Of a DNA stretch of 64,000 nucleotides, positions 1 to 64,000 are shown in pieces. The stretch lies in the NCBI GenBank assembly GCA_024278835.1, contig JAJRSK010000029.1, positions 1 through 64,000 of the forward strand. Direction: 5' to 3'. Numbering within the stretch: the first letter of the stretch is position 1; each line of letters starts with the position of its first letter. A model generated the notes under the pieces. It had not been told where the DNA came from and did no database searches. It worked only from the letters and a program-made list of their open reading frames with translations. The position numbers were made by a program, and so were the translations under genes. The stretch comes from Campylobacterales bacterium. Its GTDB lineage: Bacteria > Campylobacterota > Campylobacteria > Campylobacterales > QNZT01.

Positions 1-11
1 GACTCAACCAC

Positions 12-531
12 TATGCACTGAAAGTGCATAGGTTCCTTTTCGGACTGAAAGTCCGAGCTACGCCTATTCCAATATCATTGTGTTTGTGTCACGGTTTGAT
101 GGATTTCGGTGGTGTTCAAGATACTCTTGCACTATCTCTTCTGTGACATTTCCTGTGCTCCACGCTCCATAACCTATCGCCCAAAAATGTTTGGAAAGCT
201 CTTTAAATTCCTCTTGCAGTTTTCTTGAAGTTCTTCCTTTCAGTTTCTTTACTATATCACTCATCGATTTGCTTGGTGGATATTCTATATGCATATGGAT
301 ATGATCTTTACTTACGACTCCTTTTAGTATTCGTATATCTTCTGCATCACATATTTGAACTATAATATCTCTGCATCTTTTCTGGATATCTCCTTTTAAA
401 ACTTCATAACGATATTTCGTAACCCATACAATATGGGCTTGCATTTGACTTTTTGTGTGGTTTCCTCTTCTCATCCCTCAATTCTAACTTTTAACACATT
501 TGTAGAAGCTAAAGCCTTGCACTAAAGTGCA
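12..531 (-). mobile_element. IS200/IS605-family insertion sequence (tnpA only)
   Basis: A single Y1 transposase gene is bracketed by subterminal hairpins typical of this family. At the 3' side of the gene there are two: 12-30 (8-bp arms, loop GAA) and 41-55 (CGGACT/AGTCCG, loop GAA). At the 5' side there is one at 518-531 (TGCACT/AGTGCA, loop AA) whose stem matches the 12-30 hairpin. These elements lack terminal inverted repeats and move as single-stranded DNA, with the transposase recognising such hairpins. No tnpB follows, so it is an IS200-like single-gene element. The exact cleavage sites cannot be fixed by eye. Confidence 0.8.
64..474 (-). CDS. tnpA: IS200/IS605 family transposase TnpA (Y1 HUH)
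   Basis: 136 residues, the usual length for Y1 transposases. The HUH metal-binding motif is seen in HIHMH at residues 58-62, and the catalytic tyrosine is probably Y118 in the segment EIVQEYLEHH. The N-terminal WVTKYRYEVL and the GVVSKDHIH block are family hallmarks. The enzyme excises and inserts single-stranded DNA at hairpin ends, forming a 5'-phosphotyrosine intermediate. The reading frame is intact, so the element may be active. The start ATG (complement of 472-474) opens the canonical N-terminus. It lies beside remnants of two other genes and a toxin-antitoxin pair, a typical accessory junction. Confidence 0.93.
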   Translation of the reverse strand: MRRGNHTKSQMQAHIVWVTKYRYEVLKGDIQKRCRDIIVQICDAEDIRILKGVVSKDHIHMHIEYPPSKSMSDIVKKLKGRTSRKLQEEFKELSKHFWAIGYGAWSTGNVTEEIVQEYLEHHRNPSNRDTNTMILE

Positions 532-561
532 TAGTTTTGACTAGCGTGCTGAAACAATAAA

Positions 562-731
562 ACATTCCAAACCAAAAATTCCTAAACCGATTGAATGCAA
601 ACTTTGAAATAGAAAAACTTTCCAAAAAACTAGAAGCTTTTTATACTCTTGACTTCAAAACATTCCTTAAAGAGCTAAAAAAGAAAAAAGTTACCCTAAG
701 CCTAAAAGAACAAGACGAATGTGGCGGTTGA
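562..731 (+). pseudogene. C-terminal remnant of a DNA methyltransferase/restriction enzyme
   Basis: An open frame of about 56 codons without a start reads through FLNRLNANFEIEKLSKKLEA and TFLKELKKKKVTLSLKEQDE, then ends at TGA 729-731. From memory this resembles the C-terminal region of large class I SAM-dependent DNA methyltransferases or type IIG restriction enzymes, where the segment normally continues (EQDEWEEYF...). Here it is cut after EQDE, and nothing upstream encodes the catalytic part. I read it as a decayed fragment left by rearrangement next to the IS200 element. The family call rests on recognition only. Confidence 0.5.
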
Positions 732-794
732 GGAAGGTAAATAGTTGAATATTGATGTAGAATTAGTTCAATAATAGGAAAATAAAATCATTTA

Positions 795-932
795 AAATGG
801 CTTAGAAATCCTAATACGATAGCATTTTTAGCTTTGTGGGAAAAGATTTATAATCCAAATTTAAAAACAGTCTAATTCAATGACTTTAAAAAAACTCTAC
901 AAAAGTTGCACCTTTTTTGCTATAATCACTAA
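795..932 (+). pseudogene. KilA-N domain protein remnant
   Basis: Frame 795-875 reads KWLRNPNTIAFLALWEKIYN, followed by PNLKTV and TAA. The same frame continues after the stop with FNDFKKTLQKL. KilA-N proteins carry a closely similar motif (WLRNRNTIEFLGIWEQ..NPxFxxxEFDGFK). The piece is only the middle of the domain, lacks start and end, and has an in-frame stop at 873-875, so it is a dead fragment. KilA-N genes are common in phages and defence-like islands. Confidence 0.5.
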
Positions 933-950
933 AGATAAAAGTTCAGGAGA
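906..950 (+). promoter_or_regulatory. Promoter and RBS of the RelE/ParE-type TA operon
   Basis: A -10 box TATAAT lies at 921-926 after a T-rich stretch, as in Campylobacterota sigma-70 promoters that lack a conserved -35. A strong Shine-Dalgarno AGGAGA at 945-950 sits 5 bases before the ATG at 956. The promoter overlaps the tail of the KilA-N remnant. Confidence 0.6.
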
Positions 951-955
951 TAACT

Positions 956-1201
956 ATGCAAACATTAACTATCAATGTCAAAGATGACTTTATGAACGAG
1001 GTTATCAAGTTTATAGAAACAGCTAAAGACAATATAAGCATCCAAAAAGATGAAAATCTTGACTATGACCCATACTTTGATGACAGACAAAAAAAGTTAC
1101 AACAGATAAGAGATGATAGTAAAAATGGCAAAACTGACATGATTGAAGATGGAGAATTTTGGCAAGATATAGATACTTATGTTGACACTTTGCAAAAATG
1201 A
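956..1201 (+). CDS. Antitoxin-like protein of a type II TA module
   Basis: 81 residues starting MQTLTINVKDDFMNEVIKFI, an opening like RelB/StbD or other beta-alpha antitoxins, followed by an acidic tail (EDGEFWQDIDTY). Its stop overlaps the start of the next gene by ATGA (1198-1201), the usual coupling of antitoxin and toxin. The strong SD at 945-950 supports this start. Expected role: neutralise the RelE/ParE-like toxin encoded downstream and repress the shared promoter at 921-926. The DNA-binding fold is not certain from sequence alone. Confidence 0.75.
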   Translation: MQTLTINVKDDFMNEVIKFIETAKDNISIQKDENLDYDPYFDDRQKKLQQIRDDSKNGKTDMIEDGEFWQDIDTYVDTLQK

Positions 1202-1491
1202 AAGTCATCCATAACCCAGCTTTTTCCAAAGCATTGAAGCAGCTTTTAAAGTATATAGCAAGTGACAAACCTACTGCGAGTATAAACTTTAAAAATGAAC
1301 TGAAAAAAAAGATAAAAAAGCCACCTGACAATCCTCACATGTGTCCACTATCGTACTATTTTGAAGAAGAGAATGTTAGAGATATGACTTTTAAAAAATA
1401 TACCATTATTTATGAGATAAAACCTGATGCAGAAGTGATTGAGATATTAAATATTTTAACAGAAACAAACCTTAGAGAAGATAAAACATAA
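1198..1491 (+). CDS. RelE/ParE-family toxin
   Basis: 97 residues. It shows the RelE/ParE pattern: N-terminal KVIHNPAFSKALKQLLKYIA, a central helix, then the beta strands VRDMTFKKYTIIYEIKPDAE and VIEILNIL. RelE-type proteins cleave ribosome-bound mRNA, while ParE-type proteins poison gyrase; the sequence does not tell which. Translation is coupled to the antitoxin by a 4-base overlap. No frame damage is visible. The terminal NILTETNLREDKT is slightly long but not abnormal. Confidence 0.78.
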   Translation: MKVIHNPAFSKALKQLLKYIASDKPTASINFKNELKKKIKKPPDNPHMCPLSYYFEEENVRDMTFKKYTIIYEIKPDAEVIEILNILTETNLREDKT

Positions 1492-1607
1492 CCCACGCCA
1501 AGCTACAAAAGACTCAAAAACATCACCCGAAACTTCTCCCACTCCTTTATGAGTCTAATGAACTTTTAAGAGAGGCATTTTACATATCTATATGCAAGTC
1601 GCCTAAC

Positions 1608-2222
1608 TCACACCTTCCAATGTCCCACATCACTACGCACACACCCTTCCCTCACCACTTGCATCAGTTCAGGAAAAAAGTCTAAAAAATCTGCTTCCAA
1701 GGCTTCTCTCTCTTTGGCGATGAGTGGGATGTAGCGTGTGGTGGTGTCTTTATTTTTAGCACGATCTGAGAGTCTGGCATCGATGCGTCTAAAAGCGTCC
1801 ACTACGCCATCCATATGGGCATAGCTGGAAAGTTGTCGGTTTCCCACGACGCGTCTGATGATATCTTGCGCACGGTCTGGATAACAGTTTATATCTCGAA
1901 GAGCCTTTTCACGAAAGACTTCCAAGAAATTCTCTCGTTCTATAGTACAAAACTTATCCCAATGCAAACTCAAAAAGTGATCATAAAGCACATCTAGCAC
2001 CACACCCTTGAGATGTCCACGATGCGTTAGTATCTTTTTAGAACGTGATACAAGTGGATGTGAATCTGTAAAACTATCAATCCGTTTATGCATCTCTATC
2101 CCCTGATAAATCCGATTACTTGCGCCTTCCCAAGCCTTGCCTTTGAGTGGGTCTGTGAGAAGATTACCTAGTTGATGTTCTATATGGTTTTCAGAGAGAA
2201 AAACATGTGCAAGCCAATTCAT
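1608..2222 (-). CDS. acpH: Acyl carrier protein phosphodiesterase
   Basis: 204 residues beginning MNWLAHVFLSENHIEHQLGN, the signature opening of AcpH (an HD-type hydrolase that removes the 4'-phosphopantetheine group from holo-ACP). Further family marks are GIEMHKRIDSFTDSHP near residues 41-56 and DVLYDHFLSLHW near 78-89, which hold the metal-binding His/Asp residues. Length fits the family. It is divergent from the helicase at 2309, with about 86 bases between. Cytoplasmic; acts in recycling of ACP in fatty-acid synthesis. Confidence 0.85.
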   Translation of the reverse strand: MNWLAHVFLSENHIEHQLGNLLTDPLKGKAWEGASNRIYQGIEMHKRIDSFTDSHPLVSRSKKILTHRGHLKGVVLDVLYDHFLSLHWDKFCTIERENFLEVFREKALRDINCYPDRAQDIIRRVVGNRQLSSYAHMDGVVDAFRRIDARLSDRAKNKDTTTRYIPLIAKEREALEADFLDFFPELMQVVREGCVRSDVGHWKV

Positions 2223-2308
2223 AATGCACCTATTCCTTCCCTGGTATAATTATCCCTATAATAGTCTCTTTTACTTAACAAATAGCAATAATACGCTACC
2301 ATTAGAAT

Positions 2309-3934
2309 ATGAAAAATACCCAAACTTGGCAAGAAAAACTAAACGCCCTCCTAGATTGTGACTTAAAGTCTCTATTTCCACTTGCTCGTGAGCTTCGTCG
2401 TAAACTCTACTTTTATGTAGGCCCTACCAATAGTGGGAAAACTTATCAAGCGATGCAAGTGCTAAAAGAGGCAGATTGTGGGATGTACTTAGCCCCGCTT
2501 CGCCTACTTGCACTTGAAAACTATGAAAACCTCCTTGCAGAGGAGATACCTGTTTCACTGATTACTGGAGAAGAAGAGAAGATAGATGAAGAGGCAGGAC
2601 ATATCTGTTCTACCATAGAGATGACAAATTATTCGCAGGAAGTGGATGTTTGTGTGATTGATGAGATCCAGATGCTAGGTGATCCCGATAGGGGTTGGGC
2701 ATGGGTCAATGCTATCGTTGGTGCACCCGCCCAGACTGTTATCATGACAGGCTCTGTTAACGCGCTTGATGCCATCAAACAAATCGCCGATTATCTTGGC
2801 GAAACATTAGAAGTCGTAAAGTTCAAACGGAAAAATCCTTTAGAGATGCTACCTCACGCTACCCCGATGAAGCATATCACTTTAAACACTGCCATCATCG
2901 CCTTTTCACGCGCAGAAGTACTACGCATCAAGTCCCAGCTCTCCAAACAGCACAAAGTCTCTGTCCTTTATGGCAATCTCTCACCAGAAGTAAGACGCGA
3001 AGAAGCTGCGCGATTTCGTGAAGGTAAAAGTGACGTTTTGGTTGCCACAGACGCTATCGCTATGGGATTGAACTTGCCTATTCAGACGCTTCTTTTTTCT
3101 GCAGATTCTAAGTATGATGGTGTAGAAACACGCCCCCTCACCCCGAATGAAATCATCCAAATAGCAGGGCGTGCGGGTCGTTATGGACACCATGAAAACG
3201 GCTATATCGGTGCCACTGATGCCAAGATACTAGCCCATATAGACAAGCAGTTTCACGCAGCCCTACATACCATAAAACCACCCTTTCAAGTCAAGGCTAC
3301 CACTTCGCAAGTGCTTGATTTGGCCCAGCACTTAAACACAGATAATCTTTTTAAAATCCTTAACTACTTCTCAAAACATATGAACTTTGATGGTCCCTTT
3401 GTGGCTGCAAACATCGGCTATATGCTAGACCTATCAATCATACTTGATGAGAAAAAGAAGCTCTCCTTGGAAGAGAAGTACATGCTAGCAGGTGCACCCG
3501 TCAGTATACGTTCTCCGCTTATTAAAAGTGCTTTTTTCTTCTTTGTCGATTCAATACTTAAGAAAAAAGTAGTGCGCTACAAAAGTGCTGTTCCCACTAC
3601 AGGCATTGCAAAAACACAGCTAGAATTACTCAAAGCTGAAGATGAAGTCAAGAAAATATCCCTTTATCTTTGGATGGCTTACAAGTTTCCAGACCTTTTT
3701 CCTGACTCCAAACAGGCAGAATCCGCGCGCATAAAAGTTAACCAATACTGCGAAGCTTCACTCAAGTCAAATAAACAGTTAAAAGCACCAGAACGTAGAC
3801 GAAGACGCACAAATCCCAAGCATCATGATACCTACAAAAAAAGTACTAATGGAAGAAACAGTGGTGGCAGCAGAGAGAAAGAGAGTGACAAAAAAGATGG
3901 CTCACGTAGACCAAGAAGAAGTCGCCGAAGATAA
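2309..3934 (+). CDS. SUV3-like DExH RNA helicase
   Basis: 541 residues. Walker A GPTNSGKT is at 38-45, the DExH box reads DEIQ at 118-121, motif V reads ATDAIAMGLNLP, and motif VI reads QIAGRAGRYG. This set (GPTNSGKT, DEIQM, QIAGRAGR) is that of SUV3-type helicases, known from mitochondria and alpha-proteobacteria, where they unwind RNA for degradation. After the SUV3 C-terminal region the protein ends in an arginine-rich basic tail (RRRRR near 499 and RRPRRSRRR at the end), probably RNA-binding. It is monocistronic, with an inverted repeat just downstream. No strong SD is visible before the ATG. Confidence 0.85.
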   Translation: MKNTQTWQEKLNALLDCDLKSLFPLARELRRKLYFYVGPTNSGKTYQAMQVLKEADCGMYLAPLRLLALENYENLLAEEIPVSLITGEEEKIDEEAGHICSTIEMTNYSQEVDVCVIDEIQMLGDPDRGWAWVNAIVGAPAQTVIMTGSVNALDAIKQIADYLGETLEVVKFKRKNPLEMLPHATPMKHITLNTAIIAFSRAEVLRIKSQLSKQHKVSVLYGNLSPEVRREEAARFREGKSDVLVATDAIAMGLNLPIQTLLFSADSKYDGVETRPLTPNEIIQIAGRAGRYGHHENGYIGATDAKILAHIDKQFHAALHTIKPPFQVKATTSQVLDLAQHLNTDNLFKILNYFSKHMNFDGPFVAANIGYMLDLSIILDEKKKLSLEEKYMLAGAPVSIRSPLIKSAFFFFVDSILKKKVVRYKSAVPTTGIAKTQLELLKAEDEVKKISLYLWMAYKFPDLFPDSKQAESARIKVNQYCEASLKSNKQLKAPERRRRRTNPKHHDTYKKSTNGRNSGGSREKESDKKDGSRRPRRSRRR

Positions 3935-3946
3935 ACATTTCACAAT

Positions 3947-3987
3947 CCACTAAAGCTATATTTTAGAAATCTTAAGAGCTTTAGTGG
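3947..3987 (+). terminator. Inverted repeat downstream of the SUV3-like gene
   Basis: Perfect 11-bp arms CCACTAAAGCT (3947-3957) and AGCTTTAGTGG (3977-3987) with a 19-base loop. There is no T-run after it, so a rho-independent terminator is doubtful; a processing or regulatory stem is equally possible. Confidence 0.45.
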
Positions 3988-4021
3988 CAAAATCAAACAA
4001 GAACATTACAATAGGACTACC

Positions 4022-5362
4022 ATGATACTAACACTTTTACTACTACTTACCGTACTTTTCCTCTCTATAGAAATACAAAAACATTTTAAAATTCCCTCAC
4101 CTATCACACTGATTGTGCTCTCTTATGGATTTTATTATCTCTTCCCACAGATGGTACTTTTCTCAGAGGAGAGTTTTGCTGAGTTGGTGCTATTTCTCAT
4201 CCCTATCCTGATCGCCTCAGATGCCTTACAACTCAAACTAAGTGACTTAAAGAAAAACGCTTGGTCCCTTCTCTTTTTAGCCGTGGTAGCCGTAGCACTT
4301 TCTATCCTCTTTGGTTTGGTAACGGCAAATACTTTCTTTGCAGAGTATAACCTTTCTGTGGGTGCAGTTATCGCACTTTTTGCCATGGTGCTTGCCACAG
4401 ACCCTGTCTCTGTTGTTTCCGTCTTTTCAAGCTTTAAAATCCCGCACAAACTCAAAATCCTCGCAGAAGGAGAGTCTCTCTTTAATGATGCAACCGCATT
4501 AATCATCTTTGCTTTTATCGCCCTCCCCTTGATAAATGGCGTAGAAATCACCGCATTTGATATCGCCTTTGTGAGCGTTAAAGTAGTTTCACTCTCTGTC
4601 ATGATAGGGTTAGTTGTAGGATTTATCGGGATACTTTTGATGAAACAAACCCAAGATGGGATGAGTGAACTTGTACTTATATTGATGACTGCTTATGGTG
4701 CATTTGAATTGGCTGAGCACTTTCACTTAGCAGGTTTGTTGGCGGTTATCGTCGCCGTAATTACCCTTAACTCCATCACTGATAAGTCTCTCAAGGAAGC
4801 AAGCAGACGGGTGAGAAAAGGAAAACGTATCCTTGACAAAACCAACAAAAGCCGAAAAGTTTTTTCAACCCGTTTCATGGGAGGTATCACAAGTAAACTA
4901 AACGAAGATATCACCAGTATCGAACGCCACAAGCAAAATCTAAACTATGTCGCGGTTCTTGCCCTGCTCGCCAATGCCTTTCTCTTCATCTCCATGGCAA
5001 GTATCGTACACATCGATGTTATCCTAAAATACACTAGCGAAATCCTCTGGATGTTTCTTGTTACCACCCTTATCCGCGCTATCATGATGAGCAAGTTTGC
5101 CTTTATCTCCAACCGCAGCACAAAGATGACAAATGTCAATTTTAGATGGTGGTCTGTGCTTTTATTTGCCGGAATCAAAGGGGGACTTTCTATCGTCATG
5201 TTGCAGATGCTCCCCTCAGACTTTGCCCATAAAGAACTTTTTGAAGCGATAGTGGTAGGGATTATCTTACTTTCAACTATCATTTATGCTTTGATACTGG
5301 TTGCTATCATCCTTTATAACAAATCGGTATTTGTTGAAGAATATGAACGAGAAGTACATTAA
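4022..5362 (+). CDS. CPA1-family Na+/H+ antiporter
   Basis: 446 residues with about 12 hydrophobic segments. The CPA1 signatures are present: ATDPVSVV near residues 124-131, carrying the ion-binding Asp, and GESLFNDATALI near 158-169. A charged loop (KEASRRVRKGKRILDKTNKS) sits between the two halves. Inner-membrane exchange of protons for Na+ (or K+) for pH and salt homeostasis is expected. SD AGGA at 4013-4016 precedes the ATG. It follows the SUV3-like gene on the same strand, separated by an inverted repeat. Confidence 0.88.
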   Translation: MILTLLLLLTVLFLSIEIQKHFKIPSPITLIVLSYGFYYLFPQMVLFSEESFAELVLFLIPILIASDALQLKLSDLKKNAWSLLFLAVVAVALSILFGLVTANTFFAEYNLSVGAVIALFAMVLATDPVSVVSVFSSFKIPHKLKILAEGESLFNDATALIIFAFIALPLINGVEITAFDIAFVSVKVVSLSVMIGLVVGFIGILLMKQTQDGMSELVLILMTAYGAFELAEHFHLAGLLAVIVAVITLNSITDKSLKEASRRVRKGKRILDKTNKSRKVFSTRFMGGITSKLNEDITSIERHKQNLNYVAVLALLANAFLFISMASIVHIDVILKYTSEILWMFLVTTLIRAIMMSKFAFISNRSTKMTNVNFRWWSVLLFAGIKGGLSIVMLQMLPSDFAHKELFEAIVVGIILLSTIIYALILVAIILYNKSVFVEEYEREVH

Positions 5363-5450
5363 AGTAAAAAAAATGTAACTAAAAGGAATACTTAAACAAA
5401 AAACTTAACTTATTTAGCCATTTGTCCTAAAGTTTTTACAACTTGCACTG

Positions 5451-5474
5451 TATACTCTAGAGTAAGAAAAAGGA
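5451..5474 (+). promoter_or_regulatory. Promoter -10 and RBS of the CYTH-CHAD gene
   Basis: TATACT at 5451-5456 after a T-rich stretch, then SD AAGGA at 5470-5474 ending 8 bases before ATG 5483. Confidence 0.5.
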
Positions 5475-5482
5475 TATGAGAC

Positions 5483-6916
5483 ATGGCTATAGTAGAAAAA
5501 AAATACCTTCTTAATGATTCTGTTGATTCTCTCTTAAAGAAGCATAAACGCTCAAAAAAGAGTATTTCTCAGTTTTACACCCAGATAAAAATCTGTAAAG
5601 AGGTGCGTTATAGAAAAATCAATAAGACTTTTTATAAAACTGTACGCACAGGTAGTGAAGTCAGAGAAAACGAAGTCGATAAAAATATTTCCAAAAGAAA
5701 ATACCGACAGGCTAAAGATAAAAAAATAGGCAAGATATTAAAAAAAGAGAGATTTACCCTAGCCGATACCTATGAAAATTTTGCTATAGATAGCTACAAA
5801 AAACATTTAAAAAATCTTAACATACTCGAAATCACATTTAACACACTAGACGAGGCAAGAGCATTCCAACTACCTGATATATTTAAAGTTTATATCAAAA
5901 AAGATGTTAGTGATGATGACAGATACCGCAACAAAAACTTAGCACTTCTGGGAAATCCTAAAAAACTCCCTTATAACATCTATGCTATTTTTAAAGATAT
6001 TGAACAAGAAAGATTTAAAAAAATTGCCAGCACTGTCTTTCCTGAGATGATTGTTTCTGATGCGGTTCGTATCGTGTTGTATACGATTTATCATAGCTTA
6101 AAAATGGATAGAGTTAGTTTGATTGAGCAAAACGACATCTTTGCCTTAGAGCGTTTTAGAAAAAATCTCAAACAAGCCAAGATACTTCTAGAAGAGTATC
6201 GCCATATATTTGATCAAAACATGTACAAAAAAGTCTCGCTACATCTTAATATGATTGAAAAAACTATTGCCATAGACAAGGATTTGACCCTCATAAGAGC
6301 AAATCTCAAACTTTTAGAGAGTGCATTTAATGAAAAAGAGGTGAACTTCTTTATCTCACGTATCGATAATAGAATTGAAAATGAAAAACACAAAGTAAAA
6401 AACTTCTTTAAAACAAGAGAATTTTCTATCATATTTAGACAATTTGACCTACTACTTAAAGAGCAAAGCAATGTACATAGTGCTTATCATAGTAATACTA
6501 CGATAAAAGAAGTGATCAAAGAATCAGTCAACAAACGCTTTAAAAAGCTACTTTTCTTAACCAAAAAATATGACAAATGCCATGATGTAGACTCCTATAA
6601 AAAGATGAAAAAAGCCCTGTACAAGACAAAAACCATTATGGACAACTTTGCTTACCTTTACGATAAAAAAGAGTACCAACAGATGCAAGCACTCCTGCAG
6701 GATACCAATAAAGAGTTTGCAGAGTTTCTAAACTTAAATAAACGCTCACTTATCATAAAAACCTATATCAGAAACTCCAACAAAGAGTTACAAGAGCAAC
6801 AAAGACTCATCAACAAGGTACAACAGAAAAGAAAAACACTAGAGAAACAACTCAATAAAAAGATTGATGCTAGTATCAATGTTTTAAGAGAGAATAAATC
6901 ACTCTTTAAAAAATAA
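5483..6916 (+). CDS. CYTH-CHAD domain protein
   Basis: 477 residues, rich in Lys. The first ~165 residues fit a CYTH triphosphate tunnel domain: opening VEKKYLL (family ExExK-like), RYRKINKTFYKTVR, GKILKKERFTL, then EITFNTLDEARAFQLP and RYRNKNLALLGNP. Residues ~195-460 form a helical region resembling CHAD, with ALERFRKNLKQAKILLEEY and a second copy-like half (FKKLLFLTKKYDK...KMKKALYKTKTIMDNF). CHAD binds polyphosphate through conserved His and basic residues. The usual His of the first helix is not obvious here, so the domain is divergent. Probable role: polyphosphate- or triphosphate-linked, cytoplasmic. Clear SD at 5470-5474. Confidence 0.65.
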   Translation: MAIVEKKYLLNDSVDSLLKKHKRSKKSISQFYTQIKICKEVRYRKINKTFYKTVRTGSEVRENEVDKNISKRKYRQAKDKKIGKILKKERFTLADTYENFAIDSYKKHLKNLNILEITFNTLDEARAFQLPDIFKVYIKKDVSDDDRYRNKNLALLGNPKKLPYNIYAIFKDIEQERFKKIASTVFPEMIVSDAVRIVLYTIYHSLKMDRVSLIEQNDIFALERFRKNLKQAKILLEEYRHIFDQNMYKKVSLHLNMIEKTIAIDKDLTLIRANLKLLESAFNEKEVNFFISRIDNRIENEKHKVKNFFKTREFSIIFRQFDLLLKEQSNVHSAYHSNTTIKEVIKESVNKRFKKLLFLTKKYDKCHDVDSYKKMKKALYKTKTIMDNFAYLYDKKEYQQMQALLQDTNKEFAEFLNLNKRSLIIKTYIRNSNKELQEQQRLINKVQQKRKTLEKQLNKKIDASINVLRENKSLFKK

Positions 6917-6940
6917 TTTCTTTGCCTTAGTTTTATTGGA

Positions 6941-6966
6941 TATAATAGAATCACTTTGATAAAGGA
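6941..6966 (+). promoter_or_regulatory. Promoter -10 and RBS of the M48 peptidase-ubiE operon
   Basis: TATAAT at 6941-6946 and SD AAAGGA at 6961-6966. The spacing picks ATG 6974 as the start rather than the TTG at 6956, which would precede the SD. Confidence 0.6.
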
Positions 6967-6973
6967 TTCTATT

Positions 6974-7741
6974 ATGAAAAAAATCATTCAATTACTTCTG
7001 CTTGCTTTCATAACCATTTATTTTGGTGCTTGTTTAGCAAGCACTCCCTATACACATAGAAAACAACTTGTCCTTTTCTCTCCACAACAAGAGATGCAGA
7101 TGGGATATCAATCTGCCCAAGAGATACTAAAAAAAGAGCGACTTTCCCGTGACCCAAGGCTTAACGCCGTAGTACAACGGGTGGGAAAGCGCATCGCAGC
7201 GGCAGCGGCACAGCCAAACTATAAGTGGGAGTTTTTTGTCATCGACAAAGATGTGCTTAATGCTTTTTGTCTGCCTGGGGGAAAAGTATTTGTCTACAAA
7301 GGACTCTTTCGCGCCGTACAAAATGAAGACCAACTCGCCGTTGTCATCGGACATGAAGTTGCCCATGCTATCGCTAGACATGGTGCTGAGCGTATGAGTA
7401 TGATGCAACTAGGTCGCATGGGGAAAACTATCGCGGCACAAACTATCTCTGGTGGTAAATACGCTGGTGTCATCAACAAAGCTTATGGCTCCGTTGAGGG
7501 TGTAGGATTGATACTACCATTTTCTAGAAAGTTCGAGTATGAAGCCGATGAAATAGGACTTTATCTCATGACTAAAGCTGGATATAATCCTAGGGAGGCA
7601 TTGACCTTTTGGGACAATATGCGTCGTCTTTCAGCAGGGAAAAGAAAACCACCTGAGTTTTTATCTACGCACCCCGCAGACTTGAACCGTATCAGAAAGA
7701 TACAACAACGAATCCCCGTAGCATTAAAAAATTATAGATAG
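6974..7741 (+). CDS. M48-family zinc metallopeptidase, lipoprotein
   Basis: 255 residues from ATG 6974. A signal sequence (MKKIIQLLLLAFITIYFGAC) ends in a lipobox-like FGAC, so export and lipid anchoring are expected. The zinc motif HEVAH is in VIGHEVAHAIARHGAERM, and the third ligand is probably the Glu in FEYEADEIGLYLM. Length and order match BepA/LoiP-like periplasmic peptidases that clear misfolded outer-membrane proteins, but without their TPR part. The next gene, ubiE, starts 8 bases after the stop, so they are likely cotranscribed from the TATAAT at 6941. Confidence 0.88.
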   Translation: MKKIIQLLLLAFITIYFGACLASTPYTHRKQLVLFSPQQEMQMGYQSAQEILKKERLSRDPRLNAVVQRVGKRIAAAAAQPNYKWEFFVIDKDVLNAFCLPGGKVFVYKGLFRAVQNEDQLAVVIGHEVAHAIARHGAERMSMMQLGRMGKTIAAQTISGGKYAGVINKAYGSVEGVGLILPFSRKFEYEADEIGLYLMTKAGYNPREALTFWDNMRRLSAGKRKPPEFLSTHPADLNRIRKIQQRIPVALKNYR

Positions 7742-7749
7742 GAAAAAGA

Positions 7750-8460
7750 GTGAATAAACAAGAAAAAATCGTCACAATGTTCGATGACATCGCAAAAACT
7801 TACGATGTCGCCAATCGCGTACTTAGTTTTGGTATCGACAAAAGCTGGAGAAAAGAGGCCTGTAACTTAACCTTTGATAAGTATGGATCTATGAAAATAG
7901 ACTCCATCTTAGATGTGGCATGTGGCACAGGTGACATGTGTGAGTATTGGAATAAGATAGCCTCCGAGCGCGATATCACCATCGATAAGATAACAGGGAT
8001 TGACCCTTCTGTTGGTATGCTTGAAGAGGCAAAAAAGAAAGGGTTGAACGCTGTATTTGTTGAAGGTCAAGCCAAAGATTTACCATGTAAAGAAAACCGT
8101 GCAGACATTCTCTCTATCTCTTATGGTCTGCGTAATGTTGTAGATAGAGTGGAAGGGCTTACAGAGTTTCACCGTGTATTAAAACCAGGTGGACTTTTAG
8201 TCATTTTAGAGTTTACAAAACTACCAAAACAAAAATTCTCTGCTAAGGTAAGAGATTTTTACATGAAAAAGGTTTTACCACTTGTAGGTGGTTTTCTCTC
8301 TAAAAACTACAATGCTTATAACTACCTTCCAGACTCTATCGATGACTTTTTAACAACGGAGAACTTAACAAAAGAGTTAAAAGAAGTTGGATTTGATATA
8401 GAAGTTGTTAAAGGTAATTCTATGGATATCTCCACACTATTTATCGCTAGAAAGATTTAA
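7750..8460 (+). CDS. ubiE: Demethylmenaquinone C-methyltransferase UbiE/MenG
   Basis: 236 residues starting at GTG with SD AGGA at 7740-7743. The family opening VTMFDDIAKTYDVANRVLSF, SAM motif I LDVACGTGDMCEYW, and the YGLRNVVDR and FHRVLKPGGLLVILEF blocks are all present. It methylates demethylmenaquinone using SAM, the last step of menaquinone synthesis; Campylobacterota make menaquinone by the futalosine route but still use UbiE. Soluble, peripheral to the membrane. It is followed by a bidirectional hairpin shared with the converging helicase gene. Confidence 0.93.
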   Translation: MNKQEKIVTMFDDIAKTYDVANRVLSFGIDKSWRKEACNLTFDKYGSMKIDSILDVACGTGDMCEYWNKIASERDITIDKITGIDPSVGMLEEAKKKGLNAVFVEGQAKDLPCKENRADILSISYGLRNVVDRVEGLTEFHRVLKPGGLLVILEFTKLPKQKFSAKVRDFYMKKVLPLVGGFLSKNYNAYNYLPDSIDDFLTTENLTKELKEVGFDIEVVKGNSMDISTLFIARKI

Positions 8461-8464
8461 TCAC

Positions 8465-8488
8465 AATCTAGTCCACTTGGACTAGATT
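8465..8488. terminator. Bidirectional terminator between ubiE and the PIF1-like gene
   Basis: Perfect 10-bp arms AATCTAGTCC (8465-8474) and GGACTAGATT (8479-8488), loop ACTT, followed by TTCT on the plus side. The stop codon of the minus-strand helicase (complement of 8468-8470) lies inside the left arm. Confidence 0.75.
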
Positions 8489-9769
8489 TTCTAACCCTTC
8501 ATAAAACTTTGTCACGTTAGAAGATACACGCACTACACGTTTAAGATATTCTCTAAAATCTCCTCTTGAAAAAGAAATCTTCAATCTCTTTGGCTCAATT
8601 GCACGAGAAAGTGCTACATAAAATTGACTATCTGCAAAGATATAGTTCACATCACAGACCAAGTTATCTAAACTCATCCCTTGGGATTTGTGGATCGTGA
8701 TACCATAAGCAGGACGCAGGGGAAACTGAGAAAAAGTACAGACCGTTTCGCTATCAATATTCCCATCTTCATTCAGTGCAGAGCGCCCTAATTCAAAGTC
8801 AAATCGCTCTACTTTCACCAAGCGATGATTTTTTTCTACAACAATAGAATCTTCATCGATATGTTCTATGACGGCGCGTTCACCATTGTGGTAAAAACCC
8901 CAACGATTGGTGGTAAAGATGACGGGCACACCCTCTTTTAAGATGAGATTTTCCACCACAGGTAGGGTCTTCTTCCAGCCTGCTAATCGCCTATCATCTA
9001 AACTTTTATCTTTTATATCTATCTGCGCAGGCTTGACAAATTCTTCAGTTGGAACAAGCGACACTTTGGTTTGATTGAGCATATCTGCTTCATAGTTTCG
9101 TCCAAAGAGTACGGTGGCATTACTTGTGTCAAACTCTGTTTCTCGTAGTCTCTCAAGATAGGAAAATACCTCTTCATTAAGTTCCCCACGACGTACATAG
9201 TTTAAGATATTCATAAATGCTTCATCACTTGTTCGGCGCACCTTCATAAGCTCCACCGTCACAAAGTCAAAATACTCCCATGCTGAGGATTCAAAAGCAT
9301 AGATCCCCGTATCCAAGAGCCCCTCATGTGCTTGTTTTTTTTGTACAGGAGGGAGTTGGTAAAAATCCCCAACCACCATCAACTTTCCCTTAAATCCACC
9401 AGAGCGAAGACGATAAAGTACCATCTCTAGTAAATCTGCTGATACCATTGAGATTTCATCAATGATAAGAAGATGAAGATTTTTGAGGATTTTACCAAGC
9501 TCTTTGAGTCGGTTTTTATTGTACTTGTCGCGGGACTTTAATTCTTCAAAGTTATTGGCGATGCCAAAGACAAAAAGTGAGTGTATGGTCTGACCACCGA
9601 CATTGACCGCAGAGATGCCTGTGGATCCTAGCACGACGACATTCATGCATTCTGCTTTGTAGTAGTCTACTATCTGTTTGGTGAGGTGGCTTTTCCCCAC
9701 CCCTGCTCCACCAGTTAAAAATATATTTTCACTGTGTAAAAGGTCTATTACTTTGTCATATGAGTTCAT
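8468..9769 (-). CDS. PIF1-like superfamily 1B DNA helicase
   Basis: 433 residues. Walker A GGAGVGKS is near residues 20-27, Walker B LLIIDEISMVSADLL near 99-113, followed by GDFYQLPPV. The C-terminal motifs YGITIHKSQGMSLDNL and FYVALSRAIEPKRLKI complete the RecD/PIF1 set. PIF1-type enzymes unwind 5'-3' and handle G-quadruplexes or stalled forks. The protein is close to the minimal helicase core with no accessory domain. Cytoplasmic; monocistronic and convergent with ubiE. Confidence 0.85.
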   Translation of the reverse strand: MNSYDKVIDLLHSENIFLTGGAGVGKSHLTKQIVDYYKAECMNVVVLGSTGISAVNVGGQTIHSLFVFGIANNFEELKSRDKYNKNRLKELGKILKNLHLLIIDEISMVSADLLEMVLYRLRSGGFKGKLMVVGDFYQLPPVQKKQAHEGLLDTGIYAFESSAWEYFDFVTVELMKVRRTSDEAFMNILNYVRRGELNEEVFSYLERLRETEFDTSNATVLFGRNYEADMLNQTKVSLVPTEEFVKPAQIDIKDKSLDDRRLAGWKKTLPVVENLILKEGVPVIFTTNRWGFYHNGERAVIEHIDEDSIVVEKNHRLVKVERFDFELGRSALNEDGNIDSETVCTFSQFPLRPAYGITIHKSQGMSLDNLVCDVNYIFADSQFYVALSRAIEPKRLKISFSRGDFREYLKRVVRVSSNVTKFYEGLENLVQVD

Positions 9770-9803
9770 ATAAATATTATACTAAAGCTATCATGATAAT
9801 GTG

Positions 9804-11039
9804 CTACTTTTCGTGTAAAGCATTCCTAGAAATATCTTTTAGTGGTTTCAAGATATACTTGAAAATCGTCTTTTTCCCTGTTAGTATATTGATATTTGAC
9901 ACCATACCCGGCATAATTGGTTTATCATCAGCAAACTTTTGTTTCAGCGCTTTCACTTTTACTTGATAATAAGCTTGCCCATTTTTCTCAGAAAAGCTAT
10001 CAGAAGAGATAGCAATCAACGTCCCTTTTAAAAGTCCAAATTTTGCATAGTTATACGCGGTGATTTCGATAGAGACATCTTGCCCTATCATCACTTGCCC
10101 TCTATCATTGGTTTTGATTTTGGCTTCTATGACAAGATTGTCATCTAGTGGTGTGATTTCTGCGATTCTATCTCCTGACTTGATGATACCACCGATGGTA
10201 TGAAAGTAAAGTTTTTTGACCAATCCATTGACCGGTGAAACCACTACTTTTCGATCTTCTCTATCACTTTGGGCATACTTCTCTTCTGAGAGTTGTTTGA
10301 TTTTTGTCTCCACTTCTGAGAGCTTTTTGAGCCATTTTGATTTGGTTTCTGATTTGAAAGATTTTATTTTATTGAGTGATTCTGAAATCTTTTCTATCAT
10401 GATAGGGATACTACTCTTGATATCTGTTATCTGCGTCACTAGTGATTGTTTTTTGGAGAGTTCTGCTAAATACTGACTCTTTGATGCTGCCCCTTTTTTA
10501 ACTAATTTTTCAACAATTGCCAAGTTTTCGCTGGCTGTTTTTAACTCACTTCTCAAGTTTGCCAAACGAAAGGATTTTTGTTTTTTCTCTAACTTACTCT
10601 GCTTGAGCCTATCTTTTAATGTCGATAACTCATCGTCAAAGTTTTGCATCTCTTGTTTGAAAATATTTTTTTCACTTTCATTTAAAGAATCATTCATATC
10701 TTTTTTAAACGCGATTTGCGCTTTTAATCTCTGACTCTGTGCTTCGTAGGCTAAAAGAGAGATCGCTTTTTTATTCGAATCTGCTTGTGATGTTGCATTT
10801 TTCAACTTATAAATGGGATCCCCTATGTTAACCTTTTGTCCTTCTTTAACAAAAATATCTTCAACAATGCCACCTTCAAGATTTTGTAAAACTTTGGTTT
10901 GTGAAGAGGGGATGACTTTACCCTGTCCACGCACTACTTCATCCACTTCAGTAAAAACTGTCCATGCGATAAAAAGTGTTGAAAAGAGTATGATTGGCAC
11001 CGTCACTAAACGGTGATTCCAGCTATCTTCTTCTATCAT
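9804..11039 (-). CDS. Type I secretion membrane fusion protein (HlyD family)
   Basis: 411 residues. A short cytoplasmic N-terminus, one TM (VTVPIILFSTLFIAWTVF, about 12-29), then EVVRGQGKVIPSSQTKVLQN and LEGGIVEDIFVKEGQKVNIG, the lipoyl half-motif of HlyD/LapC proteins. A long coiled coil spans about 110-255, and the second lipoyl half is at VVSPVNGLVKKLYFHTIGG. It bridges the inner-membrane ABC transporter to the outer-membrane channel, presumably for export of the giant RTX protein. The start overlaps the upstream ABC gene stop (ATGA, 11036-11039), and a TATCATGATA copy (11034-11043) covers the start codon. Last gene of the adhesin operon. Confidence 0.92.
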   Translation of the reverse strand: MIEEDSWNHRLVTVPIILFSTLFIAWTVFTEVDEVVRGQGKVIPSSQTKVLQNLEGGIVEDIFVKEGQKVNIGDPIYKLKNATSQADSNKKAISLLAYEAQSQRLKAQIAFKKDMNDSLNESEKNIFKQEMQNFDDELSTLKDRLKQSKLEKKQKSFRLANLRSELKTASENLAIVEKLVKKGAASKSQYLAELSKKQSLVTQITDIKSSIPIMIEKISESLNKIKSFKSETKSKWLKKLSEVETKIKQLSEEKYAQSDREDRKVVVSPVNGLVKKLYFHTIGGIIKSGDRIAEITPLDDNLVIEAKIKTNDRGQVMIGQDVSIEITAYNYAKFGLLKGTLIAISSDSFSEKNGQAYYQVKVKALKQKFADDKPIMPGMVSNINILTGKKTIFKYILKPLKDISRNALHEK

Positions 11040-13135
11040 GATACACTCCCTTGAAGCATCGCCAAGACTTTCTCTTTTGGTCCATCTGCCACAACTTTTC
11101 CATCATTGATGAGTATCACCCTATCGACCAACTCCAAAGCAGCAAAACGGTGTGTAATCACCAGCACTGTTTTTTCTCCCAAGGTATCATTTAAATGTGT
11201 CACTAACTGTTTTTCTAGCCCCACGTCAAGTCCTGTCGTTGGTTCATCAAGTACAAGGATTGGTGCTTCACTCATCATAGCCCTAGCAAGTGCGACTAAA
11301 TGTCTTTGCCCAACAGAGAGATTAGACCCTCTTTCTCCTACTTGAAAATCATTCGCTGCCCCTGCTTTTCGTACAAGGTTTGAAAGTCCTGTTTTGGCCA
11401 GTAAATTATTCATCTCCTCTTTGGAGATAGTGCGTGAGAGTTCTAAGTTCTCTTTGAGTGTTCCTGAAAAGATATAAGGCTCTTGTGGCATCAGCGCAAT
11501 GTTGTCACGAAGCTCTATTGGGTGCAAACTTGATATATCCATATCATCGATAAAGATACGCCCTGCACTTGCTGTTTCAATGCCTGTTAATAGTTTCTGT
11601 ATCGTTGACTTCCCTGCGCCCGTTTGCCCGATGATACCCACGCGTTCCCCAGCTTTTATGGAAAATGAACAATCCACGACAGAAGGGTACTGTGCATTGG
11701 GATAAGTAAAGGAGACATTTTCAAAGGCGATATCTCCTTTGGCTTTTCCCATCCCTAACTCGATGTATTTTTGGTTTTCACTTGGTAAGTGCCAATATTT
11801 ATTGAGTGATTCAAGTGATTCTCCTACTTGTTTATACTTTATTAAGATATTGGATAACGAGATGATAGGCACCATCGCTAGTGCTGCCAAAATCGTCACA
11901 GCGATAAGCCCACCCACAGAGAGTGTGCCGTCATGGATAGCAAACACACCCACTATCACGGTACCAAGTGATACACCTTGCAATAAGCTATAAGAGACAA
12001 ATGAACTCATCCCATTTAAAAGTTGAATTTTACCTTGTATATGATTATAAAATGTCACTACTTGACGCCACTTTTGCACCCTCTTTGGAAGGGCATTGGC
12101 AAGTTTTATCGCCTCTTGTCCTTGGAGTTGCTCTACCAAAAATGCCTGCTTAGACTGTGCCCCTTCAAAGTTTTGTTTGTGAAGCTTGGAGATTGGAAAC
12201 TGCATCGCATAGTTTAAGCCTAGAGATAAAATCGCCGCAACAACAGGTATGATAGCCATCACAGGAGATATGATATAGATGACTAACACCGCCGTAAAGA
12301 AAAACGGAATATCTAAGGCATTGATAATCTTAGAAGAGAAAAAGTCTTTCACCACGGAGAGTTCACGAAAAAGGTTGGTTTTGGTACCTACCAAGTACTG
12401 ATCGTGCTGACTCTGGATACTGAGCACTTTTTTAAATAACTCTTCTTCAAAGTGGTTAGAGAGTTTTTGGGTCACTTTCTCCATAATCTTTACACGAGAA
12501 CTCTTTAGTATCACATCAAAAAGCAAGATAACCCCCACACCAAATGCCAAAACAAAAAGCGTCTCTGTGGCAAAATTTGGAATCACCCTATTGTAAACAT
12601 TCATCGTAAAAAGAGGAAGTGCCAATCCAAAGATATTGATAAAAAGAGTTAAAATACCTACTTCGATATATGCTCTCCACTCTTTTTTAAGCGGGGTGTA
12701 AAACCATGACTTATCCTTGTCATCTCCTACTTTTAGCACATCACTCTCTTTTTGAGGTTTTGCGATAAAAATAAAGCTATCATGATGGGCTAGTTCTGAT
12801 AGTGCTATCACCTCTTTTTGTATATCTTTAGCTCTTTTTATCGTTGCTGTTTTCGCATCAAGGCTTAAAAGAACGACACAATCCCCTTCTTTTGAAAGAG
12901 CGATACAAGGTAGCATATGCTTCTCTATAGCTGCTAAGCTCATCTTCTTGTGCACACTCACTAATCCCAGCTCTTTTGCTATCGCTTTGATAGCTGACAC
13001 ATCAAAATCTGCTAGTGAAGAGGGAGATAATTTCTCGATCGTAGCACTAGATACATTGCCAAAATGAAATGCTAGTATCGTCTCAAAGGCACTTAAAAGC
13101 CTATTTTTAACCAAACCTCCTAACGCTACTGTCAT
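11036..13135 (-). CDS. Type I secretion ABC transporter (LapB/RtxB type)
   Basis: 699 residues in three parts: an N-terminal C39-like domain (about 1-125), a TM domain (about 155-420) and a nucleotide-binding domain (about 465-699). The C39-like domain has no cysteine protease motif, so it is a non-cleaving substrate-docking type as in LapB/HlyB. Walker A is GQTGAGKST, the signature reads LSVGQRH, Walker B ILVLDEPTTG, and the H-loop VITHR. LSVGQ in place of LSGGQ is common in this family. It powers export of the RTX adhesin across the inner membrane. It begins directly after the stop of the TPR gene (13136), so translation is probably coupled. Confidence 0.93.
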   Translation of the reverse strand: MTVALGGLVKNRLLSAFETILAFHFGNVSSATIEKLSPSSLADFDVSAIKAIAKELGLVSVHKKMSLAAIEKHMLPCIALSKEGDCVVLLSLDAKTATIKRAKDIQKEVIALSELAHHDSFIFIAKPQKESDVLKVGDDKDKSWFYTPLKKEWRAYIEVGILTLFINIFGLALPLFTMNVYNRVIPNFATETLFVLAFGVGVILLFDVILKSSRVKIMEKVTQKLSNHFEEELFKKVLSIQSQHDQYLVGTKTNLFRELSVVKDFFSSKIINALDIPFFFTAVLVIYIISPVMAIIPVVAAILSLGLNYAMQFPISKLHKQNFEGAQSKQAFLVEQLQGQEAIKLANALPKRVQKWRQVVTFYNHIQGKIQLLNGMSSFVSYSLLQGVSLGTVIVGVFAIHDGTLSVGGLIAVTILAALAMVPIISLSNILIKYKQVGESLESLNKYWHLPSENQKYIELGMGKAKGDIAFENVSFTYPNAQYPSVVDCSFSIKAGERVGIIGQTGAGKSTIQKLLTGIETASAGRIFIDDMDISSLHPIELRDNIALMPQEPYIFSGTLKENLELSRTISKEEMNNLLAKTGLSNLVRKAGAANDFQVGERGSNLSVGQRHLVALARAMMSEAPILVLDEPTTGLDVGLEKQLVTHLNDTLGEKTVLVITHRFAALELVDRVILINDGKVVADGPKEKVLAMLQGSVS

Positions 13136-14668
13136 CTAATACTTTCTCTCTTCTACCATCTTATAGACCTTATCAAAGGCACTCTGCCAATCTCCCTGTT
13201 TCTCTTGTCGGATAAGTTTTAGATGCTTATACCAAGCAGAGGTATCACCCTCTCTACCCCAACGCCAATCGGCATTTTTTTGAAGTACTACCCACGCTTC
13301 TTTGCCCATAGCCCCAGCCAAGTGTGCCACAGAAGTATCCGAAGTAATCACAAAATCCAACTTTTCTATCACCAAAGCAGTCTGCTTAAAATCAAAAAGT
13401 TGTGACTCTAAATCTACCAATTTCTCTTCATAGCCAAGTGTTTTGATTTGTGCACTGTCCCCTGCTACCTGCAAGGAGTAGAGTTGTATGCTCTCATCCT
13501 CCATCAAAGGCTCAAAATAGGAGAGTGAAAAGACTTTATCTTCATAGCTCTCTCCCGTATTACTTGCACCCCAGACGATGCCGATATTGAGTTTTTTTAT
13601 ATCCACATGCAAGTCAATCTCTGTATCATCTACCCCGATATAAGGAAGTTTTGGTGCAGAAATCTCTTTTGTACCCAATATATGAGGCAGACTCATCACT
13701 GCTGCTTGATAATCAAATGCCCCCACACTCTCACCACGAACATAGACTTCATCAATATAGGGAATCTCACTAAAAAGTGTTTTAAGAGTCGCACGAACCT
13801 CTATCATGATAGTCAGTGTTGGATGTGCTAATTTGACCTCTTTGATAAAGCGTGCAAACTGTAAGATATCACCATACCCCTGTTCTGTATAGAGAAATAA
13901 TTTCTTATCATGATACTCTTGATTGCCATTAAAGCGTGGTTTCTTTAAAATCTCTTCTAACTCTTTTAATCTCCCCAACATTTCAGGCTTTTTAAATCGC
14001 CACTCATAAGCATCAAAACCTCTCTCATACTCTTCTAACATGAGATATGTCGTCGCCAAATCAAAATGCGCATTGACAAAGCTTTTATCTATCATGATAG
14101 CCTTCTCTAACGCACTCTTTGCCTCTTCAAAAAGTCCTAAATTTTTGTAAGTGATGCCGATATTTGCATAGTTTGAAGCAGATTTATCATCTAGCATCAG
14201 TGCCATCTCATGCTGAATCCTTGCTTCATCGTGGCGTTTCATCTTGTTGTAGATATTTACTAGATTGGCGTAAGCACCACTATTTTCATCATCTAGTTCT
14301 ATCGCTTTTAAGAGTGCTTTTTCACCCCCTTCATAACGCTTTGCCTTATTACAAGCAGCCCCTAGATTGACATAAGTAGAACCCCATAAAGGGTCGATAT
14401 CTCGTGATAGTTTAAACATCTCCACAGCTTGTTCATAGCGTCCTTGTCTATACAAAATGACACCGATGTTATTATAAGCCTTCACAAACTTCGCATCTCT
14501 TTTGATAGCCTCTTTGTAAAAGTGTATCGCCTTGTCAAACTCCCCTAACTTCTCTAAGAAGACAGCCAATTCATTGTATCTGTTTGGGTTTTGGGGGTCA
14601 TTTTGGATAGCAACTTGCAAATCGTCAACTCTGGATTGTACACTGACACGCGCTTCTAAATATGACAT
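13136..14668 (-). CDS. TPR-repeat glycosyltransferase-like protein
   Basis: 510 residues. About five to six TPR units fill residues ~15-230 (for example YNELAVFLEKLGEFDKAIHF and AYNNIGVILYRQGRYEQAVE). After a linker, residues ~250-510 look like a GT-B fold domain: LFLYTEQGYGDILQFARFI, then IGIVWGASNTG, then FVITSDTSVAHLAGAMGKEA and DWRWG. This is the GT9/heptosyltransferase-like or OGT-like arrangement found in proteins that glycosylate surface proteins. Its place between the FkbM gene and the secretion ABC gene suggests modification of the adhesin before export; that is inference. Three copies of TATCATGATA lie inside. Confidence 0.8.
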   Translation of the reverse strand: MSYLEARVSVQSRVDDLQVAIQNDPQNPNRYNELAVFLEKLGEFDKAIHFYKEAIKRDAKFVKAYNNIGVILYRQGRYEQAVEMFKLSRDIDPLWGSTYVNLGAACNKAKRYEGGEKALLKAIELDDENSGAYANLVNIYNKMKRHDEARIQHEMALMLDDKSASNYANIGITYKNLGLFEEAKSALEKAIMIDKSFVNAHFDLATTYLMLEEYERGFDAYEWRFKKPEMLGRLKELEEILKKPRFNGNQEYHDKKLFLYTEQGYGDILQFARFIKEVKLAHPTLTIMIEVRATLKTLFSEIPYIDEVYVRGESVGAFDYQAAVMSLPHILGTKEISAPKLPYIGVDDTEIDLHVDIKKLNIGIVWGASNTGESYEDKVFSLSYFEPLMEDESIQLYSLQVAGDSAQIKTLGYEEKLVDLESQLFDFKQTALVIEKLDFVITSDTSVAHLAGAMGKEAWVVLQKNADWRWGREGDTSAWYKHLKLIRQEKQGDWQSAFDKVYKMVEERKY

Positions 14669-14712
14669 AATTCTCCCTTTTTAACAATATAAGCAAAATA
14701 TGTACCAAAAAG

Positions 14713-15495
14713 TTAAATAGCTTTAAAACCTTCAACTTTGATAGGGCTATCATGATGGATACAGAGGATATTTTTAGAGACGATATTGCCAAATATATTG
14801 TCAGGATTTTTGGCAAAATTGTCAGGATTAAAAAGGCGTGGATTGTGTGCGTAAATCTTATAACCTAAATTTTTGATAGTCTCTATCAACTCTTCAGACT
14901 TTTCTACGCGGTCATTTTCCACATACAAAATAGGCTTGAACTTCTCTATCATGATAGCTGCCCCCTCTATCACACCCTGCTCCATTCCCTCAACATCAAT
15001 CTTGATAAAATCCAACCTATCGAGTTCTAAAAAATCATCAAGTTTTACTTTAGGTACTTTTCGTCCATGGCTAAACTTGTCGAGCTCAATACCTCCAAAA
15101 TTATTCTCTTTGGCATAGTCAAAATCAGGTATCATAATAGAGCTCTCTTCGTTGGAAACAGCTACTTGAAAGGCTTCAACATTGGTGATAGAGTTTAGCG
15201 CCATGTTGGCACAAAGAGTTTGAAAGACGATGCGTTGTGGCTCAAAGGCATAGACTCTTCCCTCACTTCCAACAAGAGCAGAGAGTGCCATCGTATGTGT
15301 ACCGATGTTTGCCCCTACCTCTATCATGATAGCACCCTCTTTGCAAATCTGCTCAAAAAGTTTCACTTCAAGTTCTGAAAACTCTCCACATATCTCGATA
15401 GATTTTCCGATGTACCTGTCGTTTTTATTGTAAAGGGTATAACCATGTTTTGCTTTTGCAAGTTCATTAAAACCTGTTGTTTGTAGTAGTGCCAC
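14713..15495 (-). CDS. FkbM-family SAM-dependent methyltransferase
   Basis: About 260 residues. SAM motif AIMIEVGANIGTHTMALSAL, then GRVYAFEPQ, and the FkbM block LDFIKIDVEGMEQGVIEGA. FkbM enzymes O-methylate sugars or polyketides. I place the start at GTG 15495 because AAGG lies 8 bases upstream; a TTG at 15501 gives the longer frame but its spacing is too short. SD and start sit in the loop and 3' arm of a hairpin (15494-15523) inside the 65-bp direct repeat. The first six codons are therefore duplicated at 16272-16289. Likely acts with the TPR glycosyltransferase on a glycan, possibly of the adhesin. Confidence 0.85.
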   Translation of the reverse strand: MALLQTTGFNELAKAKHGYTLYNKNDRYIGKSIEICGEFSELEVKLFEQICKEGAIMIEVGANIGTHTMALSALVGSEGRVYAFEPQRIVFQTLCANMALNSITNVEAFQVAVSNEESSIMIPDFDYAKENNFGGIELDKFSHGRKVPKVKLDDFLELDRLDFIKIDVEGMEQGVIEGAAIMIEKFKPILYVENDRVEKSEELIETIKNLGYKIYAHNPRLFNPDNFAKNPDNIFGNIVSKNILCIHHDSPIKVEGFKAI

Positions 15496-15542
15496 TCTCA
15501 AAACCTTTTGTTGTTTTGAGAGTATTTAGCACAATTTGTTCC
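15478..15542. repeat. 65-bp direct repeat, copy 1 (FkbM start region)
   Basis: Identical over 65 bases to 16272-16336. It holds an 11-bp inverted repeat ACTCTCAAAAC/GTTTTGAGAGT (15494-15504 and 15513-15523, loop CTTTTGTT) plus the SD, start codon and first six codons of the FkbM gene. The two copies exactly bracket the HicAB module. Confidence 0.95.
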
Positions 15543-15557
15543 AAAAGTGAAAGATAT

Positions 15558-15917
15558 TTAATCATCCATCACTTGAAGTGCTGACTCTTTAAAAAAAGAA
15601 GATCTGTTTGTATCGTGTTTTTTGACATACTCGTCTATCTTACTTAGCACATGTACGGGTATAGTGATATTTATCCTTTTTGATTTGACTAAGTGTGATG
15701 GTAGTTTTATCTCTTCCCGATTTTCCAAAGCGACATCAAGATAACTTGAAAAAGCCAAATGCACATCATCCATCGCCTCTTGGATGCTCTCTCCATCGCC
15801 CATCACCCCCTTAAAGTCCTTGTAGTAAGCAAAGTAACCGCCGCCCTCTTTTGCAGGAACTTTTTTAAGGACTATTTCATAATCAAGTCCTAGATAATAC
15901 TCTTTTTTAGCATCCAT
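15558..15917 (-). CDS. hicB: HicB-family antitoxin
   Basis: 119 residues. The N-terminal HicB fold shows YEIVLKKVPAKEGGGYFAYY, KDFKGVMGDGESIQEAMDDV; the C-terminus (KRINITIPVHVLSKIDEYVKKH, here shown in part) is a ribbon-helix-helix DNA-binding domain. It neutralises HicA and represses the operon. It overlaps the upstream hicA by 11 bases (15907-15917). The stop lies 15 bases from the 65-bp repeat. Gene order hicA-hicB is the common one. Confidence 0.9.
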   Translation of the reverse strand: MDAKKEYYLGLDYEIVLKKVPAKEGGGYFAYYKDFKGVMGDGESIQEAMDDVHLAFSSYLDVALENREEIKLPSHLVKSKRINITIPVHVLSKIDEYVKKHDTNRSSFFKESALQVMDD

Positions 15918-16146
15918 TTTCTTCCTCCTCTACAATCTTGATAACTTGTTTGACATAGATGACTTTTACAGGTTTTCTGTAGGGGATAGTCAAAGCTATG
16001 CTACCTTTTTTTGTAAACACATAGTGACTACCACCTCGATTTACCGCTTTATAGCCGATACCTTCAAGAACTTTTTTTAAATCTTCAAATCTTACATTTG
16101 TGGGGTTGTTCTTGATAAGCTTTATTAGTTTCTCTTTTCTACTCAA
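15907..16146 (-). CDS. hicA: HicA-family mRNA interferase toxin
   Basis: About 79 residues from TTG 16146 (SRKEKLIKLIKNNPTNVRFE), with the conserved GYKAVNRGGSHYVFTKK containing the catalytic His, and IPYRKPVKVIYVKQVI. HicA is a dsRBD-like ribonuclease. A longer frame from ATG 16182 exists, but a -10 box TATAAT (complement of 16172-16177) lies just inside it. SD AAGG (complement of 16156-16159) sits 8 bases before the TTG, so the shorter start is preferred. Frame intact. The pair sits between the adhesin gene and the rest of its operon. Confidence 0.87.
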   Translation of the reverse strand: MSRKEKLIKLIKNNPTNVRFEDLKKVLEGIGYKAVNRGGSHYVFTKKGSIALTIPYRKPVKVIYVKQVIKIVEEEENGC

Positions 16147-16171
16147 AAACAGCACCTTATACTTATAAATT

Positions 16172-16177
16172 ATTATA
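16172..16177 (-). promoter_or_regulatory. -10 box of the hicAB promoter
   Basis: TATAAT on the minus strand within GTGTATAATAATT, preceded by an A/T-rich upstream. It would start the message near 16165, just before the SD of hicA. Confidence 0.5.
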
Positions 16178-16271
16178 CACACTATTTCTAAAAAGAGGAT
16201 AAAAGTAGGTGTAAAACAGTAGTATTATAATATTTTTTTTACTTTTTGGGGTATTTTATTTCATTTTGAAA

Positions 16272-16336
16272 TGTTTGTAGTAGTGCCACTCTCAAAACCT
16301 TTTGTTGTTTTGAGAGTATTTAGCACAATTTGTTCC
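16272..16336. repeat. 65-bp direct repeat, copy 2 (after adhesin stop)
   Basis: Identical to 15478-15542. It starts two bases after the adhesin stop codon (16338-16340). Its hairpin is at 16288-16317. On the minus strand it still carries SD, GTG 16289 and six codons of FkbM, then diverges and stops after about 16 codons, so it is a vestigial gene start. Confidence 0.95.
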
Positions 16337-16337
16337 T

Positions 16338-19300
16338 TTAGCTTACCACTAGTGTCAAGATTGTATCATCAGTTATATCACCAGCCGTTCCATTATCATC
16401 AAGTGTGTAATTGTAAGTTCCTGCACCACTTGTATCATTCTCATGCACAGTTCCATCACTTTCAGTAAATTTAATATCACCTACTTGTCCAGATGTCAAA
16501 TTAATCGTTAAATCATTATTTGTATCTGTCCAAGATTGAACTAACTCTTTTGTAAATTCAAACTCATTAGTAGTATCACCATTATTGATAGTCATCCCAG
16601 TTAAATCTAATATTTCAAGATTATCAAAATCCCCTAATCCACCAAATGCTATATCTCCTGCCAAAGCAACATTTGAACCTGTTATTATAGCAGTATCACT
16701 TCCTGTACCGCCATCTTTTGTAGTTATTGCTGATAGGTTTGAAAAATCAAGCGTAAAGGTATCATCTCCATCCCCTAGATTTACCGTATTAAACCCAGCT
16801 CCTTGTGCTTCACTACCTAGTTCTACAGTGTTGTCTCCCGTGCTCATTTGTAGTGTTTCAAAGTTTGACACATTGGTAAAATCGGCATCATCTAATGAGC
16901 CACTGGTACTAGTGATATTTAACGTATCATTTTCAGCTCCACCATCTACGGTATCATTAGTTGTTATTGAAACAGAGCTTACATTGACTGTATCATTACC
17001 TCCCCCTAAAGCAACCGTATCTTGACCTCCTGATAGATTTAAGATATCTGCATTTGCAGAACCTGTAATAGTAACATCTGACGAAGTATCATTGATGGTA
17101 AGTGTAGTAACATCCACATTTGACAAATCTGCATTCGCATCATCTGTGCTAACAGTAAGAGCATTACCTGTGACCGTTGTTGTCCCTAAATCTGTGTCGT
17201 TAATAGTCATCGTACCACTTTCAACATTGATACTATCCACATTGGCACCATAACTACTAAGAGGATCACCTAAATTTGCTCCACTATCACTTACTACAAC
17301 TGTGTCACCTGCTGTAAAGTCTATCCCTGCTTTTGCTTGGGTTGCTGAAACAGTTAATGAACCATCCGTTGAATCAATCGTATCTACTCCCACCAATGAT
17401 AAGATGGAAAAGTCTGCCGCTTCTATATTTGCTTGTGTATCTGTTACCCTCACACTGTTTCCAGCTCCAAATGAAGTATTATCCCCTTGTAAAGTTGCTA
17501 CATTTGCTACTGTAAGTGTTGTCACTGCATCACTTGCATCTAACGCATCTACATTTGCACTATAACTTCCTATCGCTGTCACTAAATCTGCGCCTGTTCC
17601 ACTTACTGTTACGGTATCACCTGCTGTAAATACCACTCCTGCTGTCGCTTGAGATATTGATATACTCAGTGTATTTCCTCCTGCATCAACCCTATCCACA
17701 CCAGCAGTTGCTAAGTCTGAAAAAGTCGCATTTTGAATATTACTTACAGTATCACTCACTATCACAGTCCCATCAACAAATGTCAATCCTGCAATTGCTT
17801 GGGCTACACTCACGGTGATACTATCTCCACTTGATTCATTGACGCTATCTATACCAGCATTTGCTAAAGCAGTAAAATCTACACCATCAATATTTGCTTG
17901 TGTATCGACTAGATTTATTGTACTATCTAAAAAAGTGATGCCGGCTGTCGCTTGAGAAACACTTACATCCAATACATTACTATCATTTGAGTCAACTTTA
18001 TCAACACCTGCCGTAAATAAAGCAACAAAATCAGCTGATTCAAGAGTTGTTCGACCATCACTTACCGTCAATTCAAAACCATTTTTAGTGATATTCCCTG
18101 ACAAAGTAGTGGTTTGTGACACATTTAATGTTGTATTTCCATTCAAGGAGAGGCTATCTGCTTTTGCTAAGTTAACGCTACTCAAGTCACCATTAACCTC
18201 TGTTAAATTAATGATATCATTCGTCCCTTTAGCAATATTCGAAACTTTTGCTTGATACTGCGCTGATGTCATTGTTGCGGCAATACTCGTGGCAGTACCA
18301 TCATCGATACTTAATGCCGTGACATCGCTCAAGTCATAAGTTGTCAAGTCCATATTTGTCTGAACATTAAGCGTTTCTACTCCACTAAGTGTTGTAACAG
18401 TAATATTTGCACTTGTAAGATTCAATGTATCTCCATTAGCTCCACCATCTATAACACTAACACTATGATCTAGTGTTATCGTATCATCTCCTGCACCTGC
18501 ATTTAAACTATCATCTCCTGCACCTATCAAGTTGATAGTATCATCTCCGCTTGTTGCTGTTATCGTATCATCACTTAATGAATCATTGATAGTCAAAGTC
18601 CCACTTAAGCTATTTGTAACATTACTTAAATCAACTGTGCCTGAAGCATCTATCACGATAGAACCTGCCCCATTTAATGTTATAGTTTGTCCATGCAACT
18701 GAGAGCCAGCAAGTGTCAAGTTTCCACTAGAAGCTACATTTATCACATCTGTATCTGCCAAAACTCCACCACTAAAATCTGTCGAACCTGCAACAAACTG
18801 TATTGTTTCAATTGCATTGACATTGACATTAGTTAAATCAGCACTATTAGTACCAGTTGACATAACAATCGTAGCAGAACCATCACCAATGATACTTTTT
18901 CCACTCATGGTAGTATCTGCCACGGTTAGAGTTACACCATTTTCTACAGTAGTTGCGATAGTATCATCTAAAGTACCTGTAAAGGTCTGCGTCTGGGTCA
19001 CTGTAATCTTACTCAAAGCAGTACCATTGATAGTTGTGAGATCTGCATCATTCTCTCCTGCAACATTTGCAATGGTTACTTCTAAACTTCCAGTATTATT
19101 TTTATCTATCGTTTGGTTGACTACTTTACTAGCAGCCGCTGTCACTACTACAGCATCTGTAATGATGGCAGTAACGCTATTTAAGTCACCTGTAAATGTT
19201 TGAGTAGCAACAAACTCTGCTGTTTGAGCTGCTGTTCCTGTGATAGTACTCAAATCAGCATCTCTATCAGCAAGAGGTATTTCTATATGTACATTTCCAT

Positions 19301-22300
19301 TATTGTTACTATCATCTATCTTTAAGCCTGTCAACTTACTATATGTTGCTGTCAAAGTTTTTGTATCATCCACTGAGATAGTAGCACTTACTGGGAAAGT
19401 ACCTGTAAATGTACTATCTTCACTAACAATCACTTGTGTAGTCGTTGTCACAACATGAGAAAGGTTTTCTGCTGAGTTGCCATCTATCATGATATCAACT
19501 GTACCATCACCATTAACAGTACTGATACTAGAAGCCTGATTATCTGTCATGATAACTTTAGAACCACTCCCAATAGTCAATGTTTCTATACTTGTAAAAG
19601 TCGTTGATTGAAGATCAATTGTTCCACTATTGTCAGAGATAACTACTGTATCTGTACCATCTCCACCATTTAGTGAAGCTACCACATGGTCAATTGTTAT
19701 CGTATCATTACCACTACCTGCAACAACACTATCAGCTCCTGCGGAAGTTAAATTGATGATATCATTTCCACCTGTTGCTGTAATCGTATCTGAACCATCT
19801 CCATCATTGATAGTGATACTACTTCCCCCGGTAACACTAAGGGAACTAAGATCTACTGTTGCCCCACCATTTTTTGCGTTGATTACTATATCACCAGTCC
19901 CAGAAAATGTCACACCTGATAAATCAGCATTGTTGACATTGTTGATATTTACTGTTGCACTATTGGCTATCTCTACTTTTTTACCAGACAAATCTGCACC
20001 ATCAATGTCAAATGTTCCACTATCTTGTGTGATTTTGTCAACTCCTCCTAAATCTCCTGCAAAAGCAAAAGCACCAGAAACAGCCATGATTAATATCACT
20101 GCAGACGAAGAGACATTTTCATAGTTATTTTGGCTAGAAACACCAACAAAGTTCACCGTACCCCCACCTGTTAAACTAACACTTTGACCATGCAACTGCG
20201 CATTATCCATACTTAAAGTATTGGCACTTTTTATCTCATCTATATTTTGTAAAGTTATAGCACCTAAATCTAAATCAGCATAAACTTCAAGTCTATTTGT
20301 CCCACCATTTCCATCGATAGTCCCCATATCGGCATCTATCATGATAGTATTGTTACCATCTCCTCCAGTAATATCCATGCTCGTAGTAACTCCTCTAGCA
20401 TCAAGTGATGAACTTCCTGCAAGCGTAACATTTTCAACATTGGTTGTTTTAGCACCAAGAACCAATGTCTCACTTGTGTTGGTGAAGTTTATCGTATCTG
20501 TGCCACCTCCTGCATCTAAGCTTGTTACCTCAGCATAAGCAGCAGCAGAGCTGATATTTATCGTATCATCACTATTTGAGAAGATAAACTTTTCTATATT
20601 TTTTAGTGTATCTGTTCCCACACTATCATCACCACTATTTAATGTTGCCGTAACCGCTGCACCACTATAATCAGCCGTATCTTCTCCTCCAGCTCCATCA
20701 AGCACCAATCCACTCACACCACCTGTAAAGGTATCTTGGTTGGCTGAAGCGACAATAGTTTCAAATCCAGAAAATGTATCACTACCATCTCCACTTGCAC
20801 TACCAGATGAAGCATTAATAGTAATACTATTTGTTGCCCCTGAAAAAGTGAGGATATCCCCTGTACCATCTCCACCTTGTAAATTATTATTGACGTTGCT
20901 TCCCTCTATCGTATCATTGGCACTTGAACCGATAATATTTTCTATATCTATAAGCTTATCTGTTCCTACACCACTAGCATTCCCAGAGCGAAGATTTACA
21001 TTGACTGCACTATTTCCACTATAATCCACCATATCAGTATCAGCACCACCATCAAGTGTATCATCTCCTGCTCCACCGATGAGCATATCATCGCCACCTT
21101 TACCTTCAAAATGGTTATTTTCTCCATCACCTGTAAGTTTGTCGGCATTGCTAGTTCCGATGATGTTTTCGATATTTTTGATAGTATCTGCACCATTATA
21201 GTTAAGTGTTACAGCAGTCGCACCATTAAGGGTGATATCCAAAGCACTACCAGCACTACTTAAATCAATAGTATCACTTCCAATACCACCATCCATCGCA
21301 TCATTACCCGCTTCAAGCGTAAATATATCTGCTCCATCTCCACCTTGAAGGTCATCATCTCCACCAAGTCCATAAAGCGTGTCATTGCCACTATCACCTT
21401 TGATGAGATTGGCATTATTATCACCTGTTAAAGTATCTGCATAAGTAGATCCTGTGAGATTTTCGATACTACTTAGCGTGTCAGACCCAGCACCAACCGT
21501 ATTTTGTGCACCAGAAACCAATGCTACCCTCACTCCAGCACCAGCACCGAGATATTGTGCCGTATCACTTCCACTACCACCTGTGATGATATCATCTCCA
21601 GCACCACCCTCTAAAGTGTTGTTACCACTTGTAACAATCAATTCATCATTGCCAGCTAAACCATAAAGCGCATCATCTCCCTTTCCACCTTCTAGCCTGT
21701 TGGCAACATCATCACCCTTTAACATATCTGAAACATCTGAACCGATAACATTTTCTATACTATTGAGTACATCTGTATTTTCAATACCACTTATAGTTCT
21801 TACTCCTGAATTTTGCACCAAATCAACAAAGACACTCTCTGCCCCACTATAATCTACCGTATCGATACCACCATCACCCGAAAGCACATCATCTCCAGCA
21901 CCACTTTTAAGGGTATCATCTCCCTCGCCTCCACTTATGGAGTTTACCTTATCGTTTCCTGTTAAGATATCATTATGCTGTGAACCTATGATATGTTCTA
22001 TATTGCTAATCGTCTCTGATGTAACACCAAAACCATCATTTGCAGAGGTACCAGCTTTCAAATCAACCTGCACCCCTTCATTTGTTGCACCATAAATGAT
22101 TGTATCATCATTACCATCACCACCATCATAACTATCTATGCCTTCTCCCGCATAGAGTATATCATCACCACCGTCACCATAAAGCATATCATCACCTGCT
22201 CCACCAACAAGAACATCTTCACTATCATTTCCATGAAGTGTATCCTTACCATCTCCTCCATAGAGTGTATCATCATCAGCACCACCATTGATGATATCAT

Positions 22301-25300
22301 CTCCCTCTTCCCCATAGAGTGTGTCTTGGTTATTTTGCCCTTCAATTCTATCATTACCTTTTCTACCATAAATGATATCATTTCCATCATTCCCTAAAAG
22401 GCTATTGTTTTTATCATCTCCCGTGATATCATCCGCATAGTCACCACCATAGACATGCTCTATATTGACTATGGTATCGACATTTCCATTGCCATCATTA
22501 CTTGCTTCACCATCTGCCAAACTGATTGTTACACCACCAGTTTCACCATAGTAGTATCTTACCCAGTCATTCCCATCACTGCCATCAGCTTCACTTCCCC
22601 CATCGATATAATCATCTCCTGCATATCCCCAGATATCATCATTACCTGCACCACCATAGATAGTATCATTACCCGCAAAAGCATAGATATCATCATTACC
22701 TTTTCCTGCATTGATAATATTGTCTGCGTTTTGTTGATCATGTCTATAAATCACATCGTTTTGGTCAGAACCTATAATGTTTTGAAAATTACTGATACTA
22801 TTGGTATCCGATGAGCCACCCACAGTTACAACGGTATCTACCCTTGTTGTGGAAGTCATTGTACTTAAATCAAGGTTGTTATTACCACCTTCTCCATAGA
22901 GTTCATCTTGTCCTAAAGAGAGGACGACTATATCATCCCCCTCACCAGCTTTGATTATATTTCTCCCATCATCTCCTGTTAAGGTATCACTATTTTTAGA
23001 ACCGATAATATTTTCGATACTATTTAATGCATTTGTCTCCGCATTGCCATAACCATCATTATCAATACTTGTAGTACCAAGGTTGACAATAGCACCTATC
23101 GTTGAAGTCACATCATCAAATGCGATGGTATCTACCCCCGCACCTCCATCATAACTATCTATACCATCTCCACCATAAAGTGTATCAGCGCCATCACCAG
23201 CACTTAAAATATCATTACCAGCACCACCATAAAGTGTATCCTCTCCTGTACTTCCTACTAAACTATCAGCACCACCATTTCCATAGAGCGTATCAGCACC
23301 ACCATAACCAAAGAGTGTATTCGTACTATCATCACCTTTCAATATATCACCATAGTTTTCACTGCCACCAACATCCTCAATTTTTTTCACATTATCTTCT
23401 GTATTTCCATATCCATCGTTGACAACTTTAGTATTTAGTAAATCTACTTCAACACTACCCTCAGCATTGAAAAAATCAATTCTATCTTGATTATCACCAC
23501 CATCATAACTATCAACACCATCACCACCAGTTAGTACATCATTGCCAGCTAATCCTTTAAGCACATTGTTATTAGCATCACCTATGATGCTATCATTGGC
23601 ACTCCCACCTGTCGCATTTTCTATACTATTAAATAAGGCTCCATCTGTAGAGGTGATAGTAGCACTTAAATCCACAGTTACATCTGTCGTATAATCCTCA
23701 TAACTCACCGTATCACTACCACTTCCACCAATAAGAGAGTCATTTCCAGCAGTTACTTTAAAAGTATCATCCCCACCGTTACCTTCTAGTCTGTTGTATC
23801 CAACACTTCCTTTTATCATATCGTTACCTTGTGAACCACGCACATATTCAATTGAATCAAGGCTATCTGTACCACCATAACCATCAGAAGTAACCGTATT
23901 TAAACTTAAATCAACATTGATGCTTTTTGTGCTATCAACTTCATCAAAAGAGATAGTATCTGTTCCAGCACCACCAATGATGCTATCATTACCAGCTTGT
24001 CCTTTGAGGATATCATTGGCATCACCACCATCAAGACTATCATTACCAATACCACCATAGATAGTATCATTGGCACCACCGCCAAGCAAAGTATCTTGAA
24101 AATTAGTAGAATTATCATTAGTGGTATCATTAAAACCACTCATGACATCTGTTTTACTTGTCCCTTTAATCACCTCTATATGGTCTAGCAAAGTATCAGT
24201 TCCATCCACTGATGTCACCGTACCAAAGTTTACGCCACCATCGGAGAGAGTAACAGTAACACCATTTTCTCTCTCAGCATAAGAAAGTGTATCACTTTCA
24301 CTTCCACCTGTAACTGTATCATTACCAAGTCCCGTTCGAAGGATATCTGCACCAGCTCCACCTATCATGATATCATCACCACTATCACCATAAAGTGTAT
24401 CTGCCTCGTCGCCACCATCTATCATATCTGCACCAAGTCCACCATGAATCTCATCAAAACCAGCCTCGCCAAATAGTGAATCATCTCCATCATTACCTTG
24501 AATTAAATCATTTTGGGCACCACCATAAATAGTATTTGAAGAAGAATCACCACTTAAAGCATCCGCTTGGTTTGAACCTATCACTATCTCGATATTTTTG
24601 ATGATATCTTCATAGCCATCACCACCATTACTGGCTTTTTGAAGACTTAAATCTAAATTAACAGAACCCGAAGCTAAAGAATAATCGATTATATCTTGAC
24701 CTGCACCACCATCGATATTATCAGCACCATCTGAGCTAAAAATCGTATCATTACCGTCATTACCTTCAATGGTGTTCACAATAGTCGTAACATCATCACC
24801 TTTAAGGGTATCGGCTAAAATAGTTCCTCTAATGTTTTCTATACCACTAGTGGTATCAAACTTGCTGTTATCTCCAGCATTTTCTACTCTACTATTGGTC
24901 AAATCAGCATTGATAGCCGTAGTATTTTGATACGAATAATCCGCCCAGTCACTTCCACTATCACCATTTTCATCACCACCATAAAGCATATCACCATCAA
25001 GCCCACCTTGAAGATAATCATCTCCCGCTTCACCCATGAGTGTATCGGCATCAGCGCCACCACGGATGGTATCATTTCCAGCATCACCTTTAAGTGTATT
25101 GACACCGCCATCACCGATGATAGTATCATCATTACCAGAGCCCAATATATCTTGAATATTGGTAACAGTATCCAACCCTTCACCTGTGACTTTGTGTTGT
25201 GATAAATCAGCCTTTATCCCTGTACCAGAATTTCTATAATCAAGTGTATCTTGATTGGCTCCTCCATCGATACTATCATCACCAAGTCCACCACTTAGCG

Positions 25301-28300
25301 TATCATCTCCAGCACCACCTAAAAGGGTATCTGAACCATCTCGCCCCCAAAGTGTATCATTTGAACCACCACCTTCAAGCTTGTTGTTTTCACCATCACC
25401 TTTTATCGTATCAACATAGTCAGTACCTATGATATTTTCGACTTTATCAACTATCTCTGCATTGCCAAATCCATCGTTTGTCACTCTATCAGCCAAAACA
25501 AGTGATAAATCAACCTTTGCACCTTCTGTCGCACCATCATGATAATCCACCGTATCGATGCCAGAACCACCAAAAAGTGTATCTATTCCTTTTCCACCTA
25601 TTAAAGTATCTGCACCACCCATACCTTCTAAAGTATTGGAAACATCATTTCCTTTGATGGTATCATCATTTTCAGAACCAATCACATTTTCAATACTCAC
25701 CAAAGTATCTAAAACACCTTGCCCGTCTACCGCAGTTCCTGCTACTAAATCAACATTGATTTTTTGACTATACCCTTCATAAGTGGCTGTATCACCTTGC
25801 GTTTCACCCGTATTTCCACCATTAAGTGTATCGGCACCAAGTCCACCACTTAAAAGGTCATCTCCATCACCACCCATCAGGATATCTTTTCCAGCATATC
25901 CACTTAAAGTATCATTCCCAGCATTACCCACCAATGAGTTATCTGAAAGATTTCCGATAACGATATCTTTACCAGAGCCACCAAGATAGTGCTCCACACC
26001 CGATATCGTATCTCTCTCACCACCAGCGATATTGACTTCACCATTTTCAAAATCAGCTTTTATATCTACAGTAGTATCATGATAATCTATCGTATCAGCA
26101 CCACCGCCACCTTGAAGGTTATCATTACCAGCACCACCGATAAGAGTATCATCTCCAAGTCCACCTTTAAGGGTATCATCATTGGCACCACCACTTAAGA
26201 TATCTTTATCGCCTCGCCCCTCAAGGATATTTTTAGCACCATCACCCGTAATCGTATCTGCTAAATCCGAACCGATAATATTTTCCACTTCACTGATTGT
26301 ATCGCTACCATACTCAGCATTAATCGTTTGTGCCACTGTTTTGGTTAAATCTACTGTGATGCCATGCTGTGTCTCTTTGGAGTAATCAATCGTGTCATTA
26401 TCTGCTCCACCAACAATCGTATCATTACCAGCACCACCTATAATCGTATCATTACCAGCACCTCCATCAACACTATCATTATCCGCACCAGCTTCCAAGA
26501 TATCATCTCCAGCATTACCAATAAGCGTATTTTTCGCATTACTACCTGTTAGCGTATCAGCATTAGACCCACCAATCACATTCTCTATCTTATACAAAAA
26601 GTCATTTCCGATACTTCCACCACTCGCCGTACCAGCACTTAAACTTGCCGTCACAGAAGAAGCTTCACTAGAGTAATCCACCGTATCCGTATTATCTCCA
26701 CCATAAAGCCTATCGATACCACTTCCACCATAGAGTGTATCATCTCCTTTATCGCCATAAGCGTAGTTTTCACCTTCGCCAACTTTTAGGATATCTGCTC
26801 CATCGCCACCATAAAGGGTATCATTATCTGCTTCACCCTCCAAAGTATCATCACCAGCATCACCTTTGAGGATATCTACACCAGCACCACCTTTGATGGT
26901 ATCATTGCCTATGCCACCCTCTATGCTATCATCTCCAGCTTTTCCATCGAGGATATCTGCACCTGCATTACCCATGATAGTATTGGCAAGGCTATCTCCT
27001 GTAATACTATCCGCAGCACTACCACCGATGATATTTTCAATATTTTTTATCTTATCCTCTGTGCCTGTTACGACAGATAAATTATCTTTGTTTAAAGTTA
27101 CCGATATCGCCGAAGTTAGGGCAGAATAATCAGCCGTATCACTTCCCACTTCACCATCCAAGATATCAGCACCATCAGAAGCGATAAATCTATCATCTTG
27201 CTCCCCACCAAAAAGTTTATTGGCACTAGCATCACCTGTGAGGGTATCTTTAAATTTAGAACCGATGACATTGTCAAAATTATTCAGCGTATCAATTCCA
27301 TCACCAGTAGCACTTTTGGTTGCTAAGTTTACAGTCACACCATTAGCACTATCATGATAACTCACCGTATCATTGCCACTCACACCATCAAGCGTATTAT
27401 CTCCACTATCCCCTTGGATAGTATCATCATGCGTTGAACCTTTTACATTTTCAAAACCAGAAATCGTATCTGTTCCCACTTTTGTATCTTGTGCCTCTGT
27501 TTTTTTCAGATTCACTTCTATATCAGTAGTAGCATGTTCAAAGCTTAGTGTATCTATACCAGTACCACCGATAAGGGTATCATCCCCTATTTCACCCTCT
27601 ATCGTATCATCACCAGCAAGCCCGCTAAGGATGTTTTTTGCACTATTTCCTCGGATTGTGTCATTGCCTTGTGTAGCTATAACATTTTCGATATCACTCA
27701 ATGTGTCGCTATCAGTTCCATCAATCTTGATAGGATTACTGCTTAATAAATCAACTTGTAGAGCATGGGTATTGTCAAGTATAGAGTAATCCACCGTATC
27801 ACTACCTTCTCCACCGTCAATAGCATCTACTCCATCATTTGCTGAAGTCGCCTTAAAGAGATCATCTCCTGCACCACCTTTTAGCGTATCCGCATCATCG
27901 CCACCAATAAGTGTATCGTTATCTGCTTCTCCATAAAGTGTATCCGTACCTTTGCCACCTTCAAGCGTATCATCTTCATTACCACCCTTGATAGTATCAG
28001 CACCATCCAAACCTTGGATAAAATCTTTTCCACCACGACCTTCAAGGATATTATTTTGTGCATCTCCTTTTATCTTATCATCACCAATGTTGGAGCCTAT
28101 GACATTTTCTATATCGATTAAAGTATCAGAGCCTTGATCGTTACTTGAAGCAGTACCAGCAGACAAATCTATATCCATCTTCGTAATCGCAGCAGCATAA
28201 TCTACCGTATCACCTATAGTCTCACTAGTTTCACCACCATCAAGGATATCATCTCCAAGACCACCACTAAGCGTATCATCGCCCGCTTGACCTTTGATAT

Positions 28301-31300
28301 TATCCTTTCCACTATCACCAGAGAGAACATCATCGCCCTCTCCACCCTCTATAACATCATCACTTTCACCACCACTTATGGTGTCATCTCCCTTATCACC
28401 ATAAAGCTTATCAAATCCACTACCACCATAAATAGTATCATTATCATCACCACCATGGAGTATATCGTTACCCAATTCACCCCAAAGTTCATCTTTGCCA
28501 GCATTACCAAAAAATTCATTGTTCTTATCATCGCCTTTGAGGGTATCATCTTTTGAAGTACCGATAACATTTTCAACATTTTTAATTGTATGGTTATTGT
28601 TTGTACTTATAACATCAACAGCCGTTGAACCATCCAAATCAAGATTCACCGCTTCAGAAAGTGCAGAGTAATCCACCATATCCGAACTACCAGCACCACC
28701 ATCGATAACATCACCTTTAAAATCTGTGCCTACAAAAGTGTCACTTCCTTCTCCACCTTGCAAATCATCAGCGCCTGCCTTACCATCGATAACATCATTT
28801 CCTTGGTCACCTTTTATGGTGTTGGCAACATTATCACCCGTTAAACTATCATCTTTCGTTGAACCCGTAAGATTTTGAAAATTTTCAAGCGTATCAGTTC
28901 CATCACCCGTTGAAGATTTTCCAAACAGACTTGCAACCACACCACCAAGAGCGCCTAAAAAGCTAACCGTATTATTACCACCTTTTCCATCAAGCTTGTT
29001 ATTGCCACTATCACCTTCGATAATATCATCATAGCTTGAACCATCCACATTTTCAAACCCTGAAATTGTATCTGTTCCTACTTTGGTATCTTGCGTTGTT
29101 TTCTTCAAAGAGACTTCGATGCCATTTTGTGCATTTTCAAAAGAGAGAGTATCTGTACCAACTCCGCCTTGTAAGTCATCATCACCAAGACCACCCTCAA
29201 TAGTATCATCACCATCATTTCCGATAAGAGTATTGTCTTTATCATCGCCACGAAGGGTATCATCCCCTGAGCCAGCTGTAATATTTTCTACATTTTTGAC
29301 TCTGTCAAGATTAGCTCCTGCGATAGAGACATCAGAAAAAGTAGCACCATTTAAAGTAACAGCGATATTTTCACTACTATCATGATAATCCACCGTATCA
29401 CTATCATCACCACCATCATAGCTATCATTCTTACCTGTTACTGGTGTAGCTATCATGATATCATCACCACGACCTGTTTCAATCACATTGGCTTCACTAT
29501 TTCCTTTTAAGGTGTCTGCCAATCCTGAACCGATGATATTTTCAATTCCACTAAGCGTATCCTTGCCCTCAGTTACACCTATATCTTGCTCTGTTGTGAG
29601 TGATAAATCAACATTGACTTTACTTTGTGCCGATGAGTAATCAACCGTATCGATACCTTCGCCACCTCTCAATACATCATCACCACCAGCACCACTTAAA
29701 GTATCAGCACCAGCATTACCTAGTAGGGTATTGTCTTTGCTATCACCTTTGATGACATCATTCCCACTACCACCTGTGATATTTTCGATATTTTTGATAG
29801 TGTCTGCATAAGTATCAGCCGTAACAGTTACCGCATTTTCTGTGTCAAGTGCCACAGATATTCCAGCTGTTTCAGCAGAATAATCCATCGTATCCTTACC
29901 GCTACCACCATCGATAACATCATTTTTACCAGTTGCTTTGATGAGATCATCTCCAGCTCCAGCATCTATCTTGTTGATACCACTATCCCCTTTTAGTGTA
30001 TCTCCACTAGAAGAGCCAATGATATTTTCAAAGTTTAAAAGTGTATCATTACCTTCACCAGTAGCTTTTTTGTCTGTCAAATCAACATCAACTGCACCTG
30101 CACCAGAATAATCCACCGTATCGATACCAACTCCACCATCTAGCGTATTGGCATTGCCATCTCCTGCAATCGTATCATCATGACTCGAACCTAAAACATG
30201 TTCAAAACCTGTGATTTTATCTAAACCCTCACCCGTATTTTGTGCAATAGCTTTTTTCAAATCTACTGTGATATTAGTACCTGCATGTTCAAAACTTACC
30301 GTATCACCATGAATGTGACCACCACCTTGCAGGTCATCATCACCAAGACCACCCTCGATAGTATCATCTCCATCATTTCCGATAAGGGTATTGTTTTTTT
30401 CATCACCACGAATGGTATCAGATACACTTGTTCCTAAAACATTTTCAATATTTCGTATCGTATCACCAGCACCAGTTACTACTGCATCATTAGCCTTATC
30501 TAAAGTCACATCTATAGCACTAGCAAAAGCACTATAATCTACGGTATCACGCTCACCAACACCACCATCTAAAGTATCATTACCACCACTATATCTTAGT
30601 GTATCATCACCACTTCCAGCCTCTATAAGGTTACTCTCTCCATCACCTTTGAGTGTATCACCTAGCGTTGAACCGATGATATTTTCGATATTTGTAAGTC
30701 TGTCACTACCCTCTGTTAGACCAATATTTTGACTAGTCGTATCTGCCAAATTAACACTCACAGCAGACCCAGCACTTGTATAATCCACCGTATCAATGCC
30801 ATCTCCACCATCAAGAACATCATTACCAACATTACCACTTAGAGTATCGGCTCCCTTACCACCAAAAAGTGTATCATTACCTGCTTCACCTTTGAGAATA
30901 TCATCTCCATCAAAGCCTGAAAGTATATTGTTTTTACTATCACCTGATATCGTGTCAGCTACTTTTGAACCGATGATATTTTCAATATTTTTGATTTTAT
31001 CATTTGCCCCAGCGACAGTCACTTCATTTTCAGCATCTAAATCTACATCTATAGCGACATTTCTATCATGATAATCAAGTGTATCAACGCCAGCTTCTCC
31101 ATCGATAGTATCACCACCACCTGAAGCGATGATACTATCATTACCACTTCCAGCATCTATCTTATTGGATTTATCATCTCCTTTTAAGGTATCGCTATTT
31201 TGTGAACCGATGATATTTTCAAAGTTTATAAGCCTATCATCTCCATCGCCACTTGCGCTCTCTTGCGATAAATCGACATTGACCGCGGCAGCATTGGCAT

Positions 31301-34300
31301 AATTTATCGTATCTGTGCCATCTCCACCATCAAGGGTATTAGCATTACTATCGCCTTCAATAAAGTCATCTTTGCTTGAACCCATGACATTTTCAAAACC
31401 ACTTATCGTATCAGAGCCTACACCTGTATTTTGTGCCGTTGTGGTTTTAAGATTGACATTGATACCCGTTGTGGCAGAAGCAAAACTTACTGTATCCACT
31501 CCATCTCCACCTTTGAGGATATCATCTCCCCCGCCACCATCAAGCGTATCATTACCAGCCATACCCTCTAAAATATTGGCAGAGCTATCCCCTGTTAAAG
31601 TATCATCAACACTTGAACCTTTGATATTTTCGATGTTTTTGATTTTATCTCCAGCACCAGAAACTGTAGCAAAAGCAGCACCAGCTAGAGTAACACTTAG
31701 TGCTGTAGTCGTATTAGAATAATCTATGGTATCACTATTATCTCCACCATCTATCGTATCAGCACCATCACCATCTTGTGCGACAAAAGTATCATCACCC
31801 TTAGCACCAAAAAGTGTATCATCTCCCTTTTTACCATCAATGGTATCATCCCCTAAACCAGCATCAATAACATTGCCTATATCACTACCCGTAATGCTAT
31901 CATCTTTACGCGAACCTAGTACATTTTCTATCTCACTAAGCCTGTCTGAGCCTTCAGAAGAGCCGATAAGTTGCTTGGATGTATCCGATAAATCCACCGA
32001 AATCTTTTCAAGTGAGTTAGAGTAATCCACCGTATCGATGCCTGCACCACCTATCATGATATCATCACCCGCACCACCACTCAAGGTATCCCTATTATCA
32101 CCACCCTCTAGCCTATCATCACCTGCTTCACCTTTGAGAGTATCATCACCAGCACTTCCCTTTAGGATATTGGCTTGATTATCGCCTTCTAGTTCATCAT
32201 TACCACTTCCAGAGACAAAATCTTCAATATTAACAATACTATCTTCTGCCACACCGTCTATCATGATAGTCGTTTTATTTGCACCATTAAGAGTCACTTT
32301 CACATCAGCCGTTACAGCAGAATAATCCACCGTATCTCTTCGACCCTCTCCACCATCAACGCTATCTTTACCATCACCATCATGTGCTACAAAAGTATCA
32401 TTTCCATATCCACCCAAAAGTATATCTTCACCACCTGCACCATCAAGCGTATCATCTCCTCTTTGACCACTTAGCTTGTTGGCATGAATATTTCCTGTTA
32501 TGATATCATCACCAGAGTCTGAACCGATGATATTTTCTATACCACTAAGTCTATTGGTATCGCTTCCTATTTTTGCATCATATTCACCACTATCTTTCAT
32601 GGTAAGATTGACTGCACCCTCAGTAGAAAAATCAACCGTATCTATTCCCTCTCCACCCTGGATAGTATCACTACCAGCCAAGCCTTCAAATCTATCATCA
32701 CCATCATTTCCTATTAAGATATTGGCTGCGGCTGTTCCTCTTAGTGTATCAGCATGGGAAGAGCCCTCTATATTTTCTATATTTCGTAATGTATCAACAC
32801 CTGCACCCACGGTATTTTGACCGATAATATTTTCTAAGTTGATAGTCACACCAGAAGCAGCATCTTTGTAGCTTGCCGTATCACTTCCCACACCACCATC
32901 GATAAAATCATCACCTTCGCCACCTGTTAAAGTATCAACACCTTCACCACCATAAAGCGTATCATCGCCCACTTTACCATCAAGGGTATCATCCCCTTTA
33001 GCACCTGTTAAGATATTGCTTTTGCTATCTCCTATTAGAGTATCATTGGCACTACCAGCGATGACATTTTCGATATTTTTAAGGGTATCACTATCACCAT
33101 TTTCAACAGTAAGTGTGGCATCATTTTGCTCATTTAAAGTGACAGAAATCTTCTCATTGAGTGCAGAATAATCCACAGTATCACTGCCATCAACACCACC
33201 ATCGATGCTATCTTTTCCATCATCTGCAGATGTCGCAATAAAAGTATCATCCCCTATGCCACCAAGCAAAGTATCATCTCCATCACGACCAATAAGGGAA
33301 TCATCTCCCACACTACCATCTAAAACATTGGCACTCTCATCACCAAAGAGTGTATCATCATAGTTTGAGCCGGTGATATTTTCCACATCGACAATCTTAT
33401 CACGGCTCTCACTCACACCGATATACTGTTTATCATGATTGGCTAAATCTACCGTCACAAAACTCCCCGCATCTTGATAATCCACCGTATCGATGCCATC
33501 ACCACCATCTAAGATATCATCCCCAGAGTTTCCTTTGAGCGTATCCGCCCCTTTATCCCCATAAAGTGCATCATCGCCTGCATCGCCTTTGAGGGTATCA
33601 TCCCCATCACTTCCTCTAAGTGTATTGGCAGCGCTATCCCCAGCAATCACATCACTTGCACTAGAGCCTGTGATATTTTCAATATTTTTAAGCGTGTCTT
33701 GTTCTAGTGTGCCATCAATCGCTACTTTTGTTTCTAATGACCCCTTTAAGATGAGGTCTATCGCTTTATCCGTCTTTGAATAATCCACCGTATCATTGGC
33801 CACGCCACCATCGATAAAGTCACTTCCTCCATCAGCAAAAAAGAGATCTTCCCCCTCGCCACCAAGCAAGCTATCATCACCTAGCCCACCACTTAGTGTA
33901 TCAGCGCCATCACGCCCTTCGATGACATTGGCACTTGCATTTCCTGTTAACACATCTGCTTTATTAGAGCCTATCAAATTTTCAAAACGCAAGAGTGTAT
34001 CTTTACCATCACCCGTCTCTTGTACTGTGGTTTTGGATAAATCAACATTGACACCATTGGCAGCAGAGAGATAACTTACCCTATCGACACCACCAGCACC
34101 ATCAAGGACATTATCTCCGCTATCGCCTTCGATGATATCGTTATAGTTTGAACCAAGAACATTCTCTACACCTGTAATTTTATCTGTGCCATCGCCTGTA
34201 TTTTGCGGATTTTTGTTTTTGAGGTCTATCATGATAGAAGCAGCAGCATTCTCAAAACTTACCGTATCGCTACCCTCTCCGCCCTCAATAACATCATCAC

Positions 34301-37300
34301 CAATGCCACCCTCTAAGGTATCATTTCCTTCACCACCTTTAAGTGTATCAGCACCCTCACTCCCTTTGAGTGTATCATCACCAGCCATACCAAAAATAAG
34401 GTCATCTCCACCTTTTCCATCTATGGTATCATTGCCAATATTTCCGGTTAAGGTATTGTTTTTACCATCTCCAATAATCTCATTATTAGCTATTGAGCCA
34501 ATGACATTTTCGACACTCACAAGGGTATCAGTATCACCACCCTCTACGGTAACTGAACCCTCATTATCATCATTGAGATTGACGGTGATTTTCTCAGAAA
34601 GCTTTGAAAAATCTACCGTATCGTAGCCATCTCCACCCTCAACTCTATCAGCTCCATCATCTTTGCTTGTTGCTACAAAAACATCATCACCGCTACCACC
34701 AACAAGGGTATCATTGCCTTCTTTTCCTATCAAGGTATCGTTGTTGGCACCACCATAAATAGTATTCACCGAAGCATTTCCAGTCAATGTATCCACATAA
34801 TCTGAACCTGTCACATCTTCGATATTTTTAAGGATATCACTCCCCTCTAATAGAGAGATATCTTGTCTATTTTCATCACTCAAATCAACCTTGACACCCG
34901 CTTGAGAGTTTGAAAAATTGATGCTATCATGAAGACCTTCACCACCATCAAGATAGTCATCGCCACTACCACCACTTAAAGCATCATCTCCTTTGCCACC
35001 CAAGATAGTATCATCACCACCAGCACCATCAAGCGTATCATCACCATCACGACCTTCAAGTCTATTTGAGAGTGAATCTCCTGTTAGTGTGTCAGAGGCA
35101 GAAGAACCCACAATATTTTCTATATTAACAACCGTATCATTATCACCACCATCTATCATGATAGTCGCTTCAGAATCAGCCGCTAAAGTCGCTGTGATTG
35201 ACTTAGTAGAAGCACTATAATCGACTGTATCTGAAGTGCCTAAGCCTCCATCAAACCTATCAGCCCCATCATCTGCAGAAGCAATAAATCTATCATTTCC
35301 ACCATCTCCCAAAAGCAGATCACTTCCACGAGTTGAGATAAGTGTATCATCCCCACCTGATGCTGCTATGACATTACTTGTATCATCTCCTTTGAGTGTA
35401 TCTGCCAAAGAAGAGCCCAAGATATTTTCAAAACCAGAAATAGTATCCGTTCCATCTTTAGTATCTTGTGCTGTTGTAACACTTAAATCAACATTGACGC
35501 CTCCCAGAGCCGATGCAAAAGAGAGTGTATCCGTTCCATTTCCACCTATAAGGGTATTATCAGCACTATTTCCCTCTATCGTATCATTATAAGAAGAGCC
35601 GGTAAGGTTTTCAATGTTACTTAAAGTATCTTTACCCGTAGAAGAGCCTGTATCTTGTTCTCCAGCCACACGAAGAGAGACTTTGACATCACTAGTGGCT
35701 GCATTATAAAAGACGGTATCTACACCTTCTCCACCATCAAGAAAGTCATTACCAGCACCACCTGTGAGTGTATCATTGCCTTTGCTACCAAGAAGCTTAT
35801 CATCACCTTTTCCACCAATGAGAGAATCTTTTCCCTCACCACCATCAAGCAAATCATTACCTATAGCACCATCAAGCGTATCATCTCCAAGACCACCAGT
35901 TAAGGTATTGTCTCTATCATCACCTGTGATTTTATCATCACCTTTTCCACCGATGATATTTTCGATATTGATAATGCTATCATCATTCACACCATCAATA
36001 GCAATCAGTGAAAGTTTAGTACTATCCATGGTAGCATTGATACCCACATCAAGAGCAGAGTAATCCACCGTATCAGAACCAAAACCACCATCAAGTCTAT
36101 CTAATCCACTCCCATGTACCAAGGTATCATCACCCGCACCACCAGAAACATCATCAGCTCCAGCGCCACCATCAAGGATATCATCACCGACATCACCATA
36201 GAGCGTATCATTATCATCTTCACCATAGAGTGTATCCTTGCCAATGCCACCACTAAGTGTATCATTTCCCTTGTCACCACGAATCACATCATCGCCACTA
36301 GCACCATCTATCTTATTTGCCTTAGTATCTCCAAAAAGGTTATCGCTATATTTACTTCCCTCCAGATGCTCAAATCCAGAAATAGTATCTTTACCATCCC
36401 CCGAAGTATCTTGCATATCTGTTCTCTTTAAATCAACCACAACCCCAGCACCAGCACCTTTATACGAGAGCGTATCGTTATCACCACTACCACCTACAAG
36501 GATATTATCTTGGACATTACCCTCTACATAATTTACACCACTTCCAGCAATCACATTTTCTATCTCTTCTAAGCTATCAACACCCGCACTTCCTCTAGCT
36601 GTGCCTTCACGAAGGTTAATCGTCTCATCTAAACTAGCACTAAAATCAGCCGTATCAGAACCCGTACCACCTATCATGATATCATTGCCTAACCCACCTA
36701 CAAGCGTATCATCACCCGCATCGCCTTTGAGTGTATCATCACCAGCAAGTCCCAAAAGGGTATCATTATCAGCATTTCCACTCAAAATATTGACACTATC
36801 ATCACCTGTTAATATATCTTTAAACTTAGAACCTGAGAGATTTTCGATAGAAGAAAAAGTATCACTCCCAGCCCCTTTAGTATCTTGTTTTCCCTCTTTG
36901 ATAGCCACCTCTACACCAGCACCTGCATCTGCATAGTCTGCTGTATCGGTACCACTGCCACCTTTGAGAACATCATTACCACTTCCACCTTGAAGGGTGT
37001 CATCACCAGCTCCAGCATCAAGGGTATCCGCATCAGCACCTCCAGCCAAAAAGTCATCACCCTCTCCTGCAACGATACTATTTGATACATCACTACCAAT
37101 CAACTTATCATCTCTAGAAGAGCCGATGATATTCTCAATACTTGAGAGTGTATCATCACCCTCTCCACTTGCAACTCCAGCAGATAGATTGACACTCACT
37201 TCATTGCTTGTTGCAGAAAAATCTATGGTATCATCACCCTCTCCACCTTGAATGACATCATCACCCTCGCCACCGATAAAGGTATCTTTGCCATCGCCTC

Positions 37301-40300
37301 CTTGAAGGATATCTTTACCATCAGCACCTTTTAAGATATCATCACCTTTTCCACCAAGCAAGATATCATCACCAGCAAGACCATCAAGTGTATCATTACC
37401 TTCTCCACCCTCAAGTCTATTTGCCACGCTACTACCAACAATCGTATCATCTTTTGAAGTCCCTAATACATCTTCAATATATACCACTTGGTCTGTACCC
37501 GTTTTGGCAGAAGTTGCCATACTCTTTGATAAATCCACCTCAACCTTAGAGTCTAAAGCGGAGAAATCTACCTTATCATGATTGCCATCACCACCATCAA
37601 GCACATCAGTTCCACTCGAAGCGATAAAAGTATCATTGCCTAAACCACCCTCTATGCTATCATCTCCACCTTTGCCATCTAGGATATCATCACCATCTAA
37701 ACCTTGGATATAGTTACTTTCACCATTTCCCGTTATCGTATCTGAGCTTTTTGAACCGATAACATTCTCAATAAGCACCAAAGTATCTTTTGAACCAAAG
37801 CCATCATTCGCTGCAATTTGGGTATTTAAATCCACTTCAACCTTACCTGAAGCGAGTGAATAATTTGCCGTATCTGTACCCTTACCTCCTATAAGCGTAT
37901 CATCACCAAGTCCACCTTGTAGCGTATCATCTCCCTCACCGCCATCTAAAATATTTAAAGAACTATTACCAGTCAAGATATCATTATGCGCAGAGCCTAA
38001 GATGTTCTCCACATCTTTAAGCGTATCAACACCTGCTCCTTTAGTATCTTGGGCATCAAGACGAGAGAGATCAACTTCAACAAAACTTCCAGCAGAGGTA
38101 AAATCAACTGTATCAACACCCTCGCCACCATCAAGAACATCATCACCCATCTTGCCCTCAAGGTAGTCATTGCCTTTACCACCCATGAGGATATTTTTCT
38201 CATCATTTCCACGAAGCGTATCATCAAAATCAGAACCGATAACACCCTCAATGCTATCAAAGGTATCTTTGCCCTGACCGGCACCAATATCTTTACTTCC
38301 TTGTGTTGCTAAATCGATATCCACTTTAGATGTCGCTATCGAATAATCTGCTACATCAGTGCCTTCACCGCCTTTTAGTGCATCATCTCCAGCCCCTCCT
38401 TGAAGCGTATCGTTACCAAATCCACCCAAAAGCTCATCATCACCAGCACCACCATAAAGCCTATCATCACCCGTACCACCGTCAAGCGTATCATTCTCAC
38501 CAAATCCATAAATAGTATCATCACCCGCATTTCCAAAAAGTGTATTTGCCGCACTATTTCCTTTGATTTCATCATCTTTTGAACTTCCCGAGAGATTTTC
38601 GATAGAGATAAGCGTATCTACACCCTCCCCTGTGACCACACCTGTGGCTAAATCTGCCTTTATACTTGCACCACTCTTTGAATAATCTACAAAATCGACA
38701 CCATCTCCACCATCAAGGATATCGTCTCCATCACGACCTGCCAAGGTATCATCACCAAGACCTGCTCTGATAACATTATCACTAGCATTTCCAGTTAAAG
38801 TATCATCTGCACTTCCACCTGTGATATTTTCTATATTTTTAAGAAAATCATCCCCCTCTCCTTTGGCAAAGTTTTTCGACAAATCAACTTCCATCGATGT
38901 GTTCATATGTGAGAAATCTACACTATCCGTGCCATCTCCACCATCAAGATAGTCATCACCTTCTCCGCCAAAAAGTGCATCATCTCCTATCTCTCCCAAA
39001 AGGGTATCATCTCCACCCTTCCCATAAAGCGTATCTTTTCCATCTGCACCATAAAGGGTATTGGTGACACTATCTCCTTTTAATGTATCATCTTGATTTG
39101 AGCCTCTTAAGTTTTCTATCTCACTTAGCGTATCTTTTCCAGCACCTTTGGTATCTTGTTCCCCTGCAATTGCTAAATCAACCTCAACTGCAGAAGAGGC
39201 ATTGAGATAATCAGCCATATCGAAGCCCTCTCCACCAATTAACGCATCATTACCTAATCCACCTTGAAGGGTATCATCTCCTTTGTCACCTTTTAGCGTA
39301 TCATCTCCATCGAGTCCAAAAAGTTTATCATTCCCCTCATCTCCAAAAAGTGTATTAACCCTTTCATCACCAATGATTTCATCATCTGCTTTTGAACCTC
39401 TTGCATTTTCGATACTTACAAGTGTATCTGTACCATCTGCTCCAACAGCTTGTTTTTGTTGTAAATCAATTTTAACACTCTCAGTAGAGTTAGAAAAGTC
39501 AACCGTATCTGTGCCAAATCCTCCATCTAAAAGGTCATCACCTTTCCCACCTACCAAAATATCATCACCATCAAGCCCTTTAAGGGTATTATTTGCCTCA
39601 TCTCCTTTTAATTTATCATCAAACTTTGAACCAGTAATGTGCTCAATATCTACTAGTATATCACGACCTTCACCCGTGGCACTACCTGATTTTAAATCCA
39701 CATCGACTGCACCTTTGGCATCCGAATAATCAACGATATCTCCCGCTAAAGCTTCCTCCCCACCATCAAGGATATCATCACCCTCTCCACCTTTGAGCGT
39801 ATCGTCACCCTCTCCAGCCATCAAGGTATCATTGCCCGCTTTTCCATCAAGATAATCATTGCCAGAGTCTGCGATAAAGATATTATCCTTATCATCTCCC
39901 ACAAGCTTATCTGCCTGTTTTGTTGCGATGATTTTCTCTATATTTTGTACCTTATCATAGCCATTACCACTCACATAATGTTCTTGTAAATTGGCTTCAA
40001 TGCCACTATATGCCAAAGCAGAATAATCAAGTGTATCCAACCCATCTCCACCATCGATATCATCATTGGCAGCACTACTTTTGATATAATCATCTCCACC
40101 ATTGGCTTTTATGACATTGACTTCATCATTTCCATAGATATAATCTTTAAAGTTTGAACCAGTAGCATTTTCAATACTCTCTAATCTATCAATCCCTTCC
40201 CCTTCAGCTTTTCCATACTCTGTCCCAGTCCCCTCCGAAGCTGGGTCTGTAAGATAGATAGAAACACCATTGATAGCTTCAGAAAAATCAACCGTATCAT

Positions 40301-42095
40301 TGCCAGACCCACCATCAATCAAATCATCTCCAAGTCCGCCAGCAATCGTATCATTACCAATTTCACCCTTTAAGATATCATCGCCACCTTTTCCCTTAAG
40401 GATATCGTTGCCTTCACGCCCTTTAAGGATATTGACCTCATCTGACCCCTCTATGGTATCTGCTTGGCTTGTTCCGTAAACATTTTCGATATTGGATATG
40501 GTATCTTCACCTTGACCTGTTGATGTTCCCAAGATTAAAGAGAGATTTATCCCCTCTTTTGAGGCTTGAAAATCAAGTAAATCAACACCTTCTCCACCAT
40601 CGATGGTATCATCCCCAAGCCCCGCTTGTATCGTATCATCTCCACTATTAGCATGAATCGTATCATTCCCCTCATACGCCGTAATGATATCTTTGACACG
40701 CCCACCGACAACTTCACTATCTCCATGAGAAGTTAAAATCACATTTTCATTAGGTACTCTTGAGAGAACAAAACCTAAATCCTCTTTCCCATCATAAATA
40801 TAGTCATCTGGATTTGTTACATCTTTTACCTGCACTCCAATAGTTTGGCGTCCTAAAAGCTCTTTATCTTCTGGTATTATAAACTCTGCCAACTCTTCAG
40901 GGGTTAGATTGACATTGCCTATATCAAAAAGAGAATTCACCTCTATCTCTGTAGAGAAATCATTATGCGTAGTATCCGCTTTATACTTTAAAACAATCTC
41001 TATGCCATTTTCCGTCTCAATAAACCCATCTCTTTGTGTCAGCGGTTCTAAAAGTGGGTCACGCTTTGCTACATCTTCTGCGGTAATTTTACGATATATT
41101 GTCCATGTGCCATTACCATTATCTTTTCCATTGATGATTTCAAATCCAGCAGGTAAATCTTTAAGAACAATAGAATCTACTTCAAATCCCATAGGCTGTT
41201 GGGCTGTAATTGAGACCAATCTTGAGAGATATCCATCTTCAAACCAGACAGAGTTATCCGCCACGATACGCATCGCTTTATCAGAAGAGGAGAAGTCTAA
41301 CAGTTCAAATTCAGATTGTGCTTCACCAGAGCCATCATATCTAGCACGGACAGAACCACCACCACCTTCTACGATGGTTCTATCACCTTCTGTTGTGATA
41401 CTCTTTTGTGTTTGAAAAAGTCCAACACTAAACTCCAATGTCGCAGTCACATCAGCCGCAGCATCTTGACTCGCTACAGAAGAGCTATCATCTGCTGCTC
41501 TAAAGTTGGAGGTAAAATCATTCTCAGGTGCAACACTCGTGTCCACATCTTCATCAATTTCAATCATCTTCATTTTATTAGCCATCTCTTGCGCTAAAGA
41601 ATCTGATTGATTTTGACTTTGTAGTTGTGCCTCTTGCTTATCTAAAGCTTTCTCTTTCTCTTTGAGGGCTGCATCTTTTTCTTTTAGCTCTTCACTCTGC
41701 TCTTTAAGATCTTCTTTCATCTTTTCAAGTGTTGACTCTAAGGCTACCATATCGTCTGTAATAACCGTATCAATAGCAGATTCTTTGACTTCGTCTACTT
41801 GCATCAAAATGCCAGAGAGATCCAAGACTTGACCAGAAGGAAGGATGATAACAGGGGGGTTCTCTTCAAAAGCTAAAATTGCCATAGAGACAAAAACTAT
41901 TTCGCCCTCATCCGGGATACGTACCACGATATCACCACCCACCATTTTAAACTGGGCTTGCGAAATATCAAAGTCAAAACCTATCTTATCTCCAGGTCTA
42001 GCAAATACAGAAATACTTTCACCCTTAATCGGGGCACTTGTAATAGTTACTTTTTCATCGCCGTAAACAACGTATGAAGCTTCATTTTTGGGCAT
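16338..42095 (-). CDS. Giant RTX adhesin, T1SS substrate (8585 aa)
   Basis: One intact 25.8-kb frame. Residues 1-100 form a beta-rich N-terminal domain ([20 protein letters not shown]); about 115-165 is a Lys/Glu coiled coil ([20 protein letters not shown]). Di-alanine sites follow at A200-A201 and 212-214. Residues ~220-450 are non-repetitive and beta-rich. From ~470 to ~7170 the protein is RTX repeats: about 70 units of roughly 95 residues, each built around DTVDYS...IENIIGS...GDDTLxGG. Residues ~7170-8585 are a different beta-repeat region ending in a T1SS-like acidic/aliphatic tail (ILTLVVS). No VWA, PA14 or Ig domain was recognised. An N-terminal retention module followed by coiled coil is the plan of LapA/SiiE-type adhesins. 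SD AGGA lies 6-9 bases before the ATG. Confidence 0.93.
17220..18090 (-). repeat. About 45-residue repeats in the adhesin C-terminus
   Basis: Five to six protein repeats of the form VxVSDTxxNIxxxxFxxLxxAG followed by VDxVDxxxxTLSVSxxQA and xAGxxFxxGD, e.g. [18 protein letters not shown] and [18 protein letters not shown]. They lack the GGxGxD calcium motif and so differ from the main RTX block. I do not recognise the fold; such repeats occur in the C-terminal part of large T1SS proteins. Confidence 0.7.
20600..40690 (-). repeat. RTX repeat block of the adhesin, about 70 units
   Basis: Units of about 80-120 residues, each with one DTVDYS-like strand, a VxVDL strand, a landmark IENIIGS-like motif, and three to eight GGxGxDxLx nonapeptides that bind calcium in beta-rolls. 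I counted about 72 IEN/FEN-type landmarks. The repeats are degenerate at DNA level, yet the frame is unbroken, implying selection on the whole length. Confidence 0.85.
27450..35425 (-). repeat. Higher-order repeat of about 1.2-1.6 kb in the RTX block
   Basis: Distinct 'GFENV'-type units recur at about 35425, 34160 (as GVENV), 32770 (weaker), 31390, 30200, 29050 and 27450. Between them the other units follow a similar order (FENI, KNIEN, xxIENI, xNIENV), giving a five-unit cycle. This suggests block duplication of five-unit segments. Confidence 0.6.
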
Positions 42096-42166
42096 ACTTA
42101 ATCCTAAATGGTTTATTCTAGGAGTAATATCGACAAATTATGAAATATTTTGAACTAAATTTTGAT

Positions 42167-42835
42167 TTATTTCATCACTTTTATTTTAACATAGCCAAAG
42201 CCATAATTCTTGTCTGAAGTTTTTTGCATTTTTAGTCGCATATTGCTGAGTTTCACGTCCATCTTTTTCATCATATTTTTGACATTAAGCGCGCGACCAA
42301 GTGATATCTGTTTTGGTATGGTTGTTCCCAATATTTTTGTTGGTTGTGCTACCGATATCTCAAATTTGGCTATAGGATTTTTCTTTTTTTCAGCTTTGAT
42401 AAAAGCGTGGATATCCGCTTTAATCTCTTTGGTGATGAAAATCTCTTTATCTTTAAAACCAACTGTTAACTGGCCTTTTTTACTCTTATCTACAAGTTGA
42501 TTTAGTGGGGTACTTTCATCCTTAGCAACGGAGATGGCATTGCCCTGTGACTTACCACCAGTAAAAAGAGAGTCATTCCCCGCAGCATCCATAGCAGGTT
42601 TCAGTACTTTTGACAAAGAAATCATATCCGTTACATCAGCACCCGCTTGTAAACTTTCTGTTTTAGACTTTGTTGTTGCTTCTGAATTAGACTTGGCATT
42701 AAACTGCATATAATATGCAACATTGACAATCGTCACCAAGATAAAAAGTAAAAGTACCAAGATAACCGAGGAAAAAACATCCACAAAAGGGGGCCAGGGA
42801 TTAAACTCTTCTGCACATTTTTTTGCTCTTGCCAT
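42167..42835 (-). CDS. MotB/SiiA-like proton-channel subunit
   Basis: 222 residues. A single N-terminal TM (PPFVDVFSSVILVLLLFILV) begins with Asp19, placed like the proton-carrying Asp of MotB, ExbD and TolR. The periplasmic part has a linker and then a weak OmpA-like segment (KFEISVAQPTKILGTTIPKQ, then SLGRALNVKNMMKKMDV), so peptidoglycan binding is possible. It lies 2 bases after the MotA-like gene and 71 bases before the adhesin, so it is in the adhesin operon. In Salmonella SPI-4 the SiiA/SiiB pair has the same two folds and controls the T1SS adhesin SiiE. A flagellar motor role is unlikely in this context. Confidence 0.82.
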   Translation of the reverse strand: MARAKKCAEEFNPWPPFVDVFSSVILVLLLFILVTIVNVAYYMQFNAKSNSEATTKSKTESLQAGADVTDMISLSKVLKPAMDAAGNDSLFTGGKSQGNAISVAKDESTPLNQLVDKSKKGQLTVGFKDKEIFITKEIKADIHAFIKAEKKKNPIAKFEISVAQPTKILGTTIPKQISLGRALNVKNMMKKMDVKLSNMRLKMQKTSDKNYGFGYVKIKVMK

Positions 42836-42837
42836 AG

Positions 42838-44181
42838 CTAAGCTTTTTCTTCTCGTGAGAAGTGTTTTTTCATAAAATCAACAGTGTCATCAAATGCAGA
42901 AGTACTCTTATCAGAAGAACTCTCTTTTTCGAGTAACTTCTCAAGAGAAGATAAACGATGTTTGATATTTTTATCCATACTCTCTAAAGAATCTGCCATT
43001 TGAAAGATACTCATTTTATTATCTTGCTCTTTTTTCTCTTGTTTGATGACCATGTTTGATATGATATGTTCTCTTCTTTGCAACGCTTCTTTTTCTTGTA
43101 GATTATCTTCTTTTAAAGACTCCAGTACCCCTTTTTGTTCCTCTTGCATCTTTAAAAGTGTTTCTAAAGAGTGATGATTATCACGGGCAACATCCCTTAA
43201 AAGAGTCTGTGTACTTTGTGCTACCTGCGTACTCTCATCTGCATTATCGGCGATAGTAGACAAGCTGTTCTTCATCTCTAAAAGTAAGGCTTGTTCTTGT
43301 TTTGATGTCTCACTTAAATCTTTCATTGTTGTCATAAAAGCACTTTGAAATTTTCTATTAAGAGTGGAAACATCTCTCATCTCTCTACTTAAGGTCGATA
43401 TTTGCTCCACAAACACATCCATATAAGAGTGTTGATGTCCCTCAACCATTGTAGCAGGCATCAAAGCACCCGATTTATCATCTTGTGATACCTGTTCAAC
43501 CGTTTTACCTTGCAACCAGTTTTCCACACCTGAGAGAAGTGTTTCTTGGGCTTTATTTAAAAGGTAGCCTTTGATACTAAGCAAAATTGCTGAAATTACC
43601 CCAAAGAGGGATGAACCAAAACCCACAGCCATAGAAGAGAGTGGTATGGCAAAATCCGCCATTATCTTTCCGATATCAACATCACTACCAGCCAAGGAAG
43701 AGACGATCGCACCCATACTAGCAATCGAGCCCAAAAGCCCTGCGAAAGTTCCAAGAAGTCCTATCATCAGTACTGTACCAATAAAGAAGTTATTGTATTT
43801 ATTTTGATTGCTATATTTCTCTTCTAGCCATGCCAAGATATCTTCTGATTCTTGTTTGGTAAAAAGCATCGTACCGCTTTGTGCTCTCGTTTTAATTTTG
43901 TTGGCGATATTTGAAGGAAAAATCTTCTCTATCCCTTTAAGGTAAAAAGAGATATCTCCCCGCTTATACATCAGTACACCAAACGTCCCCGTCACCATCG
44001 TCAAATCTTTGGCCGCTTTGAGTATCATAAAAGTACCAATAGCTAGTAATGCTACTATCGCGATATTGAATGTCAATGTCGACAAAAAGTAGAGCTTAAA
44101 TGTCTCGAGGTTGGAAATGGCTATAAAATAGACAAATAACCAAAGAACAAAATAAGCTTTAAATATCTTTAATCGTTTCAC
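42838..44181 (-). CDS. MotA/TolQ/ExbB-like proton-channel subunit
   Basis: 447 residues, GTG start with SD AAGG upstream. TMs are at about 8-24 and 34-52, then about 130-155 (GTVLMIGLLGTFAGLLGSIA) and 175-205 (AIPLSSMAVGFGSSLFGVIS). The GLLGTFAGL and AVGFGSSLFG motifs are those of MotA/TolQ channels. The C-terminal half (about 235-447) is a long, charged coiled-coil-like cytoplasmic region (LSTLSREMRDVSTLNR, KDLSETSKQEQALLLEMKNS), larger than in ExbB or MotA. With the MotB-like product it should form a proton-driven complex; placement beside the adhesin suggests a SiiB-like role. Confidence 0.83.
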   Translation of the reverse strand: MKRLKIFKAYFVLWLFVYFIAISNLETFKLYFLSTLTFNIAIVALLAIGTFMILKAAKDLTMVTGTFGVLMYKRGDISFYLKGIEKIFPSNIANKIKTRAQSGTMLFTKQESEDILAWLEEKYSNQNKYNNFFIGTVLMIGLLGTFAGLLGSIASMGAIVSSLAGSDVDIGKIMADFAIPLSSMAVGFGSSLFGVISAILLSIKGYLLNKAQETLLSGVENWLQGKTVEQVSQDDKSGALMPATMVEGHQHSYMDVFVEQISTLSREMRDVSTLNRKFQSAFMTTMKDLSETSKQEQALLLEMKNSLSTIADNADESTQVAQSTQTLLRDVARDNHHSLETLLKMQEEQKGVLESLKEDNLQEKEALQRREHIISNMVIKQEKKEQDNKMSIFQMADSLESMDKNIKHRLSSLEKLLEKESSSDKSTSAFDDTVDFMKKHFSREEKA

Positions 44182-44194
44182 TTATCCAACCACC

Positions 44195-45109
44195 TTAAAA
44201 GAGAAATAAAAGCATCGAGACAATAAGCCCTAATGCCACCATGGTGACTGAGTTAACCAAGTTTTTTACCAGATTGACAAAACTATTATCATCTTTCACC
44301 TCTTCCGCCATAAATGCTAGTCCTACATAATCCCCATCCACATCATATACTTTTTCATAGACATAAAAATAACGACTATCTTTGATGAAACCATTCTCTT
44401 CCAATTTCCCAGAAAAATCCACACTCTTTAATTGATCTAGAAAACTTTTATTGTAAGAAGCCGTACGGATATAGTACTTATCATGATAACTTTCATAAGC
44501 ACGCTTTTTTAGTGTTCTGTCTATCTTATGCATACTGCTTTCATTGAGAAAAAAAGCAAATTCCTTATGCTCTTTTTGATATTTTTCTACTAACGTATCT
44601 ATATTTTTATCTATTATCACACTTGTTATGGTGCCATTTTTATCTATCATAGGTATGGAGGCAGTAAATACTGCTCCATTTTTTTTGATATTTATCCCAA
44701 TAATCTTAGTCTGTTTTACAACTTTTTCATAGCTGATACTAAGACTATTCTTACCCAAACTAGTATTTATTTTATCTGCTATCTGAAGACTCTTTTCTTG
44801 GATATGCTTGCTAGCATTTTCATCATTTGAGAAAAAATAATTGGCGATATCTTCATTTTTAGAGAGCGTGATAGCGATGGCTTCTGTATACTCATTTTGA
44901 GATAAAACCTTAGTTTTAAAAGCCAATACATACTGATTTTTCTGATTTTCATAGGTTTTTTGTGCCACATCAGAAACTAGAAAATTGACAAAATAGAGAG
45001 AAACAAATATGCCTACCAATGAAAAAGTCGTCAGCAAGGTAAACCACAAACCTTTCTTCTTCTTTGCATCTTCGATAAGCGCACCAAACCACTTAATAAA
45101 ACTGAACAT
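44195..45109 (-). CDS. Two-TM Cache-like sensor protein without output domain
   Basis: 304 residues from ATG 45109, chosen for the strong AGGAGA directly upstream; a longer frame begins at 45148. TM1 is at about 20-45 (GLWFTLLTTFSLVGIFVSLY), then an extracytoplasmic region of about 235 residues with a Cache-like pattern (IGINIKKNGAVFTASIPMID, RYFYVYEKVYDVDGDYVGLA), and TM2 at the very end (VTMVALGLIVSMLLFLF). The stop comes right after TM2: there is no HAMP, kinase, GGDEF or MCP domain. First gene of the adhesin operon, 13 bases before the MotA-like gene. It may pass a ligand signal to the channel through its TMs (inference). Confidence 0.7.
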   Translation of the reverse strand: MFSFIKWFGALIEDAKKKKGLWFTLLTTFSLVGIFVSLYFVNFLVSDVAQKTYENQKNQYVLAFKTKVLSQNEYTEAIAITLSKNEDIANYFFSNDENASKHIQEKSLQIADKINTSLGKNSLSISYEKVVKQTKIIGINIKKNGAVFTASIPMIDKNGTITSVIIDKNIDTLVEKYQKEHKEFAFFLNESSMHKIDRTLKKRAYESYHDKYYIRTASYNKSFLDQLKSVDFSGKLEENGFIKDSRYFYVYEKVYDVDGDYVGLAFMAEEVKDDNSFVNLVKNLVNSVTMVALGLIVSMLLFLF

Positions 45110-45188
45110 TCTCTCTCCTGTAAAAGTATGATACATGACATATCTCATAACGCACTATCGTCCTTTAGTGAAAAACCTTTACTTTTTA

Positions 45189-45194
45189 TCATAA
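45189..45194 (-). promoter_or_regulatory. Possible -10 box of the adhesin operon
   Basis: TATGAT on the minus strand within an AT-rich 146-base gap between the SGNH pseudogene and the Cache-like gene. Weak; no -35 is visible. Confidence 0.3.
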
Positions 45195-45254
45195 AAGATA
45201 CAATTGAGAGGGCTTGGTTCAGACTAAATATTATTTTTAAAAATAGTCAAAATA

Positions 45255-46259
45255 TTAATAAGAATTTAAGATATTGCTCAAAATTAAATCAGATATCAGT
45301 TGCTGTCCCAGTGCTGTAAGATGGTAGTGTATATTATCATCCCGATACCAGCTAGCTTCAAGTGATGCATGACTAGGCATAATCTCGCCCATGACATCAA
45401 CAAGTGGAATATTCATTTCTGATGAAAGTTGTAGATATGTCTCACGCAATATACCACTTTGATAATCACTATTTGAGACATTTTCAGGGAGATATTTACG
45501 GTTTGGCATCGTCAACATAAAAAGTGTATTTGGCTTTTGCAGTTTAATTTTACTGATTGCTTCTTGTAAATCTATTTTTATATCTTCCACCGATGCGTCA
45601 TGTCCATTTTCATCGCTCCACAAATCATTAATCCCAAGAGAGATATCCACAATGGCTGTACTTCCATCATTAGGAATGATATTTACGACATCTTGCCACG
45701 TAGGAGATTGTGTTTTTAGATTAAATTGTTTTGCTTCTTGTCCACGCTTGGCATAAAGGTGCGCATCTACACCATAACCGCTAAGAGCTTCTAAGATGGC
45801 TCAAACACATGCCCACCATCATAAGGAGAAGCAGGATTATCAAAAGGAGAAAGAGGTCCAGCTCTCGTGCTATCTCCCACGCATATGTATGTAACATCTT
45901 CAAGCCCATTATTGGACAGTTCTATAAGAGCTTTTATCGCGTTAAAAGGATTTGCAACATCATTAGTTGATTTTACTGTATACGTATAAGTAGTATTTGC
46001 TAACAATTCATCATCTATATAACTAGTAACATCTACACCTGTAGTAGCAATCAAAATACCATCTCTGAAGATTTTAAATCCCGTTTCATCTGTGGAATTA
46101 TCTATCCAATTCAGGTGAACTGATGTGCTAGACTGCGCCTCTAAAATCAAACCACCAGGGTTTAAGGGAGCATCTTCAGCATGAAGCGATACAACAAATA
46201 TCCCCGCAACAACATAATTAAGAAGCATTTTTAATTAAAAAACCACGATAACTTTTCAT
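45255..46259 (-). pseudogene. FN3-SGNH hydrolase, frameshifted
   Basis: Two frames form one protein. The first (46228 to 45791) has a signal-like start (LLNYVVAGIFVVSLHA), an FN3-like region (GFKIFRDGILIATTG, NTTYTYTVKSTND) and block I VTYICVGDSTRAG. It hits a stop at 45791. Shifting one base near 45797 restores ILEALSGYGVDAHLYAKRGQ, leading into the second frame (to 45255), with block III GINDLW and the catalytic DDNIHYHLTALG. A perfect SD (AAGGAGAG) precedes ATG 46257-46259, which is out of frame with 46228 across an A5 run. So at least one and probably two indels break it. Either a true pseudogene or sequencing error. Confidence 0.75.
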
Positions 46260-46416
46260 TGTACTCTCCTTACTGTTAAGTATATCACAAAAGTTCCTAT
46301 AATTTTAATTTAACACTTAAATACAATATTTTATATCTTTTTAATATTTTGTTAAAACCAACTATGCTAGTATGAAAGACTGACTTAGTCACGCTACTAT
46401 TTAAAAGGAGTTTTAT

Positions 46417-47272
46417 ATGAAACCAAACGTAATCACTATCATCTGCCTGTGTTCTCTTTCTCTCTCAGCTACCGAACATACTCAGGCACTTACATATTTA
46501 AATCAACTAAGAAATGGTACGGGGATGATATCCTTTGCCTTGGATGCAAACTTAAATACAGCAGCGCAAAACCATGCAAACTATATGCTATCAAATAGTG
46601 TTTTTGGACATTATGAAACATCTGGCAATACAGACTATACAGGTTATAAGCCTTCAGACAGAGGGGAAGCTGCAGGATATTTTAGTAGTGTTTATGGTGA
46701 AAACATTAGTGCTGGAAATGCAGATATGACTATTGCTATAGACAGTCTATTTACAGCGATTTATCATCGTCTTGGATTTTTAACTATGGATAAGTTGGAC
46801 TTGGGTGTAGGATTCTTTTATGACAATAGCTATCCTTATCATAGTGCCCATGTTTTCAATATGGCAACTGATACTGGTACCTCCCCCCGATGATGTCAGT
46901 GGACAAAATCCTCTTATCGTTAAATGGCCTTATCCAGGATATACCCAGATGCAACCAGCTTTTTTTAACAATGAATTTCCAGATCCTCTTCCTGAGTGCA
47001 ACCAAGGTGGTCCATCAGGCAATCCTATCAGTGTACAATTTAATCCAGCAGATACACCACCCAATATAACAGCACTCGCATTTACACTACAAGATAGTAG
47101 TAGCAATACAATCAATACTCAAATGCTAGATGCCAATAACAATGCTATATTGACATCTAGAGAGAATGGCATAGAAATAGCTTCTATCGATAATAGTCAA
47201 ACTACTTATCATGATAGTGGACTATTATCATCAACTACTTACACTTATACCGTAAAAGCAACGGACGAATAA
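46417..47272 (+). pseudogene. CAP-domain secreted protein, frameshifted at C6
   Basis: The first frame (46417-46893) has a signal peptide (MKPNVITIICLCSLSLSA) and a CAP/SCP domain: LTYLNQLRNGTGMISFALD, NHANYML, FGHYETSGN, YGENISAGN, LGVGFFYDN. It ends at TGA after a run of six C (46883-46888). Reading on in the next frame from there gives PPPDDVSGQNPLIVKWPYPG and an FN3-like end (SSTTYTYTVKATDE) to 47272, clearly the continuation. CAP proteins are extracellular. SD AAGGAG lies before ATG 46417. The C run could be a phase-variation tract, an assembly error, or a dead gene. Confidence 0.75.
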
Positions 47273-47283
47273 CTCTATATACC

Positions 47284-47313
47284 TATCATGATAGAAGTCT
47301 TTGACTTCTATCA
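47284..47313. repeat. Palindrome and hairpin upstream of the TolC-like gene
   Basis: TATCATGATA at 47284-47293 runs into an 11-bp stem TGATAGAAGTC (47289-47299) and GACTTCTATCA (47303-47313), loop TTT. No T-run follows, so it is not a standard terminator. It lies 12 bases after the CAP pseudogene. Confidence 0.6.
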
Positions 47314-47421
47314 ACCATCTCACACGCATACAGTTCTACAAATAATACAATAAAACTATAAATAATATTTTAAACTTGCCGATATAAAAATGAAAGAATT
47401 TAAATTTACTAGGGTTTTATC

Positions 47422-49098
47422 ATGATAAGAGAGTTTTTACGTATTTGTTTATATATATCATTCTTAAGCATATATACTTACGCACAGGCAAGTAATAGTG
47501 GCGTTTTACTCTTTTCTGATTCCCCTGATACAAATACACAGCCACCCACAACTAATGTCGTTGAAAACAATCAACTTTTACTAGCACAAGGATCCCTTCT
47601 CATTATAGATGATGTGAACAATCTTCAACCCTCTGCCATTCAAAAAGAGAGTAAAGAGGGGAACCAAACAACACCTACAACGACAGAAGTACCCAAAGTA
47701 ACTACAAAAAAGAGCATTAAAAAAATAGAAGTTGTATCACAAAAGAAAATCAAAACACCTTCTCATGGTAAAAAAGCCCTAAATCAGAAGCCAATTATCC
47801 ATCATGATAAAATAGTTAAGACAGAGGGAAAAAAGGGCATAAACATCAAAGATGCTATTTTACTCTCTTTGAAAAAATCCTACAAAATTTCAGCTGCACG
47901 TGAGAAAGTCATCCAAGCCAAACGAAAAGTAGATGAAAAACTTGCTGCTTACAGACCGACTGTCAACCTCTCATCCAACGTAGGTGGGGCATATCTGAGT
48001 CCTTATCAAGCGGACGAAGCAAAGTTTCTAAAATCAGATGAAAGTCTCGTCATCAACCAAAATATTTATGCAGGTGGCAAACATGAAAACGACATCAAAA
48101 GAGAAAAAGCCAATCTCCAAGTAGCCCAAGAGAAGTTCAAGTCCCTCGTAGAAGAAGAGACACTCAAAGTTATTGATGCTTATCTCAGCCTCATATACCA
48201 AAAAATGGGTATAGAAATCACACGAAACAATATGCTCTCTTTAAAAAAGATACTCGACATCGTTACGGATAAAGAAGCCGCAGGTGCATCAAGCAAAGGG
48301 GATTTAAACTACATCAAATCCCAAGTAGAAAATGCCTCCGCTGCCCTTGTAAAATCAGAGTCAAAGTACCAAAACGCTATCGCTTTTTATGAATACTATG
48401 TCGGGAAACTTGATGAAACAAATAGACCGACTGAGTATGAATTCACCTTCAATTTGGCAGATGAAAAAGAGATTATGGCGCTTATGTATCAAAACAATGC
48501 TAAGATGCAAGTTGCTAGGGCAAAGATGGAGGCAGAAAAGTACAACCTCAAATCACAAAAATCCAAGTTCAAACCAACTTTAGATTTTTCCATCACCGCT
48601 AAAGATAAACAGAGTGGCTATGTCTCTGAACCACAAGAAGATAGAGTCACGGGACTTCTATCCTTTAACTACAATCTCTACAATGGGGGCAAAGACAAGG
48701 CTATCGCTCTTGGCACAAAAAGTAAGATTTCTGAGCTCCAGTACAAACTTATCGACTTAAAAGAGAGCACCGAATACAACACAAAGCAGATGTATGAAAA
48801 TATCCTCTCTAGTCGTGACTCTCTCGTTCATACGCAAAAAGAGGTCGATGCAAATGTCAAAGTCATTGACTCTTACTGGGCAGCATTTAAGTATGGTACC
48901 CAAGACATCCAAGCCCTACTCCTTGCCCAACGTGCCCTGAACCGCTCACAACTTGATGTCATCAAAGAGAAACAAGTCTATACCAACAGCTATTTCAAAC
49001 TCATGGAGCAAACAGGCACACTTTTAAAGACTTTAGATTTAGAAGATTTTATCGACGCAAGAAAAATCATACAAGATAAGAGTATAAACTACTTTTAA
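47422..49098 (+). CDS. TolC-family outer-membrane channel of the T1SS
   Basis: 558 residues. Signal peptide (IREFLRICLYISFLSIYTYA, ending near AQA), then about 120 residues of low-complexity Thr/Lys-rich linker, then a TolC core from ~140: GINIKDAILLSLKKSYKISA, YRPTVNLSSNVGG, LVINQNIYAGGKHENDIKRE, and the second repeat FKPTLDFSITAKD, LLSFNYNLYNGGKDKAIALG. The twin NxYxGG motifs are typical of AggA/LapE-type channels paired with large RTX adhesins. It would complete the exporter with the proteins at 9804-13135. The long N-terminal extension is unusual. A TATCATGATA copy (47418-47427) covers the ATG. Confidence 0.9.
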   Translation: MIREFLRICLYISFLSIYTYAQASNSGVLLFSDSPDTNTQPPTTNVVENNQLLLAQGSLLIIDDVNNLQPSAIQKESKEGNQTTPTTTEVPKVTTKKSIKKIEVVSQKKIKTPSHGKKALNQKPIIHHDKIVKTEGKKGINIKDAILLSLKKSYKISAAREKVIQAKRKVDEKLAAYRPTVNLSSNVGGAYLSPYQADEAKFLKSDESLVINQNIYAGGKHENDIKREKANLQVAQEKFKSLVEEETLKVIDAYLSLIYQKMGIEITRNNMLSLKKILDIVTDKEAAGASSKGDLNYIKSQVENASAALVKSESKYQNAIAFYEYYVGKLDETNRPTEYEFTFNLADEKEIMALMYQNNAKMQVARAKMEAEKYNLKSQKSKFKPTLDFSITAKDKQSGYVSEPQEDRVTGLLSFNYNLYNGGKDKAIALGTKSKISELQYKLIDLKESTEYNTKQMYENILSSRDSLVHTQKEVDANVKVIDSYWAAFKYGTQDIQALLLAQRALNRSQLDVIKEKQVYTNSYFKLMEQTGTLLKTLDLEDFIDARKIIQDKSINYF

Positions 49099-49099
49099 C

Positions 49100-49105
49100 T
49101 ATAAT
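49100..49105 (+). promoter_or_regulatory. -10 box of tgt
   Basis: TATAAT immediately after the stop of the TolC-like gene and 20 bases before ATG 49126. Confidence 0.45.
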
Positions 49106-49125
49106 CGCCCTTAAAAAGGCAATGT

Positions 49126-50250
49126 ATGCACTTTGAGATAAACCATACAGACAATCGCGCTAGAGCCTGCACGATAAAAACCGCACATAGCACCATCAAA
49201 ACCCCTGTATTTATGCCCGTAGGCACGGTAGGAAGCGTCAAAGGACTAGATGCCACCGATATGATAGAACTCCTTAAAACAGAGATTATCTTAGGCAATA
49301 CTTATCATCTTTATCTGCGTCCAAAAGATACTGTGGTGAAATATTTTGGCGGCTTGCATGGTTTTACCTCCTATCCCAAAAGTTTTCTCACTGATTCGGG
49401 AGGATTTCAAGCTTTTTCCCTCTCTAAAATGACAAAACAAGATGAAAATGGTATCACCTTTAAAAGCCATATAGATGGAAGTAAACACTACTTCACCCCA
49501 AGTAAAGTCATCGACATCCAAAACAACTTAAACTCCGATATCATGATGATACTAGATGACCTTATCGCCCTACCTGCAGAACGAAGTCGCATCCAACTCT
49601 CCATCGACAGAACCTCTCGTTGGGCAGAAGAGTCTATCCACTATCACCGTGCAAACCAACAAAAAGGCATCGCAGATAAACAGAACATCTTTGCCATCAT
49701 CCAAGGGGGAACGAGTCAAGAGTTTCGAGAGATTTCAGCGCGTTCGCTTTGTTCTATGGATTATGATGGATTTGCCATCGGTGGACTCTCGGTGGGGGAA
49801 GCCAACCAAGATATGTACGACACGGTGGAGTTTACAACCCAGTTCATGCCTACAGATAAACCACGCTATTTGATGGGAGTGGGCACACCTGAGGACTTGA
49901 TAGAAAACATCGAAAGGGGTGTGGATATGTTTGACTGTGTCATGCCCACGAGAAATGCTAGAAATGGCACCCTTTTTACCTCTTTTGGAAAGCTCAATAT
50001 CAAAGGAGCAAAACATGTACTCTCCGATGAACCAATCGACAGCGAATGTGACTGTTACACCTGTCAAAACTACTCTCGTGGCTACTTAAACCACCTCTTT
50101 CGCGCCAAGGAATTGACCTACTTTAGACTAGGATCATTACACAACCTACACTACTATTTGACACTCATGAGACAAACGAGAGAGGCGATACTTGAAGATA
50201 GATTTGCAGCATTTAAAAAAGAATTTTACGCCAAAAGAGCACAAGCATGA
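49126..50250 (+). CDS. tgt: Queuine tRNA-ribosyltransferase
   Basis: 374 residues. Opening [18 protein letters not shown], then [30 protein letters not shown] with the catalytic-pocket Asp, [15 protein letters not shown], and the nucleophile region [13 protein letters not shown]. The zinc site is [18 protein letters not shown]. The enzyme swaps guanine 34 for preQ1 in tRNAs with GUN anticodons. Length is normal. It overlaps the next gene by four bases (ATGA, 50247-50250). Confidence 0.97.
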
Positions 50251-51473
50251 AAACCTCTTTAAAGATAAGCATAGCACTTTTTCTTTTCCTTATCATGATA
50301 GCCCTCTTTGCCTACAAGTATATCGCGCCTAGCCCCCAAAAGTCTCTCACTATCGCAGCAGGCAGAGAAGGTGGTATGTACTATCAGTATGCCTCGGGGT
50401 ATGCAAAAAGTCTTGAAAACCAAGGCTTTACAATCTCTATCATTAAAAGTGCTGGCTCTTTAGAAAATCTTGCACTTTTAGAAGAGAAAAAAGCAGATAT
50501 CGCTTTTGTACAAGGTGGTGTAGCTAGTAAAGAGAACAAAGAGACCTTGCGCAGTATCGCCTCTATCTATTTTGAACCTTTGTGGCTTTTTTACCGTGAC
50601 ATGATGAATGATGTGCACTATCTTCGTGATTTAAATCCACAGAGACTCTCTATAGGGGAAGATGGCAGTGGTACAAAAGATTTGGTCACAACACTTTTTA
50701 AGATCAATGCCCTTGATATCAACAGCTCTTTACAGCTCTCTACCAAAGATGCCTATCGTGCTTTTAAAGAGGAAAAGATAGATACTTTTTTTGCCGTAGG
50801 TGCTGCAGACTCTTCGCAAATCATCACGCTTTTAAGTGATACAACGCTTAAAGTCGCCTCATTCAATCGTATACAAGCGTATACAAAACAGTTTCCTTAT
50901 CTGAGTCTCTATCAACTCCCAGAGGGTTCTCTTAACCTCCAAAACAACATTCCAAAGAGTAACTTAACGCTGCTATCTACTACAGCCACGCTCGTTGTAA
51001 GAGAGGGCTTAGAAGATAATTTAGTACGTTTTATCACCATGCAAGTCAAAAATGCATCCAAGGATGAACGCTTTCCCACAACACAGTACGTTGATATCCC
51101 TATCCACCCTCAAGCGAAAAAATATCTTGAAAAAGGAGAGAGTTTTCTTGAAAAGATATTTCCTTTTTGGATAGCATCAAACATCGATAAACTGAAATAC
51201 TTACTCATCCCGATACTCACCTTGATGATTCCTCTTATTAAAGGTGTTTTTCCTCTCTATAAATGGCGTGTACGTTCCAAGATATACAGATGGTATGCTA
51301 TTTTAGAAAAATTAGAAAAAAGCAAAGATCCAAAAAAGATAGAACATTTAACTCTCTTACTAGATGAAGTCAATGCCCACACAGATGTGCCTCTCTCCTA
51401 CATGGGGGAACTTTATGATTTAAAAGTACATATAGACTTGGTGATTCAAAGGGCGCTCTTAAAGAGAGGTTAA
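50247..51473 (+). CDS. TAXI-family solute-binding protein with C-terminal TM
   Basis: 408 residues. An N-terminal membrane anchor ([20 protein letters not shown]), then the TAXI-type periplasmic domain: [56 protein letters not shown]. Near residue 320 a second TM ([20 protein letters not shown]) leads to a cytoplasmic helical tail. TAXI proteins feed TRAP transporters, but no TRAP permease lies nearby. The two-TM form is known in Campylobacterota and may be a sensor or scaffold. Cotranscribed with tgt. Its last 15 bases overlap the end of the converging glycosyltransferase. Confidence 0.8.
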
Positions 51474-52247
51474 GAGCCTCTTATAAAACATCTCTACCTC
51501 AGAGTTTTGATGTTTTTTCGCCCCACGGATAAGAATGGATGCCTTTTTTTCTATCTCCTCTTTTACCCTTTTTTTTTCAAGGTGTTTTAAGAGGGCTTGA
51601 ATACGAAAAGTATCCATAGAATGATATTTACAGGAGAGTTGATTATCGTGTCCCGCAAACTTTGTTGTTAAGATACTTTCCACTAGTCCAAGTTCATACT
51701 CACGTAAAACTCTTAGCCACAAATCATAATCTTCACAAACTTCTAAGCCCTCATCAAAATAGCCAATTTTTTCAAAGACCGTTTTGGCTATCATGATAGT
51801 CGAAGGGGCGATTTTACAAAAGTCTATATTTTCCTCAAAACACCAACCAGATGGCTTTTTATGGATTATTTTTTGCTTTATCTCTTTGTTGTTTCGTATC
51901 CATCTCTCCCCCGTATGGCTTATCATGATAGAAGGATTACTATCATGATAAGCCATCTGCTCTTCTAACTTTGTAGGATGCCAGATATCATCAGAATCAA
52001 GCAGACATATCCATTTGCCCTCAGCTTTCTTTATCCCAGAATTTCGTGCATGGGATACACCAGCATTATCTTGATGTATCACTTTTATCTTATCATGATA
52101 GCCCCTGAGTATATCAGCTGTAGCATCACTAGAACCATCATCTACCACGATGATTTCAAAAGGTGTAAGGGTTTGAGAGAGTACCGAGTCAATCGCAGTG
52201 GCGATAAAACCTTCACGATTATACACGGGAATGATGACAGAAATCAA
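51459..52247 (-). CDS. GT2 family glycosyltransferase
   Basis: 262 residues. GT-A fold marks: ISVIIPVYNREGFIATAIDS, VVDDGSSDATADIL, HARNSGIKKAEGKWICLLDS with DSDD as the metal-binding motif, and CEDYDLWLRV as the ED acceptor-site motif. Substrates are unknown; probably a surface polysaccharide. It overlaps the DedA stop by four bases and ends a four-gene minus-strand operon. Four copies of TATCATGATA lie inside, two of them forming a 16-bp inverted repeat (51915-51956). Confidence 0.88.
   Translation of the reverse strand: MISVIIPVYNREGFIATAIDSVLSQTLTPFEIIVVDDGSSDATADILRGYHDKIKVIHQDNAGVSHARNSGIKKAEGKWICLLDSDDIWHPTKLEEQMAYHDSNPSIMISHTGERWIRNNKEIKQKIIHKKPSGWCFEENIDFCKIAPSTIMIAKTVFEKIGYFDEGLEVCEDYDLWLRVLREYELGLVESILTTKFAGHDNQLSCKYHSMDTFRIQALLKHLEKKRVKEEIEKKASILIRGAKKHQNSEVEMFYKRLLTSL
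51915..51956. repeat. 16-bp perfect inverted repeat made of two TATCATGATA copies
   Basis: Arms ATGGCTTATCATGATA (51915-51930) and TATCATGATAAGCCAT (51941-51956) with a 10-base loop, inside the GT2 coding sequence. It codes MAYHDS...IMISH on the minus strand. Confidence 0.9.
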
Positions 52248-52807
52248 GGGCGTTTTTTAGTCACTTTAGAGAAATAAAACCACAGAGTACCTAACAAGGT
52301 AAATAAGATAATAGGCAATATCCATGGATTAGACTTCACATAAGCAAAGGCATTGACTATCTGCTCACCACCATAGTAACTCAAAAGTCCAAAAAAGAGT
52401 GCAAAGAGTATGGAAGCAAAGATATTTAAGATACCAAATCTCACAAATGAGTACTTCGTCAATCCTATCGCTATGGGCACAAGTGTCTTGACACCATAGA
52501 TATACTTTTGTATAAAGATTACCCAGTCACCATACTTTTTTATCAGCACATGTGAAAGTGCAAATTTTCTTCTATGATTCTTCATATAAGGAGCTGTAAA
52601 AGATTTGTTATATCGTGCCATATAAAAGAGAAACATATCCCCTATATAATTAGCAGTCGCGGCTATCATGATAGAAAGGGTGATATCCATCTTGCCCATG
52701 TAGGAGAGAGCCCCAGCAGCAACAAGCCCAAAAAAACCTCCACCAAAGGAGTAGAGGAAAAGCGCGATATACCCATACGTTGAAAGAGAGGATAAAAGAT
52801 CTTCCAT
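52244..52807 (-). CDS. DedA-family membrane protein
   Basis: 187 residues with several hydrophobic segments (YGYIALFLYSFGGGFFGLVA, FGILNIFASILFALFFGLLS, NPWILPIILFTLLGTLWFYF). The middle (ATANYIGDMFLFYMARY, KYGDWVIFIQKYIYGVKTLV) fits the DedA/SNARE-associated family, which includes undecaprenyl-phosphate and phospholipid flippases. It follows the SYLF gene with no gap. The TATCATGATA copy at 52664 codes IMI. Confidence 0.85.
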   Translation of the reverse strand: MEDLLSSLSTYGYIALFLYSFGGGFFGLVAAGALSYMGKMDITLSIMIAATANYIGDMFLFYMARYNKSFTAPYMKNHRRKFALSHVLIKKYGDWVIFIQKYIYGVKTLVPIAIGLTKYSFVRFGILNIFASILFALFFGLLSYYGGEQIVNAFAYVKSNPWILPIILFTLLGTLWFYFSKVTKKRP

Positions 52808-53476
52808 CTAGTTTCCGTTAAAGATACGCGCTAAGGTCTTAGCAACCGGCGGTACTGTCACATCATAATTATTGAAGATATCCGTTGGTGAAATCTCTTT
52901 ACCATAAAATCGGGTGTTTGCCCCCTCATCTACCATCAAAGAACTCCCAGCCAATGAGACACCAGCATAAAGCCCTTTGGTCATCGCATAGGTATACACT
53001 TCTTGTTGAAAAAAGATATCACCGTTCACTCCCACTTCACGCCCCACAGGTCCCGCTGCAACAGAGGCATCTATCCCAAGCGTTAACTTAGAGGTGATCA
53101 ATCCATCCACTGCTTTTTTGGTTTTAAATGCTAACACTAAGTCGCTAGAACTAGCCCCCAACTGAAACCCCACACTCCCCTCCATCAAGGTGATAAAAAC
53201 AGGATTCCCCCAGTTGCCCTCATCATTCTTGATGCAAATAACACCATTGCCATATTGCCCACCAAAGATAAATCCTACTTTATATGTAGTATGGATGATG
53301 GCGATGGCATAGGCTTCTTTAAAAAGAATGGGAGGTATGGCATTTTCTGGAAGATGGAGTAAGTCTTTCAATGTCTTGGCTGATTCTAAGACCTTTAAAT
53401 CTTCACTTTTACCAGCATGTAAACTACTCATCGAGACTACAAAAGCCAAGAGTATTACTAATATTTTCTTTTTCAT
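52808..53476 (-). CDS. SYLF (YSC84) domain lipid-binding protein
   Basis: 222 residues. Sec signal peptide (KKKILVILLAFVVSMSSLHA), then the SYLF domain: AIPPILFKEAYAIAIIHTTY, KVGFIFGGQYGNGVI, GNWGNPVFITLMEGSVGFQL, GASSSDLVLAFKTKKAVDGL. YSC84/SYLF proteins bind phosphoinositides in eukaryotes; in bacteria they are exported and poorly known. It overlaps the ABC exporter gene by four bases, suggesting an envelope-lipid role together with it and DedA. Confidence 0.88.
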   Translation of the reverse strand: MKKKILVILLAFVVSMSSLHAGKSEDLKVLESAKTLKDLLHLPENAIPPILFKEAYAIAIIHTTYKVGFIFGGQYGNGVICIKNDEGNWGNPVFITLMEGSVGFQLGASSSDLVLAFKTKKAVDGLITSKLTLGIDASVAAGPVGREVGVNGDIFFQQEVYTYAMTKGLYAGVSLAGSSLMVDEGANTRFYGKEISPTDIFNNYDVTVPPVAKTLARIFNGN

Positions 53477-55248
53477 TTTTTTCCTTTGTTGACATACTCA
53501 GCAAACTTCCCATTTTGGGCTAAAAGTATCTCATATTGACCTTCTTCAATGATACGCCCTTTATCCAATACATAGATATAGTCTGCTTGGGTAATAGTCG
53601 AGAGTCGATGTGCGATAATTATAGTAGTTCTTTCTTTTAAGAAAGTTGATAACTCTGAAAATAGCGTCTCTTCCGTGTTCACATCCAGTGAGGAGGTGGA
53701 CTCATCTAAAATGACCACATTTGGATTGGCAATCAGCATCCTGGCGATAGAGAGACGTTGGCGTTGCCCACCAGAGAGTTTTACCCCATTTTTTCCGACA
53801 ATTGTATCTACCTTTTTATCCAATCCCGCGATAAAATTATCCAACTGCGCCACATGTATCGCCTGTTTTAGATGCGCTTCATCTACCTCTTTTCCAAAGG
53901 TAAGGTTATAGCGGATGGTGTTGTTAAAAAGCATGGGTGATTGTAAGACTAAAAAGACATTCTCACGTATCACATCAAGCCCGATTTCTTTATAGTTTAT
54001 CCCATCAAACAGTATCTCTCCCTCTTGCGGCTGATAAAAGCCCACTAAGAGTTGTGCTAAAGTTGTTTTACCACTTCCTGTCTCTCCTACGATGGCTATC
54101 TTTTGACCCTTTTTGGCTTTGATATTGATAGCATTGAGAGAGTATTTTCCCTCCTCATAAGAGAAGTTGAGATTTTTCAATTCTATACTGTTGCTACTAG
54201 TACCTTTAAAAGGATTTTTTTCATGAGGATAGACAGGCTCTTTTTTCATAGCAAATACTGCATTGATTCTCTCTAATGCTGCTTGTGCGTTATGATAAGC
54301 ATACTGAATAGAGATGATTTCTTGCAAAGGATTCATGATAACCCAGAGATATCCAAACATCGCCAGCATCATCCCAATAGTCAAATCCCGATACTCCACC
54401 GATAAGACACCGGCTGAGCGAAACACTTCAAAAGCCCCTAAAAATAGGAAAAAAGAGAACATCATCGCCACTTCATTTTTGAACTTAAAGTTGATAGCCG
54501 CGTCTTTCATCGCCTCTGCTTGAGATTCTAACTTTTGCACAAAAACATTCTCTTGATTGCTCGCTTTGACTTGCCAATAGAGATCTAAATTTTCGCCCAA
54601 GTCTTCTTGAAATTCTGCTATTTTTTTATTTTCTCTTTTTTTTAGTTTGCCGACATTTCGGGCTATCTTTTTCGTGATATAAGCGATAACTGGTGTCACC
54701 AAAAGTATAAAAAGCCCCAATTGCCAGTTGAGCCAAAGCAACATCGACGCGATACCGATAACTGTCATGATAGAGATGATAAAGCGACTCACAGAGACCC
54801 CTAAAAAGTTATCTATCGTCGCTACATCCACGACAAGCAGTGAGTTCATTTTGCCTGAGCCAAAGTTTTCATACTCAGAAAGTGACGTTTTTGCGATATG
54901 ATTTAATAAATCTTTTTGTATCTTAAAAGTCACATTTTTAGAAATCTTGGTGAAGTACCAATTTTGAAAGACATTCAATATAAAAAATAGCGCACGAAAA
55001 CATATAGAAGCAATAAGCGCGATAAAGACATAAAAATACGCCTCATGAGGAGGTGCAAAAAGCGTGTTTATAGACTCTATCATGATAGCAGGTTTCTCTA
55101 GCAATATCTCATCGATAAGATAGGGAATAAGCAAGGGAATAGGAAGCGAAACTAAGACCGCAAGGATGGCGATAATGTTAGCAAGAATCAACTCTCTTTT
55201 ATAAGTAAAGACTTCTTGGAAAATATTTTTAAATGTGTACTTTTGCAT
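53473..55248 (-). CDS. ABC exporter, fused permease-ATPase (MsbA-like)
   Basis: 591 residues: six-TM ABC1 domain (about 15-310) and an NBD (about 345-590). Walker A GETGSGKTT, Q-loop VFLVLQSPMLF, signature LSGGQRQRLSIAR, Walker B NVVILDESTSSLD, H-loop IIIAHRLSTI. A homodimeric exporter is expected; substrate unknown, possibly a lipid or glycolipid given the SYLF, DedA and GT2 partners. First gene of the operon. A TATCATGATA copy at 55078 lies in the early TM region. Confidence 0.9.
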   Translation of the reverse strand: MQKYTFKNIFQEVFTYKRELILANIIAILAVLVSLPIPLLIPYLIDEILLEKPAIMIESINTLFAPPHEAYFYVFIALIASICFRALFFILNVFQNWYFTKISKNVTFKIQKDLLNHIAKTSLSEYENFGSGKMNSLLVVDVATIDNFLGVSVSRFIISIMTVIGIASMLLWLNWQLGLFILLVTPVIAYITKKIARNVGKLKKRENKKIAEFQEDLGENLDLYWQVKASNQENVFVQKLESQAEAMKDAAINFKFKNEVAMMFSFFLFLGAFEVFRSAGVLSVEYRDLTIGMMLAMFGYLWVIMNPLQEIISIQYAYHNAQAALERINAVFAMKKEPVYPHEKNPFKGTSSNSIELKNLNFSYEEGKYSLNAINIKAKKGQKIAIVGETGSGKTTLAQLLVGFYQPQEGEILFDGINYKEIGLDVIRENVFLVLQSPMLFNNTIRYNLTFGKEVDEAHLKQAIHVAQLDNFIAGLDKKVDTIVGKNGVKLSGGQRQRLSIARMLIANPNVVILDESTSSLDVNTEETLFSELSTFLKERTTIIIAHRLSTITQADYIYVLDKGRIIEEGQYEILLAQNGKFAEYVNKGKK

Positions 55249-55284
55249 AGGGGTATTGTAGCTAAAATTTATGAACGAAGACTA

Positions 55285-55659
55285 TTATTGAATATCATCC
55301 AACATTTTTTTTGTCACAGTAAGCAAGTGTGGCAAATGTGCTTCACATATATTGAAAATCGTTTCTGCATCCATATTAAAATAATGGTGAGACAAAACAT
55401 CTCTTACCCCTTTAACATTTTTCCACTCAATATCTCTATAGTTTTGTAGAAGGTTATGTTGCGTTAATTTGTCAATATTTTTAAATCCTTCTCCAATGGC
55501 AATCAAACGCATCGAAATACTATCTAGTTTTAAAAGTCCTTCATCATCTCATAAAAAAGTATCAGAAGAAGACACTGTTTCAAAACGCTTCAAAATCAAT
55601 TCGATTAAAAAGAGGATGTCTTCTAGCGCAGAAATAATCATCAAGTTTTTATCAGACAT
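55285..55659 (-). pseudogene. hepT: HepT-like toxin with in-frame nonsense codon
   Basis: The full frame from ATG 55659 reads MSDKNLMIISALEDILFLIE and on to codon 36, then TGA at complement 55549-55551 (codon 37), and continues in the same frame DDEGLLKLDSISMRLIAIGE to the normal end. It would be 124 residues, a normal HepT length. The HEPN RNase motif is intact (RDVLSHHYF, R-x4-6-H). A restart at ATG 55512 would give only 75 residues. The start overlaps the mntA stop by eight bases. A nonsense-inactivated toxin beside an intact antitoxin is a typical decay state. Confidence 0.8.
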
Positions 55660-55939
55660 AGACGATATCCTTTTGAATCATCTTCAAGAAAAAAGGTTTC
55701 ATATGTTTATGTTCTCTTACGATATCAACACTTTGGTTTAAATCTTCCTCTATTTTAAGTTTCAATCCTACCATATCTAACAAATCAGGTTTCATCTTAA
55801 CAAAGATATCAATATCACTACTTTCAGTTGCTTCATCCCGTGCATAGCTACCAAAAAGACCAATCTCTTCAACATCATAACGCTCTGCAAACTCATCCCG
55901 ATGTTGAAGCAAATAATCTAAAATATATGCCTTTGTCAT
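55652..55939 (-). CDS. mntA: MntA-type nucleotidyltransferase antitoxin
   Basis: 95 residues with the minimal nucleotidyltransferase signature GLFGSYARDEATESSDIDIF (GSx10DxD). MntA antitoxins AMPylate the HEPN toxin HepT to silence it. It overlaps hepT by eight bases. The gene is intact while its partner has a stop codon. Confidence 0.88.
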   Translation of the reverse strand: MTKAYILDYLLQHRDEFAERYDVEEIGLFGSYARDEATESSDIDIFVKMKPDLLDMVGLKLKIEEDLNQSVDIVREHKHMKPFFLKMIQKDIVYV

Positions 55940-56095
55940 AGATTTTCCTTCTCATACTAACTTTTATCTTCTATTATTATACACTATTTTACAAGTATAT
56001 ACTACACTATAATGAACCCATAAATCGAACCACTAAAAACAACTTTCTTATTTCAAGATGATAAAATAAAAGCATAGAAAGTAAGGAAAGATAAA

Positions 56096-56472
56096 ATGAG
56101 CGTAAAGAGAAAAAGTTATAGTGCTGATTTGGGGCTGCCCCTTGAGGGTACAAGGCAAAATTAGTGCTTGAAGTTTTAGAGGGCGAAAAGACAATTAATG
56201 AGATAGCAACTAAATATGAAGTATTGCCAATAAGTTTAACAAACTGGAAAAAACAGTTTTTGGAAAATATGTCATTGGCATTTGATAAAAGTACTGTAGT
56301 CAAAGAATATAAAGATGAGATAGAAGCCTTAAAAAAGTCAAAAGACTCTATTGCAAAAAAACTAGGAGAAACGATTGTGGAAAAGGAATTTTTAGAGGGA
56401 AAGCTCGTCAAGAACGCTATGAAAAGTGGAATAATGTTAAAGTCGCTTCTTAGTTTTATTAAGGGGTTTTAA
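56096..56472 (+). pseudogene. IS3-family transposase OrfA, disrupted by a 20-bp insert
   Basis: ATG 56096 reads SVKRKSYSAD, the usual IS3 OrfA start, then is broken by 20 GC-rich bases (56131-56150) that shift the frame to a stop. From 56161 the OrfA frame resumes: VLEVLEGEKTINEIATKYEV, LPISLTNWKKQFLENM (helix-turn-helix), then the coiled coil KEYKDEIEALKKSKDSIAKK. OrfA binds the IS ends. Its OrfB partner would follow directly, but the DUF4405 gene lies in between. Confidence 0.85.
56131..56150 (-). repeat. GC-rich mini-insert 1 in the IS3 orfA
   Basis: GGGGCTGCCCCTTGAGGGTA lies between GATTT and CAAGGCAAAA, where an intact OrfA would read DFKAKL. Its reverse complement (TACCCTCAAGGGGC...) resembles the inserts at 57609 and 57966. 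Confidence 0.55.
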
Positions 56473-56557
56473 AGATGGAAACTGTTACCTTTTAGAGTAC
56501 CATAGAGCCTAACAGTCCTAATATTATTTTTTGTATATTGATTCTATTCCTTTTATC

Positions 56558-57370
56558 TTACTCTACCTGTGAAGCCAATAGCATATTGTAAAGCTTTGCA
56601 GGGTGTAGATTATAGTTTTTTGATATTTTTTTAAAGGGTGTATCTTTATCTACTTTAATATCATAACTTTGTAGGTGGGATAATGCCCTAAAAATATCTA
56701 TATCATAAGTATCTGCCAGTGTAGCAAGACTCTTATGGGCGATACCTACAGGTAAATCTGTAGGCAAAGAGGGGTTCCTACCCAGCCGTTTGATGTGCGT
56801 ATAGAGATCTTTTGCAGAGATACCATTAATAGAGGCTATTTGCTTGAGAGATTGTCTGTCTGAGGTTATCTCTATATGCTCTTTTTTCAATACTTGCATC
56901 GCATCATCTTGACGAATACCCAATATAATACAAAAGTCTCTAAGTGTTGCTTCTTCTGCATACGCAAATGGTGGGGTATCTTCTTTTATATTGATAGCTT
57001 TGATACCATTACCTACATTGACCATAAAGCTAAAAGGCAATACCATCCATATCGTACCCGCCATAAATGCAGATATCAGCAGCAAAGAGTAGTTAAACTC
57101 TTTAGTAAAAAGTACCCACTCCTTTTTCACTTTGAGATAGTTTTTGATAGGTTTCCAATTATAGTAGATGTGCCATACCAAAAAAATTAGAAACAATAGT
57201 CCTAAATTGATATGTAGATTATCCCACTGCTGTTTATCTAGCCATAAAAAACTCCAGTTACTCCAGTCTGTCACACGTCTGTCTGCAATAAAATAGAGCA
57301 CACCACTAGAGAGTAACATGATTATAAAGGTTAGCCCAAGGCTTAGAGAAACAAAACGTTGATACTTCAT
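56558..57370 (-). CDS. DUF4405 membrane protein
   Basis: 270 residues. TM1 at about 8-30 (LSLGLTFIIMLLSSGVLYFI), TM2 with two His (NLHINLGLLFLIFLVWHIYY), TM3 (LLLISAFMAGTIWMVLPFSF), then a soluble C-terminal region of about 150 residues with repeated helical motifs (LKQIASINGISAKDLYTHIK, FKKISKNYNLHPAKLYNML). The paired His in TM2 fit DUF4405/cytochrome b561-like haem proteins; the C-terminal repeats look like small LysM- or HTH-like modules and are unassigned. It lies between two halves of a dead IS3 element, in the opposite direction. Confidence 0.75.
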   Translation of the reverse strand: MKYQRFVSLSLGLTFIIMLLSSGVLYFIADRRVTDWSNWSFLWLDKQQWDNLHINLGLLFLIFLVWHIYYNWKPIKNYLKVKKEWVLFTKEFNYSLLLISAFMAGTIWMVLPFSFMVNVGNGIKAINIKEDTPPFAYAEEATLRDFCIILGIRQDDAMQVLKKEHIEITSDRQSLKQIASINGISAKDLYTHIKRLGRNPSLPTDLPVGIAHKSLATLADTYDIDIFRALSHLQSYDIKVDKDTPFKKISKNYNLHPAKLYNMLLASQVE

Positions 57371-57423
57371 AAAACTCCTAAAAAACTCATTATTTTATAA
57401 TGTATAAAATAGCTATGTGCATA

Positions 57424-57514
57424 TGTCGGAGTATCCGGACACCTCTGCCGATTCAAATCGGACAGTCTAAACAGAGATATTTTCTATGATGGTATTTTAG
57501 CATAAGTGTCCGAA
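57424..57514. promoter_or_regulatory. TGTCCG-rich palindromic region upstream of the DUF4405 gene
   Basis: Repeated TGTCCG half-sites: TCCGGACA (57434-57441), ATCGGACA (57457-57464), TGTCCGAA (57507-57514), and a near copy TGTCGGA at 57424. CCGAT/ATCGG (57448-57461) can form a small stem. It could be operator sites or an IS/MITE end. About 160 bases here hold no gene. Confidence 0.35.
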
Positions 57515-57608
57515 TGATTTCTTAAACTTCATGATTTTGGATAGTAGATTTAAGTTCTTTAGGAATGATGCAGGACAAGTAATCATTGATAGGAACAATA
57601 AAGTATGG

Positions 57609-57644
57609 CACCCCAAGAGTATTTCTTCGCCTATGCTCAGGGAA
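57609..57644 (+). repeat. GC-rich mini-insert 2 in IS3 orfB
   Basis: 36 bases, in frame, between TGG (57606-57608) and AGTACT where an intact OrfB reads W-S-T-DITYI. It begins CACCCCAAGAG and resembles the reverse complements of the other two inserts. Confidence 0.5.
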
Positions 57645-57965
57645 AGTACTGATATTACCTATATAAAACTAGAAAAAGGCTTTGTATATTTAGCAGCAAT
57701 AATTGATTGGCACTCAAAGAAAATACCTTCTTGGAAACTTTCAAATACTATGGATATTACATTGGTTACAGATGTACTAAAAGAAGCCCTTGTATCCTAT
57801 CCTAGGCCTGAGATATTCAACACAGATCAAGGCAGTCAATATACTGCAAAGGAACATGATATTCAAATCTCAATGGATGGAAAAGGTAGAGCGACAGATA
57901 ATATTTGCATTGAGAGATTCTGGCGAACAATTAAGTATGAAGAGATTTATCTCAACGAGTACGCC

Positions 57966-57998
57966 CGACCGCAGGGACAAGTGCCTTTAGGGTGCAAA
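57966..57998 (-). repeat. GC-rich mini-insert 3 in IS3 orfB
   Basis: 33 bases, in frame, after NEYA. The plus strand reads CGACCGCAGGGACAAG then TGCCTTTAGGGTGCAAA; its core TGCC..TT.AGGGT.CAA is shared with insert 1. Confidence 0.5.
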
Positions 57999-58251
57999 AA
58001 TGTAAAAGTACTTAGTTAGAAAAGCTATAGAAAACTACATCATGAAATACAACACAAGAAGATTACATTCAGCTATAGATTATCAAACACCTAATGAAGT
58101 ATATTATCAAGGTGTTAATAATTTAGACCCAAAAGGAGTAAAATTGTTACCAAAAGCGTCATCGTGAGGTGAAATAAGGAAACTTGTTTTACTAATCTGA
58201 AATTTGGGGAGCATTTTTCTCTTCTTAGTAAAAGTTTGAGGTACAATTGCC

Positions 58252-58257
58252 TATAAT
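58252..58257 (+). promoter_or_regulatory. -10 box of the DUF2130 gene
   Basis: TATAAT, followed by SD AAGG at 58282-58285, eight bases before ATG 58294. Confidence 0.55.
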
Positions 58258-58293
58258 AAATCACATATCTAAACTACGACCAAGGGTTCACTC

Positions 58294-59562
58294 ATGACAA
58301 ACCAAACCATCACCTGCCCCAACTGTGCCACTGAGATAGATATCAGCGAAAGCCTTTATGCTAAGCTAGAACAAAAAGCCAAGCAAGAGCTACAAAATGA
58401 AATCAACCAACATCGTGGCAAGTATCAAGAAGCCATGAAGAGTCTCAAAGCTAAAGAAGAATCGATAAAAGAACAAGCACAGAAATTTGACAAAGAGCTT
58501 CAAAAGGCGACTGACGTCAAGGTTGAAGCAGAGTTAAAGGTCGCAAAAAACAAGCTAGAACAAGAACTCAAAGAAAAAATAAGCTCTGAAACAGACGAGC
58601 AACTGACACTCCTACAAAAAGAGTTAGCCCAAAAATCAATCCAAGTAAAAGAGCTCAACGCGTCTAAAGCAATGATTGAACAACTTAAGCGTGAAAAAGA
58701 TGAGATGGAATCTAGCATCAAGCTAAAAGCTGAGTTAGCCATGAATGAAACACTAAAACTAGAAAAAGAAAAAATATTAAAAACACTTGACGAATCCAAT
58801 GCCCTCAAACTCAAAGAAAAAGATGAGCAGATGGAACAACTTAAGCGTGCTTTAGAAGATGCCAAACGAAAAGCAGAACAAGGAAGTCAACAAATTCAAG
58901 GAGAGGCACAAGAGTTGGCTATCGAAACTTGGCTTTCAACACAGTTTCCTTTTGATAGCATTGATGAAGTGAAAAAAGGGGCTTTTGGGGCTGATTGTGT
59001 GCAAGTGATTCATACCAGAGAATTACAAAACTGTGGCGTACTTTGTTATGAGAGTAAAAATGCCAAAACATGGTCAACAGAATGGGTGAATAAACTCAAA
59101 CAAGATATGCTTAAAGTCTCCGCAGATATCGGTGTTTTAGTTACAACTGTGATGCCTAATGGGATGGAGCGTATGGGCTTTGTCGATGGTGTGTGGGTCT
59201 GTTCTTTGGATGAGTTTAAAGGTTCTTCTTCTCTTCTACGTGAAAGTCTCATCCGCGTGCATAAAAGCGTACAAAAAGAGGAAAACAAGGCAGACAAAAT
59301 GACGCTACTTTACAACTACCTAGGTAGTAATGAATTTTCTATGCAACTAAACTCTATCGTAGATGGCTTTGTCAAAATGCAAGAAGAACTTGATAAAGAA
59401 CGTCGTTCTCTCATGGCGTCGTGGAAACGCCGTCAAAAACTAATCGATGGAGTCTTGATGAATACTACTGAGATGTATGGCTCTCTACAAGGCATCGCTG
59501 GAAACTCCATCGCACATATCACAGCACTTGAACTTCCTTACATGGACGAGGAAGAATCTTAG
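58294..59562 (+). CDS. DUF2130 protein with zinc ribbon and coiled coil
   Basis: 422 residues. An N-terminal CPNCATEIDI half zinc ribbon, a long coiled coil (about 25-205), then the DUF2130 domain (about 210-360) with ELAIETWLSTQFPFDSIDEV, KKGAFGADCVQVI, CYESKNAKTWSTEWVNKLKQ. That block has a restriction-endonuclease-like look (D...ExK in GADCVQ...CYESKNAK). The function of the family is not established. The next gene begins directly at its stop. Confidence 0.8.
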   Translation: MTNQTITCPNCATEIDISESLYAKLEQKAKQELQNEINQHRGKYQEAMKSLKAKEESIKEQAQKFDKELQKATDVKVEAELKVAKNKLEQELKEKISSETDEQLTLLQKELAQKSIQVKELNASKAMIEQLKREKDEMESSIKLKAELAMNETLKLEKEKILKTLDESNALKLKEKDEQMEQLKRALEDAKRKAEQGSQQIQGEAQELAIETWLSTQFPFDSIDEVKKGAFGADCVQVIHTRELQNCGVLCYESKNAKTWSTEWVNKLKQDMLKVSADIGVLVTTVMPNGMERMGFVDGVWVCSLDEFKGSSSLLRESLIRVHKSVQKEENKADKMTLLYNYLGSNEFSMQLNSIVDGFVKMQEELDKERRSLMASWKRRQKLIDGVLMNTTEMYGSLQGIAGNSIAHITALELPYMDEEES

Positions 59563-60261
59563 ATGCTAAGGCTATCTTTACTCCTCAGCCTCATCCTATT
59601 TTTTAGCGCTTGTAGCAGGTATCAACCGACTAAAGTACCTAAAAAAATTGTTTCTATGCTGAAAGAAAGAACATTGGAAGATATCGGTGCAAAGATGGGA
59701 GACCCTATCTATATACGTATCTTTAAAGAGGAAAAAAGTCTGGAACTATGGGTAAAAGTAGAGGAAAAATTTAAACACTACAAAACTTATCCTATCCAAA
59801 GAACATCTGGAAAACTAGGTCCAAAACAGAGAGATGGTGATAGACAAAATCCAGAAGGTATCTATGTCATCAATAAAAGCAATCTCAACCCCTTTAGCAA
59901 GTATCATCTTGCCATGAACATCGGCTATCCAAACCGCCTAGATAGAAACCAAAAACGCACAGGCGATGCTATCATGATACATGGTGGATGCAAATCTATC
60001 GGTTGTTTTGCCATGGGAGACCCAAATATAGAAGAGATATATACTCTCGCCTATAATGCTCTTGACAATGGACAAAAGTTCTTTTACCTAGCCATCTATC
60101 CTTTCAAGATGAAAGAAGAAAATCTTAAAAGATATGAGAATGTATCATGGTTCCCTTTTTGGCAAAACCTTAAGGAGGGATATGAACTTTTTAACAAAGA
60201 AAAAATACCTCCCAAAGTTACCGTCAAGGGTAAAAGATATATCTTTAAAACCTCGCTTTAA
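59563..60261 (+). CDS. YafK-like L,D-transpeptidase domain lipoprotein
   Basis: 232 residues. Lipoprotein signal LLLSLILFFSACS. The catalytic block IMIHGGCKSIGCFAMGD has the Cys of the YkuD fold; RDGDRQNPEGIYVINKSNLN is the substrate-side motif of the YafK family. Relatives include YafK/DpaA, which cleaves Lpp from peptidoglycan, and Csd6 of Helicobacter, which trims peptides to shape cells. Acts in the periplasm. Immediately downstream of DUF2130, converging with the phosphoesterase. Confidence 0.88.
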   Translation: MLRLSLLLSLILFFSACSRYQPTKVPKKIVSMLKERTLEDIGAKMGDPIYIRIFKEEKSLELWVKVEEKFKHYKTYPIQRTSGKLGPKQRDGDRQNPEGIYVINKSNLNPFSKYHLAMNIGYPNRLDRNQKRTGDAIMIHGGCKSIGCFAMGDPNIEEIYTLAYNALDNGQKFFYLAIYPFKMKEENLKRYENVSWFPFWQNLKEGYELFNKEKIPPKVTVKGKRYIFKTSL

Positions 60262-60263
60262 CG

Positions 60264-61118
60264 CTAGGCCGTGTAAATCAACTTTTCAAGGATCTCTTTA
60301 CCTGAAAGTTCTATATAACGCATCGGGTATTGGTGCTCATCAAGTGGGCGTATAAAACCTCTTGTGACTATCACTTTTGTTCCTTGTATCTGTGTGACGG
60401 AGTCGATATGCTTGTGTCCAGAGAGCGTTAAAAGTAAATTTTCATTAGAAAACAATCTCTTTAGTACCTCTTTTGTGTTACCCAAGACATACTTATGTAA
60501 GTCTTTCTCCTCTGTGCCACCCCAGTAGTTTGTATAGGGATGGTGATTGAGTATGAGGGTTGGCTTTTTGTTTGCCATCATGCCCTCAGCAAACTTCATC
60601 GTCTCCTCCGTATACATGCCATTGTTATGCCCATCGATGCAAGAGTCAAGACCTAGTATCTGGAAACCTTTTTTTTCAATCACCCAGTCATTGCCCACGA
60701 CTTTCATCCCTTCTTGCTTATAAAAGAGCGATTTATAAGTATCAAAACCTACCCCATAGCCATCCCCAAGTGGTGAAGATTCTTTATTGCCTCGCACCAG
60801 ATAATAGGGACAATGTAACTTGGAAACTAACGATTTAAAAACTTCTGAATCTTTTCCACCTTCGATATTGTTGTTATAGTTATCACCACCAAAAAGGACA
60901 AAATCCAACTCTTGATACTCTTTGTTGATAAAAGAAACCATGCGTTTTATCGCATCCACGCTCTTTTGGACATCTAAATCCATATGAGAATCTGTCACAT
61001 GGATAAACTTTAAACTCTCTTGCTTTGCACCTTCACTTGCACTTGCCACAAGTGGTAGTGCACTCAGAGCCGCTGTCGTTTTTAAAAAGTTTCTTCTTGT
61101 CATTTTCTGCATCTTCAT
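60264..61118 (-). CDS. Tat-exported calcineurin-like phosphoesterase
   Basis: 284 residues. Tat signal TRRNFLKTTAALSALPLVAS. Metal motifs: HVTDSHMD, FVLFGGDNYNN, RGNKESS (GNxE in place of the usual GNHD), LILNHHPY and LTLSGHKHIDS. It is a periplasmic metallophosphoesterase; the substrate is unknown. GNK at the catalytic GNH position is unusual and worth noting. It lies 11 bases after the upstream unknown gene, probably in one operon. Confidence 0.85.
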   Translation of the reverse strand: MKMQKMTRRNFLKTTAALSALPLVASASEGAKQESLKFIHVTDSHMDLDVQKSVDAIKRMVSFINKEYQELDFVLFGGDNYNNNIEGGKDSEVFKSLVSKLHCPYYLVRGNKESSPLGDGYGVGFDTYKSLFYKQEGMKVVGNDWVIEKKGFQILGLDSCIDGHNNGMYTEETMKFAEGMMANKKPTLILNHHPYTNYWGGTEEKDLHKYVLGNTKEVLKRLFSNENLLLTLSGHKHIDSVTQIQGTKVIVTRGFIRPLDEHQYPMRYIELSGKEILEKLIYTA

Positions 61119-61129
61119 CCTTTATGAAT

Positions 61130-61852
61130 TTATAATAAATCCCCATAATTTGAGGCTAGGTTTCGGTTTAATAGTACCGAGGAGAGTAGGGAATTTCTCT
61201 GCGTAAACAGTGAAAAGATATTATCTTCTTCTTGGCTACTGGGTGTATTCAATCCATACAAAGAGTTGAGTGAATCTAAAAATGAACTCCCTTCACTATC
61301 TGTTGACGTAAATAACACACGATTTAACTGTTGGGCTATCTTTCCCAAGTCACTTTTTTCACTATCGCTTAACTGCGTGTTAAAAAGGGTATTGGTAGCA
61401 GAAACTGACGAGGTGGAGAAAAGTTGCGTAATGGAGAGGTTTTGTACGTAGGATTGTAGTTCTGCCCCTAAAGTCACTAACTTATCTTGTTCATTTTTAC
61501 TAAGTGTTTTACCTTCATACAGCTTCGTTATATTGTTGAGTATCGCATCATAGTCGATAGACCTAGCTTGCAAGGAGCCATTTGAGAAGAGATTTTCAGC
61601 GACTGCACCCAACTTCTCTAACTTCTCATTTTGCTGCGATGTCAAAGTATTTGGCAAGCCAAAGATATCATCAAATTGGCTGTTTATCTGTGAAATTTGA
61701 AAAAGATTTTTGCCATCATCTGAGAAATTGACCGTATCTACTGTGCCATGAGAGATAAGCGTGGCAATCTGCTCTATACTTTGCCTGTTATTAACAGTAG
61801 CAGGAGCATAGACGTTGGCGATGTTTTGAATTTGAGAGATAAAATCTGCCAT
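61130..61852 (-). CDS. Unknown protein, Ser/Asn/Leu-rich, helical
   Basis: 240 residues, not recognised. No signal peptide and no TM. Rich in Ser, Asn, Gln and Leu, with repeated amphipathic segments of similar form (LTSQQNEKLEKLGAVAENLF, LSKNEQDKLVTLGAELQSYV, LSDSEKSDLGKIAQQLNRVL), suggesting three related helical units of about 60-80 residues. It starts MADFISQIQNIANVYAPAT, which recalls small secreted or flagellum-associated proteins, but that is only an impression. SD AAGGAG lies upstream, next to a TATCATGATA copy (61868-61877). Confidence 0.6.
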   Translation of the reverse strand: MADFISQIQNIANVYAPATVNNRQSIEQIATLISHGTVDTVNFSDDGKNLFQISQINSQFDDIFGLPNTLTSQQNEKLEKLGAVAENLFSNGSLQARSIDYDAILNNITKLYEGKTLSKNEQDKLVTLGAELQSYVQNLSITQLFSTSSVSATNTLFNTQLSDSEKSDLGKIAQQLNRVLFTSTDSEGSSFLDSLNSLYGLNTPSSQEEDNIFSLFTQRNSLLSSVLLNRNLASNYGDLL

Positions 61853-61878
61853 AGCCTACTCCTTTTCTATCATGATAG

Positions 61879-62526
61879 CTAAATTACACCAAAAAACCTT
61901 GCTGCTTCCTCTTCGTCATCTGTCAAAGTATCTCTAGCAAAGTCAGCATCATTGGCTATTTTATCCGCTATTTTCTCTTTGATAGCTGCCTTTACTTTCT
62001 CTCTTGCACAAGCAAAATCATCGATAAAGATAAGTGAAGAGAACATAAAAGGTGTCTCTTTATGGATACAAAATAGTATCCCCTCACAGCCCTCTTCTAT
62101 CACATCAGAAATATCACGGTTGGTGATGCCAAACTCTGTCGCATGCCAAGACATCTCTTCAAGCTCTTTATCCCCCAAATCCATGATACCATCACTAGTC
62201 GTATCATCATACGCAGCATTTTCTTGATTAAATCCTACGATTTCACCCCAAGCATTTTCTGCTTCAAAAATGACCTCTTCCGCCTCTTCTTTTATCTTAT
62301 AAAGTTGTCCAAAAAGATCATTTAATCCTCTTTGTTTAGCGATGGCAAAGGCGGGTGTGTCTATCTTTAGTGCGCCTTTAAAGATGAATATATCTTTATC
62401 TGAGTAAGGAGGATAAAGCACTTCTCCACGATGGGTAATAGCAAATTCTTCACCTTTATTGATTGCCTGCATCAATGCTGTTTTTTTAACGATAATTTTC
62501 TCTTCTACTAAGTTAAATTTTTCCAT
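61879..62526 (-). CDS. Unknown acidic protein
   Basis: 215 residues, strongly acidic, no signal peptide or TM. I do not recognise a domain. A basic N-terminal strand-like region (KIIVKKTALMQAINKGEEFA, ITHRGEVLYPP) precedes acidic helices (KIKEEAEEVIFEAENAWGEI) and an acidic tail (DTLTDDEEEAARFFGVI). Likely cytoplasmic. It precedes the gene at 61852 by 26 bases and is probably cotranscribed with it. Confidence 0.6.
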   Translation of the reverse strand: MEKFNLVEEKIIVKKTALMQAINKGEEFAITHRGEVLYPPYSDKDIFIFKGALKIDTPAFAIAKQRGLNDLFGQLYKIKEEAEEVIFEAENAWGEIVGFNQENAAYDDTTSDGIMDLGDKELEEMSWHATEFGITNRDISDVIEEGCEGILFCIHKETPFMFSSLIFIDDFACAREKVKAAIKEKIADKIANDADFARDTLTDDEEEAARFFGVI

Positions 62527-62623
62527 ACTTACTCTCTATTTGATTTTATACCTTAAAGTATAGCAAAAAAAGAGTAATATTGTCTTATATAAAAACCGAT
62601 ATGCTTAGCTAATAAGGATTTTA

Positions 62624-64000
62624 ATGTTTTCACTCTTACTCACTATCATGATAAGCATACTCATTTTATGGTTTTTCTATGACCGCTTTGTACAAAGAAG
62701 CCACTCTCTGCTCATCAACTACCCTATTATCGGAAGAATGCGTTACTTTTTTGAAGCAGTGCGCGAACCCTTCCGACAATACTTTGGTGACGAAGATGTG
62801 TTTGACTCACGCGACAAGATAGAGTGGGTTTACAAAGCGGCCCATGATAAATCTAACTTTATCTCTTTCTCCCCAGCCAACCCACAAAAAAATCCTAAAT
62901 TTATGCTCAAACATGCCTTTGCACCACTCAATGAGTCAGAAGTGGATAGCCATTTTGCTGTGACATTTGGGGAAAAAAGAGAGCACCCATTTCTCAGCCG
63001 TTCTGTGATCGCTAGAGGTGGTATGAGTGACGGTTCTATCTCTCCTGAAGGCACACAAGCTTTTGCTATCGGGGCATTTCGGGGGAAATTTCCTATCAAT
63101 ACTGGTGAAGGAGGACTCACCTCAAACTTCTTGGTTACGCATCGCTCTTACAACACGGAGTATATGGAAACTGTCAATCTCACAGATAAGCAAATCACCC
63201 TATTTAATATTCTACGAAAACTCTTTAACAGCTCTTTTGCCATTCGAATTTTAAAACGCGTGTGCCTTACAAGTGGACATAAAGATACCTATAGTTTTGA
63301 TAGAGAGAGGTACTGTTTTTATAGGGTGGATTGGTCAGCTGATTTGGAAAAGTTTCCAAAAGAAATTCCTGAGGATGTACCTGATATCATACTTCAGATG
63401 GGTTCGGGACTCTATGGCGTACGAGATGAAAATGGAGACTTTGACCCGATTCGTTATCAAAAAGTCCTCTCCTTTTGTAGTATGAGCGAGATAAAGTTAG
63501 CCCAAGGAGCTAAACAGACGGGAGGCAAACTTACCAAAAACAAAGTCACCGAAGCGATTGCATATTATCGTGGAGTAGAGCCACATAAAGATCTCTTTTC
63601 ACCCAACCGTTTTCCTCATGCTAACACCGTAGAAGAGTTGTTTGATTTTGTTGAAAAACTCCAATCTCTTTCACAAAAACCCGTTGGATTTAAGATCATC
63701 ATCTCAGACCGTGAAGGTTTTGAACCCATCGCTAAAGAGATAAGAAAACGGCGAGATTTAGGAAAAAATATCCCTGATTTTATCTCTATAGATGGTGGTG
63801 AAGGAGGTTCGGCGACTGCGCCTATAGAACTGATGGAGCGTATAGGACTAGGCATCAAAGACGCCCTCTTTTTAGCCAATGAAATACTCAAAGAACAAGG
63901 CGTGAGAGACGATATCAAGCTCAATGCTTCAGGCAAAGTCCTCACCCCTGACAATGTCGTTATCATGATAGCCCTAGGGGCAGACTTAGTTTCCATCGCT
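62624..64000 (+). CDS. FMN-binding glutamate-synthase-like protein (partial, 3' end outside)
   Basis: About 459 codons are visible; the frame is open at the window end. SD AAGGA (62613-62617) precedes ATG 62624. An N-terminal TM (LLTIMISILILWFFYDRFVQ) leads to the GltS-type central/FMN domain: NYPIIGRMRYFFEAVREPFR, ISPEGTQAFAIGAFRGKFPI, NTGEGGLTS, IILQMGSGLYGVR, VGFKIIISDREGFEPI, ISIDGGEGGSATAPIELME. This is the YerD-like single-domain form, distinct from GltB, with no glutaminase domain. The reaction is not established for this branch. TATCATGATA occurs at 62644 and 63961. Confidence 0.85.
   Translation, partial: MFSLLLTIMISILILWFFYDRFVQRSHSLLINYPIIGRMRYFFEAVREPFRQYFGDEDVFDSRDKIEWVYKAAHDKSNFISFSPANPQKNPKFMLKHAFAPLNESEVDSHFAVTFGEKREHPFLSRSVIARGGMSDGSISPEGTQAFAIGAFRGKFPINTGEGGLTSNFLVTHRSYNTEYMETVNLTDKQITLFNILRKLFNSSFAIRILKRVCLTSGHKDTYSFDRERYCFYRVDWSADLEKFPKEIPEDVPDIILQMGSGLYGVRDENGDFDPIRYQKVLSFCSMSEIKLAQGAKQTGGKLTKNKVTEAIAYYRGVEPHKDLFSPNRFPHANTVEELFDFVEKLQSLSQKPVGFKIIISDREGFEPIAKEIRKRRDLGKNIPDFISIDGGEGGSATAPIELMERIGLGIKDALFLANEILKEQGVRDDIKLNASGKVLTPDNVVIMIALGADLVSIA

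What the first reader, a model, noticed from the sequence alone, without database searches (positions are those of the whole stretch)
9789..63970. Highly iterated palindrome TATCATGATA, 36 copies in 54 kb
Seen directly: 36 perfect copies of a 10-bp palindrome (list in the feature table), often extended to CTATCATGATAG, in unrelated genes on both strands and at all positions within genes. For a sequence near 63% A+T (assumed) about 0.2 copies are expected in 64 kb. None lies in 1-9788, though one-base variants do (for example TATCATGATG near 5081). Copies inside genes are read in only two frames (IMI or YHD), since the third has a stop. Possible roles: a HIP1-like iterated palindrome, a DNA-uptake or chromosome-maintenance signal, or the target of a methylase or regulator. 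I know of no described equivalent in Campylobacterota.
Basis: partly seen in the sequence, partly recalled or inferred. Interest (0 to 1): 0.85.

Follow-up and report, generated by a model that had tools for sequence, protein, structure and literature searches.

The report
Palindromic genome-wide self-recognition DNA motif
One 10-letter DNA palindrome is repeated about 1,550 times across this bacterium's genome, and about 1,000 times in its one searched relative from the same genus, dense enough to have reshaped proteins; its pattern resembles the 'take up DNA of your own kind' tags of Neisseria and Haemophilus, which I did not find reported for this phylum.

Summary
In detail: 36 exact TATCATGATA in the window against 0.13 expected, and 1549 in the 2.51-Mb genome (reversed control 7). 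A second genome of the same genus (Sulfurospirillum sp. MAG bin10080) has 1009; across 397 other genomes of the order the maximum is 166. The motif is YTATCATGATAR with a strict TCATGA core; perfect copies outnumber all 1-mismatch copies together. Synonymous codon shuffling explains only a fifth to a quarter, and the encoded tripeptides IMI and YHD are themselves 6- and 15-fold enriched while permuted ones are not, so the pressure acts on DNA. Copies arose by substitution, are far better conserved than their poorly conserved flanks, are rarer in AT-rich genes, denser between genes, and form stem-loop pairs just after stop codons. This is close to the published profile of DNA uptake sequences, except that the site is a palindrome and not regularly spaced. 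No methyltransferase tracks it: the relative with 1009 copies has no detectable C5 or PF01555 enzyme, and the one shared orphan enzyme is widespread in motif-poor genomes. Best reading: an independently evolved, palindromic uptake or self-recognition sequence spread by biased transformation. Function is inferred; the receptor is unknown.

The parts
9789..9798 (.). motif copy 1, TATCATGATA
   Evidence: exact match
10395..10404 (.). motif copy 2
   Evidence: exact match
11034..11043 (.). motif copy 3
   Evidence: exact match
13802..13811 (.). motif copy 4
   Evidence: exact match
13906..13915 (.). motif copy 5
   Evidence: exact match
14090..14099 (.). motif copy 6
   Evidence: exact match
14947..14956 (.). 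motif copy 7
   Evidence: exact match
15322..15331 (.). motif copy 8
   Evidence: exact match
19485..19494 (.). motif copy 9, in the giant RTX gene
   Evidence: exact match; ORF
20337..20346 (.). motif copy 10, in the giant RTX gene
   Evidence: exact match
24363..24372 (.). motif copy 11, in the giant RTX gene
   Evidence: exact match
26075..26084 (.). motif copy 12, in the giant RTX gene
   Evidence: exact match
27350..27359 (.). motif copy 13, in the giant RTX gene
   Evidence: exact match
29378..29387 (.). motif copy 14, in the giant RTX gene
   Evidence: exact match
29451..29460 (.). motif copy 15, in the giant RTX gene
   Evidence: exact match
31064..31073 (.). motif copy 16, in the giant RTX gene
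   Evidence: exact match
32052..32061 (.). motif copy 17, in the giant RTX gene
   Evidence: exact match
32259..32268 (.). motif copy 18, in the giant RTX gene
   Evidence: exact match
34227..34236 (.). motif copy 19, in the giant RTX gene
   Evidence: exact match
35154..35163 (.). motif copy 20, in the giant RTX gene
   Evidence: exact match
36672..36681 (.). motif copy 21, in the giant RTX gene
   Evidence: exact match
44479..44488 (.). motif copy 22
   Evidence: exact match
47207..47216 (.). motif copy 23
   Evidence: exact match
47284..47293 (.). motif copy 24
   Evidence: exact match
47418..47427 (.). motif copy 25
   Evidence: exact match
50291..50300 (.). motif copy 26
   Evidence: exact match
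51789..51798 (.). motif copy 27
   Evidence: exact match
51921..51930 (.). motif copy 28; with copy 29 a close pair, 20 bp apart, inside a gene
51941..51950 (.). motif copy 29; second half of the close pair
52091..52100 (.). motif copy 30
   Evidence: exact match
52664..52673 (.). motif copy 31
   Evidence: exact match
55078..55087 (.). motif copy 32
   Evidence: exact match
59970..59979 (.). motif copy 33
   Evidence: exact match
61868..61877 (.). motif copy 34
   Evidence: exact match
62644..62653 (.). motif copy 35
   Evidence: exact match
63961..63970 (.). motif copy 36
   Evidence: exact match

Best explanation
TATCATGATA (functional form YTATCATGATAR, 12 bp, two-fold symmetric) is a genus-specific self-recognition tag of DNA, most likely a DNA uptake sequence. 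A receptor, probably acting as a dimer or on a symmetric site, lets DNA that carries the tag enter or recombine preferentially during natural transformation. Alleles that gain a copy by point mutation are then taken up and spread (molecular drive), so copies accumulate in permissive parts of the core genome even where they change the protein, and lost copies are restored by recombination with conspecific DNA. Two copies close together after a stop codon have been co-opted as stem-loops, probably transcription terminators. Shown here: abundance, strict consensus, effect on proteins, conservation against permissive flanks, origin by substitution, post-stop pairs, genus restriction, and presence of comEC and pilin genes. 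Inferred: that a receptor exists, that it acts in uptake, that the pairs terminate transcription. A minor pilin of the comEC-priA-uvrB region, where this genus has three tandem pilins against two in the other genera searched, is a candidate receptor, offered as a lead only.
For: Abundance: 1549 and 1009 copies in the two genus members, 0-166 in the other 397 genomes of the order that were searched. Strict consensus: 1549 perfect against 845 one-mismatch places in G000 and 1009 against 686 in G001, with tolerated deviations mainly at the outer positions (T0C, A1G). The literature names an excess of perfect over singly mismatched copies as a USS/DUS hallmark that ordinary regulator sites lack (PMC1626085). 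Density 0.62/kb; non-coding excess 1.7-3.1 fold but most copies in genes. Protein effect: 470 against 94.5 in synonymous shuffles; IMI 300 against 49, YHD 220 against 14.5, with MII, IIM and DHY not enriched. Conservation: 34/112 and 34/91 fully conserved in orthologs against 5.3 and 5.7% background, while flanking 30 bp are 62-67% identical against 72% overall, as reported for DUS (PMC2397512). Density rises from 0.23 to 0.92/kb with GC3, i.e. poor in AT-rich genes. Post-stop pairs: density 3.8 and 2.9/kb at 0-40 bp after stops; 13 of 16 and 6 of 6 non-coding close pairs lie near a stop, several with stems extended by matching inner flanks. DUS behave the same way (PMC2397512, PMC3630211). 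comEC present; 9-16 pilin-type N-termini per genome.
Against: Known DUS and USS are not palindromes, although dyad-arranged DUS are described in Simonsiella and Kingella (PMC3630211). Spacing is random, not more regular than random as described for USS and DUS (CV 1.02 against 1.007 +/- 0.041). DUS counts of one-mismatch copies in Neisseriaceae are reported higher than perfect ones (PMC3630211), so the consensus ratio here is closer to USS than to DUS. comEC and pilins are equally present in motif-poor relatives, so competence genes do not track the motif. No uptake data exist for these uncultured bacteria. The post-stop stem-loops could be exaptation of any abundant palindrome. The pilin count rests on HMM hits, and the neighbours' pilin sequences could not be read.
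Confidence: 0.5

Rival explanations
1. Methylation-linked highly iterated palindrome, like HIP1 of cyanobacteria: an orphan DNA methyltransferase recognises the motif or its TCATGA core, and methylation-dependent repair, replication control or uptake maintains it.
For: Form and density match HIPs; deviations fall mostly at the outermost positions, as Elhai describes for HIP1 (PMC4390886). Both genomes share one orphan MethyltransfD12 enzyme, beside selO in both and beside xth in G000, 78% identical. Campylobacter uses an orphan RAATTY methyltransferase (CtsM) to mark DNA for transformation (PMC8627207), so a methyl-marked uptake tag is conceivable; whether the D12 enzyme is its ortholog was not tested.
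Against: G001 (89% complete) has 1009 copies but no C5 methyltransferase and no PF01555 N4/N6 methyltransferase. The shared D12 enzyme has orthologs of 53-66% identity throughout the order in genomes with almost no motif (G043 1, G045 2, G053 7). I know of no methyltransferase with a 10-12 bp continuous palindromic target.
Confidence: 0.2
2. Binding site of an abundant nucleoid-associated or chromosome-organising dimeric protein that needs a site every 1-2 kb.
For: Perfect two-fold symmetry; sites spread over the genome at random spacing; strict TCATGA core with looser outer YYR positions is what a symmetric dimer contact would give; weak forms of the same core elsewhere in the order.
Against: Per-site selection strong enough to rewrite proteins at 1500 places is hard to sustain without drive; regulator-type sites have relaxed consensus (PMC1626085). 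Low density in AT-rich genes is odd for a structural need. No candidate protein identified.
Confidence: 0.15
3. Self/non-self mark read by a defence or recombination nuclease (Chi-like or restriction-exemption signal) rather than by uptake machinery.
For: Dense in the host, sparse in AT-rich genes and absent from window 1-9788; 16 viral contigs with close pairs were found in IMG/VR but not examined.
Against: Chi and KOPS work because they are asymmetric; a palindrome cannot give polarity. No nuclease system tracking the motif was found.
Confidence: 0.08
4. Relic of codon or oligonucleotide bias, or of a short inserted element.
For: The motif reads as ordinary codons in two frames, and the TCATGA core is mildly enriched in relatives.
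Against: Synonymous shuffling gives 59-95 against 347-470; IMI and YHD enriched while permuted tripeptides are not; ortholog alignments show substitutions, with gaps from large indels or alternative ends rather than 10-12 bp insertions.
Confidence: 0.02

Closest known systems
DNA uptake sequence (DUS) of Neisseriaceae, receptor ComP
   Same: 10-12 bp; hundreds to thousands of copies; strong consensus; stop codon in one frame; sits in permissive stretches of the core genome yet itself conserved; inverted pairs after genes act as terminator stem-loops; genus- or clade-specific (PMC2397512, PMC3630211).
   Different: DUS are not palindromes (only dyad-arranged in Simonsiella and Kingella); unrelated sequence and phylum; uptake function not tested here; no ComP ortholog shown.
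Uptake signal sequence (USS) of Pasteurellaceae
   Different: USS is an asymmetric 9-bp core with AT-rich flanks and is somewhat more regularly spaced than random; here flanks beyond +/-1 are nearly free and spacing is random.
HIP1 and alternative HIPs of cyanobacteria
   Same: Iterated palindrome, genome-wide, in and out of genes, lineage-specific, loosest at the outer positions (PMC4390886).
   Different: Here 10-12 bp and 80% A+T instead of GC-rich 5-8 bp; no matching methyltransferase found; perfect copies outnumber one-mismatch copies.
CtsM RAATTY transformation mark of Campylobacter jejuni
   Same: Same phylum; marks own DNA for transformation; a D12-type orphan methyltransferase is present here.
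   Different: RAATTY is a 6-bp site with some 28,000 copies in a C. coli genome (PMC8627207), not an enriched 10-mer; the D12 enzyme here has unknown target and its orthology to CtsM was not tested.

Membership tests
DUS/USS uptake sequences | Roughly one copy per kb and the dominant over-represented oligomer | tested here: met
   0.62 and about 0.44 per kb; top 10-mers in both genomes are this motif and its flanked forms
[quoted passage not shown]
   1549 perfect vs 845 one-mismatch; 1009 vs 686
DUS/USS uptake sequences | Preferentially non-coding, yet many copies in coding DNA | tested here: met
   1.00 vs 0.58/kb and 1.15 vs 0.37/kb; 359 of 454 inside ORFs
DUS/USS uptake sequences | Closely spaced inverted pairs downstream of genes | tested here: met
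   13/16 and 6/6 non-coding close pairs lie near a stop codon
DUS/USS uptake sequences | Conserved motif within permissive, less conserved flanks | tested here: met
   motif 0.78, flanks 0.62-0.67, overall 0.72 identity
DUS/USS uptake sequences | Arose by point substitution, not insertion | tested here: met
   aligned partner sites are mostly ungapped; gaps are large indels or alternative ends
DUS/USS uptake sequences | More regular spacing than random | tested here: not met
   CV 1.02 vs random 1.007 +/- 0.041 (G000); 1.002 vs 0.959 +/- 0.044 (G001)
DUS/USS uptake sequences | Asymmetric sequence | tested here: not met
   perfect palindrome with symmetric flank preference
DUS/USS uptake sequences | Enhances DNA uptake or transformation; bound by a minor pilin | not testable with these tools
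   comEC and pilins present; no assay possible
HIP (cyanobacterial type) | Iterated palindrome far above expectation | tested here: met
HIP (cyanobacterial type) | Genome carries a methyltransferase specific for the motif or its core | tested here: inconclusive
   no C5 or PF01555 enzyme in G001; shared D12 enzyme of unknown target is widespread without the motif
Transcription-factor operator | Few, degenerate, promoter-proximal sites | tested here: not met
   1549 exact sites, no clear enrichment before start codons

The most novel reading that the evidence does not exclude
A palindromic DNA uptake (self-recognition) sequence evolved independently in the Campylobacterota, read by a symmetric or dimeric receptor unrelated to ComP and ComN, strong enough to have written IMI and YHD tripeptides into hundreds of proteins; weaker or decaying versions (core ATCATGAT) exist in another family of the order.
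Probability: 0.45. Interest if true: 0.85.

Novelty: new variant of a known kind. Interest (0 to 1): 0.72.

Why it matters
Uptake sequences are best known from two unrelated bacterial families, Neisseriaceae and Pasteurellaceae, and it is debated whether they spread by selection or by molecular drive. A third, independent and symmetric example in a phylum where transformation is already known to be selective would let the drive and selection models be compared across origins, and would point to a new DNA receptor. If instead the motif is read by a methyltransferase or chromosome protein, it would be a non-cyanobacterial highly iterated palindrome and would help separate HIP function from cyanobacterial biology. 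Either way the motif visibly reshapes the proteome, which bears on how DNA-level signals constrain proteins.

Tried and rejected
(1) Codon or peptide explanation: rejected by synonymous shuffles and permuted-tripeptide controls. (2) Inserted element or 12-bp insertion footprint: no such gaps in the ortholog alignments inspected. (3) Methyltransferase tracking: PF01555, PF02086, PF00145 and PF02384 searches and an order-wide search with the D12 enzyme gave no enzyme that follows the motif. (5) Literature: none of the 13 papers holding the string appeared to concern an iterated genomic motif, judged from titles and abstracts. (6) Structure of the basic pilin (pI 9.1) next to priA: the single-sequence model is useless (mean pLDDT 38); sequence hits are generic pilins. 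(8) The 16 viral contigs were not examined further.

Full report
Observation. The window holds exactly the 36 copies reported; shuffles with the same dinucleotides give 0.13. The window is contig 41 of a 2.51-Mb assembly (G000, 99.99% complete), and that genome holds 1549 copies against 7 of the reversed word. A sample of 682 kb gave 454 copies where base composition predicts 2.1. The word and its flanked forms are the most over-represented 10-mers in the genome.

Who has it. The only other member of the genus that was searched (G001) has 1009 copies. The other genomes of the family have 3-88 and the rest of a 399-genome sample of the order 0-166. G001 matches the contigs of 'Sulfurospirillum sp. 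isolate bin10080' (JANTGR01; contig lengths 67,707, 40,728 and 28,359), which places both in the Sulfurospirillaceae, Campylobacterota (for the lineage). One genome of another family (G056) shows a weak, blurred version: ATCATGAT is its top 8-mer, with 166 exact and 719 one-mismatch copies.

The motif. Flanking bases are C 60% or T 25% on each side, so the site is YTATCATGATAR; bases further out are close to free. Deviations are near background inside TCATGA but tolerated at T0 (to C) and A1 (to G). Across the whole genome perfect copies outnumber all thirty one-mismatch words together, 1549 to 845 and 1009 to 686.

It is a DNA signal, not a protein or codon effect. 359 of 454 copies lie in ORFs, only in the frames reading xIMI or YHD. 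Synonymous codon shuffling within genes leaves 94.5 of 470 (G000) and 67.8 of 273 (G001). The tripeptides themselves are enriched (IMI 300 against 49, YHD 220 against 14.5), while MII, IIM and DHY are not. So the process has changed amino acids to make the DNA word.

How copies come and stay. In 206 ortholog pairs at a median 72% identity, the whole 10-mer is conserved in 34 of 112 G000 sites and 34 of 91 G001 sites; ordinary in-frame 10-mers are conserved at 5.3 and 5.7%. The 30 bp on either side are less conserved than average, 62-67% against 72%. Non-conserved partners usually differ at several positions without small gaps, so copies arose by substitution in variable stretches rather than by insertion. 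Density rises with GC3 from 0.23 to 0.92 per kb in G000, with the same direction in G001, so AT-rich genes, which would include recently acquired ones, are poor in it.

Position. Non-coding density is 1.7 to 3.1 times coding. The excess sits 0-40 bp after stop codons, 3.8 and 2.9 per kb in G000 and 3.0 and 2.2 in G001, with no clear peak before starts. Pairs 15-30 bp apart are in excess; of the non-coding pairs 13 of 16 and 6 of 6 lie near a stop, and some have inner flanks that extend the stem, for example TATCATGATAAGAGGATAAACCTCTTATCATGATA. Overall spacing is otherwise random.

Candidate readers. Searches for C5 (PF00145) and PF01555 methyltransferases found none in G001, which nevertheless has 1009 copies; G001 is 89% complete, so this is not absolute. 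One orphan MethyltransfD12 enzyme is shared (78% identical, beside selO in both genomes), but its orthologs occur across the order in genomes without the motif. comEC is present in both genomes and most relatives. In the comEC-priA-uvrB region both genus members have three tandem pilin N-termini where G002, G009 and G006 show two near comEC (coordinates). In G000 one of the three is basic, pI 9.1 against about 5 for the others. This is a lead only.

Interpretation. Most features measured match the published description of DUS and USS: abundance near one per kb, an excess of perfect copies that regulatory sites do not show, permissive surroundings, terminator-like inverted pairs, stop codon in one frame, clade restriction, origin by substitution. 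Two features do not match: the site is a palindrome, and spacing is not more regular than random. Dyad-arranged DUS in Simonsiella and Kingella show that symmetry is not excluded. I therefore favour an uptake or self-recognition sequence spread by biased transformation at about 0.5, with a methylation-linked HIP at 0.2 and a chromosome-organising protein at 0.15. The receptor and the uptake effect are inferred; nothing here shows uptake.

Limits.

Noticed in passing
window 16338-42095, - strand: One ORF of 8585 aa made largely of RTX calcium-binding repeats (63 and 37 HemolysinCabind stretches in its two halves), beside a type I secretion set: ABC transporter with C39-like domain 11036-13135, HlyD 9804-11039, TolC-type OEP 47422-49098. 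It carries 13 motif copies in its repeats.
   Followed up: partly
window 1-9788: Motif-free stretch with a bacterial Suv3-type RNA helicase, a Na/H exchanger and a CHAD protein; GATC is denser (1.23 against 0.70/kb) than in the rest of the window, so it may be acquired DNA.
   Followed up: partly
G000 sample (L001-L040 and window): GATC and GGCC are strongly depleted (691 against 2361 and 185 against 881 expected from composition); G001 is not depleted in GATC but is in CTAG and GGCC. Probably different restriction histories.
   Followed up: no
L084, L142 (Vibrio, Photobacterium); L085, L124 (Kiloniella, Ruegeria): Paired TTATCATGATAA at 27 or 30 bp upstream of peptide-transport or peptidase genes; in Vibrio and Photobacterium next to a GntR-type regulator. 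Probably a conserved operator, unrelated to the iterated motif.
   Followed up: partly
L098, L127, L133 (Bacteroidota): Tandem 31-bp-spaced dyads of the type CTTTGAATTATCATGATAATTCAAAG; in L098 and L127 directly upstream of an ATPase gene with an AAA-type Walker motif.
   Followed up: no
L094, L129, L136, L139, L149 (Candidatus Lindowbacteria): A dispersed repeat (AAAGTGATATCATGATATCATGATAGCTATCAT...) at many loci of GC-rich Lindowbacteria genomes, looking like a REP-type palindromic element.
   Followed up: no
L071, L273-L292 (G056): Another family of the order has ATCATGAT as its top over-represented 8-mer and 719 one-mismatch against 166 exact copies: possibly an early, decaying or looser form of the same signal.
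   Followed up: partly
L197:1495-2505 and L198:1369-2370: Orphan D12-type DNA methyltransferase of unknown target, found in many families of the order; possibly related in role to the CtsM transformation methyltransferase, not tested.
   Followed up: partly
L234:14060-15895 (priA): priA, beside the comEC-linked pilins, carries five motif copies in 1.8 kb, with a sixth just outside it at 15987.
   Followed up: no
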